Assembly (NCBI GenBank): GCA_902762795.1
Contig: CACWPM010000015.1
Span: 39,639 to 103,638, forward strand
Direction: 5' to 3'
Origin: Fibrobacter succinogenes
GTDB lineage: Bacteria > Fibrobacterota > Fibrobacteria > Fibrobacterales > Fibrobacteraceae
DNA length: 64,000 bases
Shown: positions 1 to 64,000 of the stretch, one piece after another
Layout: each line of letters opens with the position of its first letter
How positions within the stretch are numbered: the stretch's first letter is position 1
Program-made: the position numbers and the translations under genes
The notes under the pieces: generated by a model
Databases searched by the model: none
Seen by the model: the letters and a program-made list of their open reading frames with translations, nothing else
What the model was told of the DNA's origin: nothing

Positions 1-29
1 TAAATTTTTCTCCTTAAATCCAATAAAAG

Positions 30-58
30 CTGCGCAAAAATGCGTGGCTTTTTTTTGT
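30..58 (+). terminator. Rho-independent terminator of an upstream gene
   Basis: An imperfect stem (AGC-TGCGCA with TGCGT-GCT) is followed by a run of T. The gene it would terminate lies before the window. Confidence 0.55.
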
Positions 59-201
59 AGTAGGCGGTAGGAAGTTGGAAGTAAAAAAGCGGGTAAACAC
101 AGTTAATACAGATACGCACAAAAATTCAGTTTTTAGTAATACAACGCAATGGTAATATTACATATTTTTATGGAGTAATAACAATCCTCATCTCCTCCAA
201 A

Positions 202-229
202 GCCGCGTAAGCAATTATGCGGTTTTTTA
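202..229 (+). terminator. Rho-independent terminator upstream of the first gene
   Basis: The stem CCGC-TAA pairs with TTA-GCGG and is followed by TTTTTT. It ends about 30 bp before the first CDS and insulates it from upstream transcription. The 58-200 stretch between the two terminators holds no ORF I can support. Confidence 0.6.
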
Positions 230-257
230 TTTGTTCTCAATTTTCTAAATTACCATC

Positions 258-3200
258 ATGAAGTTTAAGATTAAGAGTTTTATTGCAGCCTGCTCCGCGT
301 TATTTTTGGCAGGAACAGCGAACGCTGCCGGATTTTACGGCAACCAGAGCGATATCAAATGGAAAACAGCCGCCACGGAGCATTTCCAGTTCATCTACCC
401 GATGGAATATTCCACGCACGCCTCGAAAGTTTCCGCCTACGCCGAGGCCGTCTACGATTCCGTCACGAGCCGCTACCACAAGGCACTCCCCGGTCGCGTC
501 AGCGCCGTATTGAACAATGCGCTCTACAGTAACGGTAGCGCCATTCCGAGCGAAAACGCAGTAAACCTCTGGCTCACCAACTGGGATTTCAAGATCCGCA
601 GCAGCCACGGCTGGCTTTCGGACGTCATCACGCATGAATTCAGCCACCTCGTGAGTATCGAAAGCGGAACAAAAATCATCCCGAACCTTTACGGTATCCA
701 ATTAAGCTATTCCGATTATTTCAACGAACGCACCCGAACAGATTTTCTCACGATGATTCCGTTTACGTTGCAGCCGCTCTGGTTTGCCGAAGGCACAGCG
801 CAATACGAATCCGCGCGCATGGGCTTTGACGCCTGGGACACGCACCGCGACATGCTCCTCCGCACAGCGGCATTAAACGATAGCCTCATGACGCTCCCGT
901 ACATGCACGACTTTTCAGGAAATTCGCTCCTCGCCGAACTAGGCCCGTACACACAGGGATTTTCGCTCGTACTCTACATTGCAAAGCACTACGGAGACGA
1001 AGCCATCCCGAACATATGGAAAGAACTTGGCCGTCCCTACCGCGCAACGCTCAACGGCGCCATCCAAAAAGTTCTCGGTATTAGCGAAACAGAACTTTAC
1101 AACGCCTGGAAAAAGGAGATCACGGAGCAATACAAAGCGCAAATGGATTCTCTCGGAACACTTGTCGAAGGTATCAAAATCACAAAGGACGCGTTTTGGC
1201 AAGATTTCCCGGTCGTAAGCGGCAAGAACCTTTACGGCGTTTCGAACTTTGGAGGCCCTTGGTTTGACGGAAGCGTGTTCAAGATACCGCTGGAAGACTC
1301 GCTCAAGACGAACGACAGTACAGCAAATGCGGCGAATTCCAACAATGTTGTCGATGGCGTAGAAATTGGCGATATCAAAATTGAAGGTTCCGACAGCACC
1401 CTTATCGATATTTCAAAATTTGCAAAGTCCGGTTTTAAGGCAAAGAAGCCCTGGTTCGACAAAGGCATCGATGTCTACAACGACAGCCTCCGCGGGCCCA
1501 TCCTCGCCTATATCTGTTACCAAAACCGCGACAAGAACGGACATGCGCACTTCGACGTTGCCGTGAGCGACACGAACAAGAACGAACGTTCCATCACATA
1601 CCTTGCCGATGCAGTCTACCCCTCGTTCAACAAACAAGGGACAGCCATCGTCTTTGCAAGGCGAGACCCGTTCAGCACACGCTTTACGCTGAGCAAGGTT
1701 CCCTTCAAAAGCGATTTGAAAAACGCTACGGCAGAAGACCCCATCGATATTTACAGACCCGATTCTTCGTTACTTTACTATAACATCTACAGTCCAAAAT
1801 TCAGCCCAGACGGTAAGCGCATCGCATTCAGTTTTTTCGACGACAAGCAACGCGGAATCGCCATTATCGACACAAACGGCAAGAATTTCAAAATCGTAAG
1901 CAACGCAGGCTATGATGAACGCGATGTCGCATGGATTGACAACGATAAAATCATTTTCGCAAGCAACAGGAACAACATATTCAACCTCATCGAAAAAAAC
2001 TTGAACACAGGAAAAGAACGAGCGCTCACGAACGTTGTCGGAGGTGCTTTCACGCCGACACTTGCTGGCGATACGATTTTCTTTACGCAATACGACAAGG
2101 ACGGCTTTTCGCTTTACAAATTACCTTATAAAAAGGAAGCAGAACCTGTTTACCGCGATAGTATCGTCGCGACGGTTCTCGACAGCGTTCTACAACACGC
2201 CGATACGATTCAGGTCGCTTGCGCTAATTTTGCAAACGCTTCCGATTCTGCGAAGTCCGCAACGGCTACTACGACAGCCACGGTTCCGGCCTCAAGCGTA
2301 TCGAGCGTCGCAGATTCTACCGCTTGTACCGTTCCGCGAATCGTTTTGCGCAAAGACATTATTCAAGTAGAACATCGCGATACAATCAAAGTCGCCGTAA
2401 TCGACACGACCCAACGCGAAATAAAATTGTACGGATCGATTCCGCAAAAAATCCAAAAAGAGCTAGAACTCGTTGACCGAGAATTTGCAGGCGCCGAACG
2501 CAATTACAAGCCCATTCCCAACACTCCGCTATTCGTCCCTATCTTGAGCTTCACCGAAAACGCACCGACACTGACCGTTTTTGGCGATGGCGAAACAAAG
2601 GCAAAGCTCGGGCTTGCAGTCGTCATCAGCGATGCCCTAAAAAAGAACAACGTGCAATTAGGGTTACTGCTAGAACTAGGAAAGGGTATTGATTACATCA
2701 ACAGTTCCGGTTTCAACCCAAAACAAGAAAAGGAATTTTTCATCTCGTGGGACAACCACAGCACTCCGCTAGACCTAGGAATTTCGTACAACTACGTAAA
2801 CTACACAAGCTCAGACACAACAACAAACGAAGACGTCAGGTCCAAAGGCGGAGACAGCGTCAGTACGTTCCATTACGCCTCTTCGATGCAATCCATCACA
2901 GGAACCATCGGCTACAGCATTTTCAAAACGATAGACACATTACAAGCAGCAATCAGTTACGACTGGGCCGATATAAACCAATACGAAGACAATGTTTCAT
3001 GGACATACCACAAACGGATTTCCGCAATAATCGGTTTGGGCCTACATGGCGATAACGAAGGCGAAAACAGTTCGGGAATTTCAGGGCAGGGAAACGGAAT
3101 GTTCCTTTTCTATCAATACTCGAGCAACGACCTTAAACGAAACGGTTCATTTGCCGAAAGTTTCACCATCACGGAGAATGGAGCACTCATCCCCCAATAT

Positions 3201-3830
3201 CGAAACTTCAAGCTTCATGAATTCGGTCTCAATCTTTATGGTAGCATACAGACGCCGTTTCTCCATGCAAGACTTGCCGCCGGCGGAAAAATCACAAGCA
3301 TATTCAACTGGAATACAAACGGCACCAAAAACAAAGACGGCAAGGACACGCTCGATTCATATTACTTCATGCCAGTATTCCTTGACGGTTACCCCTACCT
3401 CCGTAGCGCTGAGAACTACACTCGTGCAGGTACAAGAACTGCGACGGCCGAACTCCATTACCTCTACCCCATTTACGATGACTGGAGGCATGATTTTTGG
3501 ATATTCTCTACACGCAGTTTATACGTAGATTTATTTGCACAAATCGGTGCCGCATGGAACGGCAGCTTCTTCACAGACAAGTTTACAAAACATGGTTTTT
3601 GGGACCGTTCTATCGGACTCAGTTTCCGCATGAGCAACAAGATTTGGGATAACGTTCCACTCGATATTTCACTCACATTTGCACGTGGACTCGACCGCAT
3701 AGGCAAAGACAACGACTTACACGGAGGAACAAAGTTGAATCCGATCGACTTGCCGTTGCTGTCCAAAAACATCTGTCCGACAAGAATCAAGTTTGCCATC
3801 GGGATGGGATTCATAAACTCATGGCAGTAA
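258..3830 (+). CDS. Secreted gluzincin-type metalloprotease with beta-propeller region and C-terminal beta-barrel
   Basis: This is a 1190-residue exported protein. Residues 1-23 form a signal peptide ending TANA. A zinc-protease motif HEFSH lies at 126-130, and a downstream WFAEG segment near 174 supplies a likely third (Glu) zinc ligand, as in gluzincins of the peptidase MA clan. Residues about 400-680 contain repeated TolB/WD40-like strands (for example FSPDGKRIAFSF). A Thr/Ala/Ser-rich linker follows near 660-690. From about 790 to the end alternating strands resemble a surface-antigen or patatin-type outer-membrane barrel. The likely place of action is the outer membrane with the protease domain exposed; the substrate is unknown. 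The ATG has no Shine-Dalgarno, but a TAAATT box ends 6 nt before it, so the mRNA may be leaderless. The fold assignment is by eye. Proteolytic activity is inferred from the HExxH motif only. Confidence 0.75.
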   Translation: MKFKIKSFIAACSALFLAGTANAAGFYGNQSDIKWKTAATEHFQFIYPMEYSTHASKVSAYAEAVYDSVTSRYHKALPGRVSAVLNNALYSNGSAIPSENAVNLWLTNWDFKIRSSHGWLSDVITHEFSHLVSIESGTKIIPNLYGIQLSYSDYFNERTRTDFLTMIPFTLQPLWFAEGTAQYESARMGFDAWDTHRDMLLRTAALNDSLMTLPYMHDFSGNSLLAELGPYTQGFSLVLYIAKHYGDEAIPNIWKELGRPYRATLNGAIQKVLGISETELYNAWKKEITEQYKAQMDSLGTLVEGIKITKDAFWQDFPVVSGKNLYGVSNFGGPWFDGSVFKIPLEDSLKTNDSTANAANSNNVVDGVEIGDIKIEGSDSTLIDISKFAKSGFKAKKPWFDKGIDVYNDSLRGPILAYICYQNRDKNGHAHFDVAVSDTNKNERSITYLADAVYPSFNKQGTAIVFARRDPFSTRFTLSKVPFKSDLKNATAEDPIDIYRPDSSLLYYNIYSPKFSPDGKRIAFSFFDDKQRGIAIIDTNGKNFKIVSNAGYDERDVAWIDNDKIIFASNRNNIFNLIEKNLNTGKERALTNVVGGAFTPTLAGDTIFFTQYDKDGFSLYKLPYKKEAEPVYRDSIVATVLDSVLQHADTIQVACANFANASDSAKSATATTTATVPASSVSSVADSTACTVPRIVLRKDIIQVEHRDTIKVAVIDTTQREIKLYGSIPQKIQKELELVDREFAGAERNYKPIPNTPLFVPILSFTENAPTLTVFGDGETKAKLGLAVVISDALKKNNVQLGLLLELGKGIDYINSSGFNPKQEKEFFISWDNHSTPLDLGISYNYVNYTSSDTTTNEDVRSKGGDSVSTFHYASSMQSITGTIGYSIFKTIDTLQAAISYDWADINQYEDNVSWTYHKRISAIIGLGLHGDNEGENSSGISGQGNGMFLFYQYSSNDLKRNGSFAESFTITENGALIPQYRNFKLHEFGLNLYGSIQTPFLHARLAAGGKITSIFNWNTNGTKNKDGKDTLDSYYFMPVFLDGYPYLRSAENYTRAGTRTATAELHYLYPIYDDWRHDFWIFSTRSLYVDLFAQIGAAWNGSFFTDKFTKHGFWDRSIGLSFRMSNKIWDNVPLDISLTFARGLDRIGKDNDLHGGTKLNPIDLPLLSKNICPTRIKFAIGMGFINSWQ

Positions 3831-3891
3831 CCATGCATATATAGCAACGTCTGCAATCCGGTCATTAACCCTAGACTGTAGACAAACACAT

Positions 3892-3914
3892 AGCGGCGCG
3901 AAGCCGCTTTTTTT
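3892..3914 (+). terminator. Rho-independent terminator
   Basis: AGCGGC and GCCGCT pair around GCGAA and are followed by seven T. It terminates the metalloprotease gene. Between here and 4175 I see no gene or clear signal. Confidence 0.75.
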
Positions 3915-4208
3915 CTATATACAAGCACAATTTTTTACAGTTTACATTTTTTCTTAGCATCAATTAAATTTATCTGCAAAAGCCATACAACGGGTTCTTC
4001 AGAATGCTAAATGCAGGTCATCTACATTCGCAACGGCAGACAATTCCTCTACAAGCAAGAAATGATCCGAATTAAAATTTGAAATTTGTCATTTTTAGAT
4101 CAATTTCGCCTTATTTGTTGTCTTTTGCAATAACGAAAAAGGCCCAGGGCGCAAAGAGATTGCCACACTTTGAATTCAGATTATAAGCGACTCGATATTG
4201 GAGGGTAA

Positions 4209-4319
4209 ATGAAAATCGTATCCGCAGCAGTTATGTCGTTGATGGGCGCAGTCGCTTATGCCGGCCCCATTACCACCGTTCCCTGGAATGGCAATATAAT
4301 CATCGACAATCGTAATTGA
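4209..4319 (+). pseudogene. Truncated 5' end of a secreted-protein gene
   Basis: GGAGGG precedes an ATG that opens a 36-codon frame. It begins MKIVSAAVMSLMGAVAYA, a typical signal peptide with an AYA cleavage site, continues GPITTVPWNGN and stops at TGA 4317-4319. The reading frame looks like the start of an exported protein whose body has been lost. The loss coincides with the point where the antisense ORF6N homology also ends, near 4300, so a deletion or recombination junction lies there. The parent family was not identified. Confidence 0.5.
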
Positions 4320-4941
4320 CTTTTTCGCCAAACCATAAATCTGCATATAGGCGACATCCGCTTCCAGCTTACGCCCGTTCAAAATCAAGAAATGTTTGAA
4401 AGTGCTAGGATCAATGAAATTTTCCATGACCTTTTGAAGGTCCGACTTCATCACAGAAACATCTTCACGAGTCTCGGCAAGGCCGTCACGAATCTCAGCA
4501 ATATCCTTCGTATTCTGAACAGTATGTGAAGCAATTTGAGCTATGCCATCAGTACCCAGCAAACTTCGATTTTCAGCAGCAATGTAGTCCTTCATCTGCT
4601 TAAAAAGGCGGATAAGAGCCTTGCTTTGAGCCGTAGCACGCTCACCCTTGAGAACCGTCATGAGCATGTAAATACCCTGCTCGGTAAATGCAAAGGGCAA
4701 ATATTTTGTATACTTACCCTGTTTCAGTGTCATTTCTTTCAACTCTAAATAAGTTTCAGTAAATTCTAAGGTGCAATTTTTGCACCTTAGAATTTCGTAA
4801 TACTCTTCTTTTGTCAACTGAAATCGAAAATCTTCATCAAATTTTTCAATATTATTCTTGACCTGTCGATTGAAAGCCTTTGTACTACACCCATAAATCT
4901 CAGCCAAATCAGCATCAAGCATTACCTTGAGCCCACGGATG

Positions 4942-5034
4942 GTGTAGATCCGCAATTAGCGAGTGTCGCGAAAACAAGCTTGCTTGTTTTCATGACCGAG
5001 CTTTAGCGGATAGAACGAAGTACATTCGCGACTT
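4942..5034 (+). repeat. T-core-T'-GNA-T element, copy a, inside the ORF6N gene
   Basis: The core left half is GCGAGTGTCGCG and the right half CATGACCGAGC. They flank the hairpin AAAACAAG-CTTG-CTTGTTTT. The outer stem is ATCCGC with GCGGAT, and a GAA triloop (5017-5019) follows. The two flanks are related coding segments of the host gene (sense: CGGATCTAC and CGAATGTAC, both encoding R-I/M-Y), so part of the target appears duplicated. Confidence 0.7.
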
Positions 5035-5227
5035 GAGCATATTCTCATCAATAAGGGAAAATTCAGACTTTGCCGAAACATCAACTTCGCCAATATTTGT
5101 GGCTGCGGCAACAACTTTTTTCATTTTTCACTCCTTTGCGGAACAAGCTAAAAATCCGCAAATACAAATTCTACGATTACAAAATACACAAATGTTCACC
5201 ATTTGTCAAGAGGTGGATTTTTTTGCA

Positions 5228-5246
5228 GGGATAAGCATAAGGCGAT
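5228..5246 (+). repeat. Truncated core half of the same element family
   Basis: GCATAAGGCGA matches the left core and its flank as seen in copy b, in the opposite orientation. It is then cut off by a GTCATTCC hairpin repeat at 5261. Confidence 0.35.
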
Positions 5247-5260
5247 TCATCACATCGAAT

Positions 5261-5290
5261 TGTCATTCCCGACTTGATCGGGAATCTCCT
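5261..5290 (+). repeat. GTCATTCC...GGAATC hairpin repeat
   Basis: The stem TTCCCGA pairs with TCGGGAA around CTTGA. Short intergenic hairpins anchored by GTCAT recur through the window and resemble repeats known from many bacteria. Confidence 0.6.
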
Positions 5291-5293
5291 TTT

Positions 5294-5391
5294 TATATTG
5301 CCCCCCTTCAGGGTGCATTTAGCATGGCTCAGTCATGCCAACTCATGCAAGCATGGTTGTCGCGACATTCGCCTTATGCTAAATTTCATCA
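5294..5391 (-). repeat. T-core-T'-GNA-T element, copy b
   Basis: On the minus strand the core is GGCGAATGTCGCG ... CATGACTGAGCC around CAACCATG-CTTG-CATGAGTTG. The outer stem ATTTAGCAT pairs perfectly with ATGCTAAAT (9 bp). A GAA triloop joins CACCCT to GGGGGG. The rest of 5392-5658 holds small hairpins (for example at 5500-5522) but no supportable gene. Confidence 0.75.
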
Positions 5392-5658
5392 CGACATAGC
5401 TCCGTACCGAATGGTTCGGAGCGACCGGATTTTTTGAGATTCGTCTCTTATTCTCACAACTGAAACTACCACTTTCAATCAACACGAGGATAAGACGAGC
5501 GCTCACGTCCCTATGGGGCGTGGGTCGTTTGTGCTTATTGTGTTGAAGGGTGTGGTAGCCCGCAGTTGTGATAAGTGCATCGACTCCACGCCTTTTTTAT
5601 TGGATTTCGAAAGCTCTAGAGTAAGTGTCGAATCAGATGCTTACATAAGGAGCTTAGA

Positions 5659-7935
5659 ATGGCAAAGAAAAAGAGTGAAACACAAACAGAAAACTTGTTC
5701 CGTAGCTTTTATGGAACGAATACATTCTTGGAAAAATCAGCCATTCCTGATTTTTATGGTTTTACATCAAAAAGAAAAACTGGTGAAAAAGGATATCCCG
5801 ACTTCTTTAAAGATTGTGACAAATATTGTATAATAGTTGAAGCCAAAGCCGACAATTTCAAATTGGCCATTGACGAAGTCAAATGGTACATGGAACACAA
5901 TTTAATCGAAAACAAGGATATTATTGGTATTGCTATATCAGGTCAAGCCAAAGATAGCATTCAAATAAAATACTTTTGCAAGCTTTTAATAGACGATAAT
6001 TTGTCAAAAATAGATAATTTAACAGATGCAGAAACAATACTCTCTTTAAACAATATTGAAAAAATATACACACGAAAGAAATATGGAGATACAATATCAG
6101 ACGAAGCATTAACAACATTTTTGTCAGAATTAAATAAAAAATTTCACGACAAAAGCAGAGTAAGAGATACAAACAGAAGCTTGTTCTTTTCAGGATTAAT
6201 GATAGCCCTAAACGACAAGACTTTTCAAAAGACCTACAGGAGCATAGAAAAGCCAGAGTCAGGCATTGAGGCCGGCAACTTAAACGAAGCAATTTTAACC
6301 GCAATTACAAACCAATTGAAAGATAAAGCGAACAGTTTTAGTAAAAAAATAGTATGGAAAGACTGCTTCGCATTTATAAGAACCATTAGTTTTCCTTTGA
6401 TTGAATACAAAAGGATTATTAAGGATATAGAAGAAAAAATATTCATTCCATTCAAACACGAAGAAAAATATGACATTCTAGGAAAAGCATATAAGATATT
6501 TTTATCTAGAGCAGGAAAAATTGAAAATAAGAATATCATTTTAACTCCCGATCACATAAAAGATTTAATGGTTAAATTAGCCAATCTATCTGTCGATGAT
6601 GTTGTTTTAGACACGTGTACTGGACCTGGCGGATTTCTAATGTTTGCTTTAGAAAAATTGGTAAGCCTCGCTAATGGAGATGACGATACAATTGAACACA
6701 TAACCAATCACCAATTAATCGGCTTTGAAATAGACCCCGTACTTTATTCCCTCGCTTGTTCAAACATGTTCTTGCACGGCGATGGCAGAAGCAATATGAT
6801 ACACAGAAGCAGTCTACTTGATGTAGATAATCTTGTGGAAGATGATGGGCAAAAACTTTTAAATTACATTCATAGTTTGAAACCAAGAAAGTGCATAATC
6901 AATCCTCCATACGAAAACAACCTCGCCTTTGAATTTGTTTGGTCTGCTATTGACTATTTAGAGCCGGATGGTGAATTAATTGTCATTATGCCATCAATCA
7001 CTTTGGAGCAAAATCAAGAAAAGGCCTCTAAAAGAAAACTGCTAAAAAGCACTGAGAATCTACTGAAAAAAGCAACGTTAAACTTTGAAATTAAGATGCC
7101 TCCAACACTTTTTAGAGAACAAGGAAGGACGATTCAAACTTCTATTTTTGGATTCACAAAAAAACCGCATAACCAAGACAAGAATGTTCTCTTTTACAAC
7201 CTCAAAGACGACGGCTTGGAGAGTATTCAACATAAAGGACGTGTAGATACAAAAAAACAATGGCCACAAAAAGAAGAAGAAATTTTTGATTGCGTTTTAA
7301 ATGGAACAGAAATACCGGGAAAATCATATAAACGAAAAATATTTATCAAAGGTAAACTGGTTTTACAAAATAAACAAAAAACTCAAAAAGGTTTTGTTCC
7401 TATTGGTGATTTATTCAATGTAATCAAAGACCCGCAGCAAATTCAATCGACAAAGAATGTTCCTGGAGACATACCTTTCATTACAGCCGCAATTGAATGG
7501 AAAACGCACAACAAAGCTTCATTCAAAAAGACGGAAGCCTTAGTTTATGTTGTTGGTGCAGAAGGCTCGCTCGGTAATTGTCATTATATTAATGGAGATT
7601 TCACAGCAAGTTCTCTTTGCCTTGTTTTAACAGAAAAGAATAAAGAACAATACCCCGTAAATCTTAAATTTTATCAGTTTTATTTTGAAAGCATTAAACA
7701 AGATGTTCGCAAAGGACTTAACGGTTGGAAAAAGGGAAAATCAAAACAATCAATCAGTCAAAGCCGATTTGAGTCATTCGAAATACCATATACACCAATT
7801 GAAATTCAAAACCAAGTAGTACAAAAAGTAGAGAAAATAAAAAAAGAAATGGAAGATATCGAAAAAAAGAAACATTCGTTGCAAAATCAAATGGATCAAT
7901 TAGTTGATCAGGCATCAAAGCGTACAAACAATTAA
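5659..7935 (+). CDS. Single-chain (type IIG-like) restriction-modification enzyme
   Basis: This 758-residue protein combines three parts. Residues 40-70 carry PD (47-48) and EAK (61-63), the spacing of a PD-(D/E)XK nuclease site. Residues about 290-560 are an HsdM-like N6-adenine methyltransferase, with motif I DTCTGPGGFL near 317 and the catalytic NPPY near 415. Residues about 590-758 look like a target-recognition domain ending in a helical coiled coil rich in Lys and Glu, as in HsdS. The enzyme would methylate and cut the same DNA site without partner subunits. The ATG follows AAGGAG at 8 nt. The gene is far more AT-rich than its neighbours and lies between repeat elements and a broken gene, which suggests horizontal gain. 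The recognition sequence cannot be read from sequence. A methyltransferase with a dead nuclease is the main alternative. Confidence 0.82.
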   Translation: MAKKKSETQTENLFRSFYGTNTFLEKSAIPDFYGFTSKRKTGEKGYPDFFKDCDKYCIIVEAKADNFKLAIDEVKWYMEHNLIENKDIIGIAISGQAKDSIQIKYFCKLLIDDNLSKIDNLTDAETILSLNNIEKIYTRKKYGDTISDEALTTFLSELNKKFHDKSRVRDTNRSLFFSGLMIALNDKTFQKTYRSIEKPESGIEAGNLNEAILTAITNQLKDKANSFSKKIVWKDCFAFIRTISFPLIEYKRIIKDIEEKIFIPFKHEEKYDILGKAYKIFLSRAGKIENKNIILTPDHIKDLMVKLANLSVDDVVLDTCTGPGGFLMFALEKLVSLANGDDDTIEHITNHQLIGFEIDPVLYSLACSNMFLHGDGRSNMIHRSSLLDVDNLVEDDGQKLLNYIHSLKPRKCIINPPYENNLAFEFVWSAIDYLEPDGELIVIMPSITLEQNQEKASKRKLLKSTENLLKKATLNFEIKMPPTLFREQGRTIQTSIFGFTKKPHNQDKNVLFYNLKDDGLESIQHKGRVDTKKQWPQKEEEIFDCVLNGTEIPGKSYKRKIFIKGKLVLQNKQKTQKGFVPIGDLFNVIKDPQQIQSTKNVPGDIPFITAAIEWKTHNKASFKKTEALVYVVGAEGSLGNCHYINGDFTASSLCLVLTEKNKEQYPVNLKFYQFYFESIKQDVRKGLNGWKKGKSKQSISQSRFESFEIPYTPIEIQNQVVQKVEKIKKEMEDIEKKKHSLQNQMDQLVDQASKRTNN

Positions 7936-8002
7936 AGCCCGGGGCGTTGCGGGGCGCGGCGACTGAGCGCCCCGCTCGAAGGGGTGCGCGGATGAATCGG
8001 CT

Positions 8003-8031
8003 AGATTCCGGCTCGGAGGCCGGAATGACGA
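8003..8031 (-). repeat. GTCATTCC hairpin repeat
   Basis: On the minus strand GTCATTCCGGC and GCCGGAATC pair around a short loop. Just before it, 7940-7990 contains a GC-rich stem (GGGGCGC with GCGCCCC) that may terminate the restriction-modification gene. Confidence 0.5.
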
Positions 8032-8045
8032 CGAATAAGAAGCGA

Positions 8046-8146
8046 GGGGACAACTGTATAAGGCGAGCGTTGCGACAGATTGCTCGCAAGCTGTCATAAC
8101 CGAGCCGAACAGTTGAGACTTGAGCGTAGCGAAAGTCTAACGCTTT
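8046..8146 (+). repeat. T-core-T'-GNA-T element, copy c
   Basis: The core is GGCGAGCGTTGCG ... CATAACCGAGCC. The inner hairpin is GACAG-A-TTG CTCG CAA-G-CTGTC, the outer stem AACTGT with ACAGTT, and the final hairpin AGACTTGAGC-GTA-GCGAAAGTCT. All stems differ in sequence from those of the other copies yet pair. Confidence 0.75.
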
Positions 8147-8178
8147 CCCCATCCAATCAAAAAAATTTCAAATTGATA

Positions 8179-8207
8179 TTGACAAACAGTTTCTCTCAAT
8201 TTATATT
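8179..8207 (+). promoter_or_regulatory. Sigma-70-type promoter for the DUF4160 module
   Basis: TTGACA (8179-8184) and TATATT (8202-8207) are separated by 17 bp. This gives a transcript starting about 60 nt before the first gene of the module. Confidence 0.6.
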
Positions 8208-8273
8208 ATAGTGCACAAACGTTCAAAACTTTAAGACCCGCAATTTCAAGCATGTTTGCGGGAAGGAGCAAAA

Positions 8274-8597
8274 ATGACTACTAGCCAAATTAGGCCGAAA
8301 AATGTTATATTGCCCGTAAGCAATATGATGTACCCATTCATGACACTTGACGATAACGCTGAAATAGTCCATTCCGAAATGGGAAAGGACGGTCGCGTCA
8401 AGGTGTACATTGAGAAGCCCGACGCGAAGGACGGCTTCCACCGGGCAACATGCTACTTACCCTCCTATACATGGGAAGATATATTCGGTTTTTCAGATGA
8501 GGAAATCGATCGCTATAAAAAAGTGATTGAGTCTACGGCTCATTTGATAATGGAATTTTCTCAGAAAGGCGGGTTTAGCAATGCCGCAAATCTTTAA
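8274..8597 (+). CDS. Small protein of unknown function, partner of a DUF4160 protein
   Basis: This 107-residue soluble acidic protein starts at the ATG preceded by GGAAGGAG; an upstream in-frame TTG at 8256 lacks such a site. No signal peptide or membrane segment is visible. The middle has beta-strand character (VKVYIEKPD) and the C-terminal half is helical (TWEDIFGFSDEEIDRYKKV). Its 3' end overlaps the next gene by 17 bp, so the two are translationally coupled and share the promoter at 8179. I do not recognise the family. Its position before a DUF4160 gene, which often pairs with a small partner in toxin-antitoxin-like modules, suggests a partner or antitoxin role, but this is inference. Confidence 0.6.
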   Translation: MTTSQIRPKNVILPVSNMMYPFMTLDDNAEIVHSEMGKDGRVKVYIEKPDAKDGFHRATCYLPSYTWEDIFGFSDEEIDRYKKVIESTAHLIMEFSQKGGFSNAANL

Positions 8598-8859
8598 GAT
8601 CGGATCGTTTTGGGTTTATTTCTGGTCTAACGAGAATAATCCGTTAGAACCAATTCACGTCCATGTGTCGGAAGGCACGCCTTCTGCAAACGCAACTAAA
8701 ATTTGGATTACGAAGGCCGGGAAATGCCTCTTGGCTCATAATAATTCGCATATCAACCCGCATGTTTTGCAGAACATTCTCCGAATTATCGAGGCTCGTA
8801 ATGAAGAGGTTGTAAAAAAATGGACGGAATTTTTTAACGAGATATCCTTTTTCTGCTAA
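8581..8859 (+). CDS. DUF4160 domain protein
   Basis: This 92-residue protein matches the DUF4160 pattern: an N-terminal MPQIFKIGSFWVYFWSNE, the conserved HVHV segment (about 27-30), and a C-terminal helix ending VVKKWTEFFNEI. The family is small, cytoplasmic and of unknown biochemical function, and is often found in two-gene modules suspected to be toxin-antitoxin-like. The ATG lies within the end of the preceding gene. The pair stands alone between repeat elements c and d, in keeping with a mobile accessory module. Confidence 0.75.
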   Translation: MPQIFKIGSFWVYFWSNENNPLEPIHVHVSEGTPSANATKIWITKAGKCLLAHNNSHINPHVLQNILRIIEARNEEVVKKWTEFFNEISFFC

Positions 8860-8959
8860 AGACATGTGAATCGCAGAATACTAGCCTTCTCATAGGAATG
8901 CAAAGTTCTTCCCACCATGCTTTTTAAACAGCAATTTTCTCGTCTTTAGTCTCTCGTCT

Positions 8960-9064
8960 ATTTTACTAAATTGGCGCCCTTCGGGCGATTTAGTACGGCT
9001 CGGTCATGACAATTCGTGCAAGCACGATTGTCGCGACGCTCGCCTTTTACTAAATTTGGCGCAT
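8960..9064 (-). repeat. T-core-T'-GNA-T element, copy d, abutting valS
   Basis: On the minus strand the core is GGCGAGCGTCGCG ... CATGACCGAGCC around ACAATCGTG-CTTG-CACGAATTGT. The outer stem is ATTTAGTA with TACTAAAT. The flanks are an almost perfect direct repeat, GCGCCAAATTTAGTAAAA against GCGCCAATTTAGTAAAA, with an inverted copy TACTAAATCGCCC plus GAA between core and second flank. This is the clearest T-core-T'-GNA-T arrangement. It ends 1 bp before the valS start codon. Confidence 0.8.
9051..9058 (+). promoter_or_regulatory. Putative promoter box of valS (TAAATTTG)
   Basis: The box lies 7 nt before the valS ATG and no Shine-Dalgarno is present. It is part of the T flank of element d, so the element has duplicated the promoter box. 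The same TTTACTAAATT sequence lies before dnaE. Confidence 0.45.
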
Positions 9065-9065
9065 T

Positions 9066-11828
9066 ATGGAAATGGAAACTCGTTATAATCCGAAAATTGT
9101 AGAAGACCGTTGGCACGACCAATGGAACAAGAATAATGATTTTGCCCCGAGCGGAAAGGGTGAACCGTTCTCCGTCGTCATTCCGCCTCCGAACGTTACG
9201 GGTGCTCTGCACCTCGGCCACGCTCTGAACGACACGCTGCAGGACATTCTCGTCCGCTATCGCCGTAAGACTGGTCGCGACACGCTCTGGATTCCGGGCA
9301 CGGACCACGCCGGCATTGCCACGCAGGCTGTCGTCGAAAAGAGACTTTTCCAGGACGAACACAAGACACGCCACGACATTGGCCGCGACGCCCTCGTGGA
9401 ACGCATTTGGAAGTGGAAGGACGAATACGAAGCCCGCATCACGAAGCAGCTCAAGAGTCTTGGCGTTAGCTGCGACTGGAGCCGTCAGCGCTTCACGCTC
9501 GACCCGGTTTGCGCAAAGGCCGTCCGCCACGCATTTTTCAACCTTTTCAAGAAGGGTCTTATCTACCGTGGCAAGCGTCTCGTGAACTGGGACACCAAGC
9601 TCCAGACCGCTGTGGCAGACGATGAAATTTATTACGAAACAGTGAAGGGTCACTTCTGGACGTTCAAGTATCCTCTCGCCGACGGTTCGGGCTTTATCCC
9701 GGTTTCGACGACTCGTCCGGAAACGATCATGGGCGATACGGCTCTCGCTGTGCACCCGAACGACGAACGTTACAAGCAGTTCATCGGCAAGATGCTCAAG
9801 GTTCCGTTCGTGAACCGCGAAATTCCGGTGATTGCAGACGCTATCCTCGTCGATATGGAATTCGGTACGGGTTCCGTGAAGGTGACTCCGGCTCATGACC
9901 CGAACGACTACGCTACGGGCCTCCGCCACAAGCTCCCGATGATCAACATCATGAACGACGACGGCAGCCTCAACGAAAACGCCGGTCCGTTCCAAGGGAT
10001 GAAGGGCCAGGCTGCACGCGACGCCGTGGTGAAGGGTCTCGAAGATCTCGGCCTCCTCATCAAGATTGAAGACCACGAAATGCAGGTGGGTCACTCCGAC
10101 CGTTCCAAGACTGTGATTGAACCGTACTTGAGCGACCAGTGGTTCGTGAAGATGGACGTCCTCGCCGACAACGCCATGAAGGCTGTCACAAGCGGCGAAA
10201 TCAAGATCATTCCGGAACGTTATGCAAACAAGTACCTCGACTGGCTCAAGGAAAAGCGCGACTGGTGCATCAGCCGTCAGCTCTGGTGGGGCCACCGCAT
10301 TCCTATTTGGCACGCCGACGAAACGACGACCGAAGAGGACTTGAACAAGGCATTCGCAGGCCGTAACGACATTTACTATTACAAGGCACAGAACGGCATC
10401 TGGCTCATCTGCTCCGAAGAAGAAAACCTCTCCGAAGACGCTGTTGCCGGTCACAAGATTGTTCAGGAAGAAGACGTGCTCGACACGTGGTTCTCCAGTG
10501 GTCTCTGGCCGCACTCCACGATGGGCTGGCCGGAACAGACGGACACGCTCAAGAAGTACTATCCGACTTCCGTGCTTGTGACGAGCCGCGACATCATTAC
10601 GCTCTGGGTCGCCCGCATGGTGCTCTTCAGCCAGGAAAACATGGGCACGGTTCCGTTCCACACGGTGTATATCCACCCGAAGATTTTGGACGGCAATGGC
10701 ATGACCATGAGCAAGTCCAAGGGCAACGGCGTGGACCCGATGGATATCGAAAAGAAGTACGGCACGGACGCTCTCCGCTTCGTGATGGCAAGCCTCTGCA
10801 CCGACAACCAGGACGTCAGACTCCCGGTGAAGAAGGAAAAGCAGGAAGACGGCACAGTCATCAACACCAGCGAAAAGTTCGAAATTGGTCGTAATTTCTC
10901 GAACAAGCTCTGGAACGCTTGCCGCTTCTTGTTCCCGCACTTGGAACAGGCAGGCGCACTTTCCAAGGAAATGCTCCCGATGGATTCTTCGATCTTCGCA
11001 CTCGAAGACCGCTGGATTCTCTCTCGCTTGAACTCCACCATCCAGGACGCAACGAAGATGCTCGAAGAGTTCCACTTTGCTGAACTCGCCGGCTTCCTCT
11101 ACCGCTTTGTGTGGGACGATGTCTGCTCAAGCTACTTGGAAATCAAGAAGGCCGTGATCAACAGCGAAACGCTCACCGCCGAAAAGAAGAACGCTATGGC
11201 AATCCTCAGCCACGTGCTCCGCGGCGTGATCGACCTGTTGCATCCGGTGATGCCGTTCATCACGGAAGAACTGAACGCAACGCTCTTCCCGGGTTCTGAA
11301 CGCGTGATCAACAGCGCATGGCCGAAGGCTGACACGAGCCTCATCGACGCCAAGATCGAAGCCGCTTTCAACCAGGCATTCGCTGTCGTGGAAAGCGTGC
11401 GTGGCGTGCGCGGTCGCTACAACGTAAGCCCGGCTACCAAGCTCAAGGCTGTAGTGAGCGTCGATACCGCCGAAACCGAAGCAAGCGTGAAGGACTGCCA
11501 GGCTATCATCACCGAACTCGGTGGACTTGAATCGTTCTCTGTGGCCGTGAAGGCTGCAAAGCCGAAGTTCAGCGCAAGCTCCGTGGTGCCGGGAGGCGAA
11601 CTCTACATCCCGCTCGAAGGTATCCTTGACCCGGCTGCAGAAATCGCACGCCTCGAAAAGGAAATTGAAAAGGCCAAGGCTTTCGCCGCTTCTATCGAAC
11701 GCAAGTTGTCGAATGAAAAGTTTGTCAATGGCGCACCTGAAGCAGTTGTCAATGCGGAACGTGTAAAGTTGGCTACTCAGCAGGATATCATCGCCAAAAA
11801 CGAAGCGGCATTGAAAGAACTGAAGTAG
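9066..11828 (+). CDS. valS: Valine--tRNA ligase
   Basis: This 920-residue class I aminoacyl-tRNA synthetase charges tRNA-Val in the cytoplasm. The HIGH signature is the HLGH in PPPNVTGALHLGHAL (about 43-57). The KMSKS signature is MTMSKSKGNG near 545. An editing domain with TTRPET lies between them, an anticodon-binding domain follows, and the C-terminus is the coiled-coil arm typical of ValRS. The ATG lacks a Shine-Dalgarno. The last about 36 codons (from 11718) have codon choices unlike the rest of the gene. A second, better-matching copy of these codons (11926-12036) lies downstream beyond repeat element e. The gene is complete, but its 3' end may have been replaced. Confidence 0.97.
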   Translation: MEMETRYNPKIVEDRWHDQWNKNNDFAPSGKGEPFSVVIPPPNVTGALHLGHALNDTLQDILVRYRRKTGRDTLWIPGTDHAGIATQAVVEKRLFQDEHKTRHDIGRDALVERIWKWKDEYEARITKQLKSLGVSCDWSRQRFTLDPVCAKAVRHAFFNLFKKGLIYRGKRLVNWDTKLQTAVADDEIYYETVKGHFWTFKYPLADGSGFIPVSTTRPETIMGDTALAVHPNDERYKQFIGKMLKVPFVNREIPVIADAILVDMEFGTGSVKVTPAHDPNDYATGLRHKLPMINIMNDDGSLNENAGPFQGMKGQAARDAVVKGLEDLGLLIKIEDHEMQVGHSDRSKTVIEPYLSDQWFVKMDVLADNAMKAVTSGEIKIIPERYANKYLDWLKEKRDWCISRQLWWGHRIPIWHADETTTEEDLNKAFAGRNDIYYYKAQNGIWLICSEEENLSEDAVAGHKIVQEEDVLDTWFSSGLWPHSTMGWPEQTDTLKKYYPTSVLVTSRDIITLWVARMVLFSQENMGTVPFHTVYIHPKILDGNGMTMSKSKGNGVDPMDIEKKYGTDALRFVMASLCTDNQDVRLPVKKEKQEDGTVINTSEKFEIGRNFSNKLWNACRFLFPHLEQAGALSKEMLPMDSSIFALEDRWILSRLNSTIQDATKMLEEFHFAELAGFLYRFVWDDVCSSYLEIKKAVINSETLTAEKKNAMAILSHVLRGVIDLLHPVMPFITEELNATLFPGSERVINSAWPKADTSLIDAKIEAAFNQAFAVVESVRGVRGRYNVSPATKLKAVVSVDTAETEASVKDCQAIITELGGLESFSVAVKAAKPKFSASSVVPGGELYIPLEGILDPAAEIARLEKEIEKAKAFAASIERKLSNEKFVNGAPEAVVNAERVKLATQQDIIAKNEAALKELK

Positions 11829-11835
11829 TATTCCA

Positions 11836-11930
11836 ATGACAAATGCGTAAGGCGAGAGTCGCGGGCAAATTTATTTGCACATGACCGAGCCCAGCATTTG
11901 GTACTTGAGCGAAGCGAAAGTACCAAAGTT
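11836..11930 (+). repeat. T-core-T'-GNA-T element, copy e, after valS
   Basis: The core is GGCGAGAGTCGCG ... CATGACCGAGCC around GCAAA-TTTA-TTTGC. The outer stem is AAATGC with GCATTT, and the final hairpin is GGTACTTGAGC-GAA-GCGAAAGTACC. It separates the present valS stop from a second copy of the valS 3' end. Confidence 0.8.
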
Positions 11931-12036
11931 CGTGAACGGAGCTCCGGAAGCTGTCGTGAACGCCGAACGCGTGAAGCTCGCTACACAGCAGGCCATCATC
12001 GCAAAGAGTACTAAGGCACTCGAAGAACTTCGCTAA
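11926..12036 (+). pseudogene. Detached second copy of the valS 3' end
   Basis: The 36 codons AAG TTC GTG ... CTT CGC followed by TAA encode KFVNGAPEAVVNAERV and onward. They share 30 of 36 residues with the present valS end. Among the first 22 identical residues, 15 codons differ synonymously. The GTG, AAC and CTC choices match the body of valS, and the downstream terminator at 12119 follows this copy. It is therefore best read as the original gene end, displaced when element e and a new end arrived. Confidence 0.85.
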
Positions 12037-12065
12037 CAGCGGGCTCGCGGATTGTGTCATCTAGG

Positions 12066-12100
12066 CCCTTCGACAAGCTCTGGGTAAACTCCGTCGAAGG
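12066..12100 (+). repeat. CCTTCGACAAGCTC-type inverted repeat
   Basis: CCTTCGAC and GTCGAAGG form a hairpin. The same sequence type recurs at 36271-36321. Confidence 0.5.
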
Positions 12101-12118
12101 ATCTAAAAAACATTAAGC

Positions 12119-12147
12119 AGGCACTCCGTATGGAGCGCCTGTTTTTG
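12119..12147 (+). terminator. Rho-independent terminator (ancestral valS)
   Basis: GGC-A-CTCC pairs with GGAG-C-GCC around GTAT and is followed by TTTTT. From 12150 to 12599 there is only AT-rich DNA with the possible operators listed below. Confidence 0.7.
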
Positions 12148-12371
12148 TTTATACGCACTCAATCGAAGACGCTACGGGCGCAAGTGCCATTCATTACTTA
12201 ACAAGAACCAGCATCTCTGCAGTTTAAAGCCGAGTTCGACTACAAGCACACTTATTTTTCCACCATTTTAAGACAAATCCATCGTAACAAAAAAAATCCA
12301 CTTTGCAATCCTGAAAAAAGCGACCAAGCCCCCATTAATCGACTTCATAAATGTAAATTTTTCTTATCATA

Positions 12372-12454
12372 ACACATGTGTTTTCACGTATTTTGCGTAT
12401 CATAATCATAGAAAAAATACATATTTCCGTACTATACGAAACATTTTCACGTAT
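12372..12454 (+). promoter_or_regulatory. Possible operator pair
   Basis: TTTTCACGTAT occurs at 12381 and again at 12444, 63 bp apart, next to the palindrome ACACATGTGT. It lies in a very AT-rich gap before the lipoprotein gene. The binding protein is unknown. Confidence 0.3.
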
Positions 12455-12548
12455 CATGATCAAGAGCCTCATTATACACAATCTTATGTAAATTATACAC
12501 GACCGTCTTACATACAAAGAAAGTGTATCTTTTTTATTTTTCGTTATC

Positions 12549-12556
12549 TATATTTG
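12549..12556 (+). promoter_or_regulatory. Promoter box TATATTTG
   Basis: This matches the TAnnTTTG -7 motif of Bacteroidota promoters. It lies 43 nt before the lipoprotein ATG, leaving room for the AGGAGG leader. Confidence 0.4.
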
Positions 12557-12599
12557 GAATACAGAACACAACGCAGAATACAAACAGGAGGATATTCTG

Positions 12600-14162
12600 A
12601 TGAAACATACAAAGAAAAAAATGTTGAATAAAGTATCAATCTGTGCAATAGCCGCAGCATCCATGGCATTCACAGCTTGCGATTATCTCAACACACTCTT
12701 ACCACCGGACCAAAACGATCCGCCAATAATCACCCCGCCAGTTGCAAGTTCTTCTAGCTTCAAAGTACAATCGTCATCTGCAATTGTACCGCCAAACGGC
12801 CAGTTCCAGACATGGTACGGCTTCACCGGCGAAGCACAAATTCAAACCGGATTAGGCAACGAAACGCTAACCTCCGGCTACTGGTATACTTATGACGATA
12901 CTGGCGAAGGCGGCAAATCTCACATCATTTGGCCCACAGCGCTCGGCAACGATTACAGCGACGACGCCCTTGATCCGGTCATCCTGCATTGCAACGGTCT
13001 TTGCGGTACAGCAGTTCTCGACAAGGGTTCCATGACTTACCACCCGTTCGTCGGCGCAGCTTTCAATTTAGTCGGCGAAACAAGCGCTGCTGACCCGACC
13101 CCGGCCGCAGGCGATGCTTCTAGCATGGGCGGTATCTGCATTACATATTCTTCTGACATAGCACCAACCCTGCAAATGGGTCTCGGCGACGCTGTAGAAG
13201 CATCCATCGGTTACGCCCTTCCTGCTGCAAGTCTCCCCAAAAGCGTGAACGGCATAACCAAGCACATCGCGTGGTCCGATTTCAAGCAGCCAACCTGGTA
13301 TAAGGGCGGTGTAACATTCTCCGGTCCCGAAGCCGCAAAGCAGCTCGTCAATCTCAAGTTCAACATGCAGGCCGCACCGGGCAGCTACAATTTCAACATC
13401 ATGGCAATCGGTCCGTACGGTGGCTGCGAGCAAACGACAATTCCGCCGATTGATCCGCCAAACCCCATTGACCCGCCGAAACCCCCTACGCCGGGAAAAT
13501 TCCAGACATGGTTTGGCAGCAATGGTGAATACAAAATTTATACCGGATATGACAACGGATCGGAAACATCTGGTTACTGGTATTCCTACGGAGATGATAT
13601 TGACGGAGGATTATCTCAAATCATTTGGCCTGTAGAGATGAACAACGGCTTCTTCGAAGACGCTATGGACCCGATTATTGAATACTGCGGTGGACTTTGT
13701 GGAATTGCTCATCTTGACAAAGGCAACTTGATGTACAATCCATTTATCGGCGTAGGCTTCAACATCGCTGGCGAAGGACCGGATGGAACCCCTACCGCAG
13801 CCAATGCTTCCGATATGGGCGGCGTCTGCATTACATATAAATCGGATATCGCTCCGATGCTTGAAATGGGTCTCGGAGATGCAGTGGATGCAACCATCGG
13901 TTACGCACAACCTTATGTATCACTCCCCAAAAGCTCCTCTATGGAAACGACAAAATTCCTCAAGTGGTCCGATTTCAAGCAGCCTTCCTGGTACAAGGGT
14001 GATGTCAAAATTTCCGGCGAAGAAGCAGCAAAGATTCTTGTCTCACTCAAATTCAGGTTGCAGGGAGCATCAGGTGAATACGATTTCAACATCCTGTCCA
14101 TTGGACCGTATAATGGAGGATCTTGCGCTCCGTACCCAATTCGCATCACCACAAACAACTAG
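12600..14162 (+). CDS. Lipoprotein with two tandem beta-sandwich-like domains
   Basis: This 520-residue lipoprotein has a signal peptide with lipobox FTAC (Cys27). A Ser/Pro linker follows, then two homologous domains of about 190 residues (about 68-280 and 302-510) separated by a Pro-rich linker. Each repeat starts FQTWYG/FQTWFG, continues SGYWY, HIIWP/QIIWP, GGxCITY and MGLGDAV, and ends WSDFKQPxWYKG and FNIxxIGPY. This resembles the carbohydrate-binding, jelly-roll type modules attached to Fibrobacter surface enzymes, but no catalytic motif is present. The likely role is binding at the cell surface, by inference. An AGGAGG site lies 8 nt before the ATG. Confidence 0.65.
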   Translation: MKHTKKKMLNKVSICAIAAASMAFTACDYLNTLLPPDQNDPPIITPPVASSSSFKVQSSSAIVPPNGQFQTWYGFTGEAQIQTGLGNETLTSGYWYTYDDTGEGGKSHIIWPTALGNDYSDDALDPVILHCNGLCGTAVLDKGSMTYHPFVGAAFNLVGETSAADPTPAAGDASSMGGICITYSSDIAPTLQMGLGDAVEASIGYALPAASLPKSVNGITKHIAWSDFKQPTWYKGGVTFSGPEAAKQLVNLKFNMQAAPGSYNFNIMAIGPYGGCEQTTIPPIDPPNPIDPPKPPTPGKFQTWFGSNGEYKIYTGYDNGSETSGYWYSYGDDIDGGLSQIIWPVEMNNGFFEDAMDPIIEYCGGLCGIAHLDKGNLMYNPFIGVGFNIAGEGPDGTPTAANASDMGGVCITYKSDIAPMLEMGLGDAVDATIGYAQPYVSLPKSSSMETTKFLKWSDFKQPSWYKGDVKISGEEAAKILVSLKFRLQGASGEYDFNILSIGPYNGGSCAPYPIRITTNN

Positions 14163-14199
14163 CCTAAAAATTACTTCTCGTAGATAACTCCTTATGTTA

Positions 14200-14229
14200 A
14201 AAAGTCCCACACTTTTGTGTGGGACTTTT
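14200..14229. terminator. Bidirectional terminator
   Basis: AAAAGTCCCACAC and GTGTGGGACTTTT pair around TTTT. It serves the converging lipoprotein gene and purF. Confidence 0.8.
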
Positions 14230-14296
14230 CATATTCAACGTAAATGAGTTCACGGGCTTTCCGCAGCTAGAAGCAGGCGGTATATCGAATCGCGGA

Positions 14297-15772
14297 TTAT
14301 TCCTTGTCCTTCTTTTCCTTATCGTGGCAATGGCACGGGCAATGATAGCAGTCGCCCGTTTCGGCATAGTCCTTGCCAGTCCAGCAATAAGTGCAAAGCT
14401 GATCTTCCGGGAGGCCGATAGCCTGGATCAAGTCGTCAATGCGCTGGAACGCAAGCGACGTGAGGTTCAGCTTCTTGCGGATGTATTCGACCATGTCCTT
14501 GTACGGCTGGCCATTCGGATCCGTGTACTTGTCGAGATCGGCATTTTCACCTTCCTGGTCGCGAATGTAACGGCGCGTGATGAGGTCGTATTCATTCTTG
14601 GAACGGGAGAAGTTGATGAACTTGCACGGATAAACGAGCGGCGGACAAGCGATACGCATGTGCGTTTCCTTGCAGCCCATCGAATAAAGTTTTGCAGCCT
14701 GCTTGCCGAGCTGTGTTCCGCGAACGATGGAATCGTCGCAGAAGACGAGGCGACGGTCCTTGATGAGTCCCGGAATAGGGATGAGCTTCATCGAGGCGAC
14801 ATGTTCGCGCTGGCGCTGGTCTTGCGGCATAAAGGAACGTGCCCAAGTCGGCGTGTACTTCACAAACGGACGTGCAAACTTGATGCCTGCTTCGTGAGCA
14901 TAGCCCAATGCATGAGACGTACCGGAGTCCGGAATACCGCAAGCGGCGTCAGCCTCGGTCGGGGTGCGCTTGGCAAGAGCAGAACCGCAACGGTAACGAG
15001 TCATTTCCACGTTACGTCCTTCGTAACTGGAGGCCGGATAACCGTAATAAACCCAGAGGAACGAACAAATTGCCATTTTCTTACGCGGTTCCACGAGCGT
15101 CGTATCGCCATCCGGCGTGAGTTCGACCACTTCACCAGGACCAAGATCACGAACGTATTCGTAACCGAGATTCGGCAGAGCGCAGCTTTCTTGCAAAGCA
15201 ATCATCGCGCCGTTCTTTTTGCCGAGGATAACTGCCGTACGGCCCCACTTGTCGCGGCACGCATAAAAACGCCCCGTACTATCCATAATCAGCACGGAGC
15301 AGCTTCCCTTGACTTTGTCCTGAACGTACTTGAGCCCATCGACGATGGAATCCTGAGTAGCAATAAGGGCCGACACCACTTCGGTCGGTCCTACCATGCC
15401 ACTCGTCGTCGAGAACTGGAGCTGCATACAGTTGTTGCGGAAAAGTTCGTTCTTGATATCTTCGATGTTCGTGATGAGGCCTACAGTCACAATCGCGAAC
15501 GTTCCCAGCTTGGAAGTCATGACGAGCGGCTGCGGGTCCGTGTCAGAGATGACGCCTAAGCCAACCTTGCCGGAAAAATGTGTTAAATCGTGTTCAAACT
15601 TACTGCGGAACGGAGTGTTCTGGATGTTGTGAATCGAGCGATGGAAAACGCCATCCGATTTCAAAACAGCCATACCGCCGCGGTGAGTGCCAAGGTGAGA
15701 ATGGTAGTCGGTTCCGTAAAAGAGATCGCAAACGCAGTCTTCTTTGGAAATAACACCACAAAAGCCGCCCAT
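14297..15772 (-). CDS. purF: Amidophosphoribosyltransferase
   Basis: The first committed step of purine synthesis: it transfers the glutamine amide to PRPP. I place the start at MGGFCGVIS, preceded by AGGAG, rather than 26 codons upstream. Cys5 is the N-terminal nucleophile after processing, followed by a class II glutamine amidotransferase domain (GTHRGG). The PRPP-binding motif is LVFCDDSIVRGTQ. The C-terminus is Cys-rich (CTYCWTG, then CYHCPCHCH), which extends the region where other PurF proteins bind an Fe-S cluster. The product is about 491 residues, normal for the family. The gene stands alone between convergent lipoprotein and secreted-protein genes. It has no visible PUR-box or riboswitch. 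Confidence 0.93.
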   Translation of the reverse strand: MGGFCGVISKEDCVCDLFYGTDYHSHLGTHRGGMAVLKSDGVFHRSIHNIQNTPFRSKFEHDLTHFSGKVGLGVISDTDPQPLVMTSKLGTFAIVTVGLITNIEDIKNELFRNNCMQLQFSTTSGMVGPTEVVSALIATQDSIVDGLKYVQDKVKGSCSVLIMDSTGRFYACRDKWGRTAVILGKKNGAMIALQESCALPNLGYEYVRDLGPGEVVELTPDGDTTLVEPRKKMAICSFLWVYYGYPASSYEGRNVEMTRYRCGSALAKRTPTEADAACGIPDSGTSHALGYAHEAGIKFARPFVKYTPTWARSFMPQDQRQREHVASMKLIPIPGLIKDRRLVFCDDSIVRGTQLGKQAAKLYSMGCKETHMRIACPPLVYPCKFINFSRSKNEYDLITRRYIRDQEGENADLDKYTDPNGQPYKDMVEYIRKKLNLTSLAFQRIDDLIQAIGLPEDQLCTYCWTGKDYAETGDCYHCPCHCHDKEKKDKE

Positions 15773-15946
15773 ATAAGACTCCTGGATAGAAAAGGATTTT
15801 CCACGCACAAAAATAGAAATCTTGCGCCGTCTGCAAAGAGTAAACCGCAAAAAAAAATTATTTCTGTAAGCTACATCCCCGTCCCCTGGAGGGGCTTAGC
15901 CCTGATAGGGTCCACCGGCCATTTTCCCACGTAACAAAAACGTAAA

Positions 15947-17014
15947 TTACGGTTTTCGGCGTTTCAGGCCATATTCAATTTTTCCATTTCTTCGGATTAT
16001 AAGGTAGTCGCAATACTCGGGTGCAACAAGATAGAAGCCTTTGCCAACAGGTTTATACGTTGAAAGATCTTTCTCACAATAATCACGAGAAGCTACGGAA
16101 GAATTACAATACAAGTGTTTCGCATAAGACGGAATTCTTTTCAGCATGGGTTGCCGGCATCTTCTTATATCAATATCACGAAATTCCTTATCCAGTGATA
16201 CACCTAAAAGCATATCATTTGCAGGATACGAAAGCGACGAAACAAGAATATCTCCACTATCACTCAGCATAAATTCATATTCAGAACTAAAATCATAACC
16301 CCACCCACCGACACCGCATTCGCCAGCGTGACCCAAAATTCTGCCTTCACGCCCTATTTGCAATGTTCCTACATATTTTCCAGACATACCTGTATTTTTC
16401 CATACATCATCTATAGACATACGAAACTTTCCATCAGCTATATATTTCTCATAGTTTATTTTTGCAATTAGCGATTCCTGAGATGATTCATTTCGCTTTC
16501 GTCCTTTTTCTAGCAACCATTTCAAGAATGAAGGATTTCTATAAATAGATTTTTCAATTTTTTCATACAATTTAATTTCATCTATGGGAGACTTTTCAAA
16601 AGACAAAGAATCTTCACTTAGAAAGACCTTTCTTTCCAGAAAATTTCTAAAAGCACCCTTCTTTTCTAACGGCCAATCAAATCTAAATAACACATTTTCA
16701 AACAGACTTTTCGCTTTAGGAACTGCATAAATCGAATAATCTTCAGCAATTTCATAACAGTTCCAAACACCGCGTCCCTGAACATAGACTGGTCGAGTTC
16801 TCATATTTGTAACATCAAAAGTTTTCTCAAATTCAACAAATCTCGAATCTTGGCGAGCTTTGTTCAACGCATAGGAATCCCCGGCATTCACCGTGGACCA
16901 AGGCTTAGTTTTCGCTAAAGGTTTGAGAATTCCAACAGAAGAAGATTGTTCTTTAGCACAAACCGAGGCAGCACATACAAACAAAATAATAAATGAAATT
17001 TTTCCAAGTTTCAT
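15947..17014 (-). CDS. Secreted protein, paralogue 1 of a four-gene family
   Basis: This 355-residue protein has a signal peptide (residues 1-20, ending VCA). It belongs to a family of four tandem genes sharing the segment NPSFEKWL/NPSFLKWL, the core GKYVGTL or GKYIGTL, a FxLSDSGDI-like stretch, and the ending CDYLIIRxxGxIEYG. No enzyme motif is recognised. Conserved Cys residues suggest disulfides in an exported protein. It is the last gene of the minus-strand run 20624-15947. Function is unknown; tandem divergence suggests surface or interaction proteins. Confidence 0.6.
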   Translation of the reverse strand: MKLGKISFIILFVCAASVCAKEQSSSVGILKPLAKTKPWSTVNAGDSYALNKARQDSRFVEFEKTFDVTNMRTRPVYVQGRGVWNCYEIAEDYSIYAVPKAKSLFENVLFRFDWPLEKKGAFRNFLERKVFLSEDSLSFEKSPIDEIKLYEKIEKSIYRNPSFLKWLLEKGRKRNESSQESLIAKINYEKYIADGKFRMSIDDVWKNTGMSGKYVGTLQIGREGRILGHAGECGVGGWGYDFSSEYEFMLSDSGDILVSSLSYPANDMLLGVSLDKEFRDIDIRRCRQPMLKRIPSYAKHLYCNSSVASRDYCEKDLSTYKPVGKGFYLVAPEYCDYLIIRRNGKIEYGLKRRKP

Positions 17015-17063
17015 TCCAATTCCAGCAACATGAATTTATCCTATTCTAAAATAGAAATCTGAA

Positions 17064-18110
17064 TTATGGCAATGTTGCAAAAACATGAAAAATAAATTTC
17101 ACAAGCATGGGTTCTCGTTTTTTACAAATCCTCCGATTTCGGGCCGTATTCGATTGTACCATCATTGCGGATGATAAGGTAGTCGCAATATTCAGTCTTA
17201 TAGTATTTTGAACGCCATTCTGCGCAACGAAGTCTTCAACATATGATAAAATTCCTTTAGAAGATTTTTGAACCTTGCATTGTTTCAATCTAGCATCCGC
17301 AAAATGTCCGATTTCATTCCAAGAGACATCTAATATATTTTCTTTTTTAGAATTCCATAACGACATCCTTATTTCAGGAACGAAAACATCCCCATTATCA
17401 CCCAACAAAAAATAAGGTGATCCACAGTATTCAACTCTAGAACAAAAATCTGGAGCTTCACAAAAAGCTAATGTACCAATATATTTACCAGATTTTACGA
17501 TTTTATTCCAAGCATTTTCTATAGGTTCGTCAGAATCGTACCAAGATTTACCCCCTACATGTATATCTTTTTGATTCTTTATCACTGCAATATTTTCATA
17601 AATAAGTTCTTCTTGATCGCTCATCACTAAAAATTTATTAGCAATTAATAATTGACGAGTTTTTTTCCCCTCCGCACGTTCCTTAGCATTTTTTTCCAAC
17701 CATTTTTCGAAAGATGGATTTTTATGGATAGCAGCCGCCATTTTCTTAAAAGATTCTACATCATCTAATGGAGATTTTTTAAACAAACTATCCGCAAAAG
17801 TCATTTCGAATTTAAAAATTATACTTTCAAGAGGTATTTTTTCTTTGGGTGTTACATAAAAGGTGAAATTTTTTCCGACAATTTCACAAGAACCAGTTAA
17901 CATCATCTCTGCTCTTACTTTTTTTACATCAAAAAAAATTTCAAAATCCTTAAAATTTGGATCAAGACGAGCACAATCCATATCATCAGAAAAACAAAAC
18001 CTAGTCTTTGGTAACAAGAGTTTATTTTCACAAGGACCGGGCATATATTTACAAGCATAAACATCCAAAACAAGTAATAAGCAAACAACAAAACTAATTT
18101 TCTTAATCAT
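17064..18110 (-). pseudogene. Secreted protein, paralogue 2, frameshifted near the 3' end
   Basis: I start it at MIKKISFVVCLLLVLDVYAC, a signal peptide, after an A/G-rich leader. It is close to paralogue 3 throughout. After SYVEDF it lacks 31 nt present in paralogue 3, which shifts the frame. The current frame then runs to 17064 with an unrelated tail. In the shifted frame the family ending CDYLIIRNDGTIEYG is intact and stops at TAA 17122-17124. The gene may therefore be inactive, or it makes a protein with a novel C-terminus. Confidence 0.7.
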
Positions 18111-18131
18111 AAAAACCGCTCTCGTCAAAAA

Positions 18132-19124
18132 TTACAAATCCCCCGATTTCGGACCGTATTCGATTGAACCGTCATTGCGGATGATGATGTAATCGCAATA
18201 TTCAGTCTTATAGTATTTTGAACGCCATTCCGTGCAACGTTTTTCTGAAACTAAAGAATGATTGCACAGAAAATCTTCAACATATGATAAAATTCCTTTA
18301 GAAGATTTTTGAACCTCGCATTGTTTCAACCCATCAGCAAAACGGTCGAGCTCTTTCGAAGAAACATCTAATATATTTTCTTTTTTAGAATTCATATTCC
18401 ATATTTCAGGAACGAAAACATCCCCATTATCACCTAACAAGTATTCAGGTGATCCACATCGTTCAACTTTAGACATACGTTTAACATTACACCTAAGATC
18501 CGGAGCCTTGCAAAAAGTTAACGTACCAATATATTTACCAGACATTCCTATTTCATTCCAAATATCTTCGATGAATTCCCAAGCATAATCCTTAACATAT
18601 ATACCTTCTTGATTGTCTATCACTGCAATATTTTTACAAACTAATAATGGATGAGACTCTTCTTCCTCTGCACGTTCCTTAGCATTTCTTTCCAACCATT
18701 TTTCGAAAGATGGATTTTTATGGATAGCAGCCGCCATTGTCTTAAAAGATTCTACAATATCTAATGGAGATTTTTTAAACGAGCTATCCGCAAAAAACAT
18801 GTTGAATCTAAAAATTATATTTTCAAACGGTATTTTAACTTTAGGCGTTACATAAAAAGTAAAACTTTTCCCGATATCTTCACAATGATCATCAAACCGT
18901 CTATCTGTTCTTACTTTTTCAATATCAAAAAAATTTTCAAAATCCTTAAATTTCGGATCAAGCCGTGCACAAGCCATATCATCATGGATGCCTAAACAAG
19001 TCTTAACCATTACACCCGCGCAATAATGATCACGATGATTACGATGAACACGCCGCTGAACTTTATAAGCAAAGACATCCAAAACAAGTAATAAGCAAAC
19101 GACAAAACTAATTTTCTTAATCAT
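18132..19124 (-). CDS. Secreted protein, paralogue 3
   Basis: About 330 residues from MIKKISFVVCLLLVLDVFAY, preceded by GAGAGAGG at 5 nt; the upstream TTG at 19142 is less likely. It has a signal peptide, NPSFEKWLERNAKERAEE in the centre, GKYIGTLTFC, and the family C-terminus CDYIIIRNDGSIEYG. It is the intact reference for the frameshifted paralogue 2, from which it differs mostly by point changes. The duplication that made the pair is therefore recent. Function unknown. Confidence 0.6.
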   Translation of the reverse strand: MIKKISFVVCLLLVLDVFAYKVQRRVHRNHRDHYCAGVMVKTCLGIHDDMACARLDPKFKDFENFFDIEKVRTDRRFDDHCEDIGKSFTFYVTPKVKIPFENIIFRFNMFFADSSFKKSPLDIVESFKTMAAAIHKNPSFEKWLERNAKERAEEEESHPLLVCKNIAVIDNQEGIYVKDYAWEFIEDIWNEIGMSGKYIGTLTFCKAPDLRCNVKRMSKVERCGSPEYLLGDNGDVFVPEIWNMNSKKENILDVSSKELDRFADGLKQCEVQKSSKGILSYVEDFLCNHSLVSEKRCTEWRSKYYKTEYCDYIIIRNDGSIEYGPKSGDL

Positions 19125-19145
19125 AAAAACCTCTCTCGTCAAAAA

Positions 19146-20624
19146 TTACATATTCCCTGATTTCGGACCGTATTCGATTGTACCATCGTTGCGGATAATG
19201 AGGTAATCACAAAACAAGGCATTCTTATTAGCCTCAGTTATCTTAACATCAAAACGAGAATCACGGCACCGTTTCATATGAGAGCCCATAAAACGTCCAA
19301 ATCTTTTATAAAAGAATTGATTTTCATCAAAAGGAACATCGAAAAACAATTCATACTTCAAGATATCGGCCAAAGTTACAAGGACATCTCCATTATCGCT
19401 TAAAATAAATTCATACTGAGGGGCAACATCATTAACAAAGCTCAAAGTTCCAACATACTCGCCTTTCATGCCAACGTCTTTCCAAACAATGTCTTTATCA
19501 ATTGGTTCCCAAAGAACTACTATTGAATCACTTTTTTCAAGATAAACTTGATAATAGTTCATTAGAGGCATTTTATACCGCAACCATTTTTCGAACGAAG
19601 GATTTTTCCGCATGGCCATAATCGTTTTCAAAAACAATTTGACGGGTTCAACAGGATTATCATCAAGTTTTATTCCCAAAAGCAATTCTTTAAAAGGAGT
19701 ATCTCCTTTAGGTGAGACAAAGAAAGAATGTCCTCTATCATTAGCAAATAAAGGATGTCCATAGCCAAATTTCACTGCATTTATATTAAATATTTTTTCA
19801 AACCATTTAAACCTCGAATCTTCCCGAAATGGAACAAGCCTCTCTTCACTGTTCCTCACATCTAACGCGATACGAAGACTATCCAATATTTTATAATAGT
19901 TTTCAAATGGAGACGAAAACTCGCGATAGGGCTTGGGGATAATTTCATAGCGATTTCGCACACTCACTCTTTTTCTCTTATTCACTTTGTCTTGCGATTT
20001 TTTATATACATAGCGAGGTTTTCCTTCAATATCATACCAATTGGATTTTAAAACAACCTGCGGAAAAGAACTCACACGGCCTTTATTTACAACAAAATCA
20101 TACAACAATACCCCGCAGTCAAATTCAATCGTATCGCTAACAAAATCTGCAAACAACGGTTCGCTCTTTTTATTTTCGACGATTCGCTTTTCAGCTGACG
20201 TATTCAGAACAATTTCTTGCGGGGGAATACTCACTGAAACAATTCTATTGTCTTTTTTCTTTGAATAGTAAAAATTACGCACAAGAGGCACCGTATGCAA
20301 CTTGGAATTGATTGTCACGCTATCCAAATAAAGAGACGAATCTCGAATGCTCCAATAAGCTAAATAGCCACCACCATCTTTAGGAATAAAATACGTGTAC
20401 AAGGGAGGGGCATCGTATGCAAAATAAGCGCTTGACGGTCTAAACGGCCACTCGGCATAATGTTTGGCAATGAACTCGTTAAGCGGATACGTTAAAATAC
20501 GGCACTGTTTTCCGTTAAAAGAAATATGGTCCGTTCCACCTTCGGCAACGGCTCGATCTGGAATTTCATTAGCAAGCACCGCAAATGCAAACGCAACAAC
20601 AATAAACAACAACCGTTTCGTCAT
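19146..20624 (-). CDS. Secreted protein, paralogue 4 (long form)
   Basis: This 492-residue protein has a signal peptide ending VLA. Its C-terminal about 250 residues match the family (NPSFEKWL, GEYVGTLSF, FILSDNGDV, CDYLIIRNDGTIEYG). The N-terminal about 240 residues are an extra domain rich in beta strands and found only in this member. It is the first gene of the run. A TAATTTG sequence lies close to the ATG and there is no Shine-Dalgarno. No function assigned. Confidence 0.6.
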   Translation of the reverse strand: MTKRLLFIVVAFAFAVLANEIPDRAVAEGGTDHISFNGKQCRILTYPLNEFIAKHYAEWPFRPSSAYFAYDAPPLYTYFIPKDGGGYLAYWSIRDSSLYLDSVTINSKLHTVPLVRNFYYSKKKDNRIVSVSIPPQEIVLNTSAEKRIVENKKSEPLFADFVSDTIEFDCGVLLYDFVVNKGRVSSFPQVVLKSNWYDIEGKPRYVYKKSQDKVNKRKRVSVRNRYEIIPKPYREFSSPFENYYKILDSLRIALDVRNSEERLVPFREDSRFKWFEKIFNINAVKFGYGHPLFANDRGHSFFVSPKGDTPFKELLLGIKLDDNPVEPVKLFLKTIMAMRKNPSFEKWLRYKMPLMNYYQVYLEKSDSIVVLWEPIDKDIVWKDVGMKGEYVGTLSFVNDVAPQYEFILSDNGDVLVTLADILKYELFFDVPFDENQFFYKRFGRFMGSHMKRCRDSRFDVKITEANKNALFCDYLIIRNDGTIEYGPKSGNM

Positions 20625-20670
20625 AATTACAAATTACAAAAACAATTCAAATAAAAGCGATTAGGAAAGT

Positions 20671-20820
20671 ATGGATCCTCCTAACGGAGGATGACAGGGG
20701 CGAGGATGACGATGGCCGTAACACTCCGAGGATGATGTGAAATGTATTGGATCCTATCGCCTTCGGCTCCAGGATGACAAAGTGTATATGGTGACCCCGG
20801 AATAAGTCCGGGGTGACAAG
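20671..20820 (-). repeat. Cluster of GTCATCC/GGATCC hairpin repeats
   Basis: Three hairpins are visible on the minus strand: GTCACCCCGG..CCGGGGTCACC, GTCATCCTGGAGCC-GAA-GGC..AGGATCC, and GTCATCCTCC..GGAGGATCC. They fill the gap between the glycosyltransferase gene and the paralogue cluster; no gene is seen. Confidence 0.6.
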
Positions 20821-20843
20821 CGTAGGGGTTTACGCACAATCAA

Positions 20844-22007
20844 TCATTCACCGAGGACAAACGCGACGGCTTTTTCGAGGTCTTCTTGTTGGCGTTTATG
20901 CACTTCGCCGTAACGCACAATACCGCGGGCCGCGTACATCGCATAGATATCCGAATCCAGCAATTGAATCATGCGGTTCTTGATTTCGCTCACGGAATAC
21001 GGGTCAAAATAAAGCGCCGCATTCTCGCAGACTTCAGGCACTGACGTGGTACCGCTCGCGGCCACCGGCACGCCATAACGCATCGACTGCACCGGCGGAT
21101 AGCCAAAGCCTTCGTTCAAGCTCGGAAAAATAAACGCATACGCGTTCTTGTGCAAGAATTCAAGTTCCTTGGATTCCACGTAGCCGAGAAAAACAAACAC
21201 ATCCTTGTTGCGGATATGCTTGCGGTAAACCTTCACATTCGTTGCACCCGTAATCACGAGTTTCATGTCGAACAAGTGATTCGTCGAACGCATCATCGTC
21301 ACGAGTTCGTCGAAAGCCTTGACCGCACGCAGGTTGTTCTTTTCCCAGCGGGCACCACTCGTGAGCAAGAAATACTTTTTCGTTTTCGCCGTCGGCGGCA
21401 AGAATCCTTCGGGTTCGTAATCAATCATCGGGCTATAGAAAACGGGGATTTCCTTGTCCAAAAGTTCCGGGAAAAACGACTTAATAGAAGCGCGGCTATG
21501 TTCGCTTACGGTAATGCATTCCGCGCGGCCGTCGGCAATGCGGGCCGCCAAATCGCGATACTTGGGCGCATAGAAATACTTTTTCCAACTGTCGCGATAA
21601 CGTACAAGCGCTTCGAGCTTTTGTGCAAACTTTTTCGCAAAGCCAACGCCTTGCCAGCTATACTGCATTTCGAGAGCGCGCACGCCATGCCACGTGAACA
21701 CAAAACGCTTCACCTGAATTTGCCATTTGCCTTCGAGCGAATAAAGCGGCGTGTAGAACGCGTCAATCGCATTTTCGTCGATAATCTGTTGCGGTGTCTT
21801 TTCGGCAATGTCAAAAAGCGGAATGCCACATTTTTCGCAAGCCGCAAGAATATCCGGCGACAAATATTTGCGGCCATCATAAACGCAAGAGAATTTTGCG
21901 CCACGTTTCACAAGCGCCCAGAAAATCACTTCGCCATAAGAGCCGCCACCGTGAAACTTTGCACTGTGGATAGGCTGCACCGCCACCAGGTTGAATAGCA
22001 AATTCAT
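20844..22007 (-). CDS. Glycosyltransferase, GT4-type
   Basis: This 387-residue GT-B protein has the family's donor-binding region FPSLNEGFGYPPVQSMRYG (about 285-303) followed by PVAASGTTSVPEV. It transfers an activated sugar to a growing surface glycan at the inner membrane face. It is the third gene of an operon with the two upstream glycosyltransferases (gaps 9 and 8 bp) and faces a GT2 gene and a Wzx-like flippase. The cluster therefore likely makes an O-antigen, capsule or similar glycan. The sugar cannot be told. Confidence 0.85.
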   Translation of the reverse strand: MNLLFNLVAVQPIHSAKFHGGGSYGEVIFWALVKRGAKFSCVYDGRKYLSPDILAACEKCGIPLFDIAEKTPQQIIDENAIDAFYTPLYSLEGKWQIQVKRFVFTWHGVRALEMQYSWQGVGFAKKFAQKLEALVRYRDSWKKYFYAPKYRDLAARIADGRAECITVSEHSRASIKSFFPELLDKEIPVFYSPMIDYEPEGFLPPTAKTKKYFLLTSGARWEKNNLRAVKAFDELVTMMRSTNHLFDMKLVITGATNVKVYRKHIRNKDVFVFLGYVESKELEFLHKNAYAFIFPSLNEGFGYPPVQSMRYGVPVAASGTTSVPEVCENAALYFDPYSVSEIKNRMIQLLDSDIYAMYAARGIVRYGEVHKRQQEDLEKAVAFVLGE

Positions 22008-22016
22008 AAACGCCCC

Positions 22017-23033
22017 CTAGAAAAGTTTACCCAAAATTTCCAAAGGCTTTACGAGGAACGGCATTTTCTTGTACAGCCAAGCAAGCGATTTTGCAAACGC
22101 ATAAGAGCGAATGATGTAGGCCCCCGCGGCCCCGACTTTGTTCGTCTGGTACATGAAAGCATCTTTCGCATGGGCAATCACGTCGTCGTAATACTCGTTG
22201 ATGTGAATGGACTTGTCCGCATTTACCGTCACGGGGAGGTTCTTCAAGTTCGTATAAAAGTCCTTGCGCAAAATTTTCGGCAAAAAGATGTTCATCGATT
22301 CCGGCACTTTGCGGCCACGCGTATCGATAATGCGCGAACCGAAGAAATGCAGCACCTTCGCGGTCGGCAAAAAGCGGTTACCGTAAGCCAGCTGGCAGTT
22401 CCAGCCGCCATCCATCTTCTTCGTCACGTATCCGAACTTGTAATTTGTTTCGGCAAGCGAAGCCATGTCATACGGGAAGTTCTTCGAAACGCAGTAAAGC
22501 CACAGTTCGTGCCAAGTCTTGAAGAACTCGCGGGCTTCTTGCGTATCGGCAGCAAACATCACGCCCCCGTTGAAAATCTCGTCGTTCAAGATTGGCGAAA
22601 AGCCCATCATCTTTGCGTTATTCAAGACCTTCTTGCGATTGATGGCCTTCGAAAGATTCGTATGGAAATCGAGCACCGCATAAATGCCGCCACGCCATTC
22701 GTCCGGAATAGTCAAGTCATCGACAATCGCGATGTCGGAATCCATATAAAGAAAATCACCGTCAATCACGTTGCGCATCACCGTCTTGAGGTAACGCGAA
22801 CGAAGCATCGGCGTGAACTTTTCATCAAGCGTCAAGACCTTGAGTTCATCGACAGCGTCTTTCAAAGCAGCACGCGGGCCCGTCAGCGTTTCCGCTGTCT
22901 TGTCGTCCGTCAAGAGCGTCACGAACGCACCTGGATTATGCACCCGCAGCGAAGCAATCGCCACAAGCGTCTGCTCGCAGAAAAAGTCCTTCGGGGAACT
23001 CGTCAACACAAAAAGGTATTTCACAGAAGGCAT
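22017..23033 (-). CDS. Glycosyltransferase, GT8-like
   Basis: This 338-residue GT-A type protein has an N-terminal strand YLFVLTSSP, then SLRVHNPGAFVTLLTDD and the metal-binding DxD in YMDSDIAIV (near 100). Later FNGGVMF matches the GT8/nucleotide-diphospho-sugar transferase pattern. It is the middle gene of the three-gene glycan operon. A C-terminal amphipathic segment may attach it to the membrane. Donor and acceptor are unknown. Confidence 0.75.
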   Translation of the reverse strand: MPSVKYLFVLTSSPKDFFCEQTLVAIASLRVHNPGAFVTLLTDDKTAETLTGPRAALKDAVDELKVLTLDEKFTPMLRSRYLKTVMRNVIDGDFLYMDSDIAIVDDLTIPDEWRGGIYAVLDFHTNLSKAINRKKVLNNAKMMGFSPILNDEIFNGGVMFAADTQEAREFFKTWHELWLYCVSKNFPYDMASLAETNYKFGYVTKKMDGGWNCQLAYGNRFLPTAKVLHFFGSRIIDTRGRKVPESMNIFLPKILRKDFYTNLKNLPVTVNADKSIHINEYYDDVIAHAKDAFMYQTNKVGAAGAYIIRSYAFAKSLAWLYKKMPFLVKPLEILGKLF

Positions 23034-23041
23034 ATCAGTCC

Positions 23042-23845
23042 TTAAAGCTCAATCGGTTTCTTGTTTTCGTATGCGGCAAGGCGGCTTTCCATCGTGCCAC
23101 GCGGTGCGTTTCGGAGGAAATTCTTGATGCGCTGCCAAAGCGGGCGCCAGCTGCCATTCGTCACATGAATAGCAAAGGGTTTAGTTTTTGATTCATTCAA
23201 GCTCGGCAAAAAGACATCGCCCGGATAAATCGTCATCCCTTCGGAGAGTTTTTGCAATTCGTTCTTATAGACAAAGCCAAATTGCTGTGCCGTATGCGCG
23301 TAAACAAACGGCGAAATATTCTGGATATTCAATTCACCGTTCGGCAAAATGAACTTCTGATTTTCGTAGTATTCCATGCACTTTTTGAGGAACGGATGCC
23401 CCGCCTCGCCACCAAAAATGGCAGCCTGCAACGCAAGCCCCGGGAGCGCGATCTGGTTCGGGTCCTTCTTGGTTCCATCTTCGTTCAAGTATTGCCAAGA
23501 CTTGTTTTTCTTGAAATGCGATGTAAACTCTATATTCGTAAAATAGCGATTGTCCCGGAACGGATCAAAGCTCTGGTACATGTACACATCGCTATCCAAA
23601 TAGATTCCGCCCTCGCTATAGACGGCGTAAAGGCGGATATAGTCGCTCGCGAACGCCCACTTGGAAAGCGAGACGGCCTCGCGCACAAACGGAACCGTAT
23701 CGATAATTTTCTGGCATTTAGCCATATCCCAATGGACAATTTCGTAATCAGGGCAATGACGCTTCCAGCTGTCGATACACAACTGAGGAAGTTGAGGCAG
23801 CGGGTCATTGGAAAGCCAAATATAGTGCAGCTTTTTAGGAATCAT
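23042..23845 (-). CDS. Glycosyltransferase with DXD motif, GT32-like
   Basis: This 267-residue protein opens IPKKLHYIWLSNDPLP and has ASDYIRLYAVYSEGGIYLDSD, the classic DXD region of capsular polysaccharide glycosyltransferases (GT32, near residues 74-95). It heads the three-gene operon running to 20844. It lies back to back with the GT2 gene at 23903, and the 57-bp gap holds both start regions. Confidence 0.85.
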   Translation of the reverse strand: MIPKKLHYIWLSNDPLPQLPQLCIDSWKRHCPDYEIVHWDMAKCQKIIDTVPFVREAVSLSKWAFASDYIRLYAVYSEGGIYLDSDVYMYQSFDPFRDNRYFTNIEFTSHFKKNKSWQYLNEDGTKKDPNQIALPGLALQAAIFGGEAGHPFLKKCMEYYENQKFILPNGELNIQNISPFVYAHTAQQFGFVYKNELQKLSEGMTIYPGDVFLPSLNESKTKPFAIHVTNGSWRPLWQRIKNFLRNAPRGTMESRLAAYENKKPIEL

Positions 23846-23890
23846 AAAAATAATGTAGAAAATTACTACTAGCGGGCCATACCAAATAGC

Positions 23891-23898
23891 TATATTTA
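23891..23898 (+). promoter_or_regulatory. Promoter box TATATTTA directly before a start codon
   Basis: The hexamer TATATT ends 6 nt before the ATG at 23903. A -10 at this place would start RNA at or next to the ATG, giving a leaderless mRNA. Confidence 0.4.
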
Positions 23899-23902
23899 TA
23901 CC

Positions 23903-24802
23903 ATGATTTCTATTGCAATGGCGACATATAACGGCAAGACGTTTATTCGGGAACAGCTAGACTCGATTTTGGCACAGACCGAACAAGATTTCGAAATCGT
24001 GATTTGCGACGATGCTTCGACCGATTCCACGCCCCAAATCCTTGACGAATACGCAAGCAAGGATTCGAGAATCCGAGTTTACAGGAACGAGAAGAACTTA
24101 GGTTATCGCGAAAACTTCAACAAGGCCGTATCGCTTTGCAAAGGCGATTTTGTCGCATTCAGCGATCAGGACGATTTGTGGCTTCCAAACCATCTCGAAA
24201 CTTTGCATAAAGCCATTGGCAATAATCTTGTTTGCGGGGGCCGCACGGTACGTTGTCGCGAAGACGGATCCACGCTCAATGAATTTTCTCCGACGCCATA
24301 CCAATCCAACAGCTTGACTTCGCAAAAAGATCGTTTTACCTACCAGTGCTACGCATTTAATCTGTATCAAGGCGCTTCGCAACTCATTAGCCGTGAAGCG
24401 GTCGAGCGTTTTTTTCCCATCGAACCTGAAGAATACGCACACGATTGGGCTTTAGCCGCAAACGCCATTGGTGAGAACAAATTTGTCTATACAAGCGATG
24501 TCGTCACAAAATGGCGCAAGCATTCTTCGCAAGTTACGCACAAAAGGCATTCGAGAGAAGTCCGCAAAAAACGACTTGCGCAATTCGCAGTGTACATGTG
24601 GACACACAACGACAATCTCCGCAAAGCCCCCACCATCAAGGAAATTTTGAACAAGGCCATAGAATTTCACACAAATTCTTCAATTGGTTATCGTGTCAAG
24701 AACCTAGCCCACGCATGGAGAACGTCCAAGACGATTTATGGACGGAACTTCACCGGAACGCTCAAAACCGTTCTCGGCTATTTGTTCACGGCATCGCTCT
24801 AG
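23903..24802 (+). CDS. Glycosyltransferase family 2
   Basis: This 299-residue GT-A inverting transferase begins ISIAMATYNGKTFIREQLDS and has ICDDASTDST and FSDQDDLW, the nucleotide-sugar and metal-binding motifs. HDWALA follows near 185 as the likely catalytic region. It belongs to the same glycan cluster as the genes on both sides. Its 3' end overlaps the convergent flippase gene by 4 bp. Rhamnosyltransferase-like activity is possible but not proven. Confidence 0.88.
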   Translation: MISIAMATYNGKTFIREQLDSILAQTEQDFEIVICDDASTDSTPQILDEYASKDSRIRVYRNEKNLGYRENFNKAVSLCKGDFVAFSDQDDLWLPNHLETLHKAIGNNLVCGGRTVRCREDGSTLNEFSPTPYQSNSLTSQKDRFTYQCYAFNLYQGASQLISREAVERFFPIEPEEYAHDWALAANAIGENKFVYTSDVVTKWRKHSSQVTHKRHSREVRKKRLAQFAVYMWTHNDNLRKAPTIKEILNKAIEFHTNSSIGYRVKNLAHAWRTSKTIYGRNFTGTLKTVLGYLFTASL

Positions 24803-26208
24803 AATTTTCTTTTATAGAACAGGAACTGTGCTCCAAGCAAGAGCAGCACGCACACATAGACAACAATTTTGCCGACCATCGTGAAAGCAACCACTTGGGC
24901 GTTTATTAAAATGTACAGCGCAAGCAGAAGCACCATCCAGACGATATCGATCCAAAGCTTGGAAGAATACGGCTGGAGTTTTCGCATGAGCAGATAGACG
25001 TTGCAATAAACCGACGAGACTATTCCGTAAATAAGCATCGAAAGCGCAGCGCCCAAAAGTCCAAATTGCGGAATCAAAATAAAGCCCGCCACGACAGAAG
25101 TCAAAAGCTGAATAACACTCGCCTTCAAGTTGACAACGCTCTTGCCGATGCCGTCAATGACCGTATTCACCATGCCAAAGAACGTGACGACAAGCTGGAA
25201 GAACAACAAAACGCCAAGCGCCATCGGTTGCACCACATAGCTTTTACCCGCAATGGACATGATTTCTTCGGGGAAAAGCACGATGAAAAATCCGATAATC
25301 ACCTGAATCATCGTCGCCATTGAAACACAGTACGAATAAACTGGCTTAAGGTCCGTCTTTAGGCGGGATTCCTCCATACCAGAAACAACCGGCGTAATAA
25401 TCGGATTGAATCCATTTCTAATGGTCTGGAGTCCATTTGCAAGCGTCATCATCAACGCATAAACACCAGACGCTTCGTCACCCAAGAAGAACAGCACCAT
25501 CCAAAGCGTAGAACGTTGAAGCAAGTTCCCGACAAGGACTGTCAAGCCGAGCGGTAACGAATAAAGTACCAGTTCTTTTGACGCCCTCCCCTGCGGAACA
25601 ATAGGCATTTTCTTGAACTGCTTGCGTACTGCTTTTGCATGTAAAGCAAATCCTATAATTTGTCCAAACAAGAGGCCAAACGGAAGCGCATGAGGGATGT
25701 CCATATAGTGCAAGATAATCGAGACTAACGGCGCCATCACGGCAATTACAAAATCATTGATAAAAATTGAAACCCAAGGCTTACGGTTCCCTTCCGAAGA
25801 ACTGCTGAGCACATACATTCCCGAATAAAACACAAGCGAAATGGCATAATACGGAAGTTCGTCCGAAATAAAAGGCGTAAACGATCCCAAAATAATCACA
25901 ACCGTAACAAACAAGGAAACGGCAACAGAAATCCAGAACGATTCCATAATGCCGCTATGGACTGGCCTTCCGTGAAGTTTATTCTGAGGCAAATACCAAC
26001 GAAGCCCGATATCCAGGCCAAGAGTCGATGCGCGCGCAATCGTAAGCAAAAGCCCCTGAGTAGAAACGAAAACACCAAACTCGCCAGCCCCAAAGATGCG
26101 AGCAAGCATAATGGTCAAAAGCGGACCGCAAATTTTCAGGACAGTACCCAAAATATTGAACAGGGTACTTTTCTTCAAAAAACTTTTATCGACATCTAAC
26201 TCGTTCAT
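24799..26208 (-). CDS. Wzx-type polysaccharide flippase
   Basis: This roughly 469-residue membrane protein of the MOP superfamily has about 12-14 hydrophobic segments. They begin NILGTVLKICGPLLTIMLARIFGAGEFG, the typical first two helices of oligosaccharide flippases. It would move lipid-linked glycan repeat units across the inner membrane. I choose the ATG at 26208; a TTG at 26214 is also in frame. A TAAATT box lies 9 nt upstream and there is no Shine-Dalgarno. It fits the surrounding glycosyltransferases. Confidence 0.85.
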   Translation of the reverse strand: MNELDVDKSFLKKSTLFNILGTVLKICGPLLTIMLARIFGAGEFGVFVSTQGLLLTIARASTLGLDIGLRWYLPQNKLHGRPVHSGIMESFWISVAVSLFVTVVIILGSFTPFISDELPYYAISLVFYSGMYVLSSSSEGNRKPWVSIFINDFVIAVMAPLVSIILHYMDIPHALPFGLLFGQIIGFALHAKAVRKQFKKMPIVPQGRASKELVLYSLPLGLTVLVGNLLQRSTLWMVLFFLGDEASGVYALMMTLANGLQTIRNGFNPIITPVVSGMEESRLKTDLKPVYSYCVSMATMIQVIIGFFIVLFPEEIMSIAGKSYVVQPMALGVLLFFQLVVTFFGMVNTVIDGIGKSVVNLKASVIQLLTSVVAGFILIPQFGLLGAALSMLIYGIVSSVYCNVYLLMRKLQPYSSKLWIDIVWMVLLLALYILINAQVVAFTMVGKIVVYVCVLLLLGAQFLFYKRKF

Positions 26209-26302
26209 GCTCAACGCAATTTAAAAAAATGGTTCAATAAATTAAACCCTAAAATTTCTACGGAATGCGTAAAAACAAAAAAATTTTACTACATTATACA
26301 AT

Positions 26303-26815
26303 ATGGTTCAATTCAGTCAAACTTCTTGGCAATACGGCAATCTTTCGGATACGCTTGATATCATGCGCTATGCGCCAATGACCTTATCCGTTGGAAAAAA
26401 CGCCGTTCTCTACTACACATTGCCAAAGAGCATTGAATCTGGCGAGTTTATCCGCTACACAATCATGGCGGGTTTTAGAAAGGTAAGTTGGACTGGCATC
26501 ATCGGAGCGGTCAACGTAGGCAAGACGGACAACGTTATTGAAATTGCAGTCCGACTTGGCGAAGGTCCGTTCCGCGGTTTTACCGCGACACACAAGTTCG
26601 ATTCCGTCAAAGGAATTACGACTTGTTTTGATGAAATGACCTTCCAGGGATGTAAGGATTTTGCAGAGGACACGTTTTCGATTGTCATGGCTAGCGCAAG
26701 CATGGTTTACGCCATCTCCGCTAGGGAAATGGCTCGTGAACAAATTGCTTTTGTCGAAGCAAAGAAAAAGACTCAGGCATTCGAAGCCTTAGATCAATCC
26801 GCTACCGCCGGATAA
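26303..26815 (+). CDS. Conserved-looking protein of unknown function upstream of ubiD
   Basis: This 170-residue protein has no signal peptide. Alternating strands dominate residues 20-130 (YTIMAGFRKVSWTGIIGAV, VIEIAVRLGEGPFRGFTATH), and a helical tail follows from about 130. The topology recalls START/SRPBCC-like folds, but this is weak. The ATG directly follows a TACATTATAC box without a Shine-Dalgarno. It is 4 bp from the UbiD gene, so the two are co-transcribed and possibly functionally linked. Confidence 0.55.
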   Translation: MVQFSQTSWQYGNLSDTLDIMRYAPMTLSVGKNAVLYYTLPKSIESGEFIRYTIMAGFRKVSWTGIIGAVNVGKTDNVIEIAVRLGEGPFRGFTATHKFDSVKGITTCFDEMTFQGCKDFAEDTFSIVMASASMVYAISAREMAREQIAFVEAKKKTQAFEALDQSATAG

Positions 26816-26819
26816 TGCA

Positions 26820-28718
26820 ATGTACAAGTCTCTCGAAAAGGCCCTGCTGGATTTGGAAAAAGCGGGAACGCTTAAACGTGTTCACGCCGAAGTCGATCCG
26901 CACTTGGAAATGGCCGAAATCGCGAGAGAGAATTTTAGGCAGGGCGGTCCGGCGCTACTTTTCGAACATGTCAAAGGAAGCAAATTCCGTGCTGCATGTA
27001 ACATTTTCGGAAGCGACGAACGGTTCGATTTTTTGTTCCGTGACGGCATTGAGCAAACAAAAATCGCCGTAAATTTCAAGGCAAACCCGGTCGAGTTTTT
27101 CAAAAAATTCTTCAAGCATCCAAAGCCATCGGAACTGCTACGACTGTTCAAGGCGGCGTGCGCCGGGATAAGGTCATTGCCGAAACGCTCCGGCAGCATC
27201 AAAGACTTCGAAGAATGCCGTTTGCAAGACTTGCCGCAGCTATTCAGCTGGCCCCTAGACGGCGGAGCTTTCATAACGCTGCCGCAAGTCGCCACACGCC
27301 CAAGCGAGAATGCGAGCATATTACAGACAAACGTGGGCATGTACCGCATCCAGATTTCCGGAAACGATTACATCCCGAACGAAGAATGCGGACTCCACTA
27401 TCAAATCAAGCGCGACATAGCACGCCATCACCAGAAGGCCCTCGAAGAAAAACGCCCGCTCAAGGTGAGCATTTTTATTGGCGGGCCTCCATCGCACACG
27501 CTTGCCGCCGTGATGCCCATGCCCGAGAACCTCTCGGAACTGCTTTTTGCAGGTATGCTCGGCAATAGACGTTTCCGCTATTTCGAACATGAAGGCTACA
27601 TCGTTTCTAGCGATGCCGACTTTTGCATTCTAGGCGAACTCGAACCCGGCTTAAAACCAGAAGGTCCATTTGGCGACCACATCGGTTACTATTCCGGCAA
27701 GCATGATTTCCCGTGCATGAAGGTCAAGAAGGTCCTCTGCAAAAAGAACGCCATTTTTCCGTTCACGGTTGTCGGGCGCCCACCTCAAGAAGACACGCTC
27801 TTTGGCAAGTTTATCCATGATATCACAAAGCCGATGGTTCCCGCTTCACTCCCGGGTGTTTACGGGATACACGCAGTCGATGAGGCAGGCGTACACCCGC
27901 TTTGTTTAGCGCTCGGTTCAGAAGCGTTCCGGCCTTATGTAAGCCCCGAGGAACGCGAACCGATGGAACTTTTAAAAACGGCAAACGCCTTACTCGGCTT
28001 CAACCAAGCAAGCCTCACCAAATACTTGCTCATCGCCGCTAAAGAAGACAACGCAAGCATTGACGTCAACGATGTCCCCGCATTTTTTGCGCACATCCTC
28101 GAACGAGTGCACTTCGACCGCGATTTGCATTTCCAGACTGCAACGACTATCGATACACTCGACTACACAGGCACAAGCCTCAACCACGGCTCCAAAGTCG
28201 TGATTGCAGCCGCAGGCGTAAAATGCCGCGAGCTCCGCAACAATCCAAGCGATTTAGAAATACTAGCTCTCCCGCAAGGATTCAAAAAAGCGACCATCGT
28301 AATGCCTGGCGTACTCATGATCGAAAGTTCTGCTATTCCAGGAACCAACGCAATGCCCCCCGCGACACACGGTACAGAAAACTTCCGCGAGCTAAAAACC
28401 GTCCTCGCCAACTGGAAATTCCGCGAGAACTATCCCTGGGTTTCCATCATCGATGAAGGTGCCGCGAACATTGCAGCAAGCAGCGAAGCAAGAACAAACA
28501 ACATATTCAAAGATTTTCTTTGGCTCACGTTCACACGATCCGATCCCTCGCAAGATATTTACGGACTCGACGAATCCATCGAAAACAAGCATTGGAAATG
28601 CAAGGCGCCATTGATTGTCGATGCAAGAATCAAGCCACACCACCAAAAACAATTGACCATTCCCGACGAAATTACCGCAAAGGCAAAACAAATTCTCAAG
28701 GATGCAGGAGTTCAATAA
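26820..28718 (+). CDS. UbiD family decarboxylase
   Basis: This 632-residue protein of the UbiD/FDC family decarboxylates aromatic or unsaturated acids with prenylated FMN. Recognisable pieces are the N-terminal LEKAGTLKRVHAEVDP, then HYQIKRDIARHHQKAL, IGGPPSHTLAAVMP, EGPFGDHIGYYSG (the conserved ExPFGDxxGYY) and a C-terminal DEGAANIAASSEARTNN. It is longer than E. coli UbiD (about 497), as in the MenA/anaerobic branch. No ubiX prenyltransferase lies in the window. The substrate is unknown; in an anaerobe menaquinone synthesis or aromatic-acid metabolism are candidates. Confidence 0.85.
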   Translation: MYKSLEKALLDLEKAGTLKRVHAEVDPHLEMAEIARENFRQGGPALLFEHVKGSKFRAACNIFGSDERFDFLFRDGIEQTKIAVNFKANPVEFFKKFFKHPKPSELLRLFKAACAGIRSLPKRSGSIKDFEECRLQDLPQLFSWPLDGGAFITLPQVATRPSENASILQTNVGMYRIQISGNDYIPNEECGLHYQIKRDIARHHQKALEEKRPLKVSIFIGGPPSHTLAAVMPMPENLSELLFAGMLGNRRFRYFEHEGYIVSSDADFCILGELEPGLKPEGPFGDHIGYYSGKHDFPCMKVKKVLCKKNAIFPFTVVGRPPQEDTLFGKFIHDITKPMVPASLPGVYGIHAVDEAGVHPLCLALGSEAFRPYVSPEEREPMELLKTANALLGFNQASLTKYLLIAAKEDNASIDVNDVPAFFAHILERVHFDRDLHFQTATTIDTLDYTGTSLNHGSKVVIAAAGVKCRELRNNPSDLEILALPQGFKKATIVMPGVLMIESSAIPGTNAMPPATHGTENFRELKTVLANWKFRENYPWVSIIDEGAANIAASSEARTNNIFKDFLWLTFTRSDPSQDIYGLDESIENKHWKCKAPLIVDARIKPHHQKQLTIPDEITAKAKQILKDAGVQ

Positions 28719-28721
28719 ACA

Positions 28722-30386
28722 ATGAGTTTAAAAATATTTCATCGTATTTTATCTACCAGCGTTTTCTTTCTCGCTGCATTATTAATTTGTACATCAAATT
28801 TTGCATGGGCTTACGAGCACGAATGCGGGACGATGAGAGTCTTTCGAGATATTATCAAAAACAAAAAGTACCCCAAAACCGCTTTAGCCAAAGGCTCTCC
28901 TGAAAGCGAGCAAAAATGCGGCGCCGACAGTTTTTACGATTCCGTCTATACCATTGAAACAGCGCACATTCAGGTATTCTATGTTTTAAAAGGCCCGCAC
29001 GCCACGACAAAAGCTTTTGCAGACAGCACCGCAGCAAGCATGGAAGCCGCCTGGGACTTTTATGTCAACAAACTTAAAATGCGCGAACCGAAAGGTACAA
29101 AAATCAGCAATCATTACCTGCAAAAAGTCAAAGATGGATTATATCCCATTGAAATTATTGATTTAGAGCAATATAGAGACACGGCATACATTCTAGAAAA
29201 ATCTTTTGGAGTTACCCTTCCATTCGACAATAGCACACAAATTTTTTTAGATAACGATTTTTATTACGGAGCTTTGCACAACGGCAAAAAAGAGAACTAT
29301 TTCATCAAAGGGAATGATACTTGCGCCTACGATGTAGGATACATTCCTTTGTACAACAGGACTCACAATTTTTATTATACAAACGAATGGGCAAAAGGCA
29401 TCCGTCTGACATCTTTCCACGAATTTTACCACGCCGTGCAGCTACGTTATCTTAGCTTATACGAAAACTTTACATTCTGGTTTGAAGCATCAGCCACGGG
29501 ATTCGAAGAAGTGACAAATCCTGAAATTGATGACTATATAAGCTATTTACCCTATATTTTTTACGATCTCGATATTTCTCTATCAAATACCGAAGTCAAC
29601 AATTACAAGCAATACGGAGCGTCTGCATTATTCCTTTATCTTTACAACAAAGTATCCAAAGGTCTCGACAAATCCATTTGGGAAAATTTTTCAAAAGCAC
29701 CCACCAAGACATTTGAAGAGCAGCTAGCCACATCCCTAAAACAATATAAACTTGATGCAGATAGCATATTCCATGATTTTACTGTTCTACTTTCACTGTC
29801 CGGAAATCGTAGCGAGGCCCTTGCAAAAAAGGATTTAATTAGCAATGACCAACCACAATGGCCAACAGCCTTATTCGATTACAATGCATCTATCAAGCCA
29901 AACCTTATTAGCCTCACTTACGAATTTGATTTCGTTCCGGACAGTTACATACAACCCGATCTCACGGATTTCACCGGCAAAGCATCTGCAATCACATTTA
30001 AAGACAACAAGGCAACCATTCACAAAATTTTAAGCAACAAAACGCTCGATAGCCTTACTAATATTTTATCATCAAGTGATTCTGTATTCTGGATATTCAG
30101 CCGATTAGGCGAATCCGAAGCCATCCCTGTAATAAGCGGCAATACATCTCCGCATGCATTCCCTGTTCCCTGGAAAAATGGTCCCCTCTGCTTTGCACCG
30201 CTCCCCCGTGACAAAAAATTCATAGAAATTAGAACGAGACGAGGCGACTTGATCTCGCAAGAGAAATATGACGGTACATCTTATTGTTTGCAAGAGGACA
30301 AAGTCAAGTCCATGATGGCACCAGGCATTTACCGCTTCCGCGTCGGGAATAAGGGTAAAACAACAAGCTTTATGGTGATTTATTAG
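28722..30386 (+). CDS. Secreted putative metalloprotease (MXAN_6640-like)
   Basis: This 554-residue exported protein has an N-terminal hydrophobic signal ending FAWA. The zinc motif HEFYH begins at about residue 233 and WFEASATGFEE follows about 20 residues later, giving the third ligand Glu. This is the layout of a family of exported putative metalloproteases first annotated in myxobacteria. The C-terminal third is beta-rich and ends GIYRFRVGNKGKTTSFMV, like a secretion or surface domain. The ATG has CAGGAG upstream, 3 bp after ubiD. Activity has to be inferred from motif only. Confidence 0.7.
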   Translation: MSLKIFHRILSTSVFFLAALLICTSNFAWAYEHECGTMRVFRDIIKNKKYPKTALAKGSPESEQKCGADSFYDSVYTIETAHIQVFYVLKGPHATTKAFADSTAASMEAAWDFYVNKLKMREPKGTKISNHYLQKVKDGLYPIEIIDLEQYRDTAYILEKSFGVTLPFDNSTQIFLDNDFYYGALHNGKKENYFIKGNDTCAYDVGYIPLYNRTHNFYYTNEWAKGIRLTSFHEFYHAVQLRYLSLYENFTFWFEASATGFEEVTNPEIDDYISYLPYIFYDLDISLSNTEVNNYKQYGASALFLYLYNKVSKGLDKSIWENFSKAPTKTFEEQLATSLKQYKLDADSIFHDFTVLLSLSGNRSEALAKKDLISNDQPQWPTALFDYNASIKPNLISLTYEFDFVPDSYIQPDLTDFTGKASAITFKDNKATIHKILSNKTLDSLTNILSSSDSVFWIFSRLGESEAIPVISGNTSPHAFPVPWKNGPLCFAPLPRDKKFIEIRTRRGDLISQEKYDGTSYCLQEDKVKSMMAPGIYRFRVGNKGKTTSFMVIY

Positions 30387-30435
30387 TAGACAGAAGGAAG
30401 TAGGAAGGAGACGATCATAACAGTCATCCTCGGAG

Positions 30436-30475
30436 CAATGCGTAGGGACAACCCTAGGGCTTGCCCCATCCATCA
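30436..30475 (+). repeat. GTCATCC repeat remnant and hairpin
   Basis: AGTCATCCTC is followed by a stem (GGG-CAA-CC with GG-TTG-CCC). It lies between two convergent genes and may help terminate both. Confidence 0.35.
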
Positions 30476-30508
30476 TTTTCCGTTTCACTATTGCGACAGG
30501 ATCTATTA

Positions 30509-32173
30509 TTAAAAACACTCCCCGATCCACGGGAACAAGTTATTCTTTTGTTCTAATTTTTTGAGCAATTGGGTGTCGGGGTTTGTCTTCACCGCTTCTT
30601 TATAAAGCGCACAGACATTTTCATAATGTCCGTTCAAACGGGCACGTGCGTAATCCGCCGCAGATTTGTTGTGAATCATGAACGCCCAGTCCGAAGCCTG
30701 GAACAGCACGAGTTCGCGAGCCATCTGTGCGAGGAAACGTTTGACAGGCGCAACTTTGAAATCCGTTGCAGCCCCCGCCACAGCCTTCATAGCAGCCTTG
30801 GAGCCGCGCGCACTCCCAACAACATTTCCAGAAGCCTTCCCAGCAACTTTAGAAAAGCGCGACTTCAAATTGTCCATCATCTTCCGCATTTTAAAGAACA
30901 TCGGGTACTGGAAAGCGACCTCGTCGTTCATCCAGACTTCACCAAAGCCACCCTCGCCCCACGACGAAAAAATCGGCTTATGAACATTTTTATCCGCCGG
31001 CTCGCGAATAGAATCTTCGAGCGAAGCCATCTCGACCACGCTCGAGCTTGCCGCGCGTTCAAACATCTTCTCGATGAACAGCGGACCTTCGAACCACCAG
31101 TGTCCAAAAAGTTCCGCATCGTACGGGCAAAGGATCGAGACCTTATTGCCCTCCATGTTCGAAAGCAAGCTCGACACAGTCGCTTCGCGATTGGCGACAA
31201 AAAGTCGCGCGTGGTCTTCCACCAAGCGGAGCGCATTCCACGGGCGATAAATTTTCTTGTCTTCGCTACCCGTGATGCGGTAATACTTGAGGCCCGTTTC
31301 GATATGTGCGCCCGCCGCCAAGAAGTAATCGCCTAGATACTCGCTTTCACGTTCGTGCGCAATGTCCTTGAAGAACTCGCGATATTCGGGGTGCCCCGGG
31401 TAGCCCGTTTTGCGGCTCCATACTTCCATGGAACTGCTCTGTTCGCGTCCCAAGCAATAAAGCCCCGCCGGAGTCTTGATCGGCGAGAACACGCCATACT
31501 TAGGCGCCGGTTTCGCTAAAAGTACACCATGCGTTTCCAAGAAGAAATACTTGAATCCGAATTCTGCAAGGATCGCGTCCAAGCCTTCAAAATAGCCACA
31601 TTCCGGGAGCCACAGCCCGCGAGGTTTCTTGCCAAAAGCTTCCTCGAATGCTCGGACCGTAATCTTCAACTGCAAACGGATCGCTTCGATATCGTTCTGG
31701 TACGCCGGCAAAAACGGATGCGTCCCCACGCACGTGAGCAAGTTGATTTTTCCAATCTGCTCCAGGCGCTTTAAAGCAGGGACAATTTCACAACCGCAAT
31801 CGCGCTCCCATGTATTGATGAGTGCAATTTGCCTGCGGTAATAAAAATCCACCACTTCCATAAGCTCGGAATCGCCCTGGAAGCGGACTTTTTCGCGTTC
31901 AATCAGTTCAAGCTGTTTGTGCAAATGCGCCGAAAAACGGGTAAGCAAAAGCTTATCCGTAAGCATCGCCAGAAGCACCGATGATACGCTAAAATTGAGA
32001 GTGCCCGGTACGCCCTTTTCTTCCAGGCGGTTCAGCATCTGGATGATGGGCAAGTACGTCTCCGCCATAGCCTCAAAAAACCAGTTCTCTTCCAAGAACC
32101 GGTCAAAAGAGGGTTCACGCACAAAAGGCAAATGTGCGTGAAGCAAAAGATGGACGCGACCAGGCTTCGCCAT
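30509..32173 (-). CDS. GH57 1,4-alpha-glucan branching enzyme
   Basis: This 554-residue GH57 enzyme makes alpha-1,6 branches in glycogen. The N-terminal HAHLPF (12-17) is the first GH57 motif. WLPECGY carries the nucleophile Glu191. CPYDAELFGHWWFEGP carries the acid/base Asp352. A DUF1957-type C-terminal helical domain follows with TNPDTQLLKKLEQ at the end. It overlaps the DUF4912 gene by TAATG. The pairing of DUF4912 with GH57 is common and suggests a shared role in glycogen metabolism, known to be abundant in Fibrobacter. Confidence 0.9.
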   Translation of the reverse strand: MAKPGRVHLLLHAHLPFVREPSFDRFLEENWFFEAMAETYLPIIQMLNRLEEKGVPGTLNFSVSSVLLAMLTDKLLLTRFSAHLHKQLELIEREKVRFQGDSELMEVVDFYYRRQIALINTWERDCGCEIVPALKRLEQIGKINLLTCVGTHPFLPAYQNDIEAIRLQLKITVRAFEEAFGKKPRGLWLPECGYFEGLDAILAEFGFKYFFLETHGVLLAKPAPKYGVFSPIKTPAGLYCLGREQSSSMEVWSRKTGYPGHPEYREFFKDIAHERESEYLGDYFLAAGAHIETGLKYYRITGSEDKKIYRPWNALRLVEDHARLFVANREATVSSLLSNMEGNKVSILCPYDAELFGHWWFEGPLFIEKMFERAASSSVVEMASLEDSIREPADKNVHKPIFSSWGEGGFGEVWMNDEVAFQYPMFFKMRKMMDNLKSRFSKVAGKASGNVVGSARGSKAAMKAVAGAATDFKVAPVKRFLAQMARELVLFQASDWAFMIHNKSAADYARARLNGHYENVCALYKEAVKTNPDTQLLKKLEQKNNLFPWIGECF

Positions 32174-33303
32174 TATTCCGTGCGCTTCACCACGATCGGG
32201 ACGATTGTCGTCGGGAAATCGCCATCCTTATCGGTAGCAAAGACAGGGATAATCTTCGTCACGTCCGGGAGGTCTTCTTCAAAGCTGAAGGTGCCGTTCA
32301 CGGAATCCTTCGGAAGTTCAAGCTTGTTGCTCTTGAGTGCGGCACTGGAAAGTGCGCCCGAGAACATCGAACCCGAAGAACTCGAAAGCGATTCGAGCCA
32401 GTTCTTTGCAGACATCGAAGAAAGTCCCGAGCTGCCAAAGCCACCGAGCGTAGCACCGCCGAGGGAAGCACGGACAAAAACGTTGTCCGCATTCACTTCG
32501 GAACCTTCGAGCGTGAACGTCTGCATCGGGCCTGCTTCGACGAGCGGTTCGAAATTGCCGGCATCGACAACCCCAAGGGCCGCAGCGCAGTTCTGCGTTG
32601 CCTTGTTTTCCACATACCAGCTACGGGCATCTGCCGGAACTTCGATATCATGGAACTTGAGTTTTTTGTTGCGCTTCACGGTCAAGTCGTTCGAGATATC
32701 GAACAAGCGAAGCACAAGCTTGCCCTTCCCCTTCTTGGCCGCCTTGATACGTTCTTCAGAAATATCCCAGAAAGCTTGCAACCAGTTCGGATCCTTCTGC
32801 ATGAGCACAAGGTATTCGGCATCGAAGGATTGCGGCAACGCTTCCGGAGCCGCGGACTTGCTCGCCTTACCGGTTAGTGAGCCTGTCGAGCCATTCGGAA
32901 TTTCTACTACTTTGACATCGACCTTCTTGGCCTTCGTTGCAGCCTTGACAACTTTCTTTGCAGCAGCAACGGATTTAGCAGTCTTTGCCGAAACCTTGGC
33001 GTTCTTCGTTGCAATCTTGGTTTCTACTTTGTCTGCCTTAGCGGTTTTAGTCTTCTTAGCAGGTGCCGCTTTCGCAGCAACCTTTTCTACTGTTGCAGCC
33101 GGCTTCTTGGCGACCTTCGCCACGACCTTCTTGACAGAAGAACCTTCCGGTGCATCAGCAGTTTTCTTCACCGCAATTGGCTTTGCTTCAACAGCCTTCT
33201 TCGCCGTAACAGTCTTGACAACAGCCTTCTTTGCAGGAACTTTTGGCGAAGCGGTCTTCTTTGCAGAAACCTTCTTAACATCCTCATTCTTTTTAGTAGC
33301 CAT
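32173..33303 (-). CDS. DUF4912 protein with Lys/Ala-rich N-terminal tail
   Basis: This 376-residue protein has two parts. Residues 1-130 are built of KK-A-V/T repeats, like bacterial histone-H1-type tails. Residues about 145-260 are a DUF4912 domain (YLVLMQKDPNWLQAFWDIS, then KLVLRLFDISND), and a Ser/Gly-rich tail follows. DUF4912 genes commonly precede GH57 branching enzymes, as here. The linker NGSTGSLTG at about 136-144 is encoded by a sequence matching the TCGACAGGCTCA-type repeat, which suggests a repeat was captured into the reading frame. AAGGAG lies before the ATG. Confidence 0.8.
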   Translation of the reverse strand: MATKKNEDVKKVSAKKTASPKVPAKKAVVKTVTAKKAVEAKPIAVKKTADAPEGSSVKKVVAKVAKKPAATVEKVAAKAAPAKKTKTAKADKVETKIATKNAKVSAKTAKSVAAAKKVVKAATKAKKVDVKVVEIPNGSTGSLTGKASKSAAPEALPQSFDAEYLVLMQKDPNWLQAFWDISEERIKAAKKGKGKLVLRLFDISNDLTVKRNKKLKFHDIEVPADARSWYVENKATQNCAAALGVVDAGNFEPLVEAGPMQTFTLEGSEVNADNVFVRASLGGATLGGFGSSGLSSMSAKNWLESLSSSSGSMFSGALSSAALKSNKLELPKDSVNGTFSFEEDLPDVTKIIPVFATDKDGDFPTTIVPIVVKRTE

Positions 33304-33325
33304 ATCGATCTCCTTCTATTAAATC

Positions 33326-34570
33326 TTACTGACCACGGGTCTTGCCCCAATTTCCGACACCCACCAAACCTAAACGAATACCGATAAAAGATTCACTCCA
33401 GTTGTGGTCATCATCTGTCAGGCGTACCCCACCCTGAATGGAAAGATCCAACATGGTTCCCTTTCTCCCAAGCGGGAAACCGGCACCAAGGGCACCTCCA
33501 ATTTCAGAAACATCTTCTACATACCAATTTTTATACCAAGCACCGGCTCGATACGTTATACGATCCCAATAGGATTCATAAAAAATATCGCTTCCATCGC
33601 GTTGGTAACCGATAGAAATATTAAAATCGTTTTGTGTTTTTGTCACCTGGGACATGTTCCAACTACCAGCTACGTTGTCAATATTGCGATCCCAAGCGCG
33701 CCAAGCAATGTCCGCCATCACGTTATGGCGCTTGTTAAAGCGGTAATTGACACCCGTCGCAAGCATTGCAGGAACCTTGATTTCACGAGTTTTGCGAGTC
33801 GGTTCAAGCGTATCCAGTTCGCTAAACTGCATGTTGTATTCCAGTTCATTTTTGAGCGTATATGGAGTCGTGAACGAGAAGAAATACGATGCCATGCGAC
33901 CGCGATACTGAGCCGCAAAGGTGTAATAGGCAACATGGTTCTTGATTTTCCAATCGCCTCGGACACGATCAATCACATTGGCTTCAATCGTCGCCCACGC
34001 ATCCTCTTTTGAAATTTCACTATTGTCAGCCCCAAGCGTCAAGCTACGATTAAAGCTACCCATCACGAAATGAGCCGAAGCGCCAAGCGAAACCATGCGG
34101 AAAAACGGGAGCCTAATCGCATAAGTCGGCACCAGCTCATAAACACTGCTCTGGTACTCGAGTTCAGCATTCCACATTTCTTCTTCATTATCGATATCTT
34201 CGCGAATAGAAGCGGAGTAGTGCTGCCACAGCGAAACGCCAAGCGTTCCAAAGTCTCCCATCGGAAAAGACAAGTTCATGGACGGCATCGAAAGACCGCT
34301 CCTCGTGTAATGGGAATTTGAACGATCCGCCGTGGAGACATCCAACAAGAAGTTCAAGTTCAGCATCACCTTCGTATCAAAAGCCTGGCGCGCCGGATTC
34401 ACCACAGAAACGCCTTCGGCATCGCCCGTCTTTGCGTTTCCAGCAAAACCACGACCCGCCATAGCGGCAGAGCCGCCCGCAATCTGCTCTTGACCAAGAG
34501 CCTCAAGACCGATCATCGACGCAGAGGAAAAACCAACAGCAAAAAGCAAAGTACTAACAAACTTTTTCAT
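33326..34570 (-). CDS. Outer-membrane beta-barrel protein (FadL/PorV-like)
   Basis: This 414-residue protein has a signal peptide (about 1-18, FSSAS). It then has GGSAAMAGRGFAGNAKTGDAEG..NPA, the Gly/Ala-rich plug typical of FadL/OMPP1-type barrels, and many amphipathic strands. It may be a channel for hydrophobic compounds or a PorV-type secretion partner. It overlaps the preceding lipoprotein gene by TAATG and lies 22 bp before the DUF4912 gene, so all four genes 36135-30509 form one operon. Confidence 0.7.
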   Translation of the reverse strand: MKKFVSTLLFAVGFSSASMIGLEALGQEQIAGGSAAMAGRGFAGNAKTGDAEGVSVVNPARQAFDTKVMLNLNFLLDVSTADRSNSHYTRSGLSMPSMNLSFPMGDFGTLGVSLWQHYSASIREDIDNEEEMWNAELEYQSSVYELVPTYAIRLPFFRMVSLGASAHFVMGSFNRSLTLGADNSEISKEDAWATIEANVIDRVRGDWKIKNHVAYYTFAAQYRGRMASYFFSFTTPYTLKNELEYNMQFSELDTLEPTRKTREIKVPAMLATGVNYRFNKRHNVMADIAWRAWDRNIDNVAGSWNMSQVTKTQNDFNISIGYQRDGSDIFYESYWDRITYRAGAWYKNWYVEDVSEIGGALGAGFPLGRKGTMLDLSIQGGVRLTDDDHNWSESFIGIRLGLVGVGNWGKTRGQ

Positions 34571-36135
34571 TATTTACCCCCGCGTGCATTATCTTTAATA
34601 ACGACGGATTCTGATTTATTTCCGTCTTTCCCGACAAGCTTCTCCGGAGCAGTTTTATCACCACGTTTCGAGGCAAGCCACAACTTGAGTGTCGCCGGTT
34701 TATTTCTAATAGAGGTAAAATCGTAACGGGCATAGTCCGAGTAAGGGAAATTCACAGGAATGGTATCGGTTTTAATAAGCTTTATTTCTTTCTTATCTTG
34801 ATCCTTGTAGATTGTATCTTGACGAACAAAATACCTGTAAGAAGAATCCTTCGGCAAAAGAATCGATTGAGCAAGACGCATCGCCATTTTGAATGTGCGT
34901 CCATCGCTAGCCTTATTGATAAAGTTTCGCATACCGATAGTCACCTGCAACGAAAGGGAATCTCCTTCATGGAATACCATATTCGGGTGTCCACTTGCAT
35001 TTATGAGCGGCCTGTTCAGCTTATAGCGTTCTCCACGAAGCACCGAGGCATCGACACTGTCCACATACGAACTAGCAACGACCATCACCGGTAAGCCAAG
35101 CTCACTTTCCCCCTTGGAGTCATCCCTGAAGAATGTCAACTCGGCCATCACGACTGCCTGGCGCACATCATTACTATCGCCAACCGTATAAGGGAATTCA
35201 TCTCCATAGAAATCAGACAACGCCTTCATGATAGGCTTGGACGGGAACTCGACGACAAGAGAATCGTACACGTTGTCGCCACCGTACAGAACTACACAGT
35301 CCGAGCATTTTTCTTGAACCGAAATAAGTTCTGCCGAATGGGCGGCAAAGCAAGTGAGGTTGTTCAACGTCCCTTTTTCCACAACATGGAACTGCGGTTG
35401 GAATTCTTCATTAGCCGAACCGTAAAAACGATAAAGATTCGAAGCTTCGGGAACAGACAAACGCAACTGCAAACGGCGATAGCCCGGTTTCTTGAGAATA
35501 TCGTTCACAAGAGCTTTCGGGAGTTCAATCGTCACAAGAGGTTCGTTCAAAACAGTCACACTTACACCATATACAACAGAATCCACCATATCGATCGTTA
35601 CAGAGAGTGTCGTATCGGCCTTATTCTGCGGTGTCCATGATTCAAGTTCATGGAACCAAATCGAATCCTTGATATCGCGCAAATTTTCGACATCATTTTT
35701 GCTCATCTTCTCCGAAATTATCCAACTTGCGTTGATTTTCAAATTTTCCTTGATGGGCAAATAGCCTGACGGCAAATGTTTGTCCCCATAAAAACTCTCC
35801 AGGAGGTGCAGATACAAAAACGTAGCAGCCGAATCCTTATTTTGAATTTTTGCCACGAGAGCACTGTCTATGGCAAAGTCAAAAACGACATCGTGCGACA
35901 AACCCGACCGGGCGCCAAGCAAACCTATAACTTTTGCATTTACAGGAGCAGTATCCAAGAATGCATCGGCAGATATTGGCGTCAAATCATTAACGGTCAC
36001 CTCTTGAACGTTATAGTTGTTGGGCAACCCCTGATCGGAAAGCCAATTGGAAAGACCATCATCATCCGTGTCAAACAAGCAGGACGATAAAAAAAACGCC
36101 AAAAGCGGGAATAGAATAAGTTTTTTCTTGTTCAC
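34570..36135 (-). CDS. Lipoprotein of unknown function
   Basis: This 521-residue lipoprotein has lipobox LSSC (Cys19) followed by an Asp-rich stretch (DTDDDGLSNW) resembling a calcium-binding thrombospondin type-3 repeat. The rest is beta-rich and without a recognised domain. It heads the operon with the outer-membrane barrel gene and may be its surface partner, by inference from TAATG coupling. The upstream gap carries heptamer arrays. Confidence 0.65.
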   Translation of the reverse strand: MNKKKLILFPLLAFFLSSCLFDTDDDGLSNWLSDQGLPNNYNVQEVTVNDLTPISADAFLDTAPVNAKVIGLLGARSGLSHDVVFDFAIDSALVAKIQNKDSAATFLYLHLLESFYGDKHLPSGYLPIKENLKINASWIISEKMSKNDVENLRDIKDSIWFHELESWTPQNKADTTLSVTIDMVDSVVYGVSVTVLNEPLVTIELPKALVNDILKKPGYRRLQLRLSVPEASNLYRFYGSANEEFQPQFHVVEKGTLNNLTCFAAHSAELISVQEKCSDCVVLYGGDNVYDSLVVEFPSKPIMKALSDFYGDEFPYTVGDSNDVRQAVVMAELTFFRDDSKGESELGLPVMVVASSYVDSVDASVLRGERYKLNRPLINASGHPNMVFHEGDSLSLQVTIGMRNFINKASDGRTFKMAMRLAQSILLPKDSSYRYFVRQDTIYKDQDKKEIKLIKTDTIPVNFPYSDYARYDFTSIRNKPATLKLWLASKRGDKTAPEKLVGKDGNKSESVVIKDNARGGK

Positions 36136-36197
36136 TCAGAACTCCGAGTATTTACTTGTAAATAAATTTCGCCCATAATATAGCAAAATCACTGTAG

Positions 36198-36420
<223 letters not shown>

Positions 36421-36423
36421 TGC

Positions 36424-36431
36424 TATATTTG
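36424..36431 (+). promoter_or_regulatory. Promoter box TATATTTG of thrC
   Basis: TAnnTTTG-type box 26 nt before the ATG, placed right after the heptamer array. The ATG has AGAGGA 5 nt upstream. Confidence 0.45.
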
Positions 36432-36457
36432 CCTCGTAAAAATTCAAGAGGATTATC

Positions 36458-37798
36458 ATGTCTCAGTTTAACGCTCATTTTAGAAACATTAACGGCGACG
36501 ATACCTACCCGCTGACCGATGTCATTTACAGAAGCAAGGTCGATGGAAGCCTTCTCGAAGTGGAACACGACCGCGCAGCGCTTGCCAGCCGCAGCCCCGA
36601 AGAATGGAAGAAGCTCTTTGCCGAACGCCGCATGAGCTTTAAGCCCGAAGACATGAGCGGCATCTGGAGCAAGCGCGAAATGGTGCTCCCGGACATGCCG
36701 GTCGAAGACATCGTCACCATGCGTGAAGGCTGGAGCCCGCTCTTTGACGCTGCTCCGCTCGCAAAAGACTTAGGCATCGGAAGCCTCAAGGTCAAACTTT
36801 GCGGCAACTCCCACACGGGTTCTTTCAAGGACCTCGGCATGACGGTTCTCGTAAGCCAGGTGAATCACATCATCAAGAAGAATATCCACCCGATTGACGC
36901 CGTTGCTTGCGCTTCTACAGGCGACACTTCCGCAGCTCTCAGCGCCTACTGCGCAAAGGCTGGTATACCCTCCATCGTGTTCCTCCCGGCCGGCAAGACC
37001 AGCACCGCACAGCTCATCCAGCCGATTTCTAACGGCAGCATCGTGCTCGCGCTCGACACCGACTTTGACGGCTGCATGAAGATCGTTCAAGAAGTCACGA
37101 AGGACAACCGCATTTATCTCGCAAACTCGATGAACAGCCTCCGCGTCGAAGGCCAGAAGACCATCTCTCCGGAAATCTGCCAGGAACTCGGCTGGACGGT
37201 CCCCGACACCGTGATTATCCCGGGCGGTAACCTCGGTAACGTGAGTGCTCTTGCCAAGGGCTTCGAAGACTGCAAGGCAATGGGCCTCATCGACCGCATC
37301 CCGCGCATCATCGTCGCTCAGGCCGAAAACGCAAACCCGTTCTTCCAGGCATACGAACGCGGCTTCGACAAGCTCGTGCCGGTTCAGGCCAAGAAGACTC
37401 TCGCCTCCGCCATCCAAATCGGGAACCCGGTCAGCTATCCGAAGGCAGTCCGCGCTATCCAGAAGACAAACGGCATGGTCGTAAGCGTCACTGAAGAAGA
37501 GCTCGCAAACGCAGCCCACCGCGGCGACCGCATCGGCCTTTACTGCTGCCCACACACCGGCGTTGCCCTCGGCGCTCTCGAAAAGCTCGTTGCAGCAGGC
37601 AAGATCGCGAAGGACGAAAACGTTGTCGTCATCAGCACAGCACACGGCCTCAAGTTCACGGAATTCAAGGTCGGCTACCACGAACAAACTCTCGCAGGCA
37701 TTTCAAGCAAGTACGCAAACCCGGTATTCAAGGCCCCGGCCGAAATCGGCGCTGTCATGGACATCTTGAAGAAAGAGATGGCCGCACGCCGCCGCTAA
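36458..37798 (+). CDS. thrC: Threonine synthase
   Basis: This 446-residue fold-type II PLP enzyme converts O-phosphohomoserine to threonine. The PLP lysine is Lys124 in HTGSFKDLGMT. The glycine-rich phosphate loop is IIPGGNLGN, near 250. It has the N-terminal extension of this subclass (about 90 residues before the catalytic core). It stands alone, followed by repeat DNA and a terminator at 37896. Confidence 0.92.
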   Translation: MSQFNAHFRNINGDDTYPLTDVIYRSKVDGSLLEVEHDRAALASRSPEEWKKLFAERRMSFKPEDMSGIWSKREMVLPDMPVEDIVTMREGWSPLFDAAPLAKDLGIGSLKVKLCGNSHTGSFKDLGMTVLVSQVNHIIKKNIHPIDAVACASTGDTSAALSAYCAKAGIPSIVFLPAGKTSTAQLIQPISNGSIVLALDTDFDGCMKIVQEVTKDNRIYLANSMNSLRVEGQKTISPEICQELGWTVPDTVIIPGGNLGNVSALAKGFEDCKAMGLIDRIPRIIVAQAENANPFFQAYERGFDKLVPVQAKKTLASAIQIGNPVSYPKAVRAIQKTNGMVVSVTEEELANAAHRGDRIGLYCCPHTGVALGALEKLVAAGKIAKDENVVVISTAHGLKFTEFKVGYHEQTLAGISSKYANPVFKAPAEIGAVMDILKKEMAARRR

Positions 37799-37801
37799 TA
37801 C

Positions 37802-37891
37802 GTCATCCAGAGTCGCACCGCGACGATATAGAATTGTTGGCAATTTATTGCCTTACAATTCTTAGGTTCGAAGGAGCAGGATCCAGTTAAG
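37802..37891 (-). repeat. Composite GGATCC...GTCATCC repeat
   Basis: The ends match the GTCATCC/GGATCC family. Inside are GTCGC-ACC-GCGAC and AGAATTGT..GGCAAT-TT-ATTGCC..ACAATTCT hairpins. It fills the space between the thrC stop and its terminator. Confidence 0.5.
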
Positions 37892-37895
37892 CTTC

Positions 37896-37925
37896 ACCCT
37901 CGACATCAGTCGAGGGTATTTTTTG
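37896..37925 (+). terminator. Rho-independent terminator of thrC
   Basis: CCCTCGAC and GTCGAGGG pair around ATCA and are followed by TATTTTTTG. A near copy of this terminator lies at 63729-63756. Confidence 0.8.
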
Positions 37926-37961
37926 TTGCCAATTTTTTTCGCAAAAAGCATAAAAAAGAGA

Positions 37962-37995
37962 AAGGGCTCTAGAAGAGCCCTTTCCTAAGAAGGAG
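37962..37995 (-). terminator. Terminator for the 435-codon gene
   Basis: On the minus strand AAAGGGCTC and GAGCCCTTT pair around TTCTA and are followed by CTCTTTTTT. Confidence 0.55.
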
Positions 37996-38001
37996 AAAAT
38001 A

Positions 38002-38097
38002 TTGAGCGGTTTCCAGAACCTTGAACCTATCAGGAGGGGAGCAATGATAAAGTCGTTTCAGGATTTACCCTTCAAACCATTCTCAACGCTCTAAATA
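38002..38097 (+). CDS. Candidate 30-codon small ORF
   Basis: AAGGAG precedes a TTG that opens a 30-codon frame. A second, stronger site AGGAGGGG precedes an in-frame ATG at 38044 (16 codons, ending FKPFSTL, TAA at 38092). Two good ribosome-binding sites in one frame after a hairpin suggest a translated small protein or leader peptide. No homology known to me. It runs antisense into the end region of the next minus-strand gene. Confidence 0.3.
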
Positions 38098-38205
38098 TAC
38101 CAATTAGTATCCAGTTTGGTTCTTTCCTTTTTCTTATTTCTTCACTCAATAAAATTTACAGTTCCAATTTTACAATCCCCACAGGAAAGTTGGAACAAAG
38201 TAACT

Positions 38206-39504
38206 TTACTCTTCCCTGAAGATAATCTTGCACTTCGGAACGAAACGGAATCCACCTCGGCGGTGACGTTCAATTTCAAAGAACTTCTTTACACCATCGC
38301 TTGGATGATCAGGATCATCAGAACCATTGATATGAGCAATGACGCGGTTCAACCGGCTCTCGAAGTTCGGGCGGAGCGGGTCCATGCAAATAGCCGGATC
38401 GCGCTTGAATTCGCGATTTTCGTATTCTTCACGGCCGGTCACAGTATATTCGCGCAGCAAGTTGCGAAGAATACGTGCAGGCACGTTGCGCATAAGATGC
38501 TTGCTGTTCACAGAAATCGAGTCGTCGCTCTTATAATAGACAATCGTGACCGAATCGTTCATGGCATCGAGAAGTTGTTCGTGAGCCTTTTGAATCGGTG
38601 CCCAAGCAGCAAATTCCTGCTTCACGACAGAACTCATGAGCTTGAGGAACGGTTCCGAAGCATTCACGTTCGCCTTGAAATTAAACTCGAGAATGTAAGC
38701 CGGAGCGCCGTAATAGCAATCCTTTTCGATGAGCAAAGCGCCTGTCTTCGGGTCGCGGATGTCCACCAAAGAACGGACGCAACCGATGCTCTTTTCCACG
38801 TCACTCTTCCATTCGAGGTTATGTTCCTTGATGCAATCGGCAAACGTCGCATGACGCCCAACCAATTCACCCTTGATATAGACACCACCGTCATCCTTCA
38901 TTTCGGCGGGAACTCTATTTTCCAGGGCTTCGATAAACGATGTCTGTGTGGCGAGGTAGCTAATGTGTTCGTATGCAGGCGTGTTCAAGAGGAGAGGTCC
39001 GATATTGATCATGCTGCGGATCCAGCGCATTGGGTTTGCGGCAAGCACTCCCGGGGTCTCGAACTGGAACGTGAAGTCCACCCTACGATTTCCGTTAATG
39101 ACGTCGTTACGAAGAATACTGGATTTCGTAAGGAAAGGATAACGTTTCGGGATGATTTCGAGGCAGAGTTCACGAGCATCTTCAGCAGAGTAGAACGAAG
39201 AAACGAACGGCAAGTAAGAGCGGAGCACGCTACGAGCCGGAACAGCTTCAAATGCAGCGCAACGCTTTACAATGCGATCAATGAATTCATCCGGATTTTC
39301 ACCGCGTTCATACAACCACGCAACGATATTGTCCATTATGAAACGGTAAGCGCTTTCATCTACGTAAGAATCTTCGAAGTACAAATCATTTAGAAGTTTC
39401 ACGTTGAATCGCGAATCTCGTTTGACCAAGGTCAAAATGTCCTTGACCGGGTAAGACATAAGCAGTTCAATGTGTGCTAGCTGAAGGAATAGATTTGAAA
39501 CCAT
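38206..39504 (-). CDS. Protein of unknown function
   Basis: About 432 residues from the ATG preceded by AGGTGA (an upstream GTG at 39513 is also in frame). It is soluble and mixed alpha/beta, with no signal peptide. Residues about 150-300 are strand-rich (RRVDFTFQFETPGVLA). The region from about 340 (SVNSKHLMRNVPARILRNLLREY) looks like a winged-helix or similar compact helical unit, but I cannot assign a family. It is a single gene with its own terminator, back to back with mutL. Confidence 0.55.
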   Translation of the reverse strand: MVSNLFLQLAHIELLMSYPVKDILTLVKRDSRFNVKLLNDLYFEDSYVDESAYRFIMDNIVAWLYERGENPDEFIDRIVKRCAAFEAVPARSVLRSYLPFVSSFYSAEDARELCLEIIPKRYPFLTKSSILRNDVINGNRRVDFTFQFETPGVLAANPMRWIRSMINIGPLLLNTPAYEHISYLATQTSFIEALENRVPAEMKDDGGVYIKGELVGRHATFADCIKEHNLEWKSDVEKSIGCVRSLVDIRDPKTGALLIEKDCYYGAPAYILEFNFKANVNASEPFLKLMSSVVKQEFAAWAPIQKAHEQLLDAMNDSVTIVYYKSDDSISVNSKHLMRNVPARILRNLLREYTVTGREEYENREFKRDPAICMDPLRPNFESRLNRVIAHINGSDDPDHPSDGVKKFFEIERHRRGGFRFVPKCKIIFREE

Positions 39505-39604
39505 TTCACTCACCTCACTTGTTCATAAAAATTCATTAGCTATATTTATAATATAGCAATCAAATAATAAATAACTACGAATTAGCTACATATAAAAGCG
39601 AAAA

Positions 39605-41524
39605 ATGGCTGAAATTCACCTTTTATCCGACGAAATCATCAATAAAATTGCTGCTGGCGAGGTCATTGAACGCCCTGCATCTGCGGTCAAGGAGCTTATC
39701 GAGAACGCTATCGACGCCGGAGCAACCCGAATTCAAGTCCAGATCGAACAAGGTGGAAAGAAAAAAATCCAGGTCACAGACAACGGCAAGGGCATGGGTG
39801 CTGCCGATTTGAATCTGTGCTATCTCCGCCATACTACATCCAAATTAACAAACGCTGACGATTTGTACCACCTCCAGACAAACGGATTCCGCGGTGAAGC
39901 AGTGGCCTCCATCGCCGCAGTTTCAAAGCTCACCATCACAAGCGCTACGCAGGATGGCGAAAGCGGACGCATTGTCGTCAAGGGTGGAGAAGTCATCGAA
40001 AAAGAAGATATCCCGGCCAGCCGCGGTACGACATTTCTCGTCGAAGACCTCTTTTACAACACTCCTGTACGCCGCACATTCCTCGGCAGCGAAACATCCG
40101 AATGCTCCCGCATTCTAGACATCGTCTTAAAGACCGCCATTTCGCACCCGGAAATCCGCTTTGACTACAAAGTCGGCGACAGAACCGTTTTTACCGGCGT
40201 TCCAGGCGAACTCCGCAGCCGCATTGCCGAGGCCATCGGCTCCAAAGTCGCCAAAGGCTTATTGCCTGTTGACTACACCGAAGCGGGAGTTCACGTGAGC
40301 GGCTTCATTTCTCCCACCACGGAGACAAACGGCAAGAGAAACCATCAATTTCTCTTCATGAGAAACCGCCCGATCGAAAACAAGATGGTGAGCAAGGCGG
40401 TCTCGCAAGCTTATGAGCCATACGGAGCGCAATGCAAGCCCGTTACCGTATTGTTCCTCGACATGCCGGACATGGAGTTCGATATCAACGTGCACCCGGC
40501 AAAGCGCGAAGTACGGTTCGCGAACGGGAATTTGGTGTTTCTCGTTGTGACACATGCCATACGCGACACATTTACCAAAGATCTTGAAGCAAACTCCCCC
40601 TTCATCGATTTGAGCGATGAATTTATGGGAAACACGACACCATCAATGCAGGCGCAGTCGTTACCAGAACAAGCTTCGCAGTCAGAGATGTCCGAGAAGC
40701 CCGTACAATTCAGTGCGGCACCTGGCACGCAAGCTCAACCACAAAACGACTTGCCGTGGGAAACACCTCACAAACCTTATCCGCAATCGTTGTCCCCATT
40801 TACAAAAACAGCAAATTCCCTTTCGGACAAAAAATCCAAGTACGATGTGAGCGATGACGTTCAAGACTTGTTTTCCCTGCCCGAATACGGCAAGATTATT
40901 TCGCTGGAGCCCGACCACTCTAAACCGGAACCGCCGCGAGAAACGCCTTGGGCTCCGCCATCATTTTTTCAGATTGCAAACACCTACATCGCAGGCGAAG
41001 ATTCCAACGGTCTCTTGATTATCGATCAGCATGCCGCCCACACACGGGTGCTTTTCGAACAGGCCATGGAATCGCTCCAGAACAACATTGCGCAGGACAG
41101 CCAGGAACTTTTGTTCCCGGAACTCATCGAACTTTCCAAACAGGAGAAAGAAATCTTCAGAAACGTTGATGATCAGCTCCGCAAGCTCGGATTTTTCGTG
41201 GAACCTTTTGGCGGAGACACGTACCAAATCCGTTCCATACCGAGCGCACTACCGCTCTCGCGTGCCGCAAAAGCTGTTCATGATTTCTTGAACGATGTCG
41301 ATGAGAACGATACAAAGAACGACATGGTCAAATTCCAGGAAGCGATTGCAAAGTCTTGGGCAAAGACAAATGCGTACCAAGCTGGCGACAAACTCAAGCC
41401 CGAGGAAATCACGGCACTCGTGAGCCAACTGATGATTACGCAGGACCCGCTCAAGTCTCCATTCGGGAATCCCACGCTTATGCGTTTAACTCTTGACGAA
41501 CTGAGCAAGAAATTCAGACACTAA
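39605..41524 (+). CDS. mutL: DNA mismatch repair protein MutL
   Basis: A 639-residue GHKL ATPase acting between MutS and downstream nicking. N-terminal motifs are EVIERPASAVKELIENAIDAG, DNGKGM and GFRGEAVASI. A Pro/Gln/Ser-rich linker covers about 335-450, and the C-terminal dimerisation domain follows. The metal site of nicking MutLs is degraded. DQHA (474-477) is followed by AHT instead of an Asp/Glu-bearing x2E, and the usual CPHGRP near the end reads SPFGNP. The protein is thus probably not a nuclease itself. The 3' end overlaps convergent lpxB by 39 bp. Confidence 0.95.
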   Translation: MAEIHLLSDEIINKIAAGEVIERPASAVKELIENAIDAGATRIQVQIEQGGKKKIQVTDNGKGMGAADLNLCYLRHTTSKLTNADDLYHLQTNGFRGEAVASIAAVSKLTITSATQDGESGRIVVKGGEVIEKEDIPASRGTTFLVEDLFYNTPVRRTFLGSETSECSRILDIVLKTAISHPEIRFDYKVGDRTVFTGVPGELRSRIAEAIGSKVAKGLLPVDYTEAGVHVSGFISPTTETNGKRNHQFLFMRNRPIENKMVSKAVSQAYEPYGAQCKPVTVLFLDMPDMEFDINVHPAKREVRFANGNLVFLVVTHAIRDTFTKDLEANSPFIDLSDEFMGNTTPSMQAQSLPEQASQSEMSEKPVQFSAAPGTQAQPQNDLPWETPHKPYPQSLSPFTKTANSLSDKKSKYDVSDDVQDLFSLPEYGKIISLEPDHSKPEPPRETPWAPPSFFQIANTYIAGEDSNGLLIIDQHAAHTRVLFEQAMESLQNNIAQDSQELLFPELIELSKQEKEIFRNVDDQLRKLGFFVEPFGGDTYQIRSIPSALPLSRAAKAVHDFLNDVDENDTKNDMVKFQEAIAKSWAKTNAYQAGDKLKPEEITALVSQLMITQDPLKSPFGNPTLMRLTLDELSKKFRH

Positions 41525-42652
41525 TTCGCTCGAAGTCTTGCCGACGTTTAAAAGCTTGCGGAGACGTATAGCGATTTCTTCGGCTGTCCCGAGATCCTGC
41601 TGGAACAAAGTTTCTACGATGGAAAGCGCCATACGGTCATTTAATTTATTCCGAATAATAAATTCCGGAGTGACCCCGCAACCCAAAATGGCATTCGGGA
41701 GCGAAAGGAATTCGGACTTGACCATCAACCGCCCCATCGCATACGTCAAAAAGTCCGGTACAATACATGCCGCAAACGGAATTCCGGCATACGCCATTTC
41801 AAGCGTACTCGTCCCGAACGACGTAAGCGCCACAGAATATCCCGAATAGAAATTCAAACGGTCATGAATTTGCTTTGGAGCCACAACCACTTTCAACCAA
41901 TCCGGTAAACGACCGTCATAAAGTTTTTCAAGAGCAACCAACAACGGCACTTCCAAATGCTCACGCGACGCAACGACGATTACATCCGGAAGCGGCCCCA
42001 CATGGCGTTCCGCCCACACATTGCGGTATTTTTCGGCAACAGTAACAAAAGACGGCAAATTGCGGAGCGCACTTTCACGACGGCTACCCGGCAAAAGCAA
42101 CATATCCGATTTCGCCTCCATGTATTCAGGCTTCCAGCTCGTGACCGGATGCTTGATGCGGATTGTATCGCAGCCCATCTGCCTATAAGCCTTCGTCTCG
42201 ATACCAAAGAATACCGCCAACCGAATTTTTTCCGCTTGCCTGAATATGCTTGCCCGCTTAGACTTCCACGCCCACACTTGCGGAGGCGCCACATAGAGCA
42301 TAGGCTTTCCCCACTTTTTAGCAAGGTAAGCAAGCCTCATGTTGAATCCAGGATAATCAATCGCAATGATGGCAAGGCACTTTCTTGATTCCGCAGCATC
42401 GCTCAAGACTTGAAAAACATTCTTTAACGAAAAATATTTGGGAACAACATCGCCGACTCCCGAAACCGGGAGTTCATCGTATTCCCATAAAGGCGAAAGC
42501 CCCTTCTCCTGCATCAACGGACCACCCAGGCCTATAGCCTTAAAGCCTAGCGAAACAGCGGTCGCCACCATCTCGGCGCCAATCACGTCACCGGAATCCT
42601 CTCCTGCACAGAAGAGGATATAAGGAGAATTTTCTTCGTTAACGTTTTGCAC
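41486..42652 (-). CDS. lpxB: Lipid-A-disaccharide synthase
   Basis: A 388-residue GT19 enzyme condensing UDP-diacylglucosamine and lipid X in lipid A synthesis at the inner membrane. Diagnostic segments are CAGEDSGDVIGAEMV, GLGGPLM, IAIDYPGFNMRLA, YVAPPQVWAWK and LLPGSRRES. It starts at GTG 42652, inside the dnaE end (14-bp overlap), so it is co-transcribed with dnaE. It shows that the organism makes lipopolysaccharide. Confidence 0.93.
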   Translation of the reverse strand: MQNVNEENSPYILFCAGEDSGDVIGAEMVATAVSLGFKAIGLGGPLMQEKGLSPLWEYDELPVSGVGDVVPKYFSLKNVFQVLSDAAESRKCLAIIAIDYPGFNMRLAYLAKKWGKPMLYVAPPQVWAWKSKRASIFRQAEKIRLAVFFGIETKAYRQMGCDTIRIKHPVTSWKPEYMEAKSDMLLLPGSRRESALRNLPSFVTVAEKYRNVWAERHVGPLPDVIVVASREHLEVPLLVALEKLYDGRLPDWLKVVVAPKQIHDRLNFYSGYSVALTSFGTSTLEMAYAGIPFAACIVPDFLTYAMGRLMVKSEFLSLPNAILGCGVTPEFIIRNKLNDRMALSIVETLFQQDLGTAEEIAIRLRKLLNVGKTSSELVSEFLAQFVKS

Positions 42653-45600
42653 GATTCGACACCCAAACCTTCAGAGCCCCCAGGTCGGACCTGAGCCACT
42701 GCAACAATTCCTGAGTATATACAACTTTATATTTTTTTAAGACAACAACGTGCTCGTAACCCGATTCTGTCTCCAAATGAAGCACCAATTCGCACCCACG
42801 AGTGTATTCATCGGCCAAATTCGCCTTCATTTCGACTTCAAGCTTATCCAAAAATTCGTCCGTGAGCATTCCCGAGTAAAGCGATGCATGGATAAAATTC
42901 ACCATGTCACAACGCACGCGGTCGAGCTGTATGACTTCTTCTACGATAATCTGGTAACCGTCACGATCGCGCTGCTGTTCGAGAGCCCCCTTCACAAGCA
43001 CGCGGTCGTCAATCGAGACCGTATCGCGCAGACGTTCCCATACGTCCTTCTTGAAGAACAATTCGACTTCACCATGGAAATCCTGGACGGCGCCAGAACC
43101 TATCGTATCGCCGCGCTTTGTCTCGATGGAGCGCATCTTGATGACCACGCCTCCGACAACGATCGTTCCGCCCACATAGTGCGTGATTTCATCTTCCGAA
43201 AGCGAGCAGCTCGTAAAGCCCGAGAGTTCCGGTCGGAATTCGTCCAGCGGATGCCCAGAGAGGAACAAGCCAAGAACGCTGCGTTCCTTGTTGAGCATTT
43301 CCATCGCCGTCCATTCTTCGGCATCTTCCAAGACTTCGGCCGTATTCTGGATTGCAGCCCCGCCACCCATATCGAATAACGAAACTTGCCCCATCGCCTT
43401 ATCTTCTTGGCTGCGCATGGCAACTTCCAGTGCTCGATCGACAGTCGCCATCTGCACGGCGCGGCTTCCGGGCAGGTCGTCCAAGGCGCCCGCCATGATA
43501 AGGCATTCCAGAACCTTCTTGCTGAGCGGCGGACGTTTTTCCGACTGCGCAGCCTGGTATTCCGTCACGCGCTTGCAAAAATCAAAGATGTCCTTGTAAA
43601 TGCCACGGCGTTCGCGCTCCGCAACCACGTCTTCGACAACCGCAATACCCACGTTGCGAATACCCGCAAGCCCATAGAGGATTTGGCCCTTCGTATTTGC
43701 CGAGAACACGCCCAAAGACGTGTTGATGTTCGGCGACAAGACCTCGATGCCAAGACGCTTGCATTCCAGAATGATGGTCACCGTATCTTCCGTTTTTCCC
43801 ATCTTCGAAGTCATGGAAGCGGCCATGTATTCCGGACCGTAATGCGTCTTGAGATAAGCAGTCTGGTAAGCGACGTAAGCGTATGCGGCAGCGTGGCTCT
43901 TGTTGAATGCATATCCGCAGAATGGAAGCACGGCATCCCAGACCTTCTGGATCATGGCCTTGTCGTAGCCCTTGTCCAAGCACTTCTGGAAGAACTCCGG
44001 TTCCAGCTTCGCCATTTTTTCCGGCATTTTCTTAGCCATGATACGGCGGATATTGTCAGCGCCACCCAGCGAGTAACCGCCCAAAATCTGGGCAAGCTTC
44101 ATCACCTGTTCCTGATAAACGATAACACCGTACGTTTCGCCAAGCACTTGTTCCAAATCAGGATGGTAGCAGTCGATTTCTTCCTTGCCGTTCTTACGGG
44201 CAATGAAGTGCGGAATTTGATCAATCGGCCCCGGGCGGTACAGGGCGTTCATAGCGATAAGGTCAAAGATTCTCGTCGGTTTCAGTTCGCGCAGGTACTT
44301 CTGCATACCCGGAGATTCGAACTGGAACACCGTCGTCGTAAGCCCCTTGCCCAAAAGTTCGAACGTAGCCTTGTCATCAATCGGAATCTTGTTCATCACA
44401 AGTTTGATGTTGCGGTTCTGCTCGACCATGCTCACCGTGTCCTGAATGATGGACAAGTTGATAAGCCCAAGGAAGTCCATCTTCAAAAGCCCGATGTCTT
44501 CGGCGTAGTGCTTGTCGTACATCACCACCGGCGTATCTTCGGGAGCTGCTCGATACAAAGGAGCAAGGTTGTAAATCGGGGTCGGCGTAATCACCACGCC
44601 ACATGCATGCACGCCCGTCTGGCGCGGCAAATCTTCGAGCTTTTTCGCAATTTCCCACAAGTCCTTGTAGCTTTGACGGCTATTGATCATCGCTTGCAAT
44701 GGTTCAGGACTATACCCATCTTCGAGATCATTACCCTTCTTGTCTTTACCCGTCCAAGCCTGTTTAAGGCTAAAGTTCAGCGTTCGCTGAGGGAAAAGCT
44801 TTGTAATCATTTTCGCTTCGGCGGGCGGAAAACCCAACACGCGTGCGACATCAGTAATCACCGCTTTAGACTTGAGCATACCGTAGGTAATAATCTGGCC
44901 CACGCACTCCTTGCCATACTTGTCCGTCACGTACTGGATCACGCGACCACGATCCCTATCTGCAAAGTCCGTATCGATATCCGGCATGGACACACGTTCC
45001 GGGTTCAAGAAACGTTCAAAAAGAAGGTCGAACGTCAAAGGGTCGATGTCGGTAATACCAATGATATAAGTGACCAAGGAACCAGCAGCAGATCCACGCC
45101 CCGGCCCCACGGGAATTCCATGTTCACGAGACCAGTTGATAAAGTCCCACACAATCAACAAGTAGCCAGCGACGTTCATGTTGCGGATACAGTTGAGTTC
45201 CTTGTACATGCGCTTGCCCACGTTTGTTTCGTGAGTCGGGAACTTGAAATCCTCGTCGGGGAATCGCCATTTGAGGCGTTGATTGCAAAGATGCGTGATG
45301 TAAATATCGGCATCGCCGCCCGGCTTGCACCAGCGATGAACATTTTTCTTCAAAGCCTTCTGGTCATCGTCATCAAAAAATTCCGGCTGCGAGAGACGGT
45401 CGATTTCCGCATTGTCCGCATCAGTCAAAGCCTCTTCGGCAAGGCCCTTTTCGGTACAGTAAGCGGCCTTGACCTTCTTTTTGCGGTCCTTGACAACACC
45501 CTTGAGCTCACGTTCGCGAACGACCGGATATTCCGCATCGTATTCCGCCTTCATGATCGCCTTGATGCTCTGGTATTCCTCCGAAGCGAGAAACTCGTCA

Positions 45601-46496
45601 GGAATCTTGAACCTGGGCCAGAACTCGTCACCGATACCCGTTTTCACGGTAAAGTTACAGCGTTCAGCAATCTTGACCGTATTTTCGATGGCGCCCGGGA
45701 TATGTCCGAACAGTTCCACCATTTCTTTTTCAGAGCGGAAGTAGAATTTTTCCGTCGGGAAACGCTTGTCGTCAAAACTGCTCTGCGTTACCTTTAGCGA
45801 AATGCAACGCAAAATCTTATGCGCCTGGGCGTCTTCGGGCTTTATGTAATGGACATCGCCTACCGCGACCACCTCGCGTCCATACTTCTTTGCAAGTTCC
45901 ACGTTGAATTCGTTCACGCGCTTTTGCTGCGGAATGCCATTATCGCAAACCGAAAGGTACAAATGGTCGTGATCAAAAATCTCGTTCAAGCGGTCCATGT
46001 ATTCGAGAGCGAGAGAATCCCTCCCCGACGCCACATTCTGCCCGTAACGGCTAAAGAAATCGCCAGCAATAGCAATCACGCCTTCCTTGAACTCGTTAAT
46101 CGTCTCTAGCGGAACAGACGGGATTTCGGCCCAGCGGTCACCATCTTCGTAGCGGTAACTCACTATGCGCAACAGGTTGTAATAACCTTTTTCGTTTTCG
46201 ACGAGGAGCGTCAAACGTTCGAAAGTCGTTGGATCTTTTTGGCTTGCACTCGGAGTATCCACGTAAATGTGGCAACCATAGACAGTCTTGACAGGCGGGA
46301 GTCCTTGTTCCTTGCGCTTTTTGTTCAAATCCTTCCCGCGCGTCTGAATTTCGAGAATCCCAAACATGGCACCGTGGTCAGTCAAGGCCACTGCAGGCGC
46401 ATTTTCTGCCGCTGCCGCCGCCAAAATGTCATCAAGTCTGGCCGAAGCCTGCAAAATCGAAAATTCAGAATGTGTCTGTAAATGAACGAACGCCAT
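42639..46496 (-). CDS. dnaE: DNA polymerase III subunit alpha
   Basis: This 1285-residue replicative polymerase starts with a PHP domain (FVHLQTHSEFSILQASA, LTDHGAMFG). The palm catalytic aspartates are in MPDIDTDFADR near 505. HhH and OB-fold regions follow and end in the C-terminal domain, which makes it DnaE1-like. The start has no Shine-Dalgarno; TAAATT ends 6 nt upstream (46503-46508 on the minus strand), in the same sequence context as before valS. lpxB follows in the same transcript. Confidence 0.96.
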   Translation of the reverse strand: MAFVHLQTHSEFSILQASARLDDILAAAAAENAPAVALTDHGAMFGILEIQTRGKDLNKKRKEQGLPPVKTVYGCHIYVDTPSASQKDPTTFERLTLLVENEKGYYNLLRIVSYRYEDGDRWAEIPSVPLETINEFKEGVIAIAGDFFSRYGQNVASGRDSLALEYMDRLNEIFDHDHLYLSVCDNGIPQQKRVNEFNVELAKKYGREVVAVGDVHYIKPEDAQAHKILRCISLKVTQSSFDDKRFPTEKFYFRSEKEMVELFGHIPGAIENTVKIAERCNFTVKTGIGDEFWPRFKIPDEFLASEEYQSIKAIMKAEYDAEYPVVRERELKGVVKDRKKKVKAAYCTEKGLAEEALTDADNAEIDRLSQPEFFDDDDQKALKKNVHRWCKPGGDADIYITHLCNQRLKWRFPDEDFKFPTHETNVGKRMYKELNCIRNMNVAGYLLIVWDFINWSREHGIPVGPGRGSAAGSLVTYIIGITDIDPLTFDLLFERFLNPERVSMPDIDTDFADRDRGRVIQYVTDKYGKECVGQIITYGMLKSKAVITDVARVLGFPPAEAKMITKLFPQRTLNFSLKQAWTGKDKKGNDLEDGYSPEPLQAMINSRQSYKDLWEIAKKLEDLPRQTGVHACGVVITPTPIYNLAPLYRAAPEDTPVVMYDKHYAEDIGLLKMDFLGLINLSIIQDTVSMVEQNRNIKLVMNKIPIDDKATFELLGKGLTTTVFQFESPGMQKYLRELKPTRIFDLIAMNALYRPGPIDQIPHFIARKNGKEEIDCYHPDLEQVLGETYGVIVYQEQVMKLAQILGGYSLGGADNIRRIMAKKMPEKMAKLEPEFFQKCLDKGYDKAMIQKVWDAVLPFCGYAFNKSHAAAYAYVAYQTAYLKTHYGPEYMAASMTSKMGKTEDTVTIILECKRLGIEVLSPNINTSLGVFSANTKGQILYGLAGIRNVGIAVVEDVVAERERRGIYKDIFDFCKRVTEYQAAQSEKRPPLSKKVLECLIMAGALDDLPGSRAVQMATVDRALEVAMRSQEDKAMGQVSLFDMGGGAAIQNTAEVLEDAEEWTAMEMLNKERSVLGLFLSGHPLDEFRPELSGFTSCSLSEDEITHYVGGTIVVGGVVIKMRSIETKRGDTIGSGAVQDFHGEVELFFKKDVWERLRDTVSIDDRVLVKGALEQQRDRDGYQIIVEEVIQLDRVRCDMVNFIHASLYSGMLTDEFLDKLEVEMKANLADEYTRGCELVLHLETESGYEHVVVLKKYKVVYTQELLQWLRSDLGALKVWVSNRAKR

Positions 46497-46502
46497 GATT
46501 GC

Positions 46503-46508
46503 AATTTA
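46503..46508 (-). promoter_or_regulatory. Promoter box TAAATT of dnaE
   Basis: TTTACTAAATTGC sits directly before the start codon, as before valS (TTTACTAAATTTGGC). A leaderless transcript is likely. Confidence 0.4.
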
Positions 46509-46559
46509 GTAAATAGTAGGAAGTAAGCAGTAGACAGTAGGAAGTGGTTAGTGGTTAGA

Positions 46560-46632
46560 CGACAAAACTTGTTTTGGCATGACCGAGACTAGCATTTGGG
46601 ACAAGAGCAAAGCGATTGTTTAAAGACGAGAG
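46560..46632 (+). repeat. T-core-T'-GNA-T element, copy f (5'-truncated)
   Basis: CAAAA-CTTG-TTTTG is followed by GCATGACCGAG and the final hairpin ACAAGAGC-AAA-GCGATTGT. The left core is missing. A further 3' fragment is repeated at 46845. Confidence 0.6.
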
Positions 46633-46687
46633 ACGAGAGAATTTTATGAAAATGTAGGCAGTTGGAAGTAGGCAGTAGGAAGTAGGA

Positions 46688-46790
46688 CAAACCCCTGTAA
46701 GGCGAGTGATGCATGAAAATTTATTTTCGTATATCCGAGCCAAAAGGGTTGCACGAAGTGCAAATGCGTAGGTCGAGCATCGCGGCCACG
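46688..46790 (+). repeat. T-core-T'-GNA-T element, copy g, with start of a second unit
   Basis: Core GGCGAGTGATGCA ... ATCCGAGCC around GAAAA-TTTA-TTTTC. Outer stem AACCC with GGGTT. Final hairpin TTGCAC-GAA-GTGCAA. Another left core (GTCGAGCATCGCG) starts at 46772 and is cut by a GTCATCC repeat. Confidence 0.65.
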
Positions 46791-46813
46791 GTCATCCTCC
46801 GCCAGGAGGATCC
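46790..46813 (+). repeat. GTCATCCTCC hairpin repeat
   Basis: GTCATCCTCC-GCCA-GGAGGATCC, a short member of the GTCATCC/GGATCC family. Confidence 0.6.
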
Positions 46814-47062
46814 ATACAGTCCTGTATACGCTTGTATATTTTTGGACCGAGACTAGCATTTGGGACAAGAGCAAAGCGATTGTTTAAAGACGAGAGACGA
46901 GAGAATTTTATGAAAATGTAGGCAGTTGGAAGTAGGAAGTAGACAGTAGGAAGTAGTTAGTGGTTATAAGAAAACTTGATATAAAATTTTCTGGTAACTA
47001 GTAACTCGAAACTCACAACTGCCGCGAAGCGGTTTCTGCAACTAATAACTTAGAACTCTTAA

Positions 47063-48040
47063 CTACATATTCTGCAATGGATATGCCGCAAGAAGTGCAC
47101 GAACCTTTTCCGTCACATTGCCGAATTCGCGCTCGTACTTTTTGCGAATGGCCCATTCCTTCGGAAACGATACGAAAGCTTCCAACCAAGCCTTCGCAAG
47201 AGCCTTACAAATCGCGACTTTCGATAGTTTCTTCCCGTCGCCGGACTGGCCGGGAACTCCACCCTTCGCCATGTTCAAATACCGCACAAAGCCACGGACC
47301 GGAAGCATCAAAATACCGCTCACCGGTAGCAGGCGAATAGCAGAACGCAAGCGGTTGCGTTCTGAATAAAATAATTTCAAAGGAGAGTAGCGCACCGTCG
47401 TCATCGAGCGTTCATGATACACTCTCGCCTCCGGGCAAAAGACCGTCTTGAACCCAGCTAGGTTATGCCTGAAATACCACTCCGTCTCTTCAAAAAACAA
47501 AAAGAAACTCGCATCCATTGCGCCTGCCGCACGAGCCGCCGCCTTGCGGAAACTCATCACGGCGCCATAGCATCCAAAGACATCCTTTTCGCGAATGTCG
47601 GCATCGTTTGCATCAAGACCACTGCCTTCATTTTTCGCAAACAAGTCTGCGCCCAAAAGCACTCCGACCGCATTCACAAAGCCGCTTTTTTCCATCACGA
47701 GACTCGCGACAGAACCACATTCCGGGTGCCGTTCAAAGCATTTGAGCAAGTTACTCGCCCATGCCGAGTCGAACTCCAGATCCATATTGCAAAGCACCTG
47801 TATCTCGGCTTCCATCTGAGAAAGAAGCCCGTTACAGGCGCCCGCATATCCCAAATTCTTCGGACACTGCGTAATTTTACATTCCAGCCCCTGGCTTTTC
47901 AGGAGTTCAATAGAATTATCCGTCGAGGCGTTATCAAAGACAAAGACGCGGACAGGTTCTGTCTGCATGAGCAAGCTCTTGACACATTCCACAAGTTCTG
48001 AACCGCCATTGTAATTGATTATACCGACATCTATTTTCAT
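47063..48040 (-). CDS. Glycosyltransferase family 2
   Basis: A 325-residue GT2 enzyme from the ATG at KIDVGIINYNGGSEL. The upstream TTG (48082) lies inside a terminator hairpin and is unlikely. Motifs are VFDNASTDNS, GYAGACNGLL, LCNMDLEF (DxD-like) and FLFFEETEWYFR, typical of rhamnosyltransferase-like GT2 proteins. It is a lone gene followed by repeat DNA. The acceptor is unknown. Confidence 0.85.
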   Translation of the reverse strand: MKIDVGIINYNGGSELVECVKSLLMQTEPVRVFVFDNASTDNSIELLKSQGLECKITQCPKNLGYAGACNGLLSQMEAEIQVLCNMDLEFDSAWASNLLKCFERHPECGSVASLVMEKSGFVNAVGVLLGADLFAKNEGSGLDANDADIREKDVFGCYGAVMSFRKAAARAAGAMDASFFLFFEETEWYFRHNLAGFKTVFCPEARVYHERSMTTVRYSPLKLFYSERNRLRSAIRLLPVSGILMLPVRGFVRYLNMAKGGVPGQSGDGKKLSKVAICKALAKAWLEAFVSFPKEWAIRKKYEREFGNVTEKVRALLAAYPLQNM

Positions 48041-48055
48041 AATATTCCAAAAGAA

Positions 48056-48092
48056 AAAGGGATCTTGCCGCCATAAAGACAAGTCCCTTCAA
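48056..48092 (-). terminator. Terminator of the lectin-domain lipoprotein gene
   Basis: AAGGGA-CTTG pairs with CAAG-TCCCTT and is followed by a T-rich run on the minus strand. Confidence 0.6.
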
Positions 48093-48177
48093 ATATATAA
48101 ACTATTCCCAGTAGACGAGAAATGCCAGCTTTACTTAGCCTTGTTCAGCACAAGTCGCTAGCATGAGCCTTGAAAAA

Positions 48178-50130
48178 TTACAGACCGTAGTAGCGGATGT
48201 AATCGATTTCGCCGTTAAAGAAGCGGTTGTGCTTGGCCTGCATCATGGCATCGTAAGCGATACCGATATTGTAGCCCAGCTGCGAAACATCGCCTTTGGC
48301 AGCGGCACTGGCCGTAAGTTTTCCATTCTGGAAGACCTTGACGGAATCGGCAGTACGTTCAACGCGAATATCGGTCCATTCGTTCAAAGCGAGTTTTTCA
48401 CCCACGAGAACATTCCAATCCGTACCGTCAACATCTTCATCGCGGAAATGAGCCGTAAGAACGCCATCATCGACGCGAATGATCCAGCCATCACCATAGC
48501 GTCCAGGAGGTTCCGCCACGATGATATTCTGCATTTCACCAAATGCGACCGGTTTCACGCGGGTTTCAACAGCAAATGTATTGCGTTTGAACACCGGAGA
48601 AAGCTTCACCTGCAAGCCAGACTTGCCATCGAGAGTGACGGTCGTATCCGCAATCGTCGGATAACCAACAAGAGTCTTCGTGGAATTGTTCGCCATGGCA
48701 TCCAGTCCCACAAACGTCGGCTCGTTGAATTCCCATGCGACAAGCGGTTTTTCCACAACATTAACCACTTCGCCAGCCGAGAAGCCTTCAAGCTTGCCAA
48801 AACGGACATAATCCATTTCACCGATAAAGTAGCGGTTATGGAACGCTTGCTGCATACCGTCAAAACCAATGCTCCAGTCGTACCTCATCTGGGTCAAGTC
48901 ACCAGTGTAAGCAGCGGCAACCGTAAGTTCGCCATCCTGGAACAGCTTAACGCTATCGGCACTGCGTTCCAGACGAATTTCGGACCATTCATTCAGAGCC
49001 ATCTTTTTGCCCGGGAAAATGTGCCAATCATCGAAATCCTTATCCGTATCGCGCAAGTGGACTCTCAAAACACCTTCGTCAATGCGAAGCTGCCAGCCAT
49101 CCACGCCACGTCCAGGAGGTTCGGCCACAATGATATTCTGCATCGTACCGAACTGAGTCGGTTTTACGCGGGCTTCAACAACAAAATCATTAATATTGAT
49201 GTCTTCGGCAAGCTTTACAGAGAAACCGGATTTGCCATCAAAGTTTGCAATGCCGTCAACAGCCGTTACAGCGCCTTCGCCAATGACAGCGTCATGCCCG
49301 TTGCCGGTAACGTCAAGACCGACGGAAGCCGAGTCATTGAATTCCCAATCGGCAATCCAGCGGCTATCATTTTCAGTCGGATCTATTGGATCGATCGGAT
49401 TTATGGCATTGGTATCTTCCGGAGTAACGCTACTGCTGGAAGACTCTGCAGGAATCACGTAAATATCAAAGGAATGCTCGATACGGATAACAGCAATACG
49501 TCCACCATCATTGCCACGATCACCTTCCGTACGGTCAAAACCGATGGTAAAGTCCCCCTGCACATCCAAATTAACACTGTGCTTGAAAGCACCGGCAATT
49601 TCGCCATTCACGATAAGGACACTCAAGGAATCCACATGTTCCAATCGAACATCGTTCCATTCACCCAAACGGAAAAGATTATCGGCCTTGAGGACCTTCC
49701 AATCGCCACCTTCGTTTTCGCGCCACTTAAAAACAACTTCGCCATTTTCGACCTGCAACAACCATGCAGTCCCTGCACCCCCGACACCGGCAGATGCAAT
49801 GGTATATGCATTGGACGAATTAACTGCTACATCGGCCTCAATGGCGAAGTTGCCCCCTTCTTGAAACGCGGAATCCACAGAACCAGACACAGTTTCCTGA
49901 TTCGCCGCGGTCGTATCCATTTCCCATTGATTCACAACAGAATGAGAATAACGAGCAAGCTTAACCTTCGCCGCTTTATAGCTCGTATTCGAAACTACAG
50001 CGCCGTCAGCTACATTGACCGTTCCCTCTAAGTCACTTGCAGCTGACGACGGCGTTGACGTGTCCGAACATCCGGCTAAAACCCCAAACGAAGCCAGAGC
50101 CGCGACACAAGCTAAATTTTTCACCTTCAT
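48178..50130 (-). CDS. Lipoprotein with three LamG/concanavalin-like domains
   Basis: This 650-residue lipoprotein has lipobox LAGC (Cys21). Three beta-sandwich domains follow (about 65-225, 260-450 and 465-650). The last two are close repeats sharing WEFND/WEFNE, LDxKSG, VxARVKPTQFGTMQNIIVAE, PPGR, GVLRVHLRD and LNEW.IRLERSADSVKLFQDG. This is the LamG-like jelly-roll pattern. A Ser-rich linker (ESSSSSV) separates the first domain, a habit of Fibrobacter surface proteins. The likely role is glycan or matrix binding at the cell surface. AAAGGAG lies before the ATG. Confidence 0.75.
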   Translation of the reverse strand: MKVKNLACVAALASFGVLAGCSDTSTPSSAASDLEGTVNVADGAVVSNTSYKAAKVKLARYSHSVVNQWEMDTTAANQETVSGSVDSAFQEGGNFAIEADVAVNSSNAYTIASAGVGGAGTAWLLQVENGEVVFKWRENEGGDWKVLKADNLFRLGEWNDVRLEHVDSLSVLIVNGEIAGAFKHSVNLDVQGDFTIGFDRTEGDRGNDGGRIAVIRIEHSFDIYVIPAESSSSSVTPEDTNAINPIDPIDPTENDSRWIADWEFNDSASVGLDVTGNGHDAVIGEGAVTAVDGIANFDGKSGFSVKLAEDININDFVVEARVKPTQFGTMQNIIVAEPPGRGVDGWQLRIDEGVLRVHLRDTDKDFDDWHIFPGKKMALNEWSEIRLERSADSVKLFQDGELTVAAAYTGDLTQMRYDWSIGFDGMQQAFHNRYFIGEMDYVRFGKLEGFSAGEVVNVVEKPLVAWEFNEPTFVGLDAMANNSTKTLVGYPTIADTTVTLDGKSGLQVKLSPVFKRNTFAVETRVKPVAFGEMQNIIVAEPPGRYGDGWIIRVDDGVLTAHFRDEDVDGTDWNVLVGEKLALNEWTDIRVERTADSVKVFQNGKLTASAAAKGDVSQLGYNIGIAYDAMMQAKHNRFFNGEIDYIRYYGL

Positions 50131-50361
50131 AAAGAACTCCTTTCTTGTATCAAGGAAAATAACTATTTCAATTTACGCATGGACATTTTTTTGAAATTTT
50201 GTCATAAAAACATTATCATGGTGTATTGTATATTAACATTGAAAGCTTATATTGTATCATAAGGATACGCTCTGTATTGTCAGAACGCAAGAGGATTATT
50301 TTTGGAAAATAACATCCGATTGAGGTTACAAATTCACAGGTAAAAAGCTATTATATACCCG

Positions 50362-51309
50362 ATGAAAAAAGACAAGGCAAACAAAAAACTTCTCGTGAAG
50401 CGTTTCATCCAGTTTTTCGTAAGCGTCGGTGGTTTTATCTACATTTTCCATAAAATTCCGTTAAGCGAAGTAATCGAAAATTGGAACATGGGCATGACGC
50501 CTTGGATTATCGCCATGCTTATTGCGGCAACTCTCATCATGGCAATCCAGGCCAACCGCTGGAAAGGGCTTTCCGTACAAGGTCCTGAAATTCCGTTCAA
50601 GACATACTACGCCTACACAGCCATGGGGTATTTTTTCAACAACCTTCTCCCCACCGGTTTTGGAGGCGATGCCGTCAAATCGCTCGCTTTCGGGAAAAAA
50701 TTTAACCAGACAAGCCAATCCGTTTCGGCGGTTCTGCTTGCCCGCATTCAAGGGCTGCTCGCGATGTTTCTTTGCTTTTTTGCAGCGCTCCCGTTCGCGT
50801 TGGACAAAGCGGACATTCCCTTAGTTTATACAATCGTCATGACAGCCGCGCTATTTGCCTGTATTGTTTTTATTTCGCTCTGCCTTTTTTCGGATAAAAT
50901 ACCTGTTCCACGTTTCATGGCAAGCAGACTTTCGTTCATTGCCAAATTACAAAACAGCCTTTCCATATACAGAAAACACAAAAAGCAGCTATTCCTTTCA
51001 TCCCTCGATTCGCTATGGCTTCAACTATTGACATTATTTACCGCATACGCCTATTTTAAGGCAGTCGGTGAAACCATCGATATCAGCATTCTAGTCGTAT
51101 TCACAAGCATCACGATTGTCATATCGATGCTTCCTATCTCCCTGAATGGGATAGGGGTCCGCGAAGGAACACAAGTCGCTTTGTATACAGGGATTCTCGG
51201 CATCCCGGCGCCAGTCGTTTTGTCCGCCGGGTTACTCGGTTACATACCTTTGCTTTTTCAAGCTGCGCAAGGAGCAGTTGTACTGATAGCACATAAAAAC
51301 AACCATTAA
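50362..51309 (+). CDS. Flippase-like membrane protein (UPF0104/LPG synthase TM family)
   Basis: This 315-residue protein has about eight membrane segments and the family pattern NNLLPTGFGGDAVKSLAFGKK followed by MLPISLNGIGVREG. Members include the MprF flippase half and AglD-like proteins, thought to move or transfer lipid-linked groups. A second member lies at 58620. The ATG lacks a Shine-Dalgarno; TATTAT ends 7 nt upstream. Confidence 0.8.
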   Translation: MKKDKANKKLLVKRFIQFFVSVGGFIYIFHKIPLSEVIENWNMGMTPWIIAMLIAATLIMAIQANRWKGLSVQGPEIPFKTYYAYTAMGYFFNNLLPTGFGGDAVKSLAFGKKFNQTSQSVSAVLLARIQGLLAMFLCFFAALPFALDKADIPLVYTIVMTAALFACIVFISLCLFSDKIPVPRFMASRLSFIAKLQNSLSIYRKHKKQLFLSSLDSLWLQLLTLFTAYAYFKAVGETIDISILVVFTSITIVISMLPISLNGIGVREGTQVALYTGILGIPAPVVLSAGLLGYIPLLFQAAQGAVVLIAHKNNH

Positions 51310-51382
51310 CCCAACCCCCTAAAAAAACATTTACTTTTACAACCGTATTTTTATATATTTTGTTACAATAAAGGAGTTATTT

Positions 51383-53191
51383 ATGAAAATATCTAATAAG
51401 CTTATCGCTCTAGCTTTGGGGACCTGTTCATTCTTGGCAGGATGCAGCGATAGTGAAAATCCGAATTGGGCAAAACCGGCCGACACGCCGACCACTCCAA
51501 CTTTCTCCGCCTTTACCTGTCAAGAAGTCACAGATGCAACCGTCGCGGCAGAATTGGAAACTGCCAAATCGAACATCAAGGAAATCCTAAACGAACTTGG
51601 CGAAAACAACCTCAAGAGCGCCCAGGTAATCAGCGCAAACACAAAGAGTTCGTTCAAGTCCGTCCTGGACAAATATCCGGCAAACTGCGAAGCGCAACTC
51701 GGTTACGCCCTGAGCATCATCACCGACTTGATGAATAACACCAAGATCAAGTCATTCATCGATACCGTGAGCAACAAGGTCGACCTTGCCGACATGGATA
51801 TCGACGATTTCAACCAGCTCCTTGTCGCAGGCGACGGAAAACTCCTCACGAGCATGGCACAAGAAGCCATGGCCCAGGCAATACCGTCCTTGGATTCCGC
51901 CATCATCTACATGAAAAACATCGTTGGTGACGACAAGTTCATTTGCCACTACAAGGTCGATAACAGGGACTTCGAACTGGACCGCGGCGAATTCGCACCG
52001 GCACTTGCGGCCATGTTCGTCGCAAAGGCTGTACTCACCTTCGGCGCAAGCATCAATATCGATGTTTCAAACAACGGCAAATACGACTGGATGAACGACG
52101 CCGATAAGAAAGACGGGGATTCCAAAGTTTTTGCAGACCAGGTTATCGCCCTCATGAACAAGGGCAGTTCCTTCACGACCGTCTATGACAACTGGAAATC
52201 CCGCTACAAGGATATCCCGAACTTGTTGGACTCCGCCATCCAGTTCGTAGAAATCGGACTCCAGTACGGCATTGAAGAATCCAAGACCGGAACCCAGACG
52301 CAATTGAACGATCCCTACATCGTTGGCGATGGCGAAATGGCAGACGTGAGCGCCCGCGATTTCCAGAAAGCCATCGATTCGTTGGAACACTACCGCAAAA
52401 CCCTGCACACCGGCGTAGACGTCACGCTCCCGGGAGGCTCCAAGGTCACGGTAAACCTCGCAAAATTCTTCGAAATCACCGACGGCTGGCAGGACTACCT
52501 CCCCTACCACAAGTTCAACGACTACTCCGAATGGAACACCCCGGTTGAAGGTTTCTACTGGACACCGCAGCTCCATGACGATACCCATGCCGAGTTCGAA
52601 ATCAACAGAGCCGTAAGAGCCCAAGCAGAAAAAAACGAAAATTTCGATTATTTCTACGGGCACATCTATTCGGACCGCAGCACCCCCGCAGGCACTGCAG
52701 AATACTGCGCAGACGTTGAACTCCACAGAGGTTATATGTACCAATGCTACAGTATCTCGGTAAACAACTGCGTCGTGACATTCGAACCCAACGGCGATGG
52801 CTATGTCTACAACGAAGGAAAGAACGTCTTAGAAACGCTTCCGCCCGTCACGCTGAATTCTTCCATTTGCCAGATTCAGAACGGAGTCCAAGTTTTCGCT
52901 ACGGCCTATGATGATTTTGTAGAAAACGCATTCTACTTTACCGATGCCGCCGGCAACAAAACGATTTCGATCCAGGGATTACTGAACGGCAAAGTTGACG
53001 AAGCCAGGCTTTCTAACGCACAGCAAAACAACAAAAGAGTTGATCCCGATGAATACACGCTGGACGACATGAAAAAGCTCATCTACTTCCCGGATATCAC
53101 GTTCGGCGGAGTATTGCCGGGCATGACCGCAGACAGATTCTGGGAAATCCTCAAGACCGAAATCCGTAACGATGAAGCTTACGACTGGTAG
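51383..53191 (+). CDS. Lipoprotein of unknown function
   Basis: This 602-residue lipoprotein has lipobox LAGC (Cys21). Residues 50-330 are mainly helical, starting with a TPR-like region (SVLDKYPANCEAQLGYALSI). The C-terminal part has paired Cys and ends with a strand-loop region. AAAGGAG lies 7 nt upstream of the ATG. It is coupled by TAGTG overlap to the barrel protein downstream, so the two may form an outer-membrane pair. Confidence 0.65.
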   Translation: MKISNKLIALALGTCSFLAGCSDSENPNWAKPADTPTTPTFSAFTCQEVTDATVAAELETAKSNIKEILNELGENNLKSAQVISANTKSSFKSVLDKYPANCEAQLGYALSIITDLMNNTKIKSFIDTVSNKVDLADMDIDDFNQLLVAGDGKLLTSMAQEAMAQAIPSLDSAIIYMKNIVGDDKFICHYKVDNRDFELDRGEFAPALAAMFVAKAVLTFGASINIDVSNNGKYDWMNDADKKDGDSKVFADQVIALMNKGSSFTTVYDNWKSRYKDIPNLLDSAIQFVEIGLQYGIEESKTGTQTQLNDPYIVGDGEMADVSARDFQKAIDSLEHYRKTLHTGVDVTLPGGSKVTVNLAKFFEITDGWQDYLPYHKFNDYSEWNTPVEGFYWTPQLHDDTHAEFEINRAVRAQAEKNENFDYFYGHIYSDRSTPAGTAEYCADVELHRGYMYQCYSISVNNCVVTFEPNGDGYVYNEGKNVLETLPPVTLNSSICQIQNGVQVFATAYDDFVENAFYFTDAAGNKTISIQGLLNGKVDEARLSNAQQNNKRVDPDEYTLDDMKKLIYFPDITFGGVLPGMTADRFWEILKTEIRNDEAYDW

Positions 53192-54630
53192 TGAGGACCA
53201 CAAAAAAAATTCAACTTGCGCTTGGGCTTGCGTTTAACGCAGCCTTCGCCGTAAGCAATACCGGGCTCGCCGATTGTGGCGGGCTTTTTTTGCTACACCT
53301 GAGCGACAAGCAGTTTTCAGCAAAGTCCTGCAGTATAAAGGATTCTTTTACTGTAGATAATTTTAATGTTCACGGAGCGTTTCACCATATCGCCATTCAA
53401 GGGCGATACACCGAAGGATGGCATATCAAAGGGCTTAACAAGCTCAATATCGCAAATGCCGGTTTTGAGGGACACTTTAAAAACTTCTCGCTGGGAGTGA
53501 ACGTCAATACACTGCCCTTCGTCTCCTCGACGGTTTCGATGCACCGCAAGGATTCGCTTTTCACGGCAAGCGCAAACATCGCACGCGGATCCATCAATCT
53601 CGGAAACATCAGTTGGATTGCCGAACGAGAAAACGACATCATCAACAAAATTTCCGCGGACTGGGAAATGCATGCCCTTTACCGAGCACTTTCAGCAAAT
53701 TCAAAAATCGACAATCATTATATAGGTTTGTCATTAGCGCATGTCAAGACTTACCCGCGCAACCCAGAAAAGACCTACTACATCAGAGATTCTGCAAGCG
53801 TTATCATTTTAGGAGCAAACTACGGGCACCAGTTCAACAAATCCCGCCTAGACGCCGGCTACACATACACCGATGCCGACATGACACTTTACGGAATTTA
53901 CCACAGCGAAGAAAGCCGCAAGCGGTTCATGTACATGCCGATGGAGATCTCGCTCCACATGCTTTACGCCACATGGAAACTTGATAAACTCCGAACGCAC
54001 CTCGAATACGCGCACCTGGCAGGGAAGCTACACTCCAACCCCAACCGTTTTTACGAAACGCTTGCACTCAATAGGGCCCTTCCCGCTTCTGTCATCAAGG
54101 GAATTTCGTTCGCATTTTTGCAAAAGACTTTCCGCGCCGATGCCGATTTCAACGCATTCGCCATTCTTGGCGGAGCATCTTACCGTTGGCCTCATGGGAG
54201 GCGCTACGTCTTCACGCCAATCGCCGGGCTGGATGTTTTCGGGGCAAGCGGAAAAATAAATTTCAACAAGGATATCGAAACAACTATACTGACTACGCAC
54301 CAACACTCTAACGAAAAAATTTTGCGAAAGATTAATAGCATCGGCAGCCTACTCACTCTCGAATGCGAATTCCGCAAGGAGGGTCCCGTGAGCATAGCCC
54401 TGCAATACGGCATTTCGCAACTCATCCCGTTCTATATAGACTACAAAGACTACGATGCCAACGAAAACAAGGACGGTCCAGCCCACAGCAGTTCTCCGGG
54501 AAATCCTGGAACCGGAGATTCCGGGACGCAAGAGGTCAAAGACAAAGCGGGTTCCCTGGACGGTCGCATCTCCGATCTCATTTTCCGCAACGGGTTTGCG
54601 ACCCACCTCGGCATATCTGTTAGATTTTAA
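53191..54630 (+). CDS. Outer-membrane beta-barrel-like protein
   Basis: About 479 residues from GTG, overlapping the lipoprotein stop (TAGTG) without its own Shine-Dalgarno. The N-terminus (KKIQLALGLAFNAAFAVSNTGLA) resembles a signal peptide. Long alternating strands follow and the chain ends GISVRF, the aromatic C-terminus of outer-membrane barrels. A strong terminator-like hairpin (53261-53292) lies inside the first 35 codons, which is odd for a co-transcribed gene. Confidence 0.6.
   Translation: MRTTKKIQLALGLAFNAAFAVSNTGLADCGGLFLLHLSDKQFSAKSCSIKDSFTVDNFNVHGAFHHIAIQGRYTEGWHIKGLNKLNIANAGFEGHFKNFSLGVNVNTLPFVSSTVSMHRKDSLFTASANIARGSINLGNISWIAERENDIINKISADWEMHALYRALSANSKIDNHYIGLSLAHVKTYPRNPEKTYYIRDSASVIILGANYGHQFNKSRLDAGYTYTDADMTLYGIYHSEESRKRFMYMPMEISLHMLYATWKLDKLRTHLEYAHLAGKLHSNPNRFYETLALNRALPASVIKGISFAFLQKTFRADADFNAFAILGGASYRWPHGRRYVFTPIAGLDVFGASGKINFNKDIETTILTTHQHSNEKILRKINSIGSLLTLECEFRKEGPVSIALQYGISQLIPFYIDYKDYDANENKDGPAHSSSPGNPGTGDSGTQEVKDKAGSLDGRISDLIFRNGFATHLGISVRF
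53261..53292 (+). terminator. Terminator-like hairpin inside a coding start
   Basis: GCTCGCC pairs with GGCGGGC around GATTGT and is followed by seven T. It sits inside the barrel gene's signal-peptide region and could attenuate it. Confidence 0.5.
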
Positions 54631-54636
54631 CGGTGC

Positions 54637-54668
54637 AAAAAAAGCCCCGCCGAAGCGAGGACTTTCTT
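54637..54668 (-). terminator. Terminator between convergent genes
   Basis: On the minus strand CCTCGC-TTCG-GCGGGG is followed by CTTTTTTT. It serves the 212-codon gene. Confidence 0.6.
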
Positions 54669-54688
54669 AAAGCAAAATTCTCGAAAAA

Positions 54689-55327
54689 CTATTCTTCGGC
54701 GAGAGCTTCCTTGTATTCATCAACGGTAGCGATATACTCGTCAATCATATCCTGCTTGGAATCCAAGTGAGCAAGAATCTTTTCGAGATGTTCCTTCGCG
54801 AACACAGTCTTGAGCTGGCGGGACGCATGTCCCTTGTAGCCCCATTCCTTCAGAATTTCATCCGTGACCAAGAAAGAATCGTCAAGGGAGACAAAACGCA
54901 TCGGACCGTAAACCGCCCAATTGTGCTCCATCTGCATACATTCCGGTTCTTCCATTTCCGGGTTTGCCATGTAGCGCTGCACATGACGAGTGCGGACATC
55001 CTTGATTTTGTCGATACGCATATAACCCATAATGAGGTACTTGTTGCGCATTTCGGAATCGCTCAGACCTTCGTAACGGGTGCCGAAGAGAATGTAGCGG
55101 CTCTTGCTCTTCACAATCGTATTGATAGCCTTCACATTGTAGCAGCTCATCAGACCATAGGTGCTGGTTTCATAGTTCGGTTCGTAAAGAAAACCCTTTT
55201 CATTTTCATTCAGCTGGTCACGGACAGGCATTTCGGACTGATGGCTAGTTTCGACATAAAGCAAGCTACCAGCCATGTTGCCACGGTAGTCTTGCCAACC
55301 TTCGAGATTGATCTGTGTTTTCGGCAT
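54689..55327 (-). CDS. Protein of unknown function
   Basis: This 212-residue soluble acidic protein has a beta-rich N-terminal half (SRYILFGTRYEG) and a helical C-terminus (LAHLDSKQDMIDEYIATVDEYKEAL). A central block YLIMGYMRIDKIKD looks like a small-molecule or nucleic-acid binding strand pair. No family is recognised. It stands alone upstream of its own terminator. Confidence 0.55.
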   Translation of the reverse strand: MPKTQINLEGWQDYRGNMAGSLLYVETSHQSEMPVRDQLNENEKGFLYEPNYETSTYGLMSCYNVKAINTIVKSKSRYILFGTRYEGLSDSEMRNKYLIMGYMRIDKIKDVRTRHVQRYMANPEMEEPECMQMEHNWAVYGPMRFVSLDDSFLVTDEILKEWGYKGHASRQLKTVFAKEHLEKILAHLDSKQDMIDEYIATVDEYKEALAEE

Positions 55328-55429
55328 TTTATAAATCCACTCAAATAGTTTAAAGTTCGAAAATTAAAACGAGTACAAGCGGACCGAGTACGGTTCGTCA
55401 GTAACAATCATCAAAATACAATTTACTTA

Positions 55430-56239
55430 TTAAAAAGTCAACGACTCCGCCGAAATATCTTCCATTCCAAAGCGAAAAGCGCCCTTTTTGAAGAAATCTG
55501 CGGTATCTGTTGTCAAATATTTAACATTTCCGCCTTTCGAAAGCCGCTTTTCCATGTCCACATGCCGCCTGAGGTAATCCAAAGTCTTGTCGGCAACGAT
55601 GTCACCTTGGAGAACCAGACGGACGTGCGGTGGAAGTGCGGCCCGGATTTCAGCCTCGAGAAGCGGGTAATGCGTACACGCAAGCAGAACCGTATCGATT
55701 TCAGGGTCTGCCGCAAGCAACTGATCGATATCCTTTTTCACGAAGAATCGGGCACCTTCGGTCCCCCGTTCGCCATATTCCACGAGAGGCACCCACATCG
55801 GACAAGCATGCTGGGTAACCTTCAAGTTCGGGAAAAAGTGGCTGATTTCGATAACGTAGCTGTTCGAAGAAACCGTCCCCGCCGTCGCAAAAATGCCGAT
55901 ATGCCCCGTCTTCGAGAAGTTCCCGATTTCTTCGGCGGTCGGGCGAACAATTCCCAAGACTCGACGGTCCGGGAATTCAATCGGGAGCACCTGCTGCTGG
56001 ATACTGCGAAGAGCCTTTGCCGATGCAGTGTTGCACGCTAGAATCACAAGCGGGCAGCCACGATGGAAAAGTTCGCGCACGGACTCAAGCGTATAGCGGT
56101 AAATCGTCTCGAAACTGCGGGAGCCGTACGGCGCACGGGCGTTATCCCCCAGGTACAGATAATCGTACTGCGGGAGCGTGTGGCGGAGCTTCTGCAGAAT
56201 GGTCAATCCGCCAAAGCCGGAATCAAAGACGCCGATCAT
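55430..56239 (-). CDS. murI: Glutamate racemase
   Basis: A 269-residue PLP-independent racemase that supplies D-glutamate for peptidoglycan. Signatures are IGVFDSGFGGLTIL at the N-terminus, ACNTASA with the first catalytic Cys, and ACTHYPLLE with the second Cys. The start overlaps the end of the helicase-acyltransferase gene by 17 bp, so the two are coupled. Confidence 0.95.
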   Translation of the reverse strand: MIGVFDSGFGGLTILQKLRHTLPQYDYLYLGDNARAPYGSRSFETIYRYTLESVRELFHRGCPLVILACNTASAKALRSIQQQVLPIEFPDRRVLGIVRPTAEEIGNFSKTGHIGIFATAGTVSSNSYVIEISHFFPNLKVTQHACPMWVPLVEYGERGTEGARFFVKKDIDQLLAADPEIDTVLLACTHYPLLEAEIRAALPPHVRLVLQGDIVADKTLDYLRRHVDMEKRLSKGGNVKYLTTDTADFFKKGAFRFGMEDISAESLTF

Positions 56240-58532
56240 AAGCTTCTTCCATCATGCCGCGGACATGCGGGAGCAGATCATGGCGCGGATCCATAGAATC
56301 GCCTCCGTGAGTTTTCTTGAATTCGACCGTATCTACCGGTTCAAGAATTTTTATATGGACCGGATGATGTTTGGAATCCTTGCGATGCTCCCAAAGCAGG
56401 TCAGAACCTTTTGTTACTATAGGTAATATAATTGCATTGGCCTCGACGGCAAGTCTAAAGCAGCCACTCTTGAAAGCGACCATGCCATCGCGCTTGCTTC
56501 GAGTGCCTTCCGGGAATACGAAGAGTCTCGGCTTCTTACCCGACTGGACAGCCTTCTGGATAATCGCGGCACCACCGCCTTTTTCGCGATCAATAAAAAC
56601 ACAACCGAGTTTGTGCATCCAAAAGTTCAGAATCGGGATACGCTGCAACTGCGTCTTGGCGATAAAGCCAACAGTGCGCTGCAAGGCTAGGAACGCGAGC
56701 GGAATATCCAAGTACGAACGATGGTTGCCCATCACGAATACCGGGCGGGTCCAGTCCACCTTCGCCAGCTGAGCCTGGTCTTCAATCGTTAGGTCGACAC
56801 GCAAGACCTTCATACAATACCGCGAAAACAGTTGAACCTTTTCCTCTAACCAAGGATCCAAGTCTTTGCGGCGGAAAATGTACATAAATGCAATTTTTGC
56901 AATATACCTGAGCATAAATGCAAAAATTCTAGCGGCTGCGTATATTCTAAATAAAATAACCGGCATATCAAGCCCTGTTTTTGAAACTTCCTTGGGCAAA
57001 AAACGAGACCGTTTGAGTTTCGCAAGACGCCCTTTCCAATACCTACGTTTGCAATATAGCAAAACCAGAAAAGATTCTGCCCGCGTGACCCCGACGTAAA
57101 ACAATCGACGTTCCTCGTCAAGCTGCTTTTTGCGTTGTTCACGAGAACCCGTGCACAATCCCGGCGTAAGCCCCTCGGACATTCCCGCATAATAGACTAC
57201 CGCATATTGGAGCCCCTTGGATGCATGAACCGTTTCCACATGGATGCCATCTTCGACAATTTCCCCGCCTTCAAGGTTGAATCCATCTTTCCCTGCGGTA
57301 CGGGGCTCCTCCGGCACAATCGATTCCGAAACAAATGTTCCTGCAATCGGCAAACGAGCATCACGGAGCGCTTCTTCATAGTATAGACGTTGCCTATTAT
57401 AGCGCACAAGGATTGCAAAGTTTTTCCATTGGAGGTCATAGCTTTCGCGAAGCAACTTGATGCTCGTGATGATCTTTTGCATTTCTTCGACGGGATCCTC
57501 GCTCACCCAAATTTCAGGTTCACGGTTTTCCTTGAAAATCGGCGAGCCTCCCGAACCCTTCATATTGCCCGCCCGCAAAACTTTACGCAAGTGGATTGGC
57601 TTGTTTTCGAAAATGCGGTTCGAAAAATGCAAAATATTCGCGACCGAGCGGTAATTCCATTCCAAGCGAATAAGAGAACTTTCCTTGAAGTCGTCACGGA
57701 AACGGTTGATGTTCCCGATATCCGCCCCGCGGAATCCGTAAATAGCCTGGTCGTCATCGCCCACGACAAATAACGATTTACGGTCGCCCAGCAACGCCTT
57801 GACAAGCCGGTATTGCGACGGGTTAATGTCCTGATATTCATCGACGAGAATTTCTGTCCATTGATTTTGAAAAAATGTTCGTGCGTATTCGTGATTTTCG
57901 AGCAAATGAATAGCTTGGTAAATGAGGTCTTCAAAGACTACTTGACCCGATTCCAAAACGCGCTTACGCAAGGGTTCCAGTTTTTTCAAGAGCTTCGCGG
58001 GATGCGCATCCGAAAATAGTTCTTCACGCGAAAAGCGGAATTTTCGTCCGCCCACTTTAGCGAGTTCCTGCATAAAGGACTTGTCCGACGATTCCGTCGG
58101 CACCGGCATTTTCTTGAAACCGACAAGCTCGTACGCGGGGCAAGAACCCGCTGCACTAGCCATCCCGACCTCAGCGGTCATCCCCATTTCAGTCGATGTT
58201 TGCCAATCCTCATCATATTTAACAGGCACTTTCGACTTTAGAATAAACAGCGCAAGCGAATGGAACGTACAGAGCCGCACCCCAGCATTGGGAAACAGTT
58301 TTTGCACGCGATCCCGCATTTCGGCAGCAGCCTTTGCCGTAAACGTAAGCGCAAGAATTTTTTCCGGTTGCACACCGCACAAAATCCGATACTGGATTCG
58401 TTTGGTCAAAACCGAAGTCTTTCCAGAACCAGCCCCGGCCAAGATTAAAAGTTGTCCGTTCTTTTCGTGATCGTGCAGCACAGCCGCACGCTGGTCGGAA
58501 TTCAGCCCGACCAAAAGATTTTCTACATCCAT
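56223..58532 (-). CDS. Fusion of a UvrD/Rep-type helicase and a PlsC-type acyltransferase
   Basis: This single 769-residue frame encodes two enzymes. Residues 1-515 are a superfamily 1 helicase: Walker A GAGSGKT (33-39), FTAKAA, DEYQD (231-235), GDDDQAIYGFRGAD (258-271), WNYRS, VHASKGLQ (435-442) and FYVGVTRA (478-485). It is shorter than UvrD, mainly in domain 2B. Residues 520-555 are hydrophobic. Residues 565-769 are a 1-acylglycerol-3-phosphate acyltransferase with NHRSYLD (HX4D, His604-Asp609) and FPEGTR (673-678). DNA unwinding and phospholipid synthesis are not known partners. There is no stop or frameshift between them, but an internal start at Met523 (after AAACAGGG) could also give a separate PlsC. 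Confidence 0.85.
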   Translation of the reverse strand: MDVENLLVGLNSDQRAAVLHDHEKNGQLLILAGAGSGKTSVLTKRIQYRILCGVQPEKILALTFTAKAAAEMRDRVQKLFPNAGVRLCTFHSLALFILKSKVPVKYDEDWQTSTEMGMTAEVGMASAAGSCPAYELVGFKKMPVPTESSDKSFMQELAKVGGRKFRFSREELFSDAHPAKLLKKLEPLRKRVLESGQVVFEDLIYQAIHLLENHEYARTFFQNQWTEILVDEYQDINPSQYRLVKALLGDRKSLFVVGDDDQAIYGFRGADIGNINRFRDDFKESSLIRLEWNYRSVANILHFSNRIFENKPIHLRKVLRAGNMKGSGGSPIFKENREPEIWVSEDPVEEMQKIITSIKLLRESYDLQWKNFAILVRYNRQRLYYEEALRDARLPIAGTFVSESIVPEEPRTAGKDGFNLEGGEIVEDGIHVETVHASKGLQYAVVYYAGMSEGLTPGLCTGSREQRKKQLDEERRLFYVGVTRAESFLVLLYCKRRYWKGRLAKLKRSRFLPKEVSKTGLDMPVILFRIYAAARIFAFMLRYIAKIAFMYIFRRKDLDPWLEEKVQLFSRYCMKVLRVDLTIEDQAQLAKVDWTRPVFVMGNHRSYLDIPLAFLALQRTVGFIAKTQLQRIPILNFWMHKLGCVFIDREKGGGAAIIQKAVQSGKKPRLFVFPEGTRSKRDGMVAFKSGCFRLAVEANAIILPIVTKGSDLLWEHRKDSKHHPVHIKILEPVDTVEFKKTHGGDSMDPRHDLLPHVRGMMEEAYDRRL

Positions 58533-58600
58533 GTTTTTTGCGCCTCTTAAGCGCGAGGTTCATATAGCAAAGGATATAGACAACGGATATAAAAAATTAT

Positions 58601-58642
58601 GGATCCCGTTGCATCGGCCTCACGGTCTTGCTCCAGGATGAC
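58601..58642 (-). repeat. GTCATCC...GGATCC repeat
   Basis: The ends match the dispersed family: AGTCATCCTGGAGCAAG on one side and GGGATCC on the other on the minus strand. It overlaps the end of the adjacent gene's frame. Confidence 0.5.
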
Positions 58643-59642
58643 TATTCGCGGGTTCTACCGGCGCAGGCTTCTGCCCCACCAAAAATGCAACCGCGCCAAA
58701 CAAGCTCAAAATCAAACTTACAAAATAAGCAAGCAACTGGATTACGACAGATTCAAGCCCAGGCACGCCCGCACGCGCAAAAAGCGACTGAGCCAAGAAT
58801 TCACGCGGACCAAAACCGCCTATCGAAATCGGAAGCGCACTCACAATAGCGACAAGCGGGATGTAATAGAAATACCACGACATCGAGAGGGTCACGCCAA
58901 CCGCAATTCCGCAGAAGAAATGCACAAAAATGCGAAGCGACTGAGTGACCGTCGAAAGGCAAATAATGTTCACCCAAAGCTTCTTGGAGCGGAACTTTTG
59001 GAAGCGGTCGAACATGCGGAGAAGTCTCGTCTCTATTTTTTCCGGCAAAAACTTCCCTGCCATGCGACAGAAAAATTTGCCAATGCGACGGCTCAAAAGT
59101 CCGGCAAACATCACGCAGAAACCCATGAAAATCCAAACGGAAGGCCATATAAATGCACGTTGTTCAGAATCGTATACAAAGAACAAGGCACCGACCGCAA
59201 GAGCAAACAACGTAATAAAGAAAAGTCCGAACAGGCGGTCGAACACCGTTGCCGTGAAACCAGCACCGACCGAATCTTGCCCGCCCTGCATACGGATGTC
59301 ATAGACCTTTTTCACATCACCGCCAACGTTCCCCGGCATAAAGTTATTGAAGAACAACCCGACGTGATAAAGCTTGAGGAGACGGCCGTACTTCATGCGA
59401 ACGCCCTGTTTTTCAAGCAACAGTTTCCACTGGTAGCAAGCGGTAAAGTTCGAAACCGCAAGGCATAGCAATGCAAGGAAAAGCGGGATAACACTATCGT
59501 TTTTAAACAGCCTATACAGGTCGCCCACATCCCATTCCGGGTCATTCACGATGTTACAATAAACAAAATAAGCAGGAACAAGCGTTACCACTAGTTTTAA
59601 GCAAAAAACAATTAACGACTTGAACTTCGGATTCAACTTCAT
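58620..59642 (-). CDS. Flippase-like membrane protein (UPF0104 family), second copy
   Basis: This 340-residue membrane protein has the same family pattern as 50362: NNFMPGNVGGDVKKVYDIR and ALPISIGGFGPREF, with about eight membrane segments. Its ATG overlaps the stop of the glycosyltransferase upstream by 4 bp. In this operon it may move the lipid-linked product made by the glycosyltransferase. The last residues run into a GTCATCC repeat, so the C-terminal tail (after LVGQKPAPVEPAN) is probably repeat-derived. Confidence 0.8.
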   Translation of the reverse strand: MKLNPKFKSLIVFCLKLVVTLVPAYFVYCNIVNDPEWDVGDLYRLFKNDSVIPLFLALLCLAVSNFTACYQWKLLLEKQGVRMKYGRLLKLYHVGLFFNNFMPGNVGGDVKKVYDIRMQGGQDSVGAGFTATVFDRLFGLFFITLFALAVGALFFVYDSEQRAFIWPSVWIFMGFCVMFAGLLSRRIGKFFCRMAGKFLPEKIETRLLRMFDRFQKFRSKKLWVNIICLSTVTQSLRIFVHFFCGIAVGVTLSMSWYFYYIPLVAIVSALPISIGGFGPREFLAQSLFARAGVPGLESVVIQLLAYFVSLILSLFGAVAFLVGQKPAPVEPANSHPGARP

Positions 59643-60808
59643 TTTCGAACGTTCCCCTCAACAGTACGTTCTAATAAATATAGAGTTTCGCAAGCAGACT
59701 TTTCCCAGCTGAACGATTCGGCGTAGCGTTTTGCCGCAAGACCAAGAGTCTTGCGCAATTGATTATCGCCATAAATCTTTTCCATTGCATTTGCGCATGC
59801 GGCCGCATCTCCCGACGGAAACAGAATTCCCGTCTCGCCATCACGGACGCTATCGCAGAGTCCCGGCACATCGGATGCAATCGTTGTCTTGCAAAGCTGA
59901 GCCGCTTCCATCACGGTAAGGCCCCAGCCCTCCTTATAGCTTGTCTGCAGCAATGCGAGCGATGACGAAAGCAGCTCGTACTTGCGAGCGGCAGAAACAT
60001 AGCCCGTCAATTCCACTTTGCCGTCTAGTCCATGCGCTTTAATCCACGACGGGAGCTTTTTCAAAAGCGGACCGTCGCCAACGACATACAGCTTGACTTC
60101 GGGGTGCAACTTCGAAAATTTTTCAAATGCTTCCAGTGCCGTCCAAATACCCTTGTAACGGTGCACACGCGAAAGCCAGATGAAACAAGGTTCCGCGACA
60201 TCCGATTCACGAGAGTCCGCAGCGTTTTCACAAGATTCCGCGCCCCTCGTCGCAATGTTCGCACCACCCGGGACATTCGGCTTTTCGGACCCATTGTAAA
60301 TTACGGTAATGCGGCTTTCATCCACGCCAATTTCCGCAAGTTCCTTCTTGGTACTCGGACTCACCACGATAAACGGCTGCGTGCGATAAAAGAACGGAAT
60401 AATCCGCTCAAAGAACCAAACTCCAAACGCGACCGGGAAAAACGCCTCTGCAAAAATCGACCCCCGCCACAAGTGATGCATCTGCACCAGGAGCGGCTTG
60501 CGGACGAACCAGTGGGCAAAGACCGGTAACTTGTTCAAATCTTCGACAACAACGTCAAAGTTGAATTCGCGGTCCAGCTTTTTCAGATTCAGCGCCACCG
60601 TGAATTGGAACATCAAGTCGCCACCCTTGCGGACGACCTGAATTCCATCGACAACCTCACGTTCCTTAGCGCCCGGAAATGTCGTCGTAAACAGAACCAC
60701 CGTGTGGCCCATTTCTACAATCTTTCCGAAAATGCGATGCAAATGCTTTTCGGCCCCACCGGCAGCCGGATGCATGCGATCCCGATAATTTACGACGAGA
60801 ATTTTCAA
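59639..60808 (-). CDS. Glycosyltransferase, GT4-type
   Basis: This 389-residue GT-B enzyme starts with KILVVNYRDRMHPAAGGAEKHLHRI, the acceptor-side Gly-rich loop. The donor-side region is YVVGDGPLL and TSYKEGWGLTVMEAAQ. It starts at TTG and lies 8 bp after the methyltransferase gene and 4 bp into the flippase-like gene. The three act together on a lipid-linked or surface glycan. Confidence 0.88.
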   Translation of the reverse strand: MKILVVNYRDRMHPAAGGAEKHLHRIFGKIVEMGHTVVLFTTTFPGAKEREVVDGIQVVRKGGDLMFQFTVALNLKKLDREFNFDVVVEDLNKLPVFAHWFVRKPLLVQMHHLWRGSIFAEAFFPVAFGVWFFERIIPFFYRTQPFIVVSPSTKKELAEIGVDESRITVIYNGSEKPNVPGGANIATRGAESCENAADSRESDVAEPCFIWLSRVHRYKGIWTALEAFEKFSKLHPEVKLYVVGDGPLLKKLPSWIKAHGLDGKVELTGYVSAARKYELLSSSLALLQTSYKEGWGLTVMEAAQLCKTTIASDVPGLCDSVRDGETGILFPSGDAAACANAMEKIYGDNQLRKTLGLAAKRYAESFSWEKSACETLYLLERTVEGNVRK

Positions 60809-60816
60809 GCGACTAC

Positions 60817-61593
60817 CTAAGGTTTACGGCCAATCACACCTATGCAAAGCTGCGTGTAATGCATCACCGGCACAGACTGGAGAGAATCCAAAATCTTGTC
60901 CTTAATCTTCTGGTAAGCCGTTCCGTCCAGCGGATACTTCGGGAGCTCAATACCGAACTTGAAGCAAAGCTCGCGCAGAATGCGGTAGTAAAGGTTCGGG
61001 CGCATCCAGTCGCCATAAGCGTAAACGCATTCAAAGCCAGCATCGCGCATGAGTTGCTTGAGTTGCCCCATCGTGAACTGTTTTTCCCAACCGGCAAACC
61101 ACTTATCGAGCGCAATCAAGATATGCTTGATAACCGTGTACGGGTGAACGGTCTGCGGAACGTCACAAAGACAGCAACCGCCGTGCTTGACAATGCGGAA
61201 ATTCTCTTGCAAGAGCGGCAGCGAATCCTTGAAATGCTCAGCCAACCCCTGGTGGAACACCAAGTCAAAAGTGTTGTCCGGGAACGGAGACTTGAACGCA
61301 TCGCCACGCACCAGGTGCAAATTTTTGAGTCCTTCGCTCTCGCGGAGCGAATTGACAATTTTCAAGCTGTTGTCGGCAAAATCCAGCACATAGACATCAG
61401 CCCCCAGACGAGCGAGTTCAGCGCTGTCGCGGCCGGTACCTGCGCCGACCTCCAAAACCTTCAAGCCTTCGAGCTTAAAATTCTTCTTAATAGCTTCTAT
61501 AATAGACGGCGAAGACGGATAGACCTTGTCCATGTCGTTCTTACGCTGCCAAAAACGGTTCCATACGGATTGATCAGGCTCTTTTATTGACAT
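60817..61593 (-). CDS. Class I SAM-dependent methyltransferase
   Basis: This 258-residue protein has the SAM-binding motif LEVGAGTGRDSAELAR (about 45-60), the acidic end of strand 2 (VLDFAD) and a post-motif VFHQGLAEHF. It is typical of small-molecule or glycan methyltransferases. It is first in the operon with the GT4 and flippase-like genes, so a sugar or lipid-linked substrate is likely. A TATATT box lies 9 nt before the ATG, with no Shine-Dalgarno. Confidence 0.8.
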   Translation of the reverse strand: MSIKEPDQSVWNRFWQRKNDMDKVYPSSPSIIEAIKKNFKLEGLKVLEVGAGTGRDSAELARLGADVYVLDFADNSLKIVNSLRESEGLKNLHLVRGDAFKSPFPDNTFDLVFHQGLAEHFKDSLPLLQENFRIVKHGGCCLCDVPQTVHPYTVIKHILIALDKWFAGWEKQFTMGQLKQLMRDAGFECVYAYGDWMRPNLYYRILRELCFKFGIELPKYPLDGTAYQKIKDKILDSLQSVPVMHYTQLCIGVIGRKP

Positions 61594-61615
61594 AACGGGG
61601 ATAATATATGAAAAT

Positions 61616-61701
61616 TTGGTAGTAGGAAGTAGGAAGTAGGAAGTTAGAAGTAGGCAGTAAGCGGTGGTTAGTGGTTGGTGGTTAGTGATTAGTGGTTAGG
61701 A
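61616..61701. repeat. Seven-base-period array
   Basis: Units AGTAGGA (x3), AGTTAGA, AGTAGGC, AGTAAGC, then GGTGGTT/AGTGGTT units, all at 7-bp steps. It lies between two genes and is not coding. Confidence 0.85.
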
Positions 61702-61795
61702 TTTGTCATGCCAGCAACTTTGTCATGCCCGCCATCCTCGCCCCCGTCATCCTCGAAGCTTGTCATTCTCGACCGGAGGGAGGGAAACCATCATT
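61701..61795 (+). repeat. Degenerate GTCATCC/GTCATGCC repeat cluster
   Basis: GTCATGCC, GTCATCCTCG and GTCATTCTCG occur in series. The remaining gap to 62219 has a hairpin at 61977-62001 (CTATGTTCAT with ATGAACACATAG) but no supportable gene. Confidence 0.5.
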
Positions 61796-62219
61796 TCTTG
61801 GATTGCACTTGCGTAGGGGAACCATTATTTCTCGTATATTCGTTTGGGAGGGAAACCATACGAAAGTTATTGGCAGAAGGATCCGGTAAAGTTTCAAGTT
61901 AGAAGTACGGGAAAAACGTATTGCAAAATGAAACATCATCCTCTTACTCGCCTGTCGGCAGACAGGGAAGAAAATTCTCTATGTTCATAATGAACACATA
62001 GACAACGCACCCTTTACATTTCCTTCCTACTTTCGACCATCTACGATGACAATCTTTCAAAGCACAACGATCAGTGTTGTCACTTTTCGAAGAATTTGTT
62101 ATATTTTTACGACATTTTTCATGAAATCAAACAGTTAAGCCGAGGCCAACATTGATTTAAAACATCAAAAAAGCTCCATTTGAGTCCATTTTGTAAAAAA
62201 TTTGGAAAATTTTACACAA

Positions 62220-62236
62220 TTGGCACGCAACTTGCT
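62220..62236 (+). promoter_or_regulatory. Sigma-54-type (-24/-12) promoter of the sigma-factor gene
   Basis: TTGGCACGCAACTTGCT fits TGGCACG-N4-TTGCW with GG and GC exactly 10 bp apart. RNA would start about 25 nt before the ATG, just ahead of an AAGG leader. Confidence 0.65.
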
Positions 62237-62271
62237 TTAAAAAAGCGATATTATAAGGGCAAGGTTTTAAA

Positions 62272-63084
62272 ATGCATATTGATTCTACCGATACCACTCT
62301 CAAAAGATACCTAGAAGATATCCGTCGTACCGCACCCCTCTCCCGCGAAGAAGAACAGATACTTTTCCAAAAAGCTAAAGAAGGCGATAAAATCGCCCGT
62401 AAAAAACTCATTTCTGCAAACATGCGTTTCGTGCTCAAGGTCGCCATCCAGTACCGTGGCTGTCCGATTCCGCTGCCGGACTTGGTCAGCGAAGGCGCTA
62501 TGGGCCTCGTCCGCGCTATCGAATCCTTCGAACATACCCGTGGTCTTAAATTCATCAGCTACGGCGTTTGGTGGATCAAGGCATACATCACTCGTGCAAT
62601 CAACGAACAGGGCAACCTTATCCGTCTGCCGGCAAACCAGCACCTCCGCGTGCGCAAGGCTTTGCACGAGCAGTCCCGCGGTAAGGAAATCAACGAAGAA
62701 ATCCGTGAATTGATCCAGATCGGTCAGCGCGGCGTTTCGTTCGACAGCCCGCTCAAGGCAGACTCCAAGGCAACTTACGCCGAAGTCCTCCCGGACAGTG
62801 GCGCTTCGAACCCGGAAGCCGATTCCGAAATCCAGAGCGTCGAAGCTTTGGCCCGCGACCTCATGGAACAGCTCCCGGAACGCGAAGCTCGAGTCATCAC
62901 CGGCATTTTCGGCATCAACCAGGAAGCTCCGCAGACACTGCGCGAAGTGGGCGAATCCATGAACATTTCCCACGAACGTGTGCGTCAGTTGCGCGACCAG
63001 GCTCTCCGCCGTATCCGCAAGTACAACAGCAAGGACTTCTTGCAAGAAAAGAAGGACGCATTCCTCGCTGCGATCAATAAGTAG
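62272..63084 (+). CDS. rpoD: RNA polymerase sigma-70 factor, primary type (RpoD/SigA-like)
   Basis: This 270-residue sigma factor lacks region 1.1 but has region 1.2 (LKRYLEDIRRTAPLSREEE), region 2 (ANMRFVLKVAIQYRG, FISYGVWWIKAYITRAI), region 3 and region 4 with the helix-turn-helix LREVGESMNISHERVRQL. The short form equals the primary sigma of the related Bacteroidota. The last codons ATC AAT AAG TAG are repeated as ATC AAC AAG TAG in each unit of the downstream array. It may be a group 2 sigma, given the sigma-54-like promoter. Confidence 0.93.
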   Translation: MHIDSTDTTLKRYLEDIRRTAPLSREEEQILFQKAKEGDKIARKKLISANMRFVLKVAIQYRGCPIPLPDLVSEGAMGLVRAIESFEHTRGLKFISYGVWWIKAYITRAINEQGNLIRLPANQHLRVRKALHEQSRGKEINEEIRELIQIGQRGVSFDSPLKADSKATYAEVLPDSGASNPEADSEIQSVEALARDLMEQLPEREARVITGIFGINQEAPQTLREVGESMNISHERVRQLRDQALRRIRKYNSKDFLQEKKDAFLAAINK

Positions 63085-63685
63085 CAAGCCGAGAGTCGCG
63101 CGCAAACCGAAGGCTTGCGCATGACCGAGGCGAAGCACTTATGTATGCGAAGCATCAACAAGCAGCAAGCCGAGAGTCGCGCGCAAACCGAAGGCTTGCG
63201 CATGACCGAGGCGAAGCGCTTATGTATGCGAAGCATCAACAAGTAGCAAGCCGAGAGTCGCGCGCAAACCGAAGGCTTGCGCATGACCGAGGCGAAGCGC
63301 TTATGTATGCGAAGCATCAACAAGCAGCGAGCCGAGAGTCGCGCGCAAACCGAAGGCTTGCGCATAACCGAGGCGAAGCACTTATGTATGCAAAGCATCA
63401 ACAAGTAGCAAGTCGAGAGTCGCGACCATGTTTACATGGTCATAACCGAGGCGAAGCACTTATGTATGCAAAGCATCAACAAGTAGCAAGTCGAGAGTCG
63501 CGACCATGTTTACATGGTCATAACCGAGGCGAAGCGCTTATGTATGCGAAGCATCAACAAGTAGCGAGCCGAGAGTCGCGCGCAAACCGAAGGCTTGCGC
63601 ATGACCGAGGCGAAGCACTTATGTATGCAAAGCATCAACAAGTAGCAAGTCGAGAGTCGCGCGCAAACCAAAAACAAACTTGCCA
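63070..63685 (+). repeat. Tandem array of about 7.5 T-core-T'-GNA-T elements after rpoD (copy i)
   Basis: Cores start at 63088, 63169, 63250, 63331, 63412, 63490, 63568 and 63649 (truncated), giving 78- or 81-bp periods. Each unit reads SCGAGAGTCGCG - inner hairpin - CATRACCGAGG - GCACTTATGTATGC - GAA - GCATCAACAAGTAGC. Units 5 and 6 have GACCATG-TTTA-CATGGTC as inner hairpin instead of the GCGCAA...TTGCGC stem of the others. Every unit ends in a copy of the rpoD end (ATC AAC AAG, then TAG or CAG). The array lies between the rpoD stop and its terminator, so it is transcribed as a long structured 3' UTR. Confidence 0.9.
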
Positions 63686-63717
63686 TGCCCCGCTCCGACG
63701 GGGCATCCCCTTTTTAA
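63684..63717 (+). terminator. Terminator after the array
   Basis: ATGCCCC and GGGGCAT pair and are followed by CCCCTTTTT. Confidence 0.65.
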
Positions 63718-63728
63718 CAACTATTTAT

Positions 63729-63756
63729 AGCCCTCGACTGATTCGAGGGTATTTTT
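63729..63756 (+). terminator. Second terminator
   Basis: CCCTCGA and TTCGAGGG pair and are followed by TATTTTTG. It is nearly the same as the thrC terminator. Confidence 0.65.
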
Positions 63757-63922
63757 GCAGACGGTTGTTTGCAGAACAACCTGCTACTCGGTCATGTCAA
63801 CCCAAGCAAGCTTGGTTGCCGCGACGCTCGTGCAAACAATTATTTGTAGAACAACCTGCTACTCGGTCATGTCAACCCAAGCAAGCTTGGTTGCCGCGAC
63901 GCTCGTGCAAACGGTTGTTTGC
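63756..63922 (-). repeat. Two tandem T-core-T'-GNA-T elements (copy j)
   Basis: On the minus strand two units at 75-bp period share CACGAGCGTCGCG ... CATGACCGAGTA around CAACCAAG-CTTG-CTTGGGTTG. Three copies of a local sequence (AACAACCGTTTGC or close) bracket the two cores, each facing an inverted copy (GCAGGTTGTT). They face the array after rpoD in the opposite orientation. From 63923 to the window end I see nothing that can be called. Confidence 0.75.
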
Positions 63923-64000
63923 AAAATGAACGCTCTGCAAAACGGCCTCTTGTTTTTCTTGAACTTGTTTGTTAGATTATAGTTAACGGTTCTGATGAGC

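What the first reader, a model, noticed from the sequence alone, without database searches (positions are those of the whole stretch)
4942..63922. A dispersed structured DNA element family with locus-specific arms (T-core-T'-GNA-T)
About ten loci share a split core: GGCGAGNGTCGCG, then a hairpin, then CATGACCGAGCC. The hairpin stem is different at nearly every locus but pairs each time, usually with a CTTG or TTTA loop. Outside the core, the left flank T pairs with the sequence T' after the core (for example ATTTAGCAT/ATGCTAAAT, ATTTAGTA/TACTAAAT, AAATGC/GCATTT, AACTGT/ACAGTT). T' in turn pairs across a GNA triloop with a second copy of T. Such covariation in three stems means structure is kept while sequence changes, and T' is an inverted copy of local target DNA. 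A plain insertion sequence cannot carry arms matching each target, so templated copying (snap-back or template switching) at insertion is an attractive inference. I know no named family with this layout.
Basis: partly seen in the sequence, partly recalled or inferred. Interest (0 to 1): 0.93.

Follow-up and report, generated by a model that had tools for sequence, protein, structure and literature searches.

The report
Hairpin elements with target-copied arms
Fibrobacter genomes carry scattered DNA hairpins, often dozens each, that keep one folded shape while nearly every paired base changes, and whose outer arms are at several sites inverted copies of the DNA they sit in, likely made by snap-back copying when each hairpin arrived.

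Summary
A covariance model finds 15 matches at 8 places in the window and matches in 80 of 80 genomes of its genus; MAGs titled Spirochaetes, Treponema and Bacillota groups carry the same core. The fold is P1 (arms T/T'), P2, P3, P4, then a second hairpin P5, often C-GNA-G. All 16 core pairs change on both sides (96.6% paired, 68.1% shuffled). P1 of 6 bp or more occurs in 28 of 65 non-redundant copies, 0.9% when arms are swapped. At 5 of 7 resolved sites an element-free relative already has T; T' comes only with the element, and T or a similar sequence follows again. The two exceptions belong to a subclass that carries its own arms. No Rfam match, no clear gene-orientation preference, few G-U pairs, no link to Y1 transposases. 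Best reading: a DNA-level, probably single-strand-folding mobile element whose T' is copied from its flank by hairpin-primed synthesis. The enzyme is unknown; guide-like target choice is not excluded.

The parts
4948..4953 (+). T1 = ATCCGC, left P1 arm; sits in an ORF6N-domain gene
   Evidence: present once at the site in element-free G112 (L219); ATTCGA in element-free G126 (L220); gene domain
4954..5005 (+). core (P2, P3, P4 and internal loops)
   Evidence: 65.7 bits; DNA fold z = -3.5
5006..5011 (+). T' = GCGGAT, inverted copy of T1
   Evidence: absent at the site in L219 and L220
5012..5023 (+). P5, imperfect hairpin with GAA loop
5024..5029 (+). T2 = ATTCGC, second copy of T (one difference)
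5317..5384 (-). element: T' 5317-5325, core 5323-5377 (model span), T1 5376-5384; P5 lies below 5317
   Evidence: 53.5 bits
8052..8114 (+). element: T1 8052-8057, core 8058-8109 (model span), T' 8109-8114
   Evidence: 67.1 bits
8964..9055 (-). element upstream of the valyl-tRNA synthetase gene: T2 8964-8971, P5 8972-8987, T' 8988-8995, core 8994-9048 (model span), T1 9048-9055
   Evidence: element-free site L207; (60.5 bits)
11840..11924 (+). class A element at the 3' end of the valyl-tRNA synthetase gene: T1 11840-11846, core 11847-11894 (model span), T' 11894-11900, P5 11900-11924
   Evidence: 44.5 bits
46578..46599 (+). 3' half of a class A core plus its T' side (truncated copy)
46697..46744 (+). 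core with P3 = GAT/ATC (covarying variant)
   Evidence: 46.8 bits
63084..63661 (+). tandem array of 7 full units (81 or 78 bp) plus a terminal half core, just after the stop codon of a sigma-70-like gene
   Evidence: core-free L231-L233 and single copy L236
63782..63911 (-). two tandem copies, 75 bp unit
   Evidence: 39.0 bits each

Best explanation
This is a dispersed family of short DNA hairpins, with 15 copies in this window, whose outer arms are at several sites inverted copies of DNA that element-free relatives also have there, likely because the folded hairpin primes copying of that DNA. Shown: one strand can form P1-NNAA/GNA-P2-GA/GA-pair-N-P3-GC/AT-P4, followed by P5, and the helices covary. 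Shown at five sites: T exists in an element-free relative, T' exists there only with the element, and T or a similar sequence stands on the far side as well. Inferred: the element acts as a folded single DNA strand and an unknown protein reads its unpaired motifs. Inferred: once the core is joined to the 3' side of T1, its 3' end, held next to T1 by P2-P4, is extended by a polymerase along T1 and so makes T'. A second turn at the C-GNA-G hairpin P5 would then lead back into T2 and the original downstream sequence. The product has the order of a miniature inverted triplication (T, T', T) with a hairpin at each turn. The class with GACAA...TTGG ends would move with ready-made arms.
For: Filled and element-free pairs. 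Site 4948-5029: GATCCGCGACTTG in G112 against GATCCGC-core-GCGGAT-P5-ATTCGCGACTTG. Site 8964-9055: L207 carries TTTTACTAAATTTGGCGC once; the window carries it, with small differences, on both sides with ATTTAGTA between. L037: the gene end of 11 core-free relatives (no model match) against AGTAATC-core-GATTACT, and in L369 -hairpin-ACTAATG. L026 locus: AAATATAG in L349 and L351, TATAT inside T'. Site 63084: ATAAGT at the gene end of core-free L231 and L232, ACTTAT in T'. Arm pairing: 28 of 65 with 6 bp or more against 0.9% swapped, maximum 4.7% in 500 swaps. 64 different T' (first six bases) among 128 copies with P1 of 5 bp or more; seven P4 hairpins recur with clearly different T' that still match their own T1 (one search lists eight, one of them only a shifted class A arm). 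Beside the parS-like GTTTCACGTGAAAC, whole 4-bp blocks of T1 and T' change together in 25 of 28 places with a second half core, some with nearly the same P4. DNA rather than RNA: 10 wobbles in 624 cells, P4 G.T 7 against A.C 9, no clear orientation preference, C-GNA-G loops 23 of 35.
Against: Two of seven resolved sites (L012 minus strand; window 11840) show no T in the element-free relative. At the L026 locus only 5 of the 7 bases of T' match the old target, and G060 holds a decayed copy there (L348), so L349/L351 might be losses. At 63084 half-core remnants in L234, L235 and L237 mean that the site may have been occupied before. In general, treating element-free as older is an assumption. 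No enzyme was found. 30 of 65 non-redundant copies have a P1 run under 5 bp and 30 of 65 lack a 5-bp P5. P4 differs between copies at one and the same site, so a shared P4 does not prove recent common descent. Plain copying would erase the GA/GA and GC/AT mismatches, so the core must be kept by something else. In alignment A1 G.T outnumbers A.C, 10 to 4, a small lean towards tolerated wobble. DNA folding of five copies gives z from -1.1 to -3.5, not uniformly strong.
Confidence: 0.5

Rival explanations
1. Guide choice: the element carries T' and inserts only where the target can pair with it, much as IS200/IS605 ends or intron guides choose targets. T/T' complementarity then reflects selection of the site, not copying.
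For: A 6-8 nt guide would have many chance targets in 4 Mb (arithmetic). Class A shares one T' over 13 left-flank contexts. Several AT-rich T' resemble each other (TACTAAAT, ATGCTAAAT, GTTATAT), and L352 holds the same T/T' as the 9041 site at another place.
Against: 64 distinct T' among 128 copies, and seven P4 hairpins occur with clearly different T', so T' would have to change completely between jumps. At the two class A/C sites resolved, where T' is of the shared kind, the element-free relatives lack T at the junction.
Confidence: 0.2
2. Replication error alone: hairpins and inverted triplications arise and are corrected by polymerase template switching (quasipalindrome correction, small inverted triplications), with no dedicated element or enzyme.
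For: The T-T'-T order is that of small inverted triplications (PMC13334657, abstract and Discussion). Template switching makes multi-base compensatory changes (PMC8794818, abstract and start of introduction). Blocks of 4 bp change at once beside the parS-like site.
Against: One spacer is a conserved structured core found at dispersed loci and in MAGs of several phyla, whereas error spacers would be arbitrary. Template switching would make the arms perfectly complementary, yet GA/GA, GC/AT and the bulged N are kept.
Confidence: 0.15
3. Structured RNA: a cis-acting or dispersed non-coding RNA kept by compensatory evolution.
For: Very strong covariation. CTTG is also a known stable RNA tetraloop (recalled). 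Spirochaete copies often end in a terminator-like hairpin (by eye). G.T 10 against A.C 4 in A1.
Against: Contexts ++ 23, +- 20, -- 20, -+ 12 (34 more with a gene on one side or none), 58 of 167 inside naive ORFs, no test of the counts; few G-U pairs; target-derived arms; no Rfam match.
Confidence: 0.08
4. Ordinary REP or MITE moved by a Y1 transposase, inserted into palindromes that were already present.
For: Short, dispersed, palindromic, tens of copies, partly clustered. REP elements inserted inside palindromes are described for T. roseum and H. neapolitanus (PMC3733652, passages).
Against: The element-free sites checked hold no T' at the junction. No fixed GTAG or CGTC tag. Exact-core copy number is unrelated to Y1 presence, mean 9.0 (27 genomes) against 8.2 (53), p = 0.70. 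Only 2 of 8 Y1 loci have an element within the 3 kb held, both at the same gene end.
Confidence: 0.07

Closest known systems
REP / BIME elements and their tyrosine transposases (RAYT, TnpA-REP)
   Same: short hairpins, dispersed, tens of copies or more; probably processed as single strands
   Different: no fixed GTAG/CGTC foot, no consistent linked Y1/RAYT gene, helices vary freely, outer arms match the local target
Small inverted triplications (DUP/INV/DUP) and ODIRA-type template switching
   Same: order T, T' inverted, T; fold-back as a possible step
   Different: much shorter arms (P1 runs of about 5-9 bp, T copies up to about 17 bp, against medians near 150 bp in PMC13334657); the spacer is a conserved structured element found at many loci
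MITEs and Rickettsia palindromic elements (largely recalled)
   Same: small non-autonomous palindromic repeats that can land in coding sequence
   Different: no fixed terminal inverted repeats in most copies; identity lies in internal mismatches
Integron attC sites (recalled, not fetched)
   Same: recognition by fold with a variable terminal hairpin and extrahelical bases
   Different: no RYYYAAC/GTTRRRY boxes in alignment A1; integrases were not searched for
Organellar repetitive hairpin and double-hairpin elements (sponge mitochondria, PMC2800124, seen only in the search listing)
   Same: repeated hairpins in intergenic DNA
   Different: no relation tested

Membership tests
REP (GTAG or CGTC super-families) | unpaired GTAG or CGTC tetranucleotide at one foot of the hairpin | tested here: not met
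   J2 is GAGN with N = A, T, C or G (80, 55, 48, 2 with CGA, of 222), so no fixed CGTC; no fixed GTAG in alignment A1
REP (GTAG or CGTC super-families) | linked RAYT/Y1 transposase | tested here: not met
   53 of 80 genus genomes show no PF01797 yet carry about as many exact-core copies; elements near 2 of 8 Y1 loci, one shared gene end
REP (GTAG or CGTC super-families) | short dispersed palindromic repeat in tens of copies | tested here: met
MITE | conserved terminal inverted repeats | tested here: not met
   64 distinct T' in 128 copies; class A/C is closer to this with CAA/TTG ends (by eye)
MITE | target site duplication | tested here: inconclusive
   T flanks both ends at 4948-5029 and 8964-9055; T1/T2 direct repeats of 7 nt or more in 23% against 5.7% swapped, maximum 14.8%; none clear at L012 minus
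Small inverted triplication | T, inverted T, T order | tested here: met
   window 4948-5029 and 8964-9055
Small inverted triplication | arises at arbitrary sites with arbitrary spacer | tested here: not met
   the spacer is one covarying structured core
Integron attC | R boxes RYYYAAC / GTTRRRY | tested here: not met
   no such columns in alignment A1; box consensus recalled
Known structured RNA family | score above an Rfam gathering threshold | tested here: not met
   0 matches in the whole window; 6 of the loci then held, E up to 1, gave one weak hit (E 0.7) away from the element
cis-regulatory RNA | fixed orientation to a gene | tested here: not met
   naive ORFs, no statistical test

The most novel reading that the evidence does not exclude
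A new kind of mobile element that has almost no sequence of its own in its helices: it is inherited as a shape made of mismatch motifs in single-stranded DNA, and at each landing its folded end primes two snap-back copyings, so that it grows its own arms from the target and leaves a miniature inverted triplication. The same shape has spread through Fibrobacterota, Spirochaetota and Firmicutes.
Probability: 0.38. Interest if true: 0.94.

Novelty: categorically new. Interest (0 to 1): 0.86.

Why it matters
If arms are copied from each target, this is a bacterial element whose movement includes self-primed copying of host DNA, a route to perfect palindromes and compensatory changes in one step. 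It also gives a system with natural filled and element-free sites in which fold-back copying, so far discussed mainly for yeast and cancer rearrangements, can be tested directly. A fold recognised only through mismatches would point to an undescribed single-strand DNA-binding enzyme shared by several phyla.

Tried and rejected
Y1 transposase as the mover: no association, and nearby elements at only 2 of 8 Y1 loci. Insertion into pre-existing palindromes: no T' at the junction in the element-free sites checked. Viral or plasmid carriage: the viral scan gave 11 stretches without a paired P4 by eye, read as chance; one 201-bp window query had no plasmid match. High-GC genome hits such as Sphingomonas and Agromyces have no P4 pairing by eye and were read as chance. 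Plain fixed-register P1 counting was weak (35% against 24% paired) because the spacer length varies; the anchored-run test allows for that. The first clustering chained 83 of 167 copies into one cluster, so its 49% against 10% is superseded. Sites left unresolved for element-free relatives: 5317, 8052, 46697, 63782, L012 plus strand, and the C24 region.

Selection effects to know: one search used 65 copies left from 202 after removing 41 class A/C and 16 class B copies and near-duplicates; the set of 202 was meant to be Fibrobacteraceae but its filter lets in L162 (Oscillospiraceae) and L174 (Paceibacterota), whose titles I saw only. Alignment A1 took only copies with a 22-nt P4, and the scan behind it required GA, GC, AT and GA at fixed places and at least 85% P4 pairing, so the invariance of those columns and the P4 pairing are partly by construction; P2 and P3 pairing were not required. 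One search scored at most 53 candidates per genome, so counts near 53 are lower bounds. The 400 kb were picked away from the 41 exact-core places, so underestimates density. Copy numbers used against Y1 are of the exact core only.

Mended on checking: 'eight' recurring P4 groups became seven, the 400-kb sample is no longer called unchosen, the habitat of the out-of-phylum MAGs is no longer named, and orientation is 'no clear preference'.

No paper on a Fibrobacter family of this kind appeared in the listings; related mechanisms were sought. Seen: PMC13334657 abstract and Discussion; PMC3733652 and PMC6006769 passages; PMC8794818 abstract and start of introduction; PMC10766183 abstract and section list. 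The other papers were seen only in search listings.
Full report
What was checked. Both half cores are far above chance in the window. A structural scan that looks for P2, GA, P3, GC, P4, AT, P3', GA, P2' finds 12 places and none in 20 Markov controls. A covariance model built from 39 dissimilar copies finds 15. In the window's own genome the exact core occurs 41 times and 0 times for the reversed pattern. The model finds at least 53 copies there (capped at 53 scored) and 9 in twenty 20-kb stretches picked away from those 41 places, so density is underestimated; on reading, two of the nine are doubtful (L428 19148-19194 lacks the GC/AT loop, L432 17577-17609 is a partial match).

Distribution. 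The exact core occurs in 83 of 167 genomes of the window's phylum, 74 of 80 in its genus; the model in 93 of 111 family genomes, 80 of 80 in the genus and 0 of 12 in genus g4. Outside the phylum the same core with a paired P4 occurs in records titled Treponema, Spirochaetes, Oscillospiraceae, Clostridiales, Bacillota, Peregrinibacteria and an unnamed bacterium bin, up to 26 copies in one spirochaete bin. There too P1 differs from locus to locus: TTTCC/GGAAA, TTGTC/GACAA, TTCGCC/GGCGAA, CAGCC/GGCTG (by eye). The model, built from phylum copies, matches 23 of the 23 such loci given to it (26 matches); I gave it 23 of the 65 such loci held.

Anatomy. On a gap-free alignment of 39 copies, all 16 pairs change on both sides, 96.6% of cells pair (shuffles 68.1%, slid partners 36.5-40.7%), with 10 G-U cells in 624. 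P3 appears as GTC/GAC, GTT/AAC, GCA/TGC, GAA/TTC, GCT/AGC, AAG/CTT and others; of 78 copies whose P3 is not GTC/GAC, 64 pair fully. GAGN/CGA alternates with GAAN/TGA, so the third base is a pair and what remains unpaired is GA opposite GA and one bulged base. The next loop is GC opposite AT. P4 loops are mostly CTTG (48 of 95) and TTTA (12). P5 follows T' directly: 35 of 65 non-redundant copies have a stem of 5 bp or more against 8.2 expected (maximum 17); 24 of the 35 loops are GNA and 23 are C-GNA-G. From memory, tandem GA in a Y-GA-R context and C-GNA-G loops are unusually stable in DNA; no call tested this (one literature search returned only a DNAzyme paper, seen as a listing).

Arms. In 65 non-redundant copies, 35 have an anchored P1 run of 5 bp or more (54%) and 28 of 6 bp or more (43%); when left and right arms of different copies are combined the means are 3.4% and 0.9%, the maxima over 500 shuffles 9.8% and 4.7%. 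T1 and T2 share 7 nt or more in 23% against 5.7% (maximum 14.8%). So the arms belong to the locus.

Filled and element-free sites; 20 of the 22 relatives' loci checked have no model match anywhere, the other two (L208, L300) have one away from the site. (1) Window 4948-5029, inside an ORF6N-domain gene: element-free G112 and G126; T' = reverse complement of ATCCGC, T repeated as ATTCGC. (2) Window 8964-9055: element-free L207 is collinear on both sides; L208 also has the exact T without an element at it, several other relatives have T with one difference. The same site in L212 holds a copy with different P4, P3 and P5. (3) L037 locus, last codons and stop of a gene: 11 relatives without the core, 3 with it; AGTAAT is exact in 6 of the 11. 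(4) L026 locus: L349 and L351, 5 of 7 bases of T' from the old target; G060 has a decayed copy there. (5) Window 63084: core-free L231 and L232 carry ATAAGT at the same gene end; L236 has one unit; the window has seven and a half; half-core remnants in L234, L235 and L237 suggest an older occupation. Against: (6) L012 minus strand, site element-free in L300, where CAACTATA/TATAGTTG came with the element; (7) window 11840, class A, where relatives without the element lack CAAATGC at the junction. Both exceptions have GACAA...TTGG ends. Sites 5317, 8052, 46697, 63782, L012 plus strand and the C24 region were not resolved. Element-free is taken as older throughout; this was not tested with outgroups.

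A natural series beside a parS-like site. GTTTCACGTGAAAC lies directly next to the left half-core pattern in 24 of 80 genomes, 35 places. Of 31 distinct places read, 28 have a second half core, and in 25 of these the first four bases after the palindrome have their reverse complement just after the core: AGTC/GACT, ATGC/GCAT, GCCT/AGGC, GTCC/GGAC, ATCC/GGAT, CTTA/TAAG, ATTC/GAAT, GTTC/GAAC, ATAC/GTAT; L401, L405 and L406 do not. AGTC, ATGC and GCCT occur with nearly the same P4. That the motif is parS is recalled, not tested. These blocks look like copied arms rather than base-by-base compensation, but recombination between copies would also do it.

DNA or RNA. There is no clear preference of orientation to genes (++ 23, +- 20, -- 20, -+ 12, 34 others; 58 of 167 inside naive ORFs; no test). 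P4 G.T and A.C mismatches are similar (7 and 9 in 577 positions), though A1 has 10 against 4. Single-strand DNA folding gives P1 to P4 roughly as drawn in the five copies tried, z from -1.1 to -3.5. I therefore favour a DNA structure but not strongly.

Mechanism. Two things must be explained together: a core whose mismatches are conserved, and arms that follow the target. Template switching alone explains the second and would destroy the first. Selection on a structure alone explains the first but not arms equal to sequence that element-free relatives also have. Joining of a protein-recognised folded core to a 3' end at T1, self-primed extension along T1, and a second turn at P5 explains both; every step beyond 'T without T' in relatives, T with T' here' is inference. 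Guide choice of targets is the main rival; the recurrence of one P4 with clearly different T' (7 groups) speaks against it, weakened by evidence that P4 differs at fixed sites.

Known families. No Rfam match. No fixed REP tag and no linked Y1 gene. The order T-T'-T matches small inverted triplications, but with a conserved element as spacer. I file it as a new kind, with the reservation that the moving enzyme is unknown and movement itself is inferred from filled and element-free sites.

Noticed in passing
window 11800-12040; L202, L203, L213, L218: The 3' end of the valyl-tRNA synthetase gene is followed by one or more displaced, divergent copies of the same gene end, each preceded by a class A element, like a row of alternative C-terminal cassettes.
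   Followed up: partly
L294, L388-L417 (G000:C24:19112-21329): A parS-like palindrome GTTTCACGTGAAAC is flanked on one or both sides by elements or their left half in 24 of 80 genus genomes.
   Followed up: partly
L002, L032, L131, L138, L144, L179 right flanks: A second small hairpin family (TATACGAAACT..GCC..TTTA..GGC..AGTTGAGTTATCC, approximate) sits where the P5 loop of several elements would be.
   Followed up: no
window 46581-46672 and 46845-46936: An exact 92-bp direct repeat carries the 3' end of a class A element into two places; the region is also full of AGTAGGAAGTAGGCAGTAGG purine repeats.
   Followed up: partly
L271, L276, L282, L254 (spirochaete G173): Spirochaete copies have more fixed ends (TTATT..., then AAAGGGT...ACCCTTTAT) resembling a terminator hairpin, sometimes with extra hairpins inserted in it.
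   Followed up: no
window 4176-5130: The element at 4948 interrupts an ORF6N-domain gene that is uninterrupted at that place in G112 and G126.
   Followed up: partly
window 63649-63700; L234, L235, L237: A half core, decayed in some genomes, lies without partner downstream of the same sigma-factor gene; the tandem array ends in it.
   Followed up: partly
L070, L075: In two genomes of another genus of the family an IS200-like Y1 gene lies about 200 bp from an element at the same gene end.
   Followed up: partly
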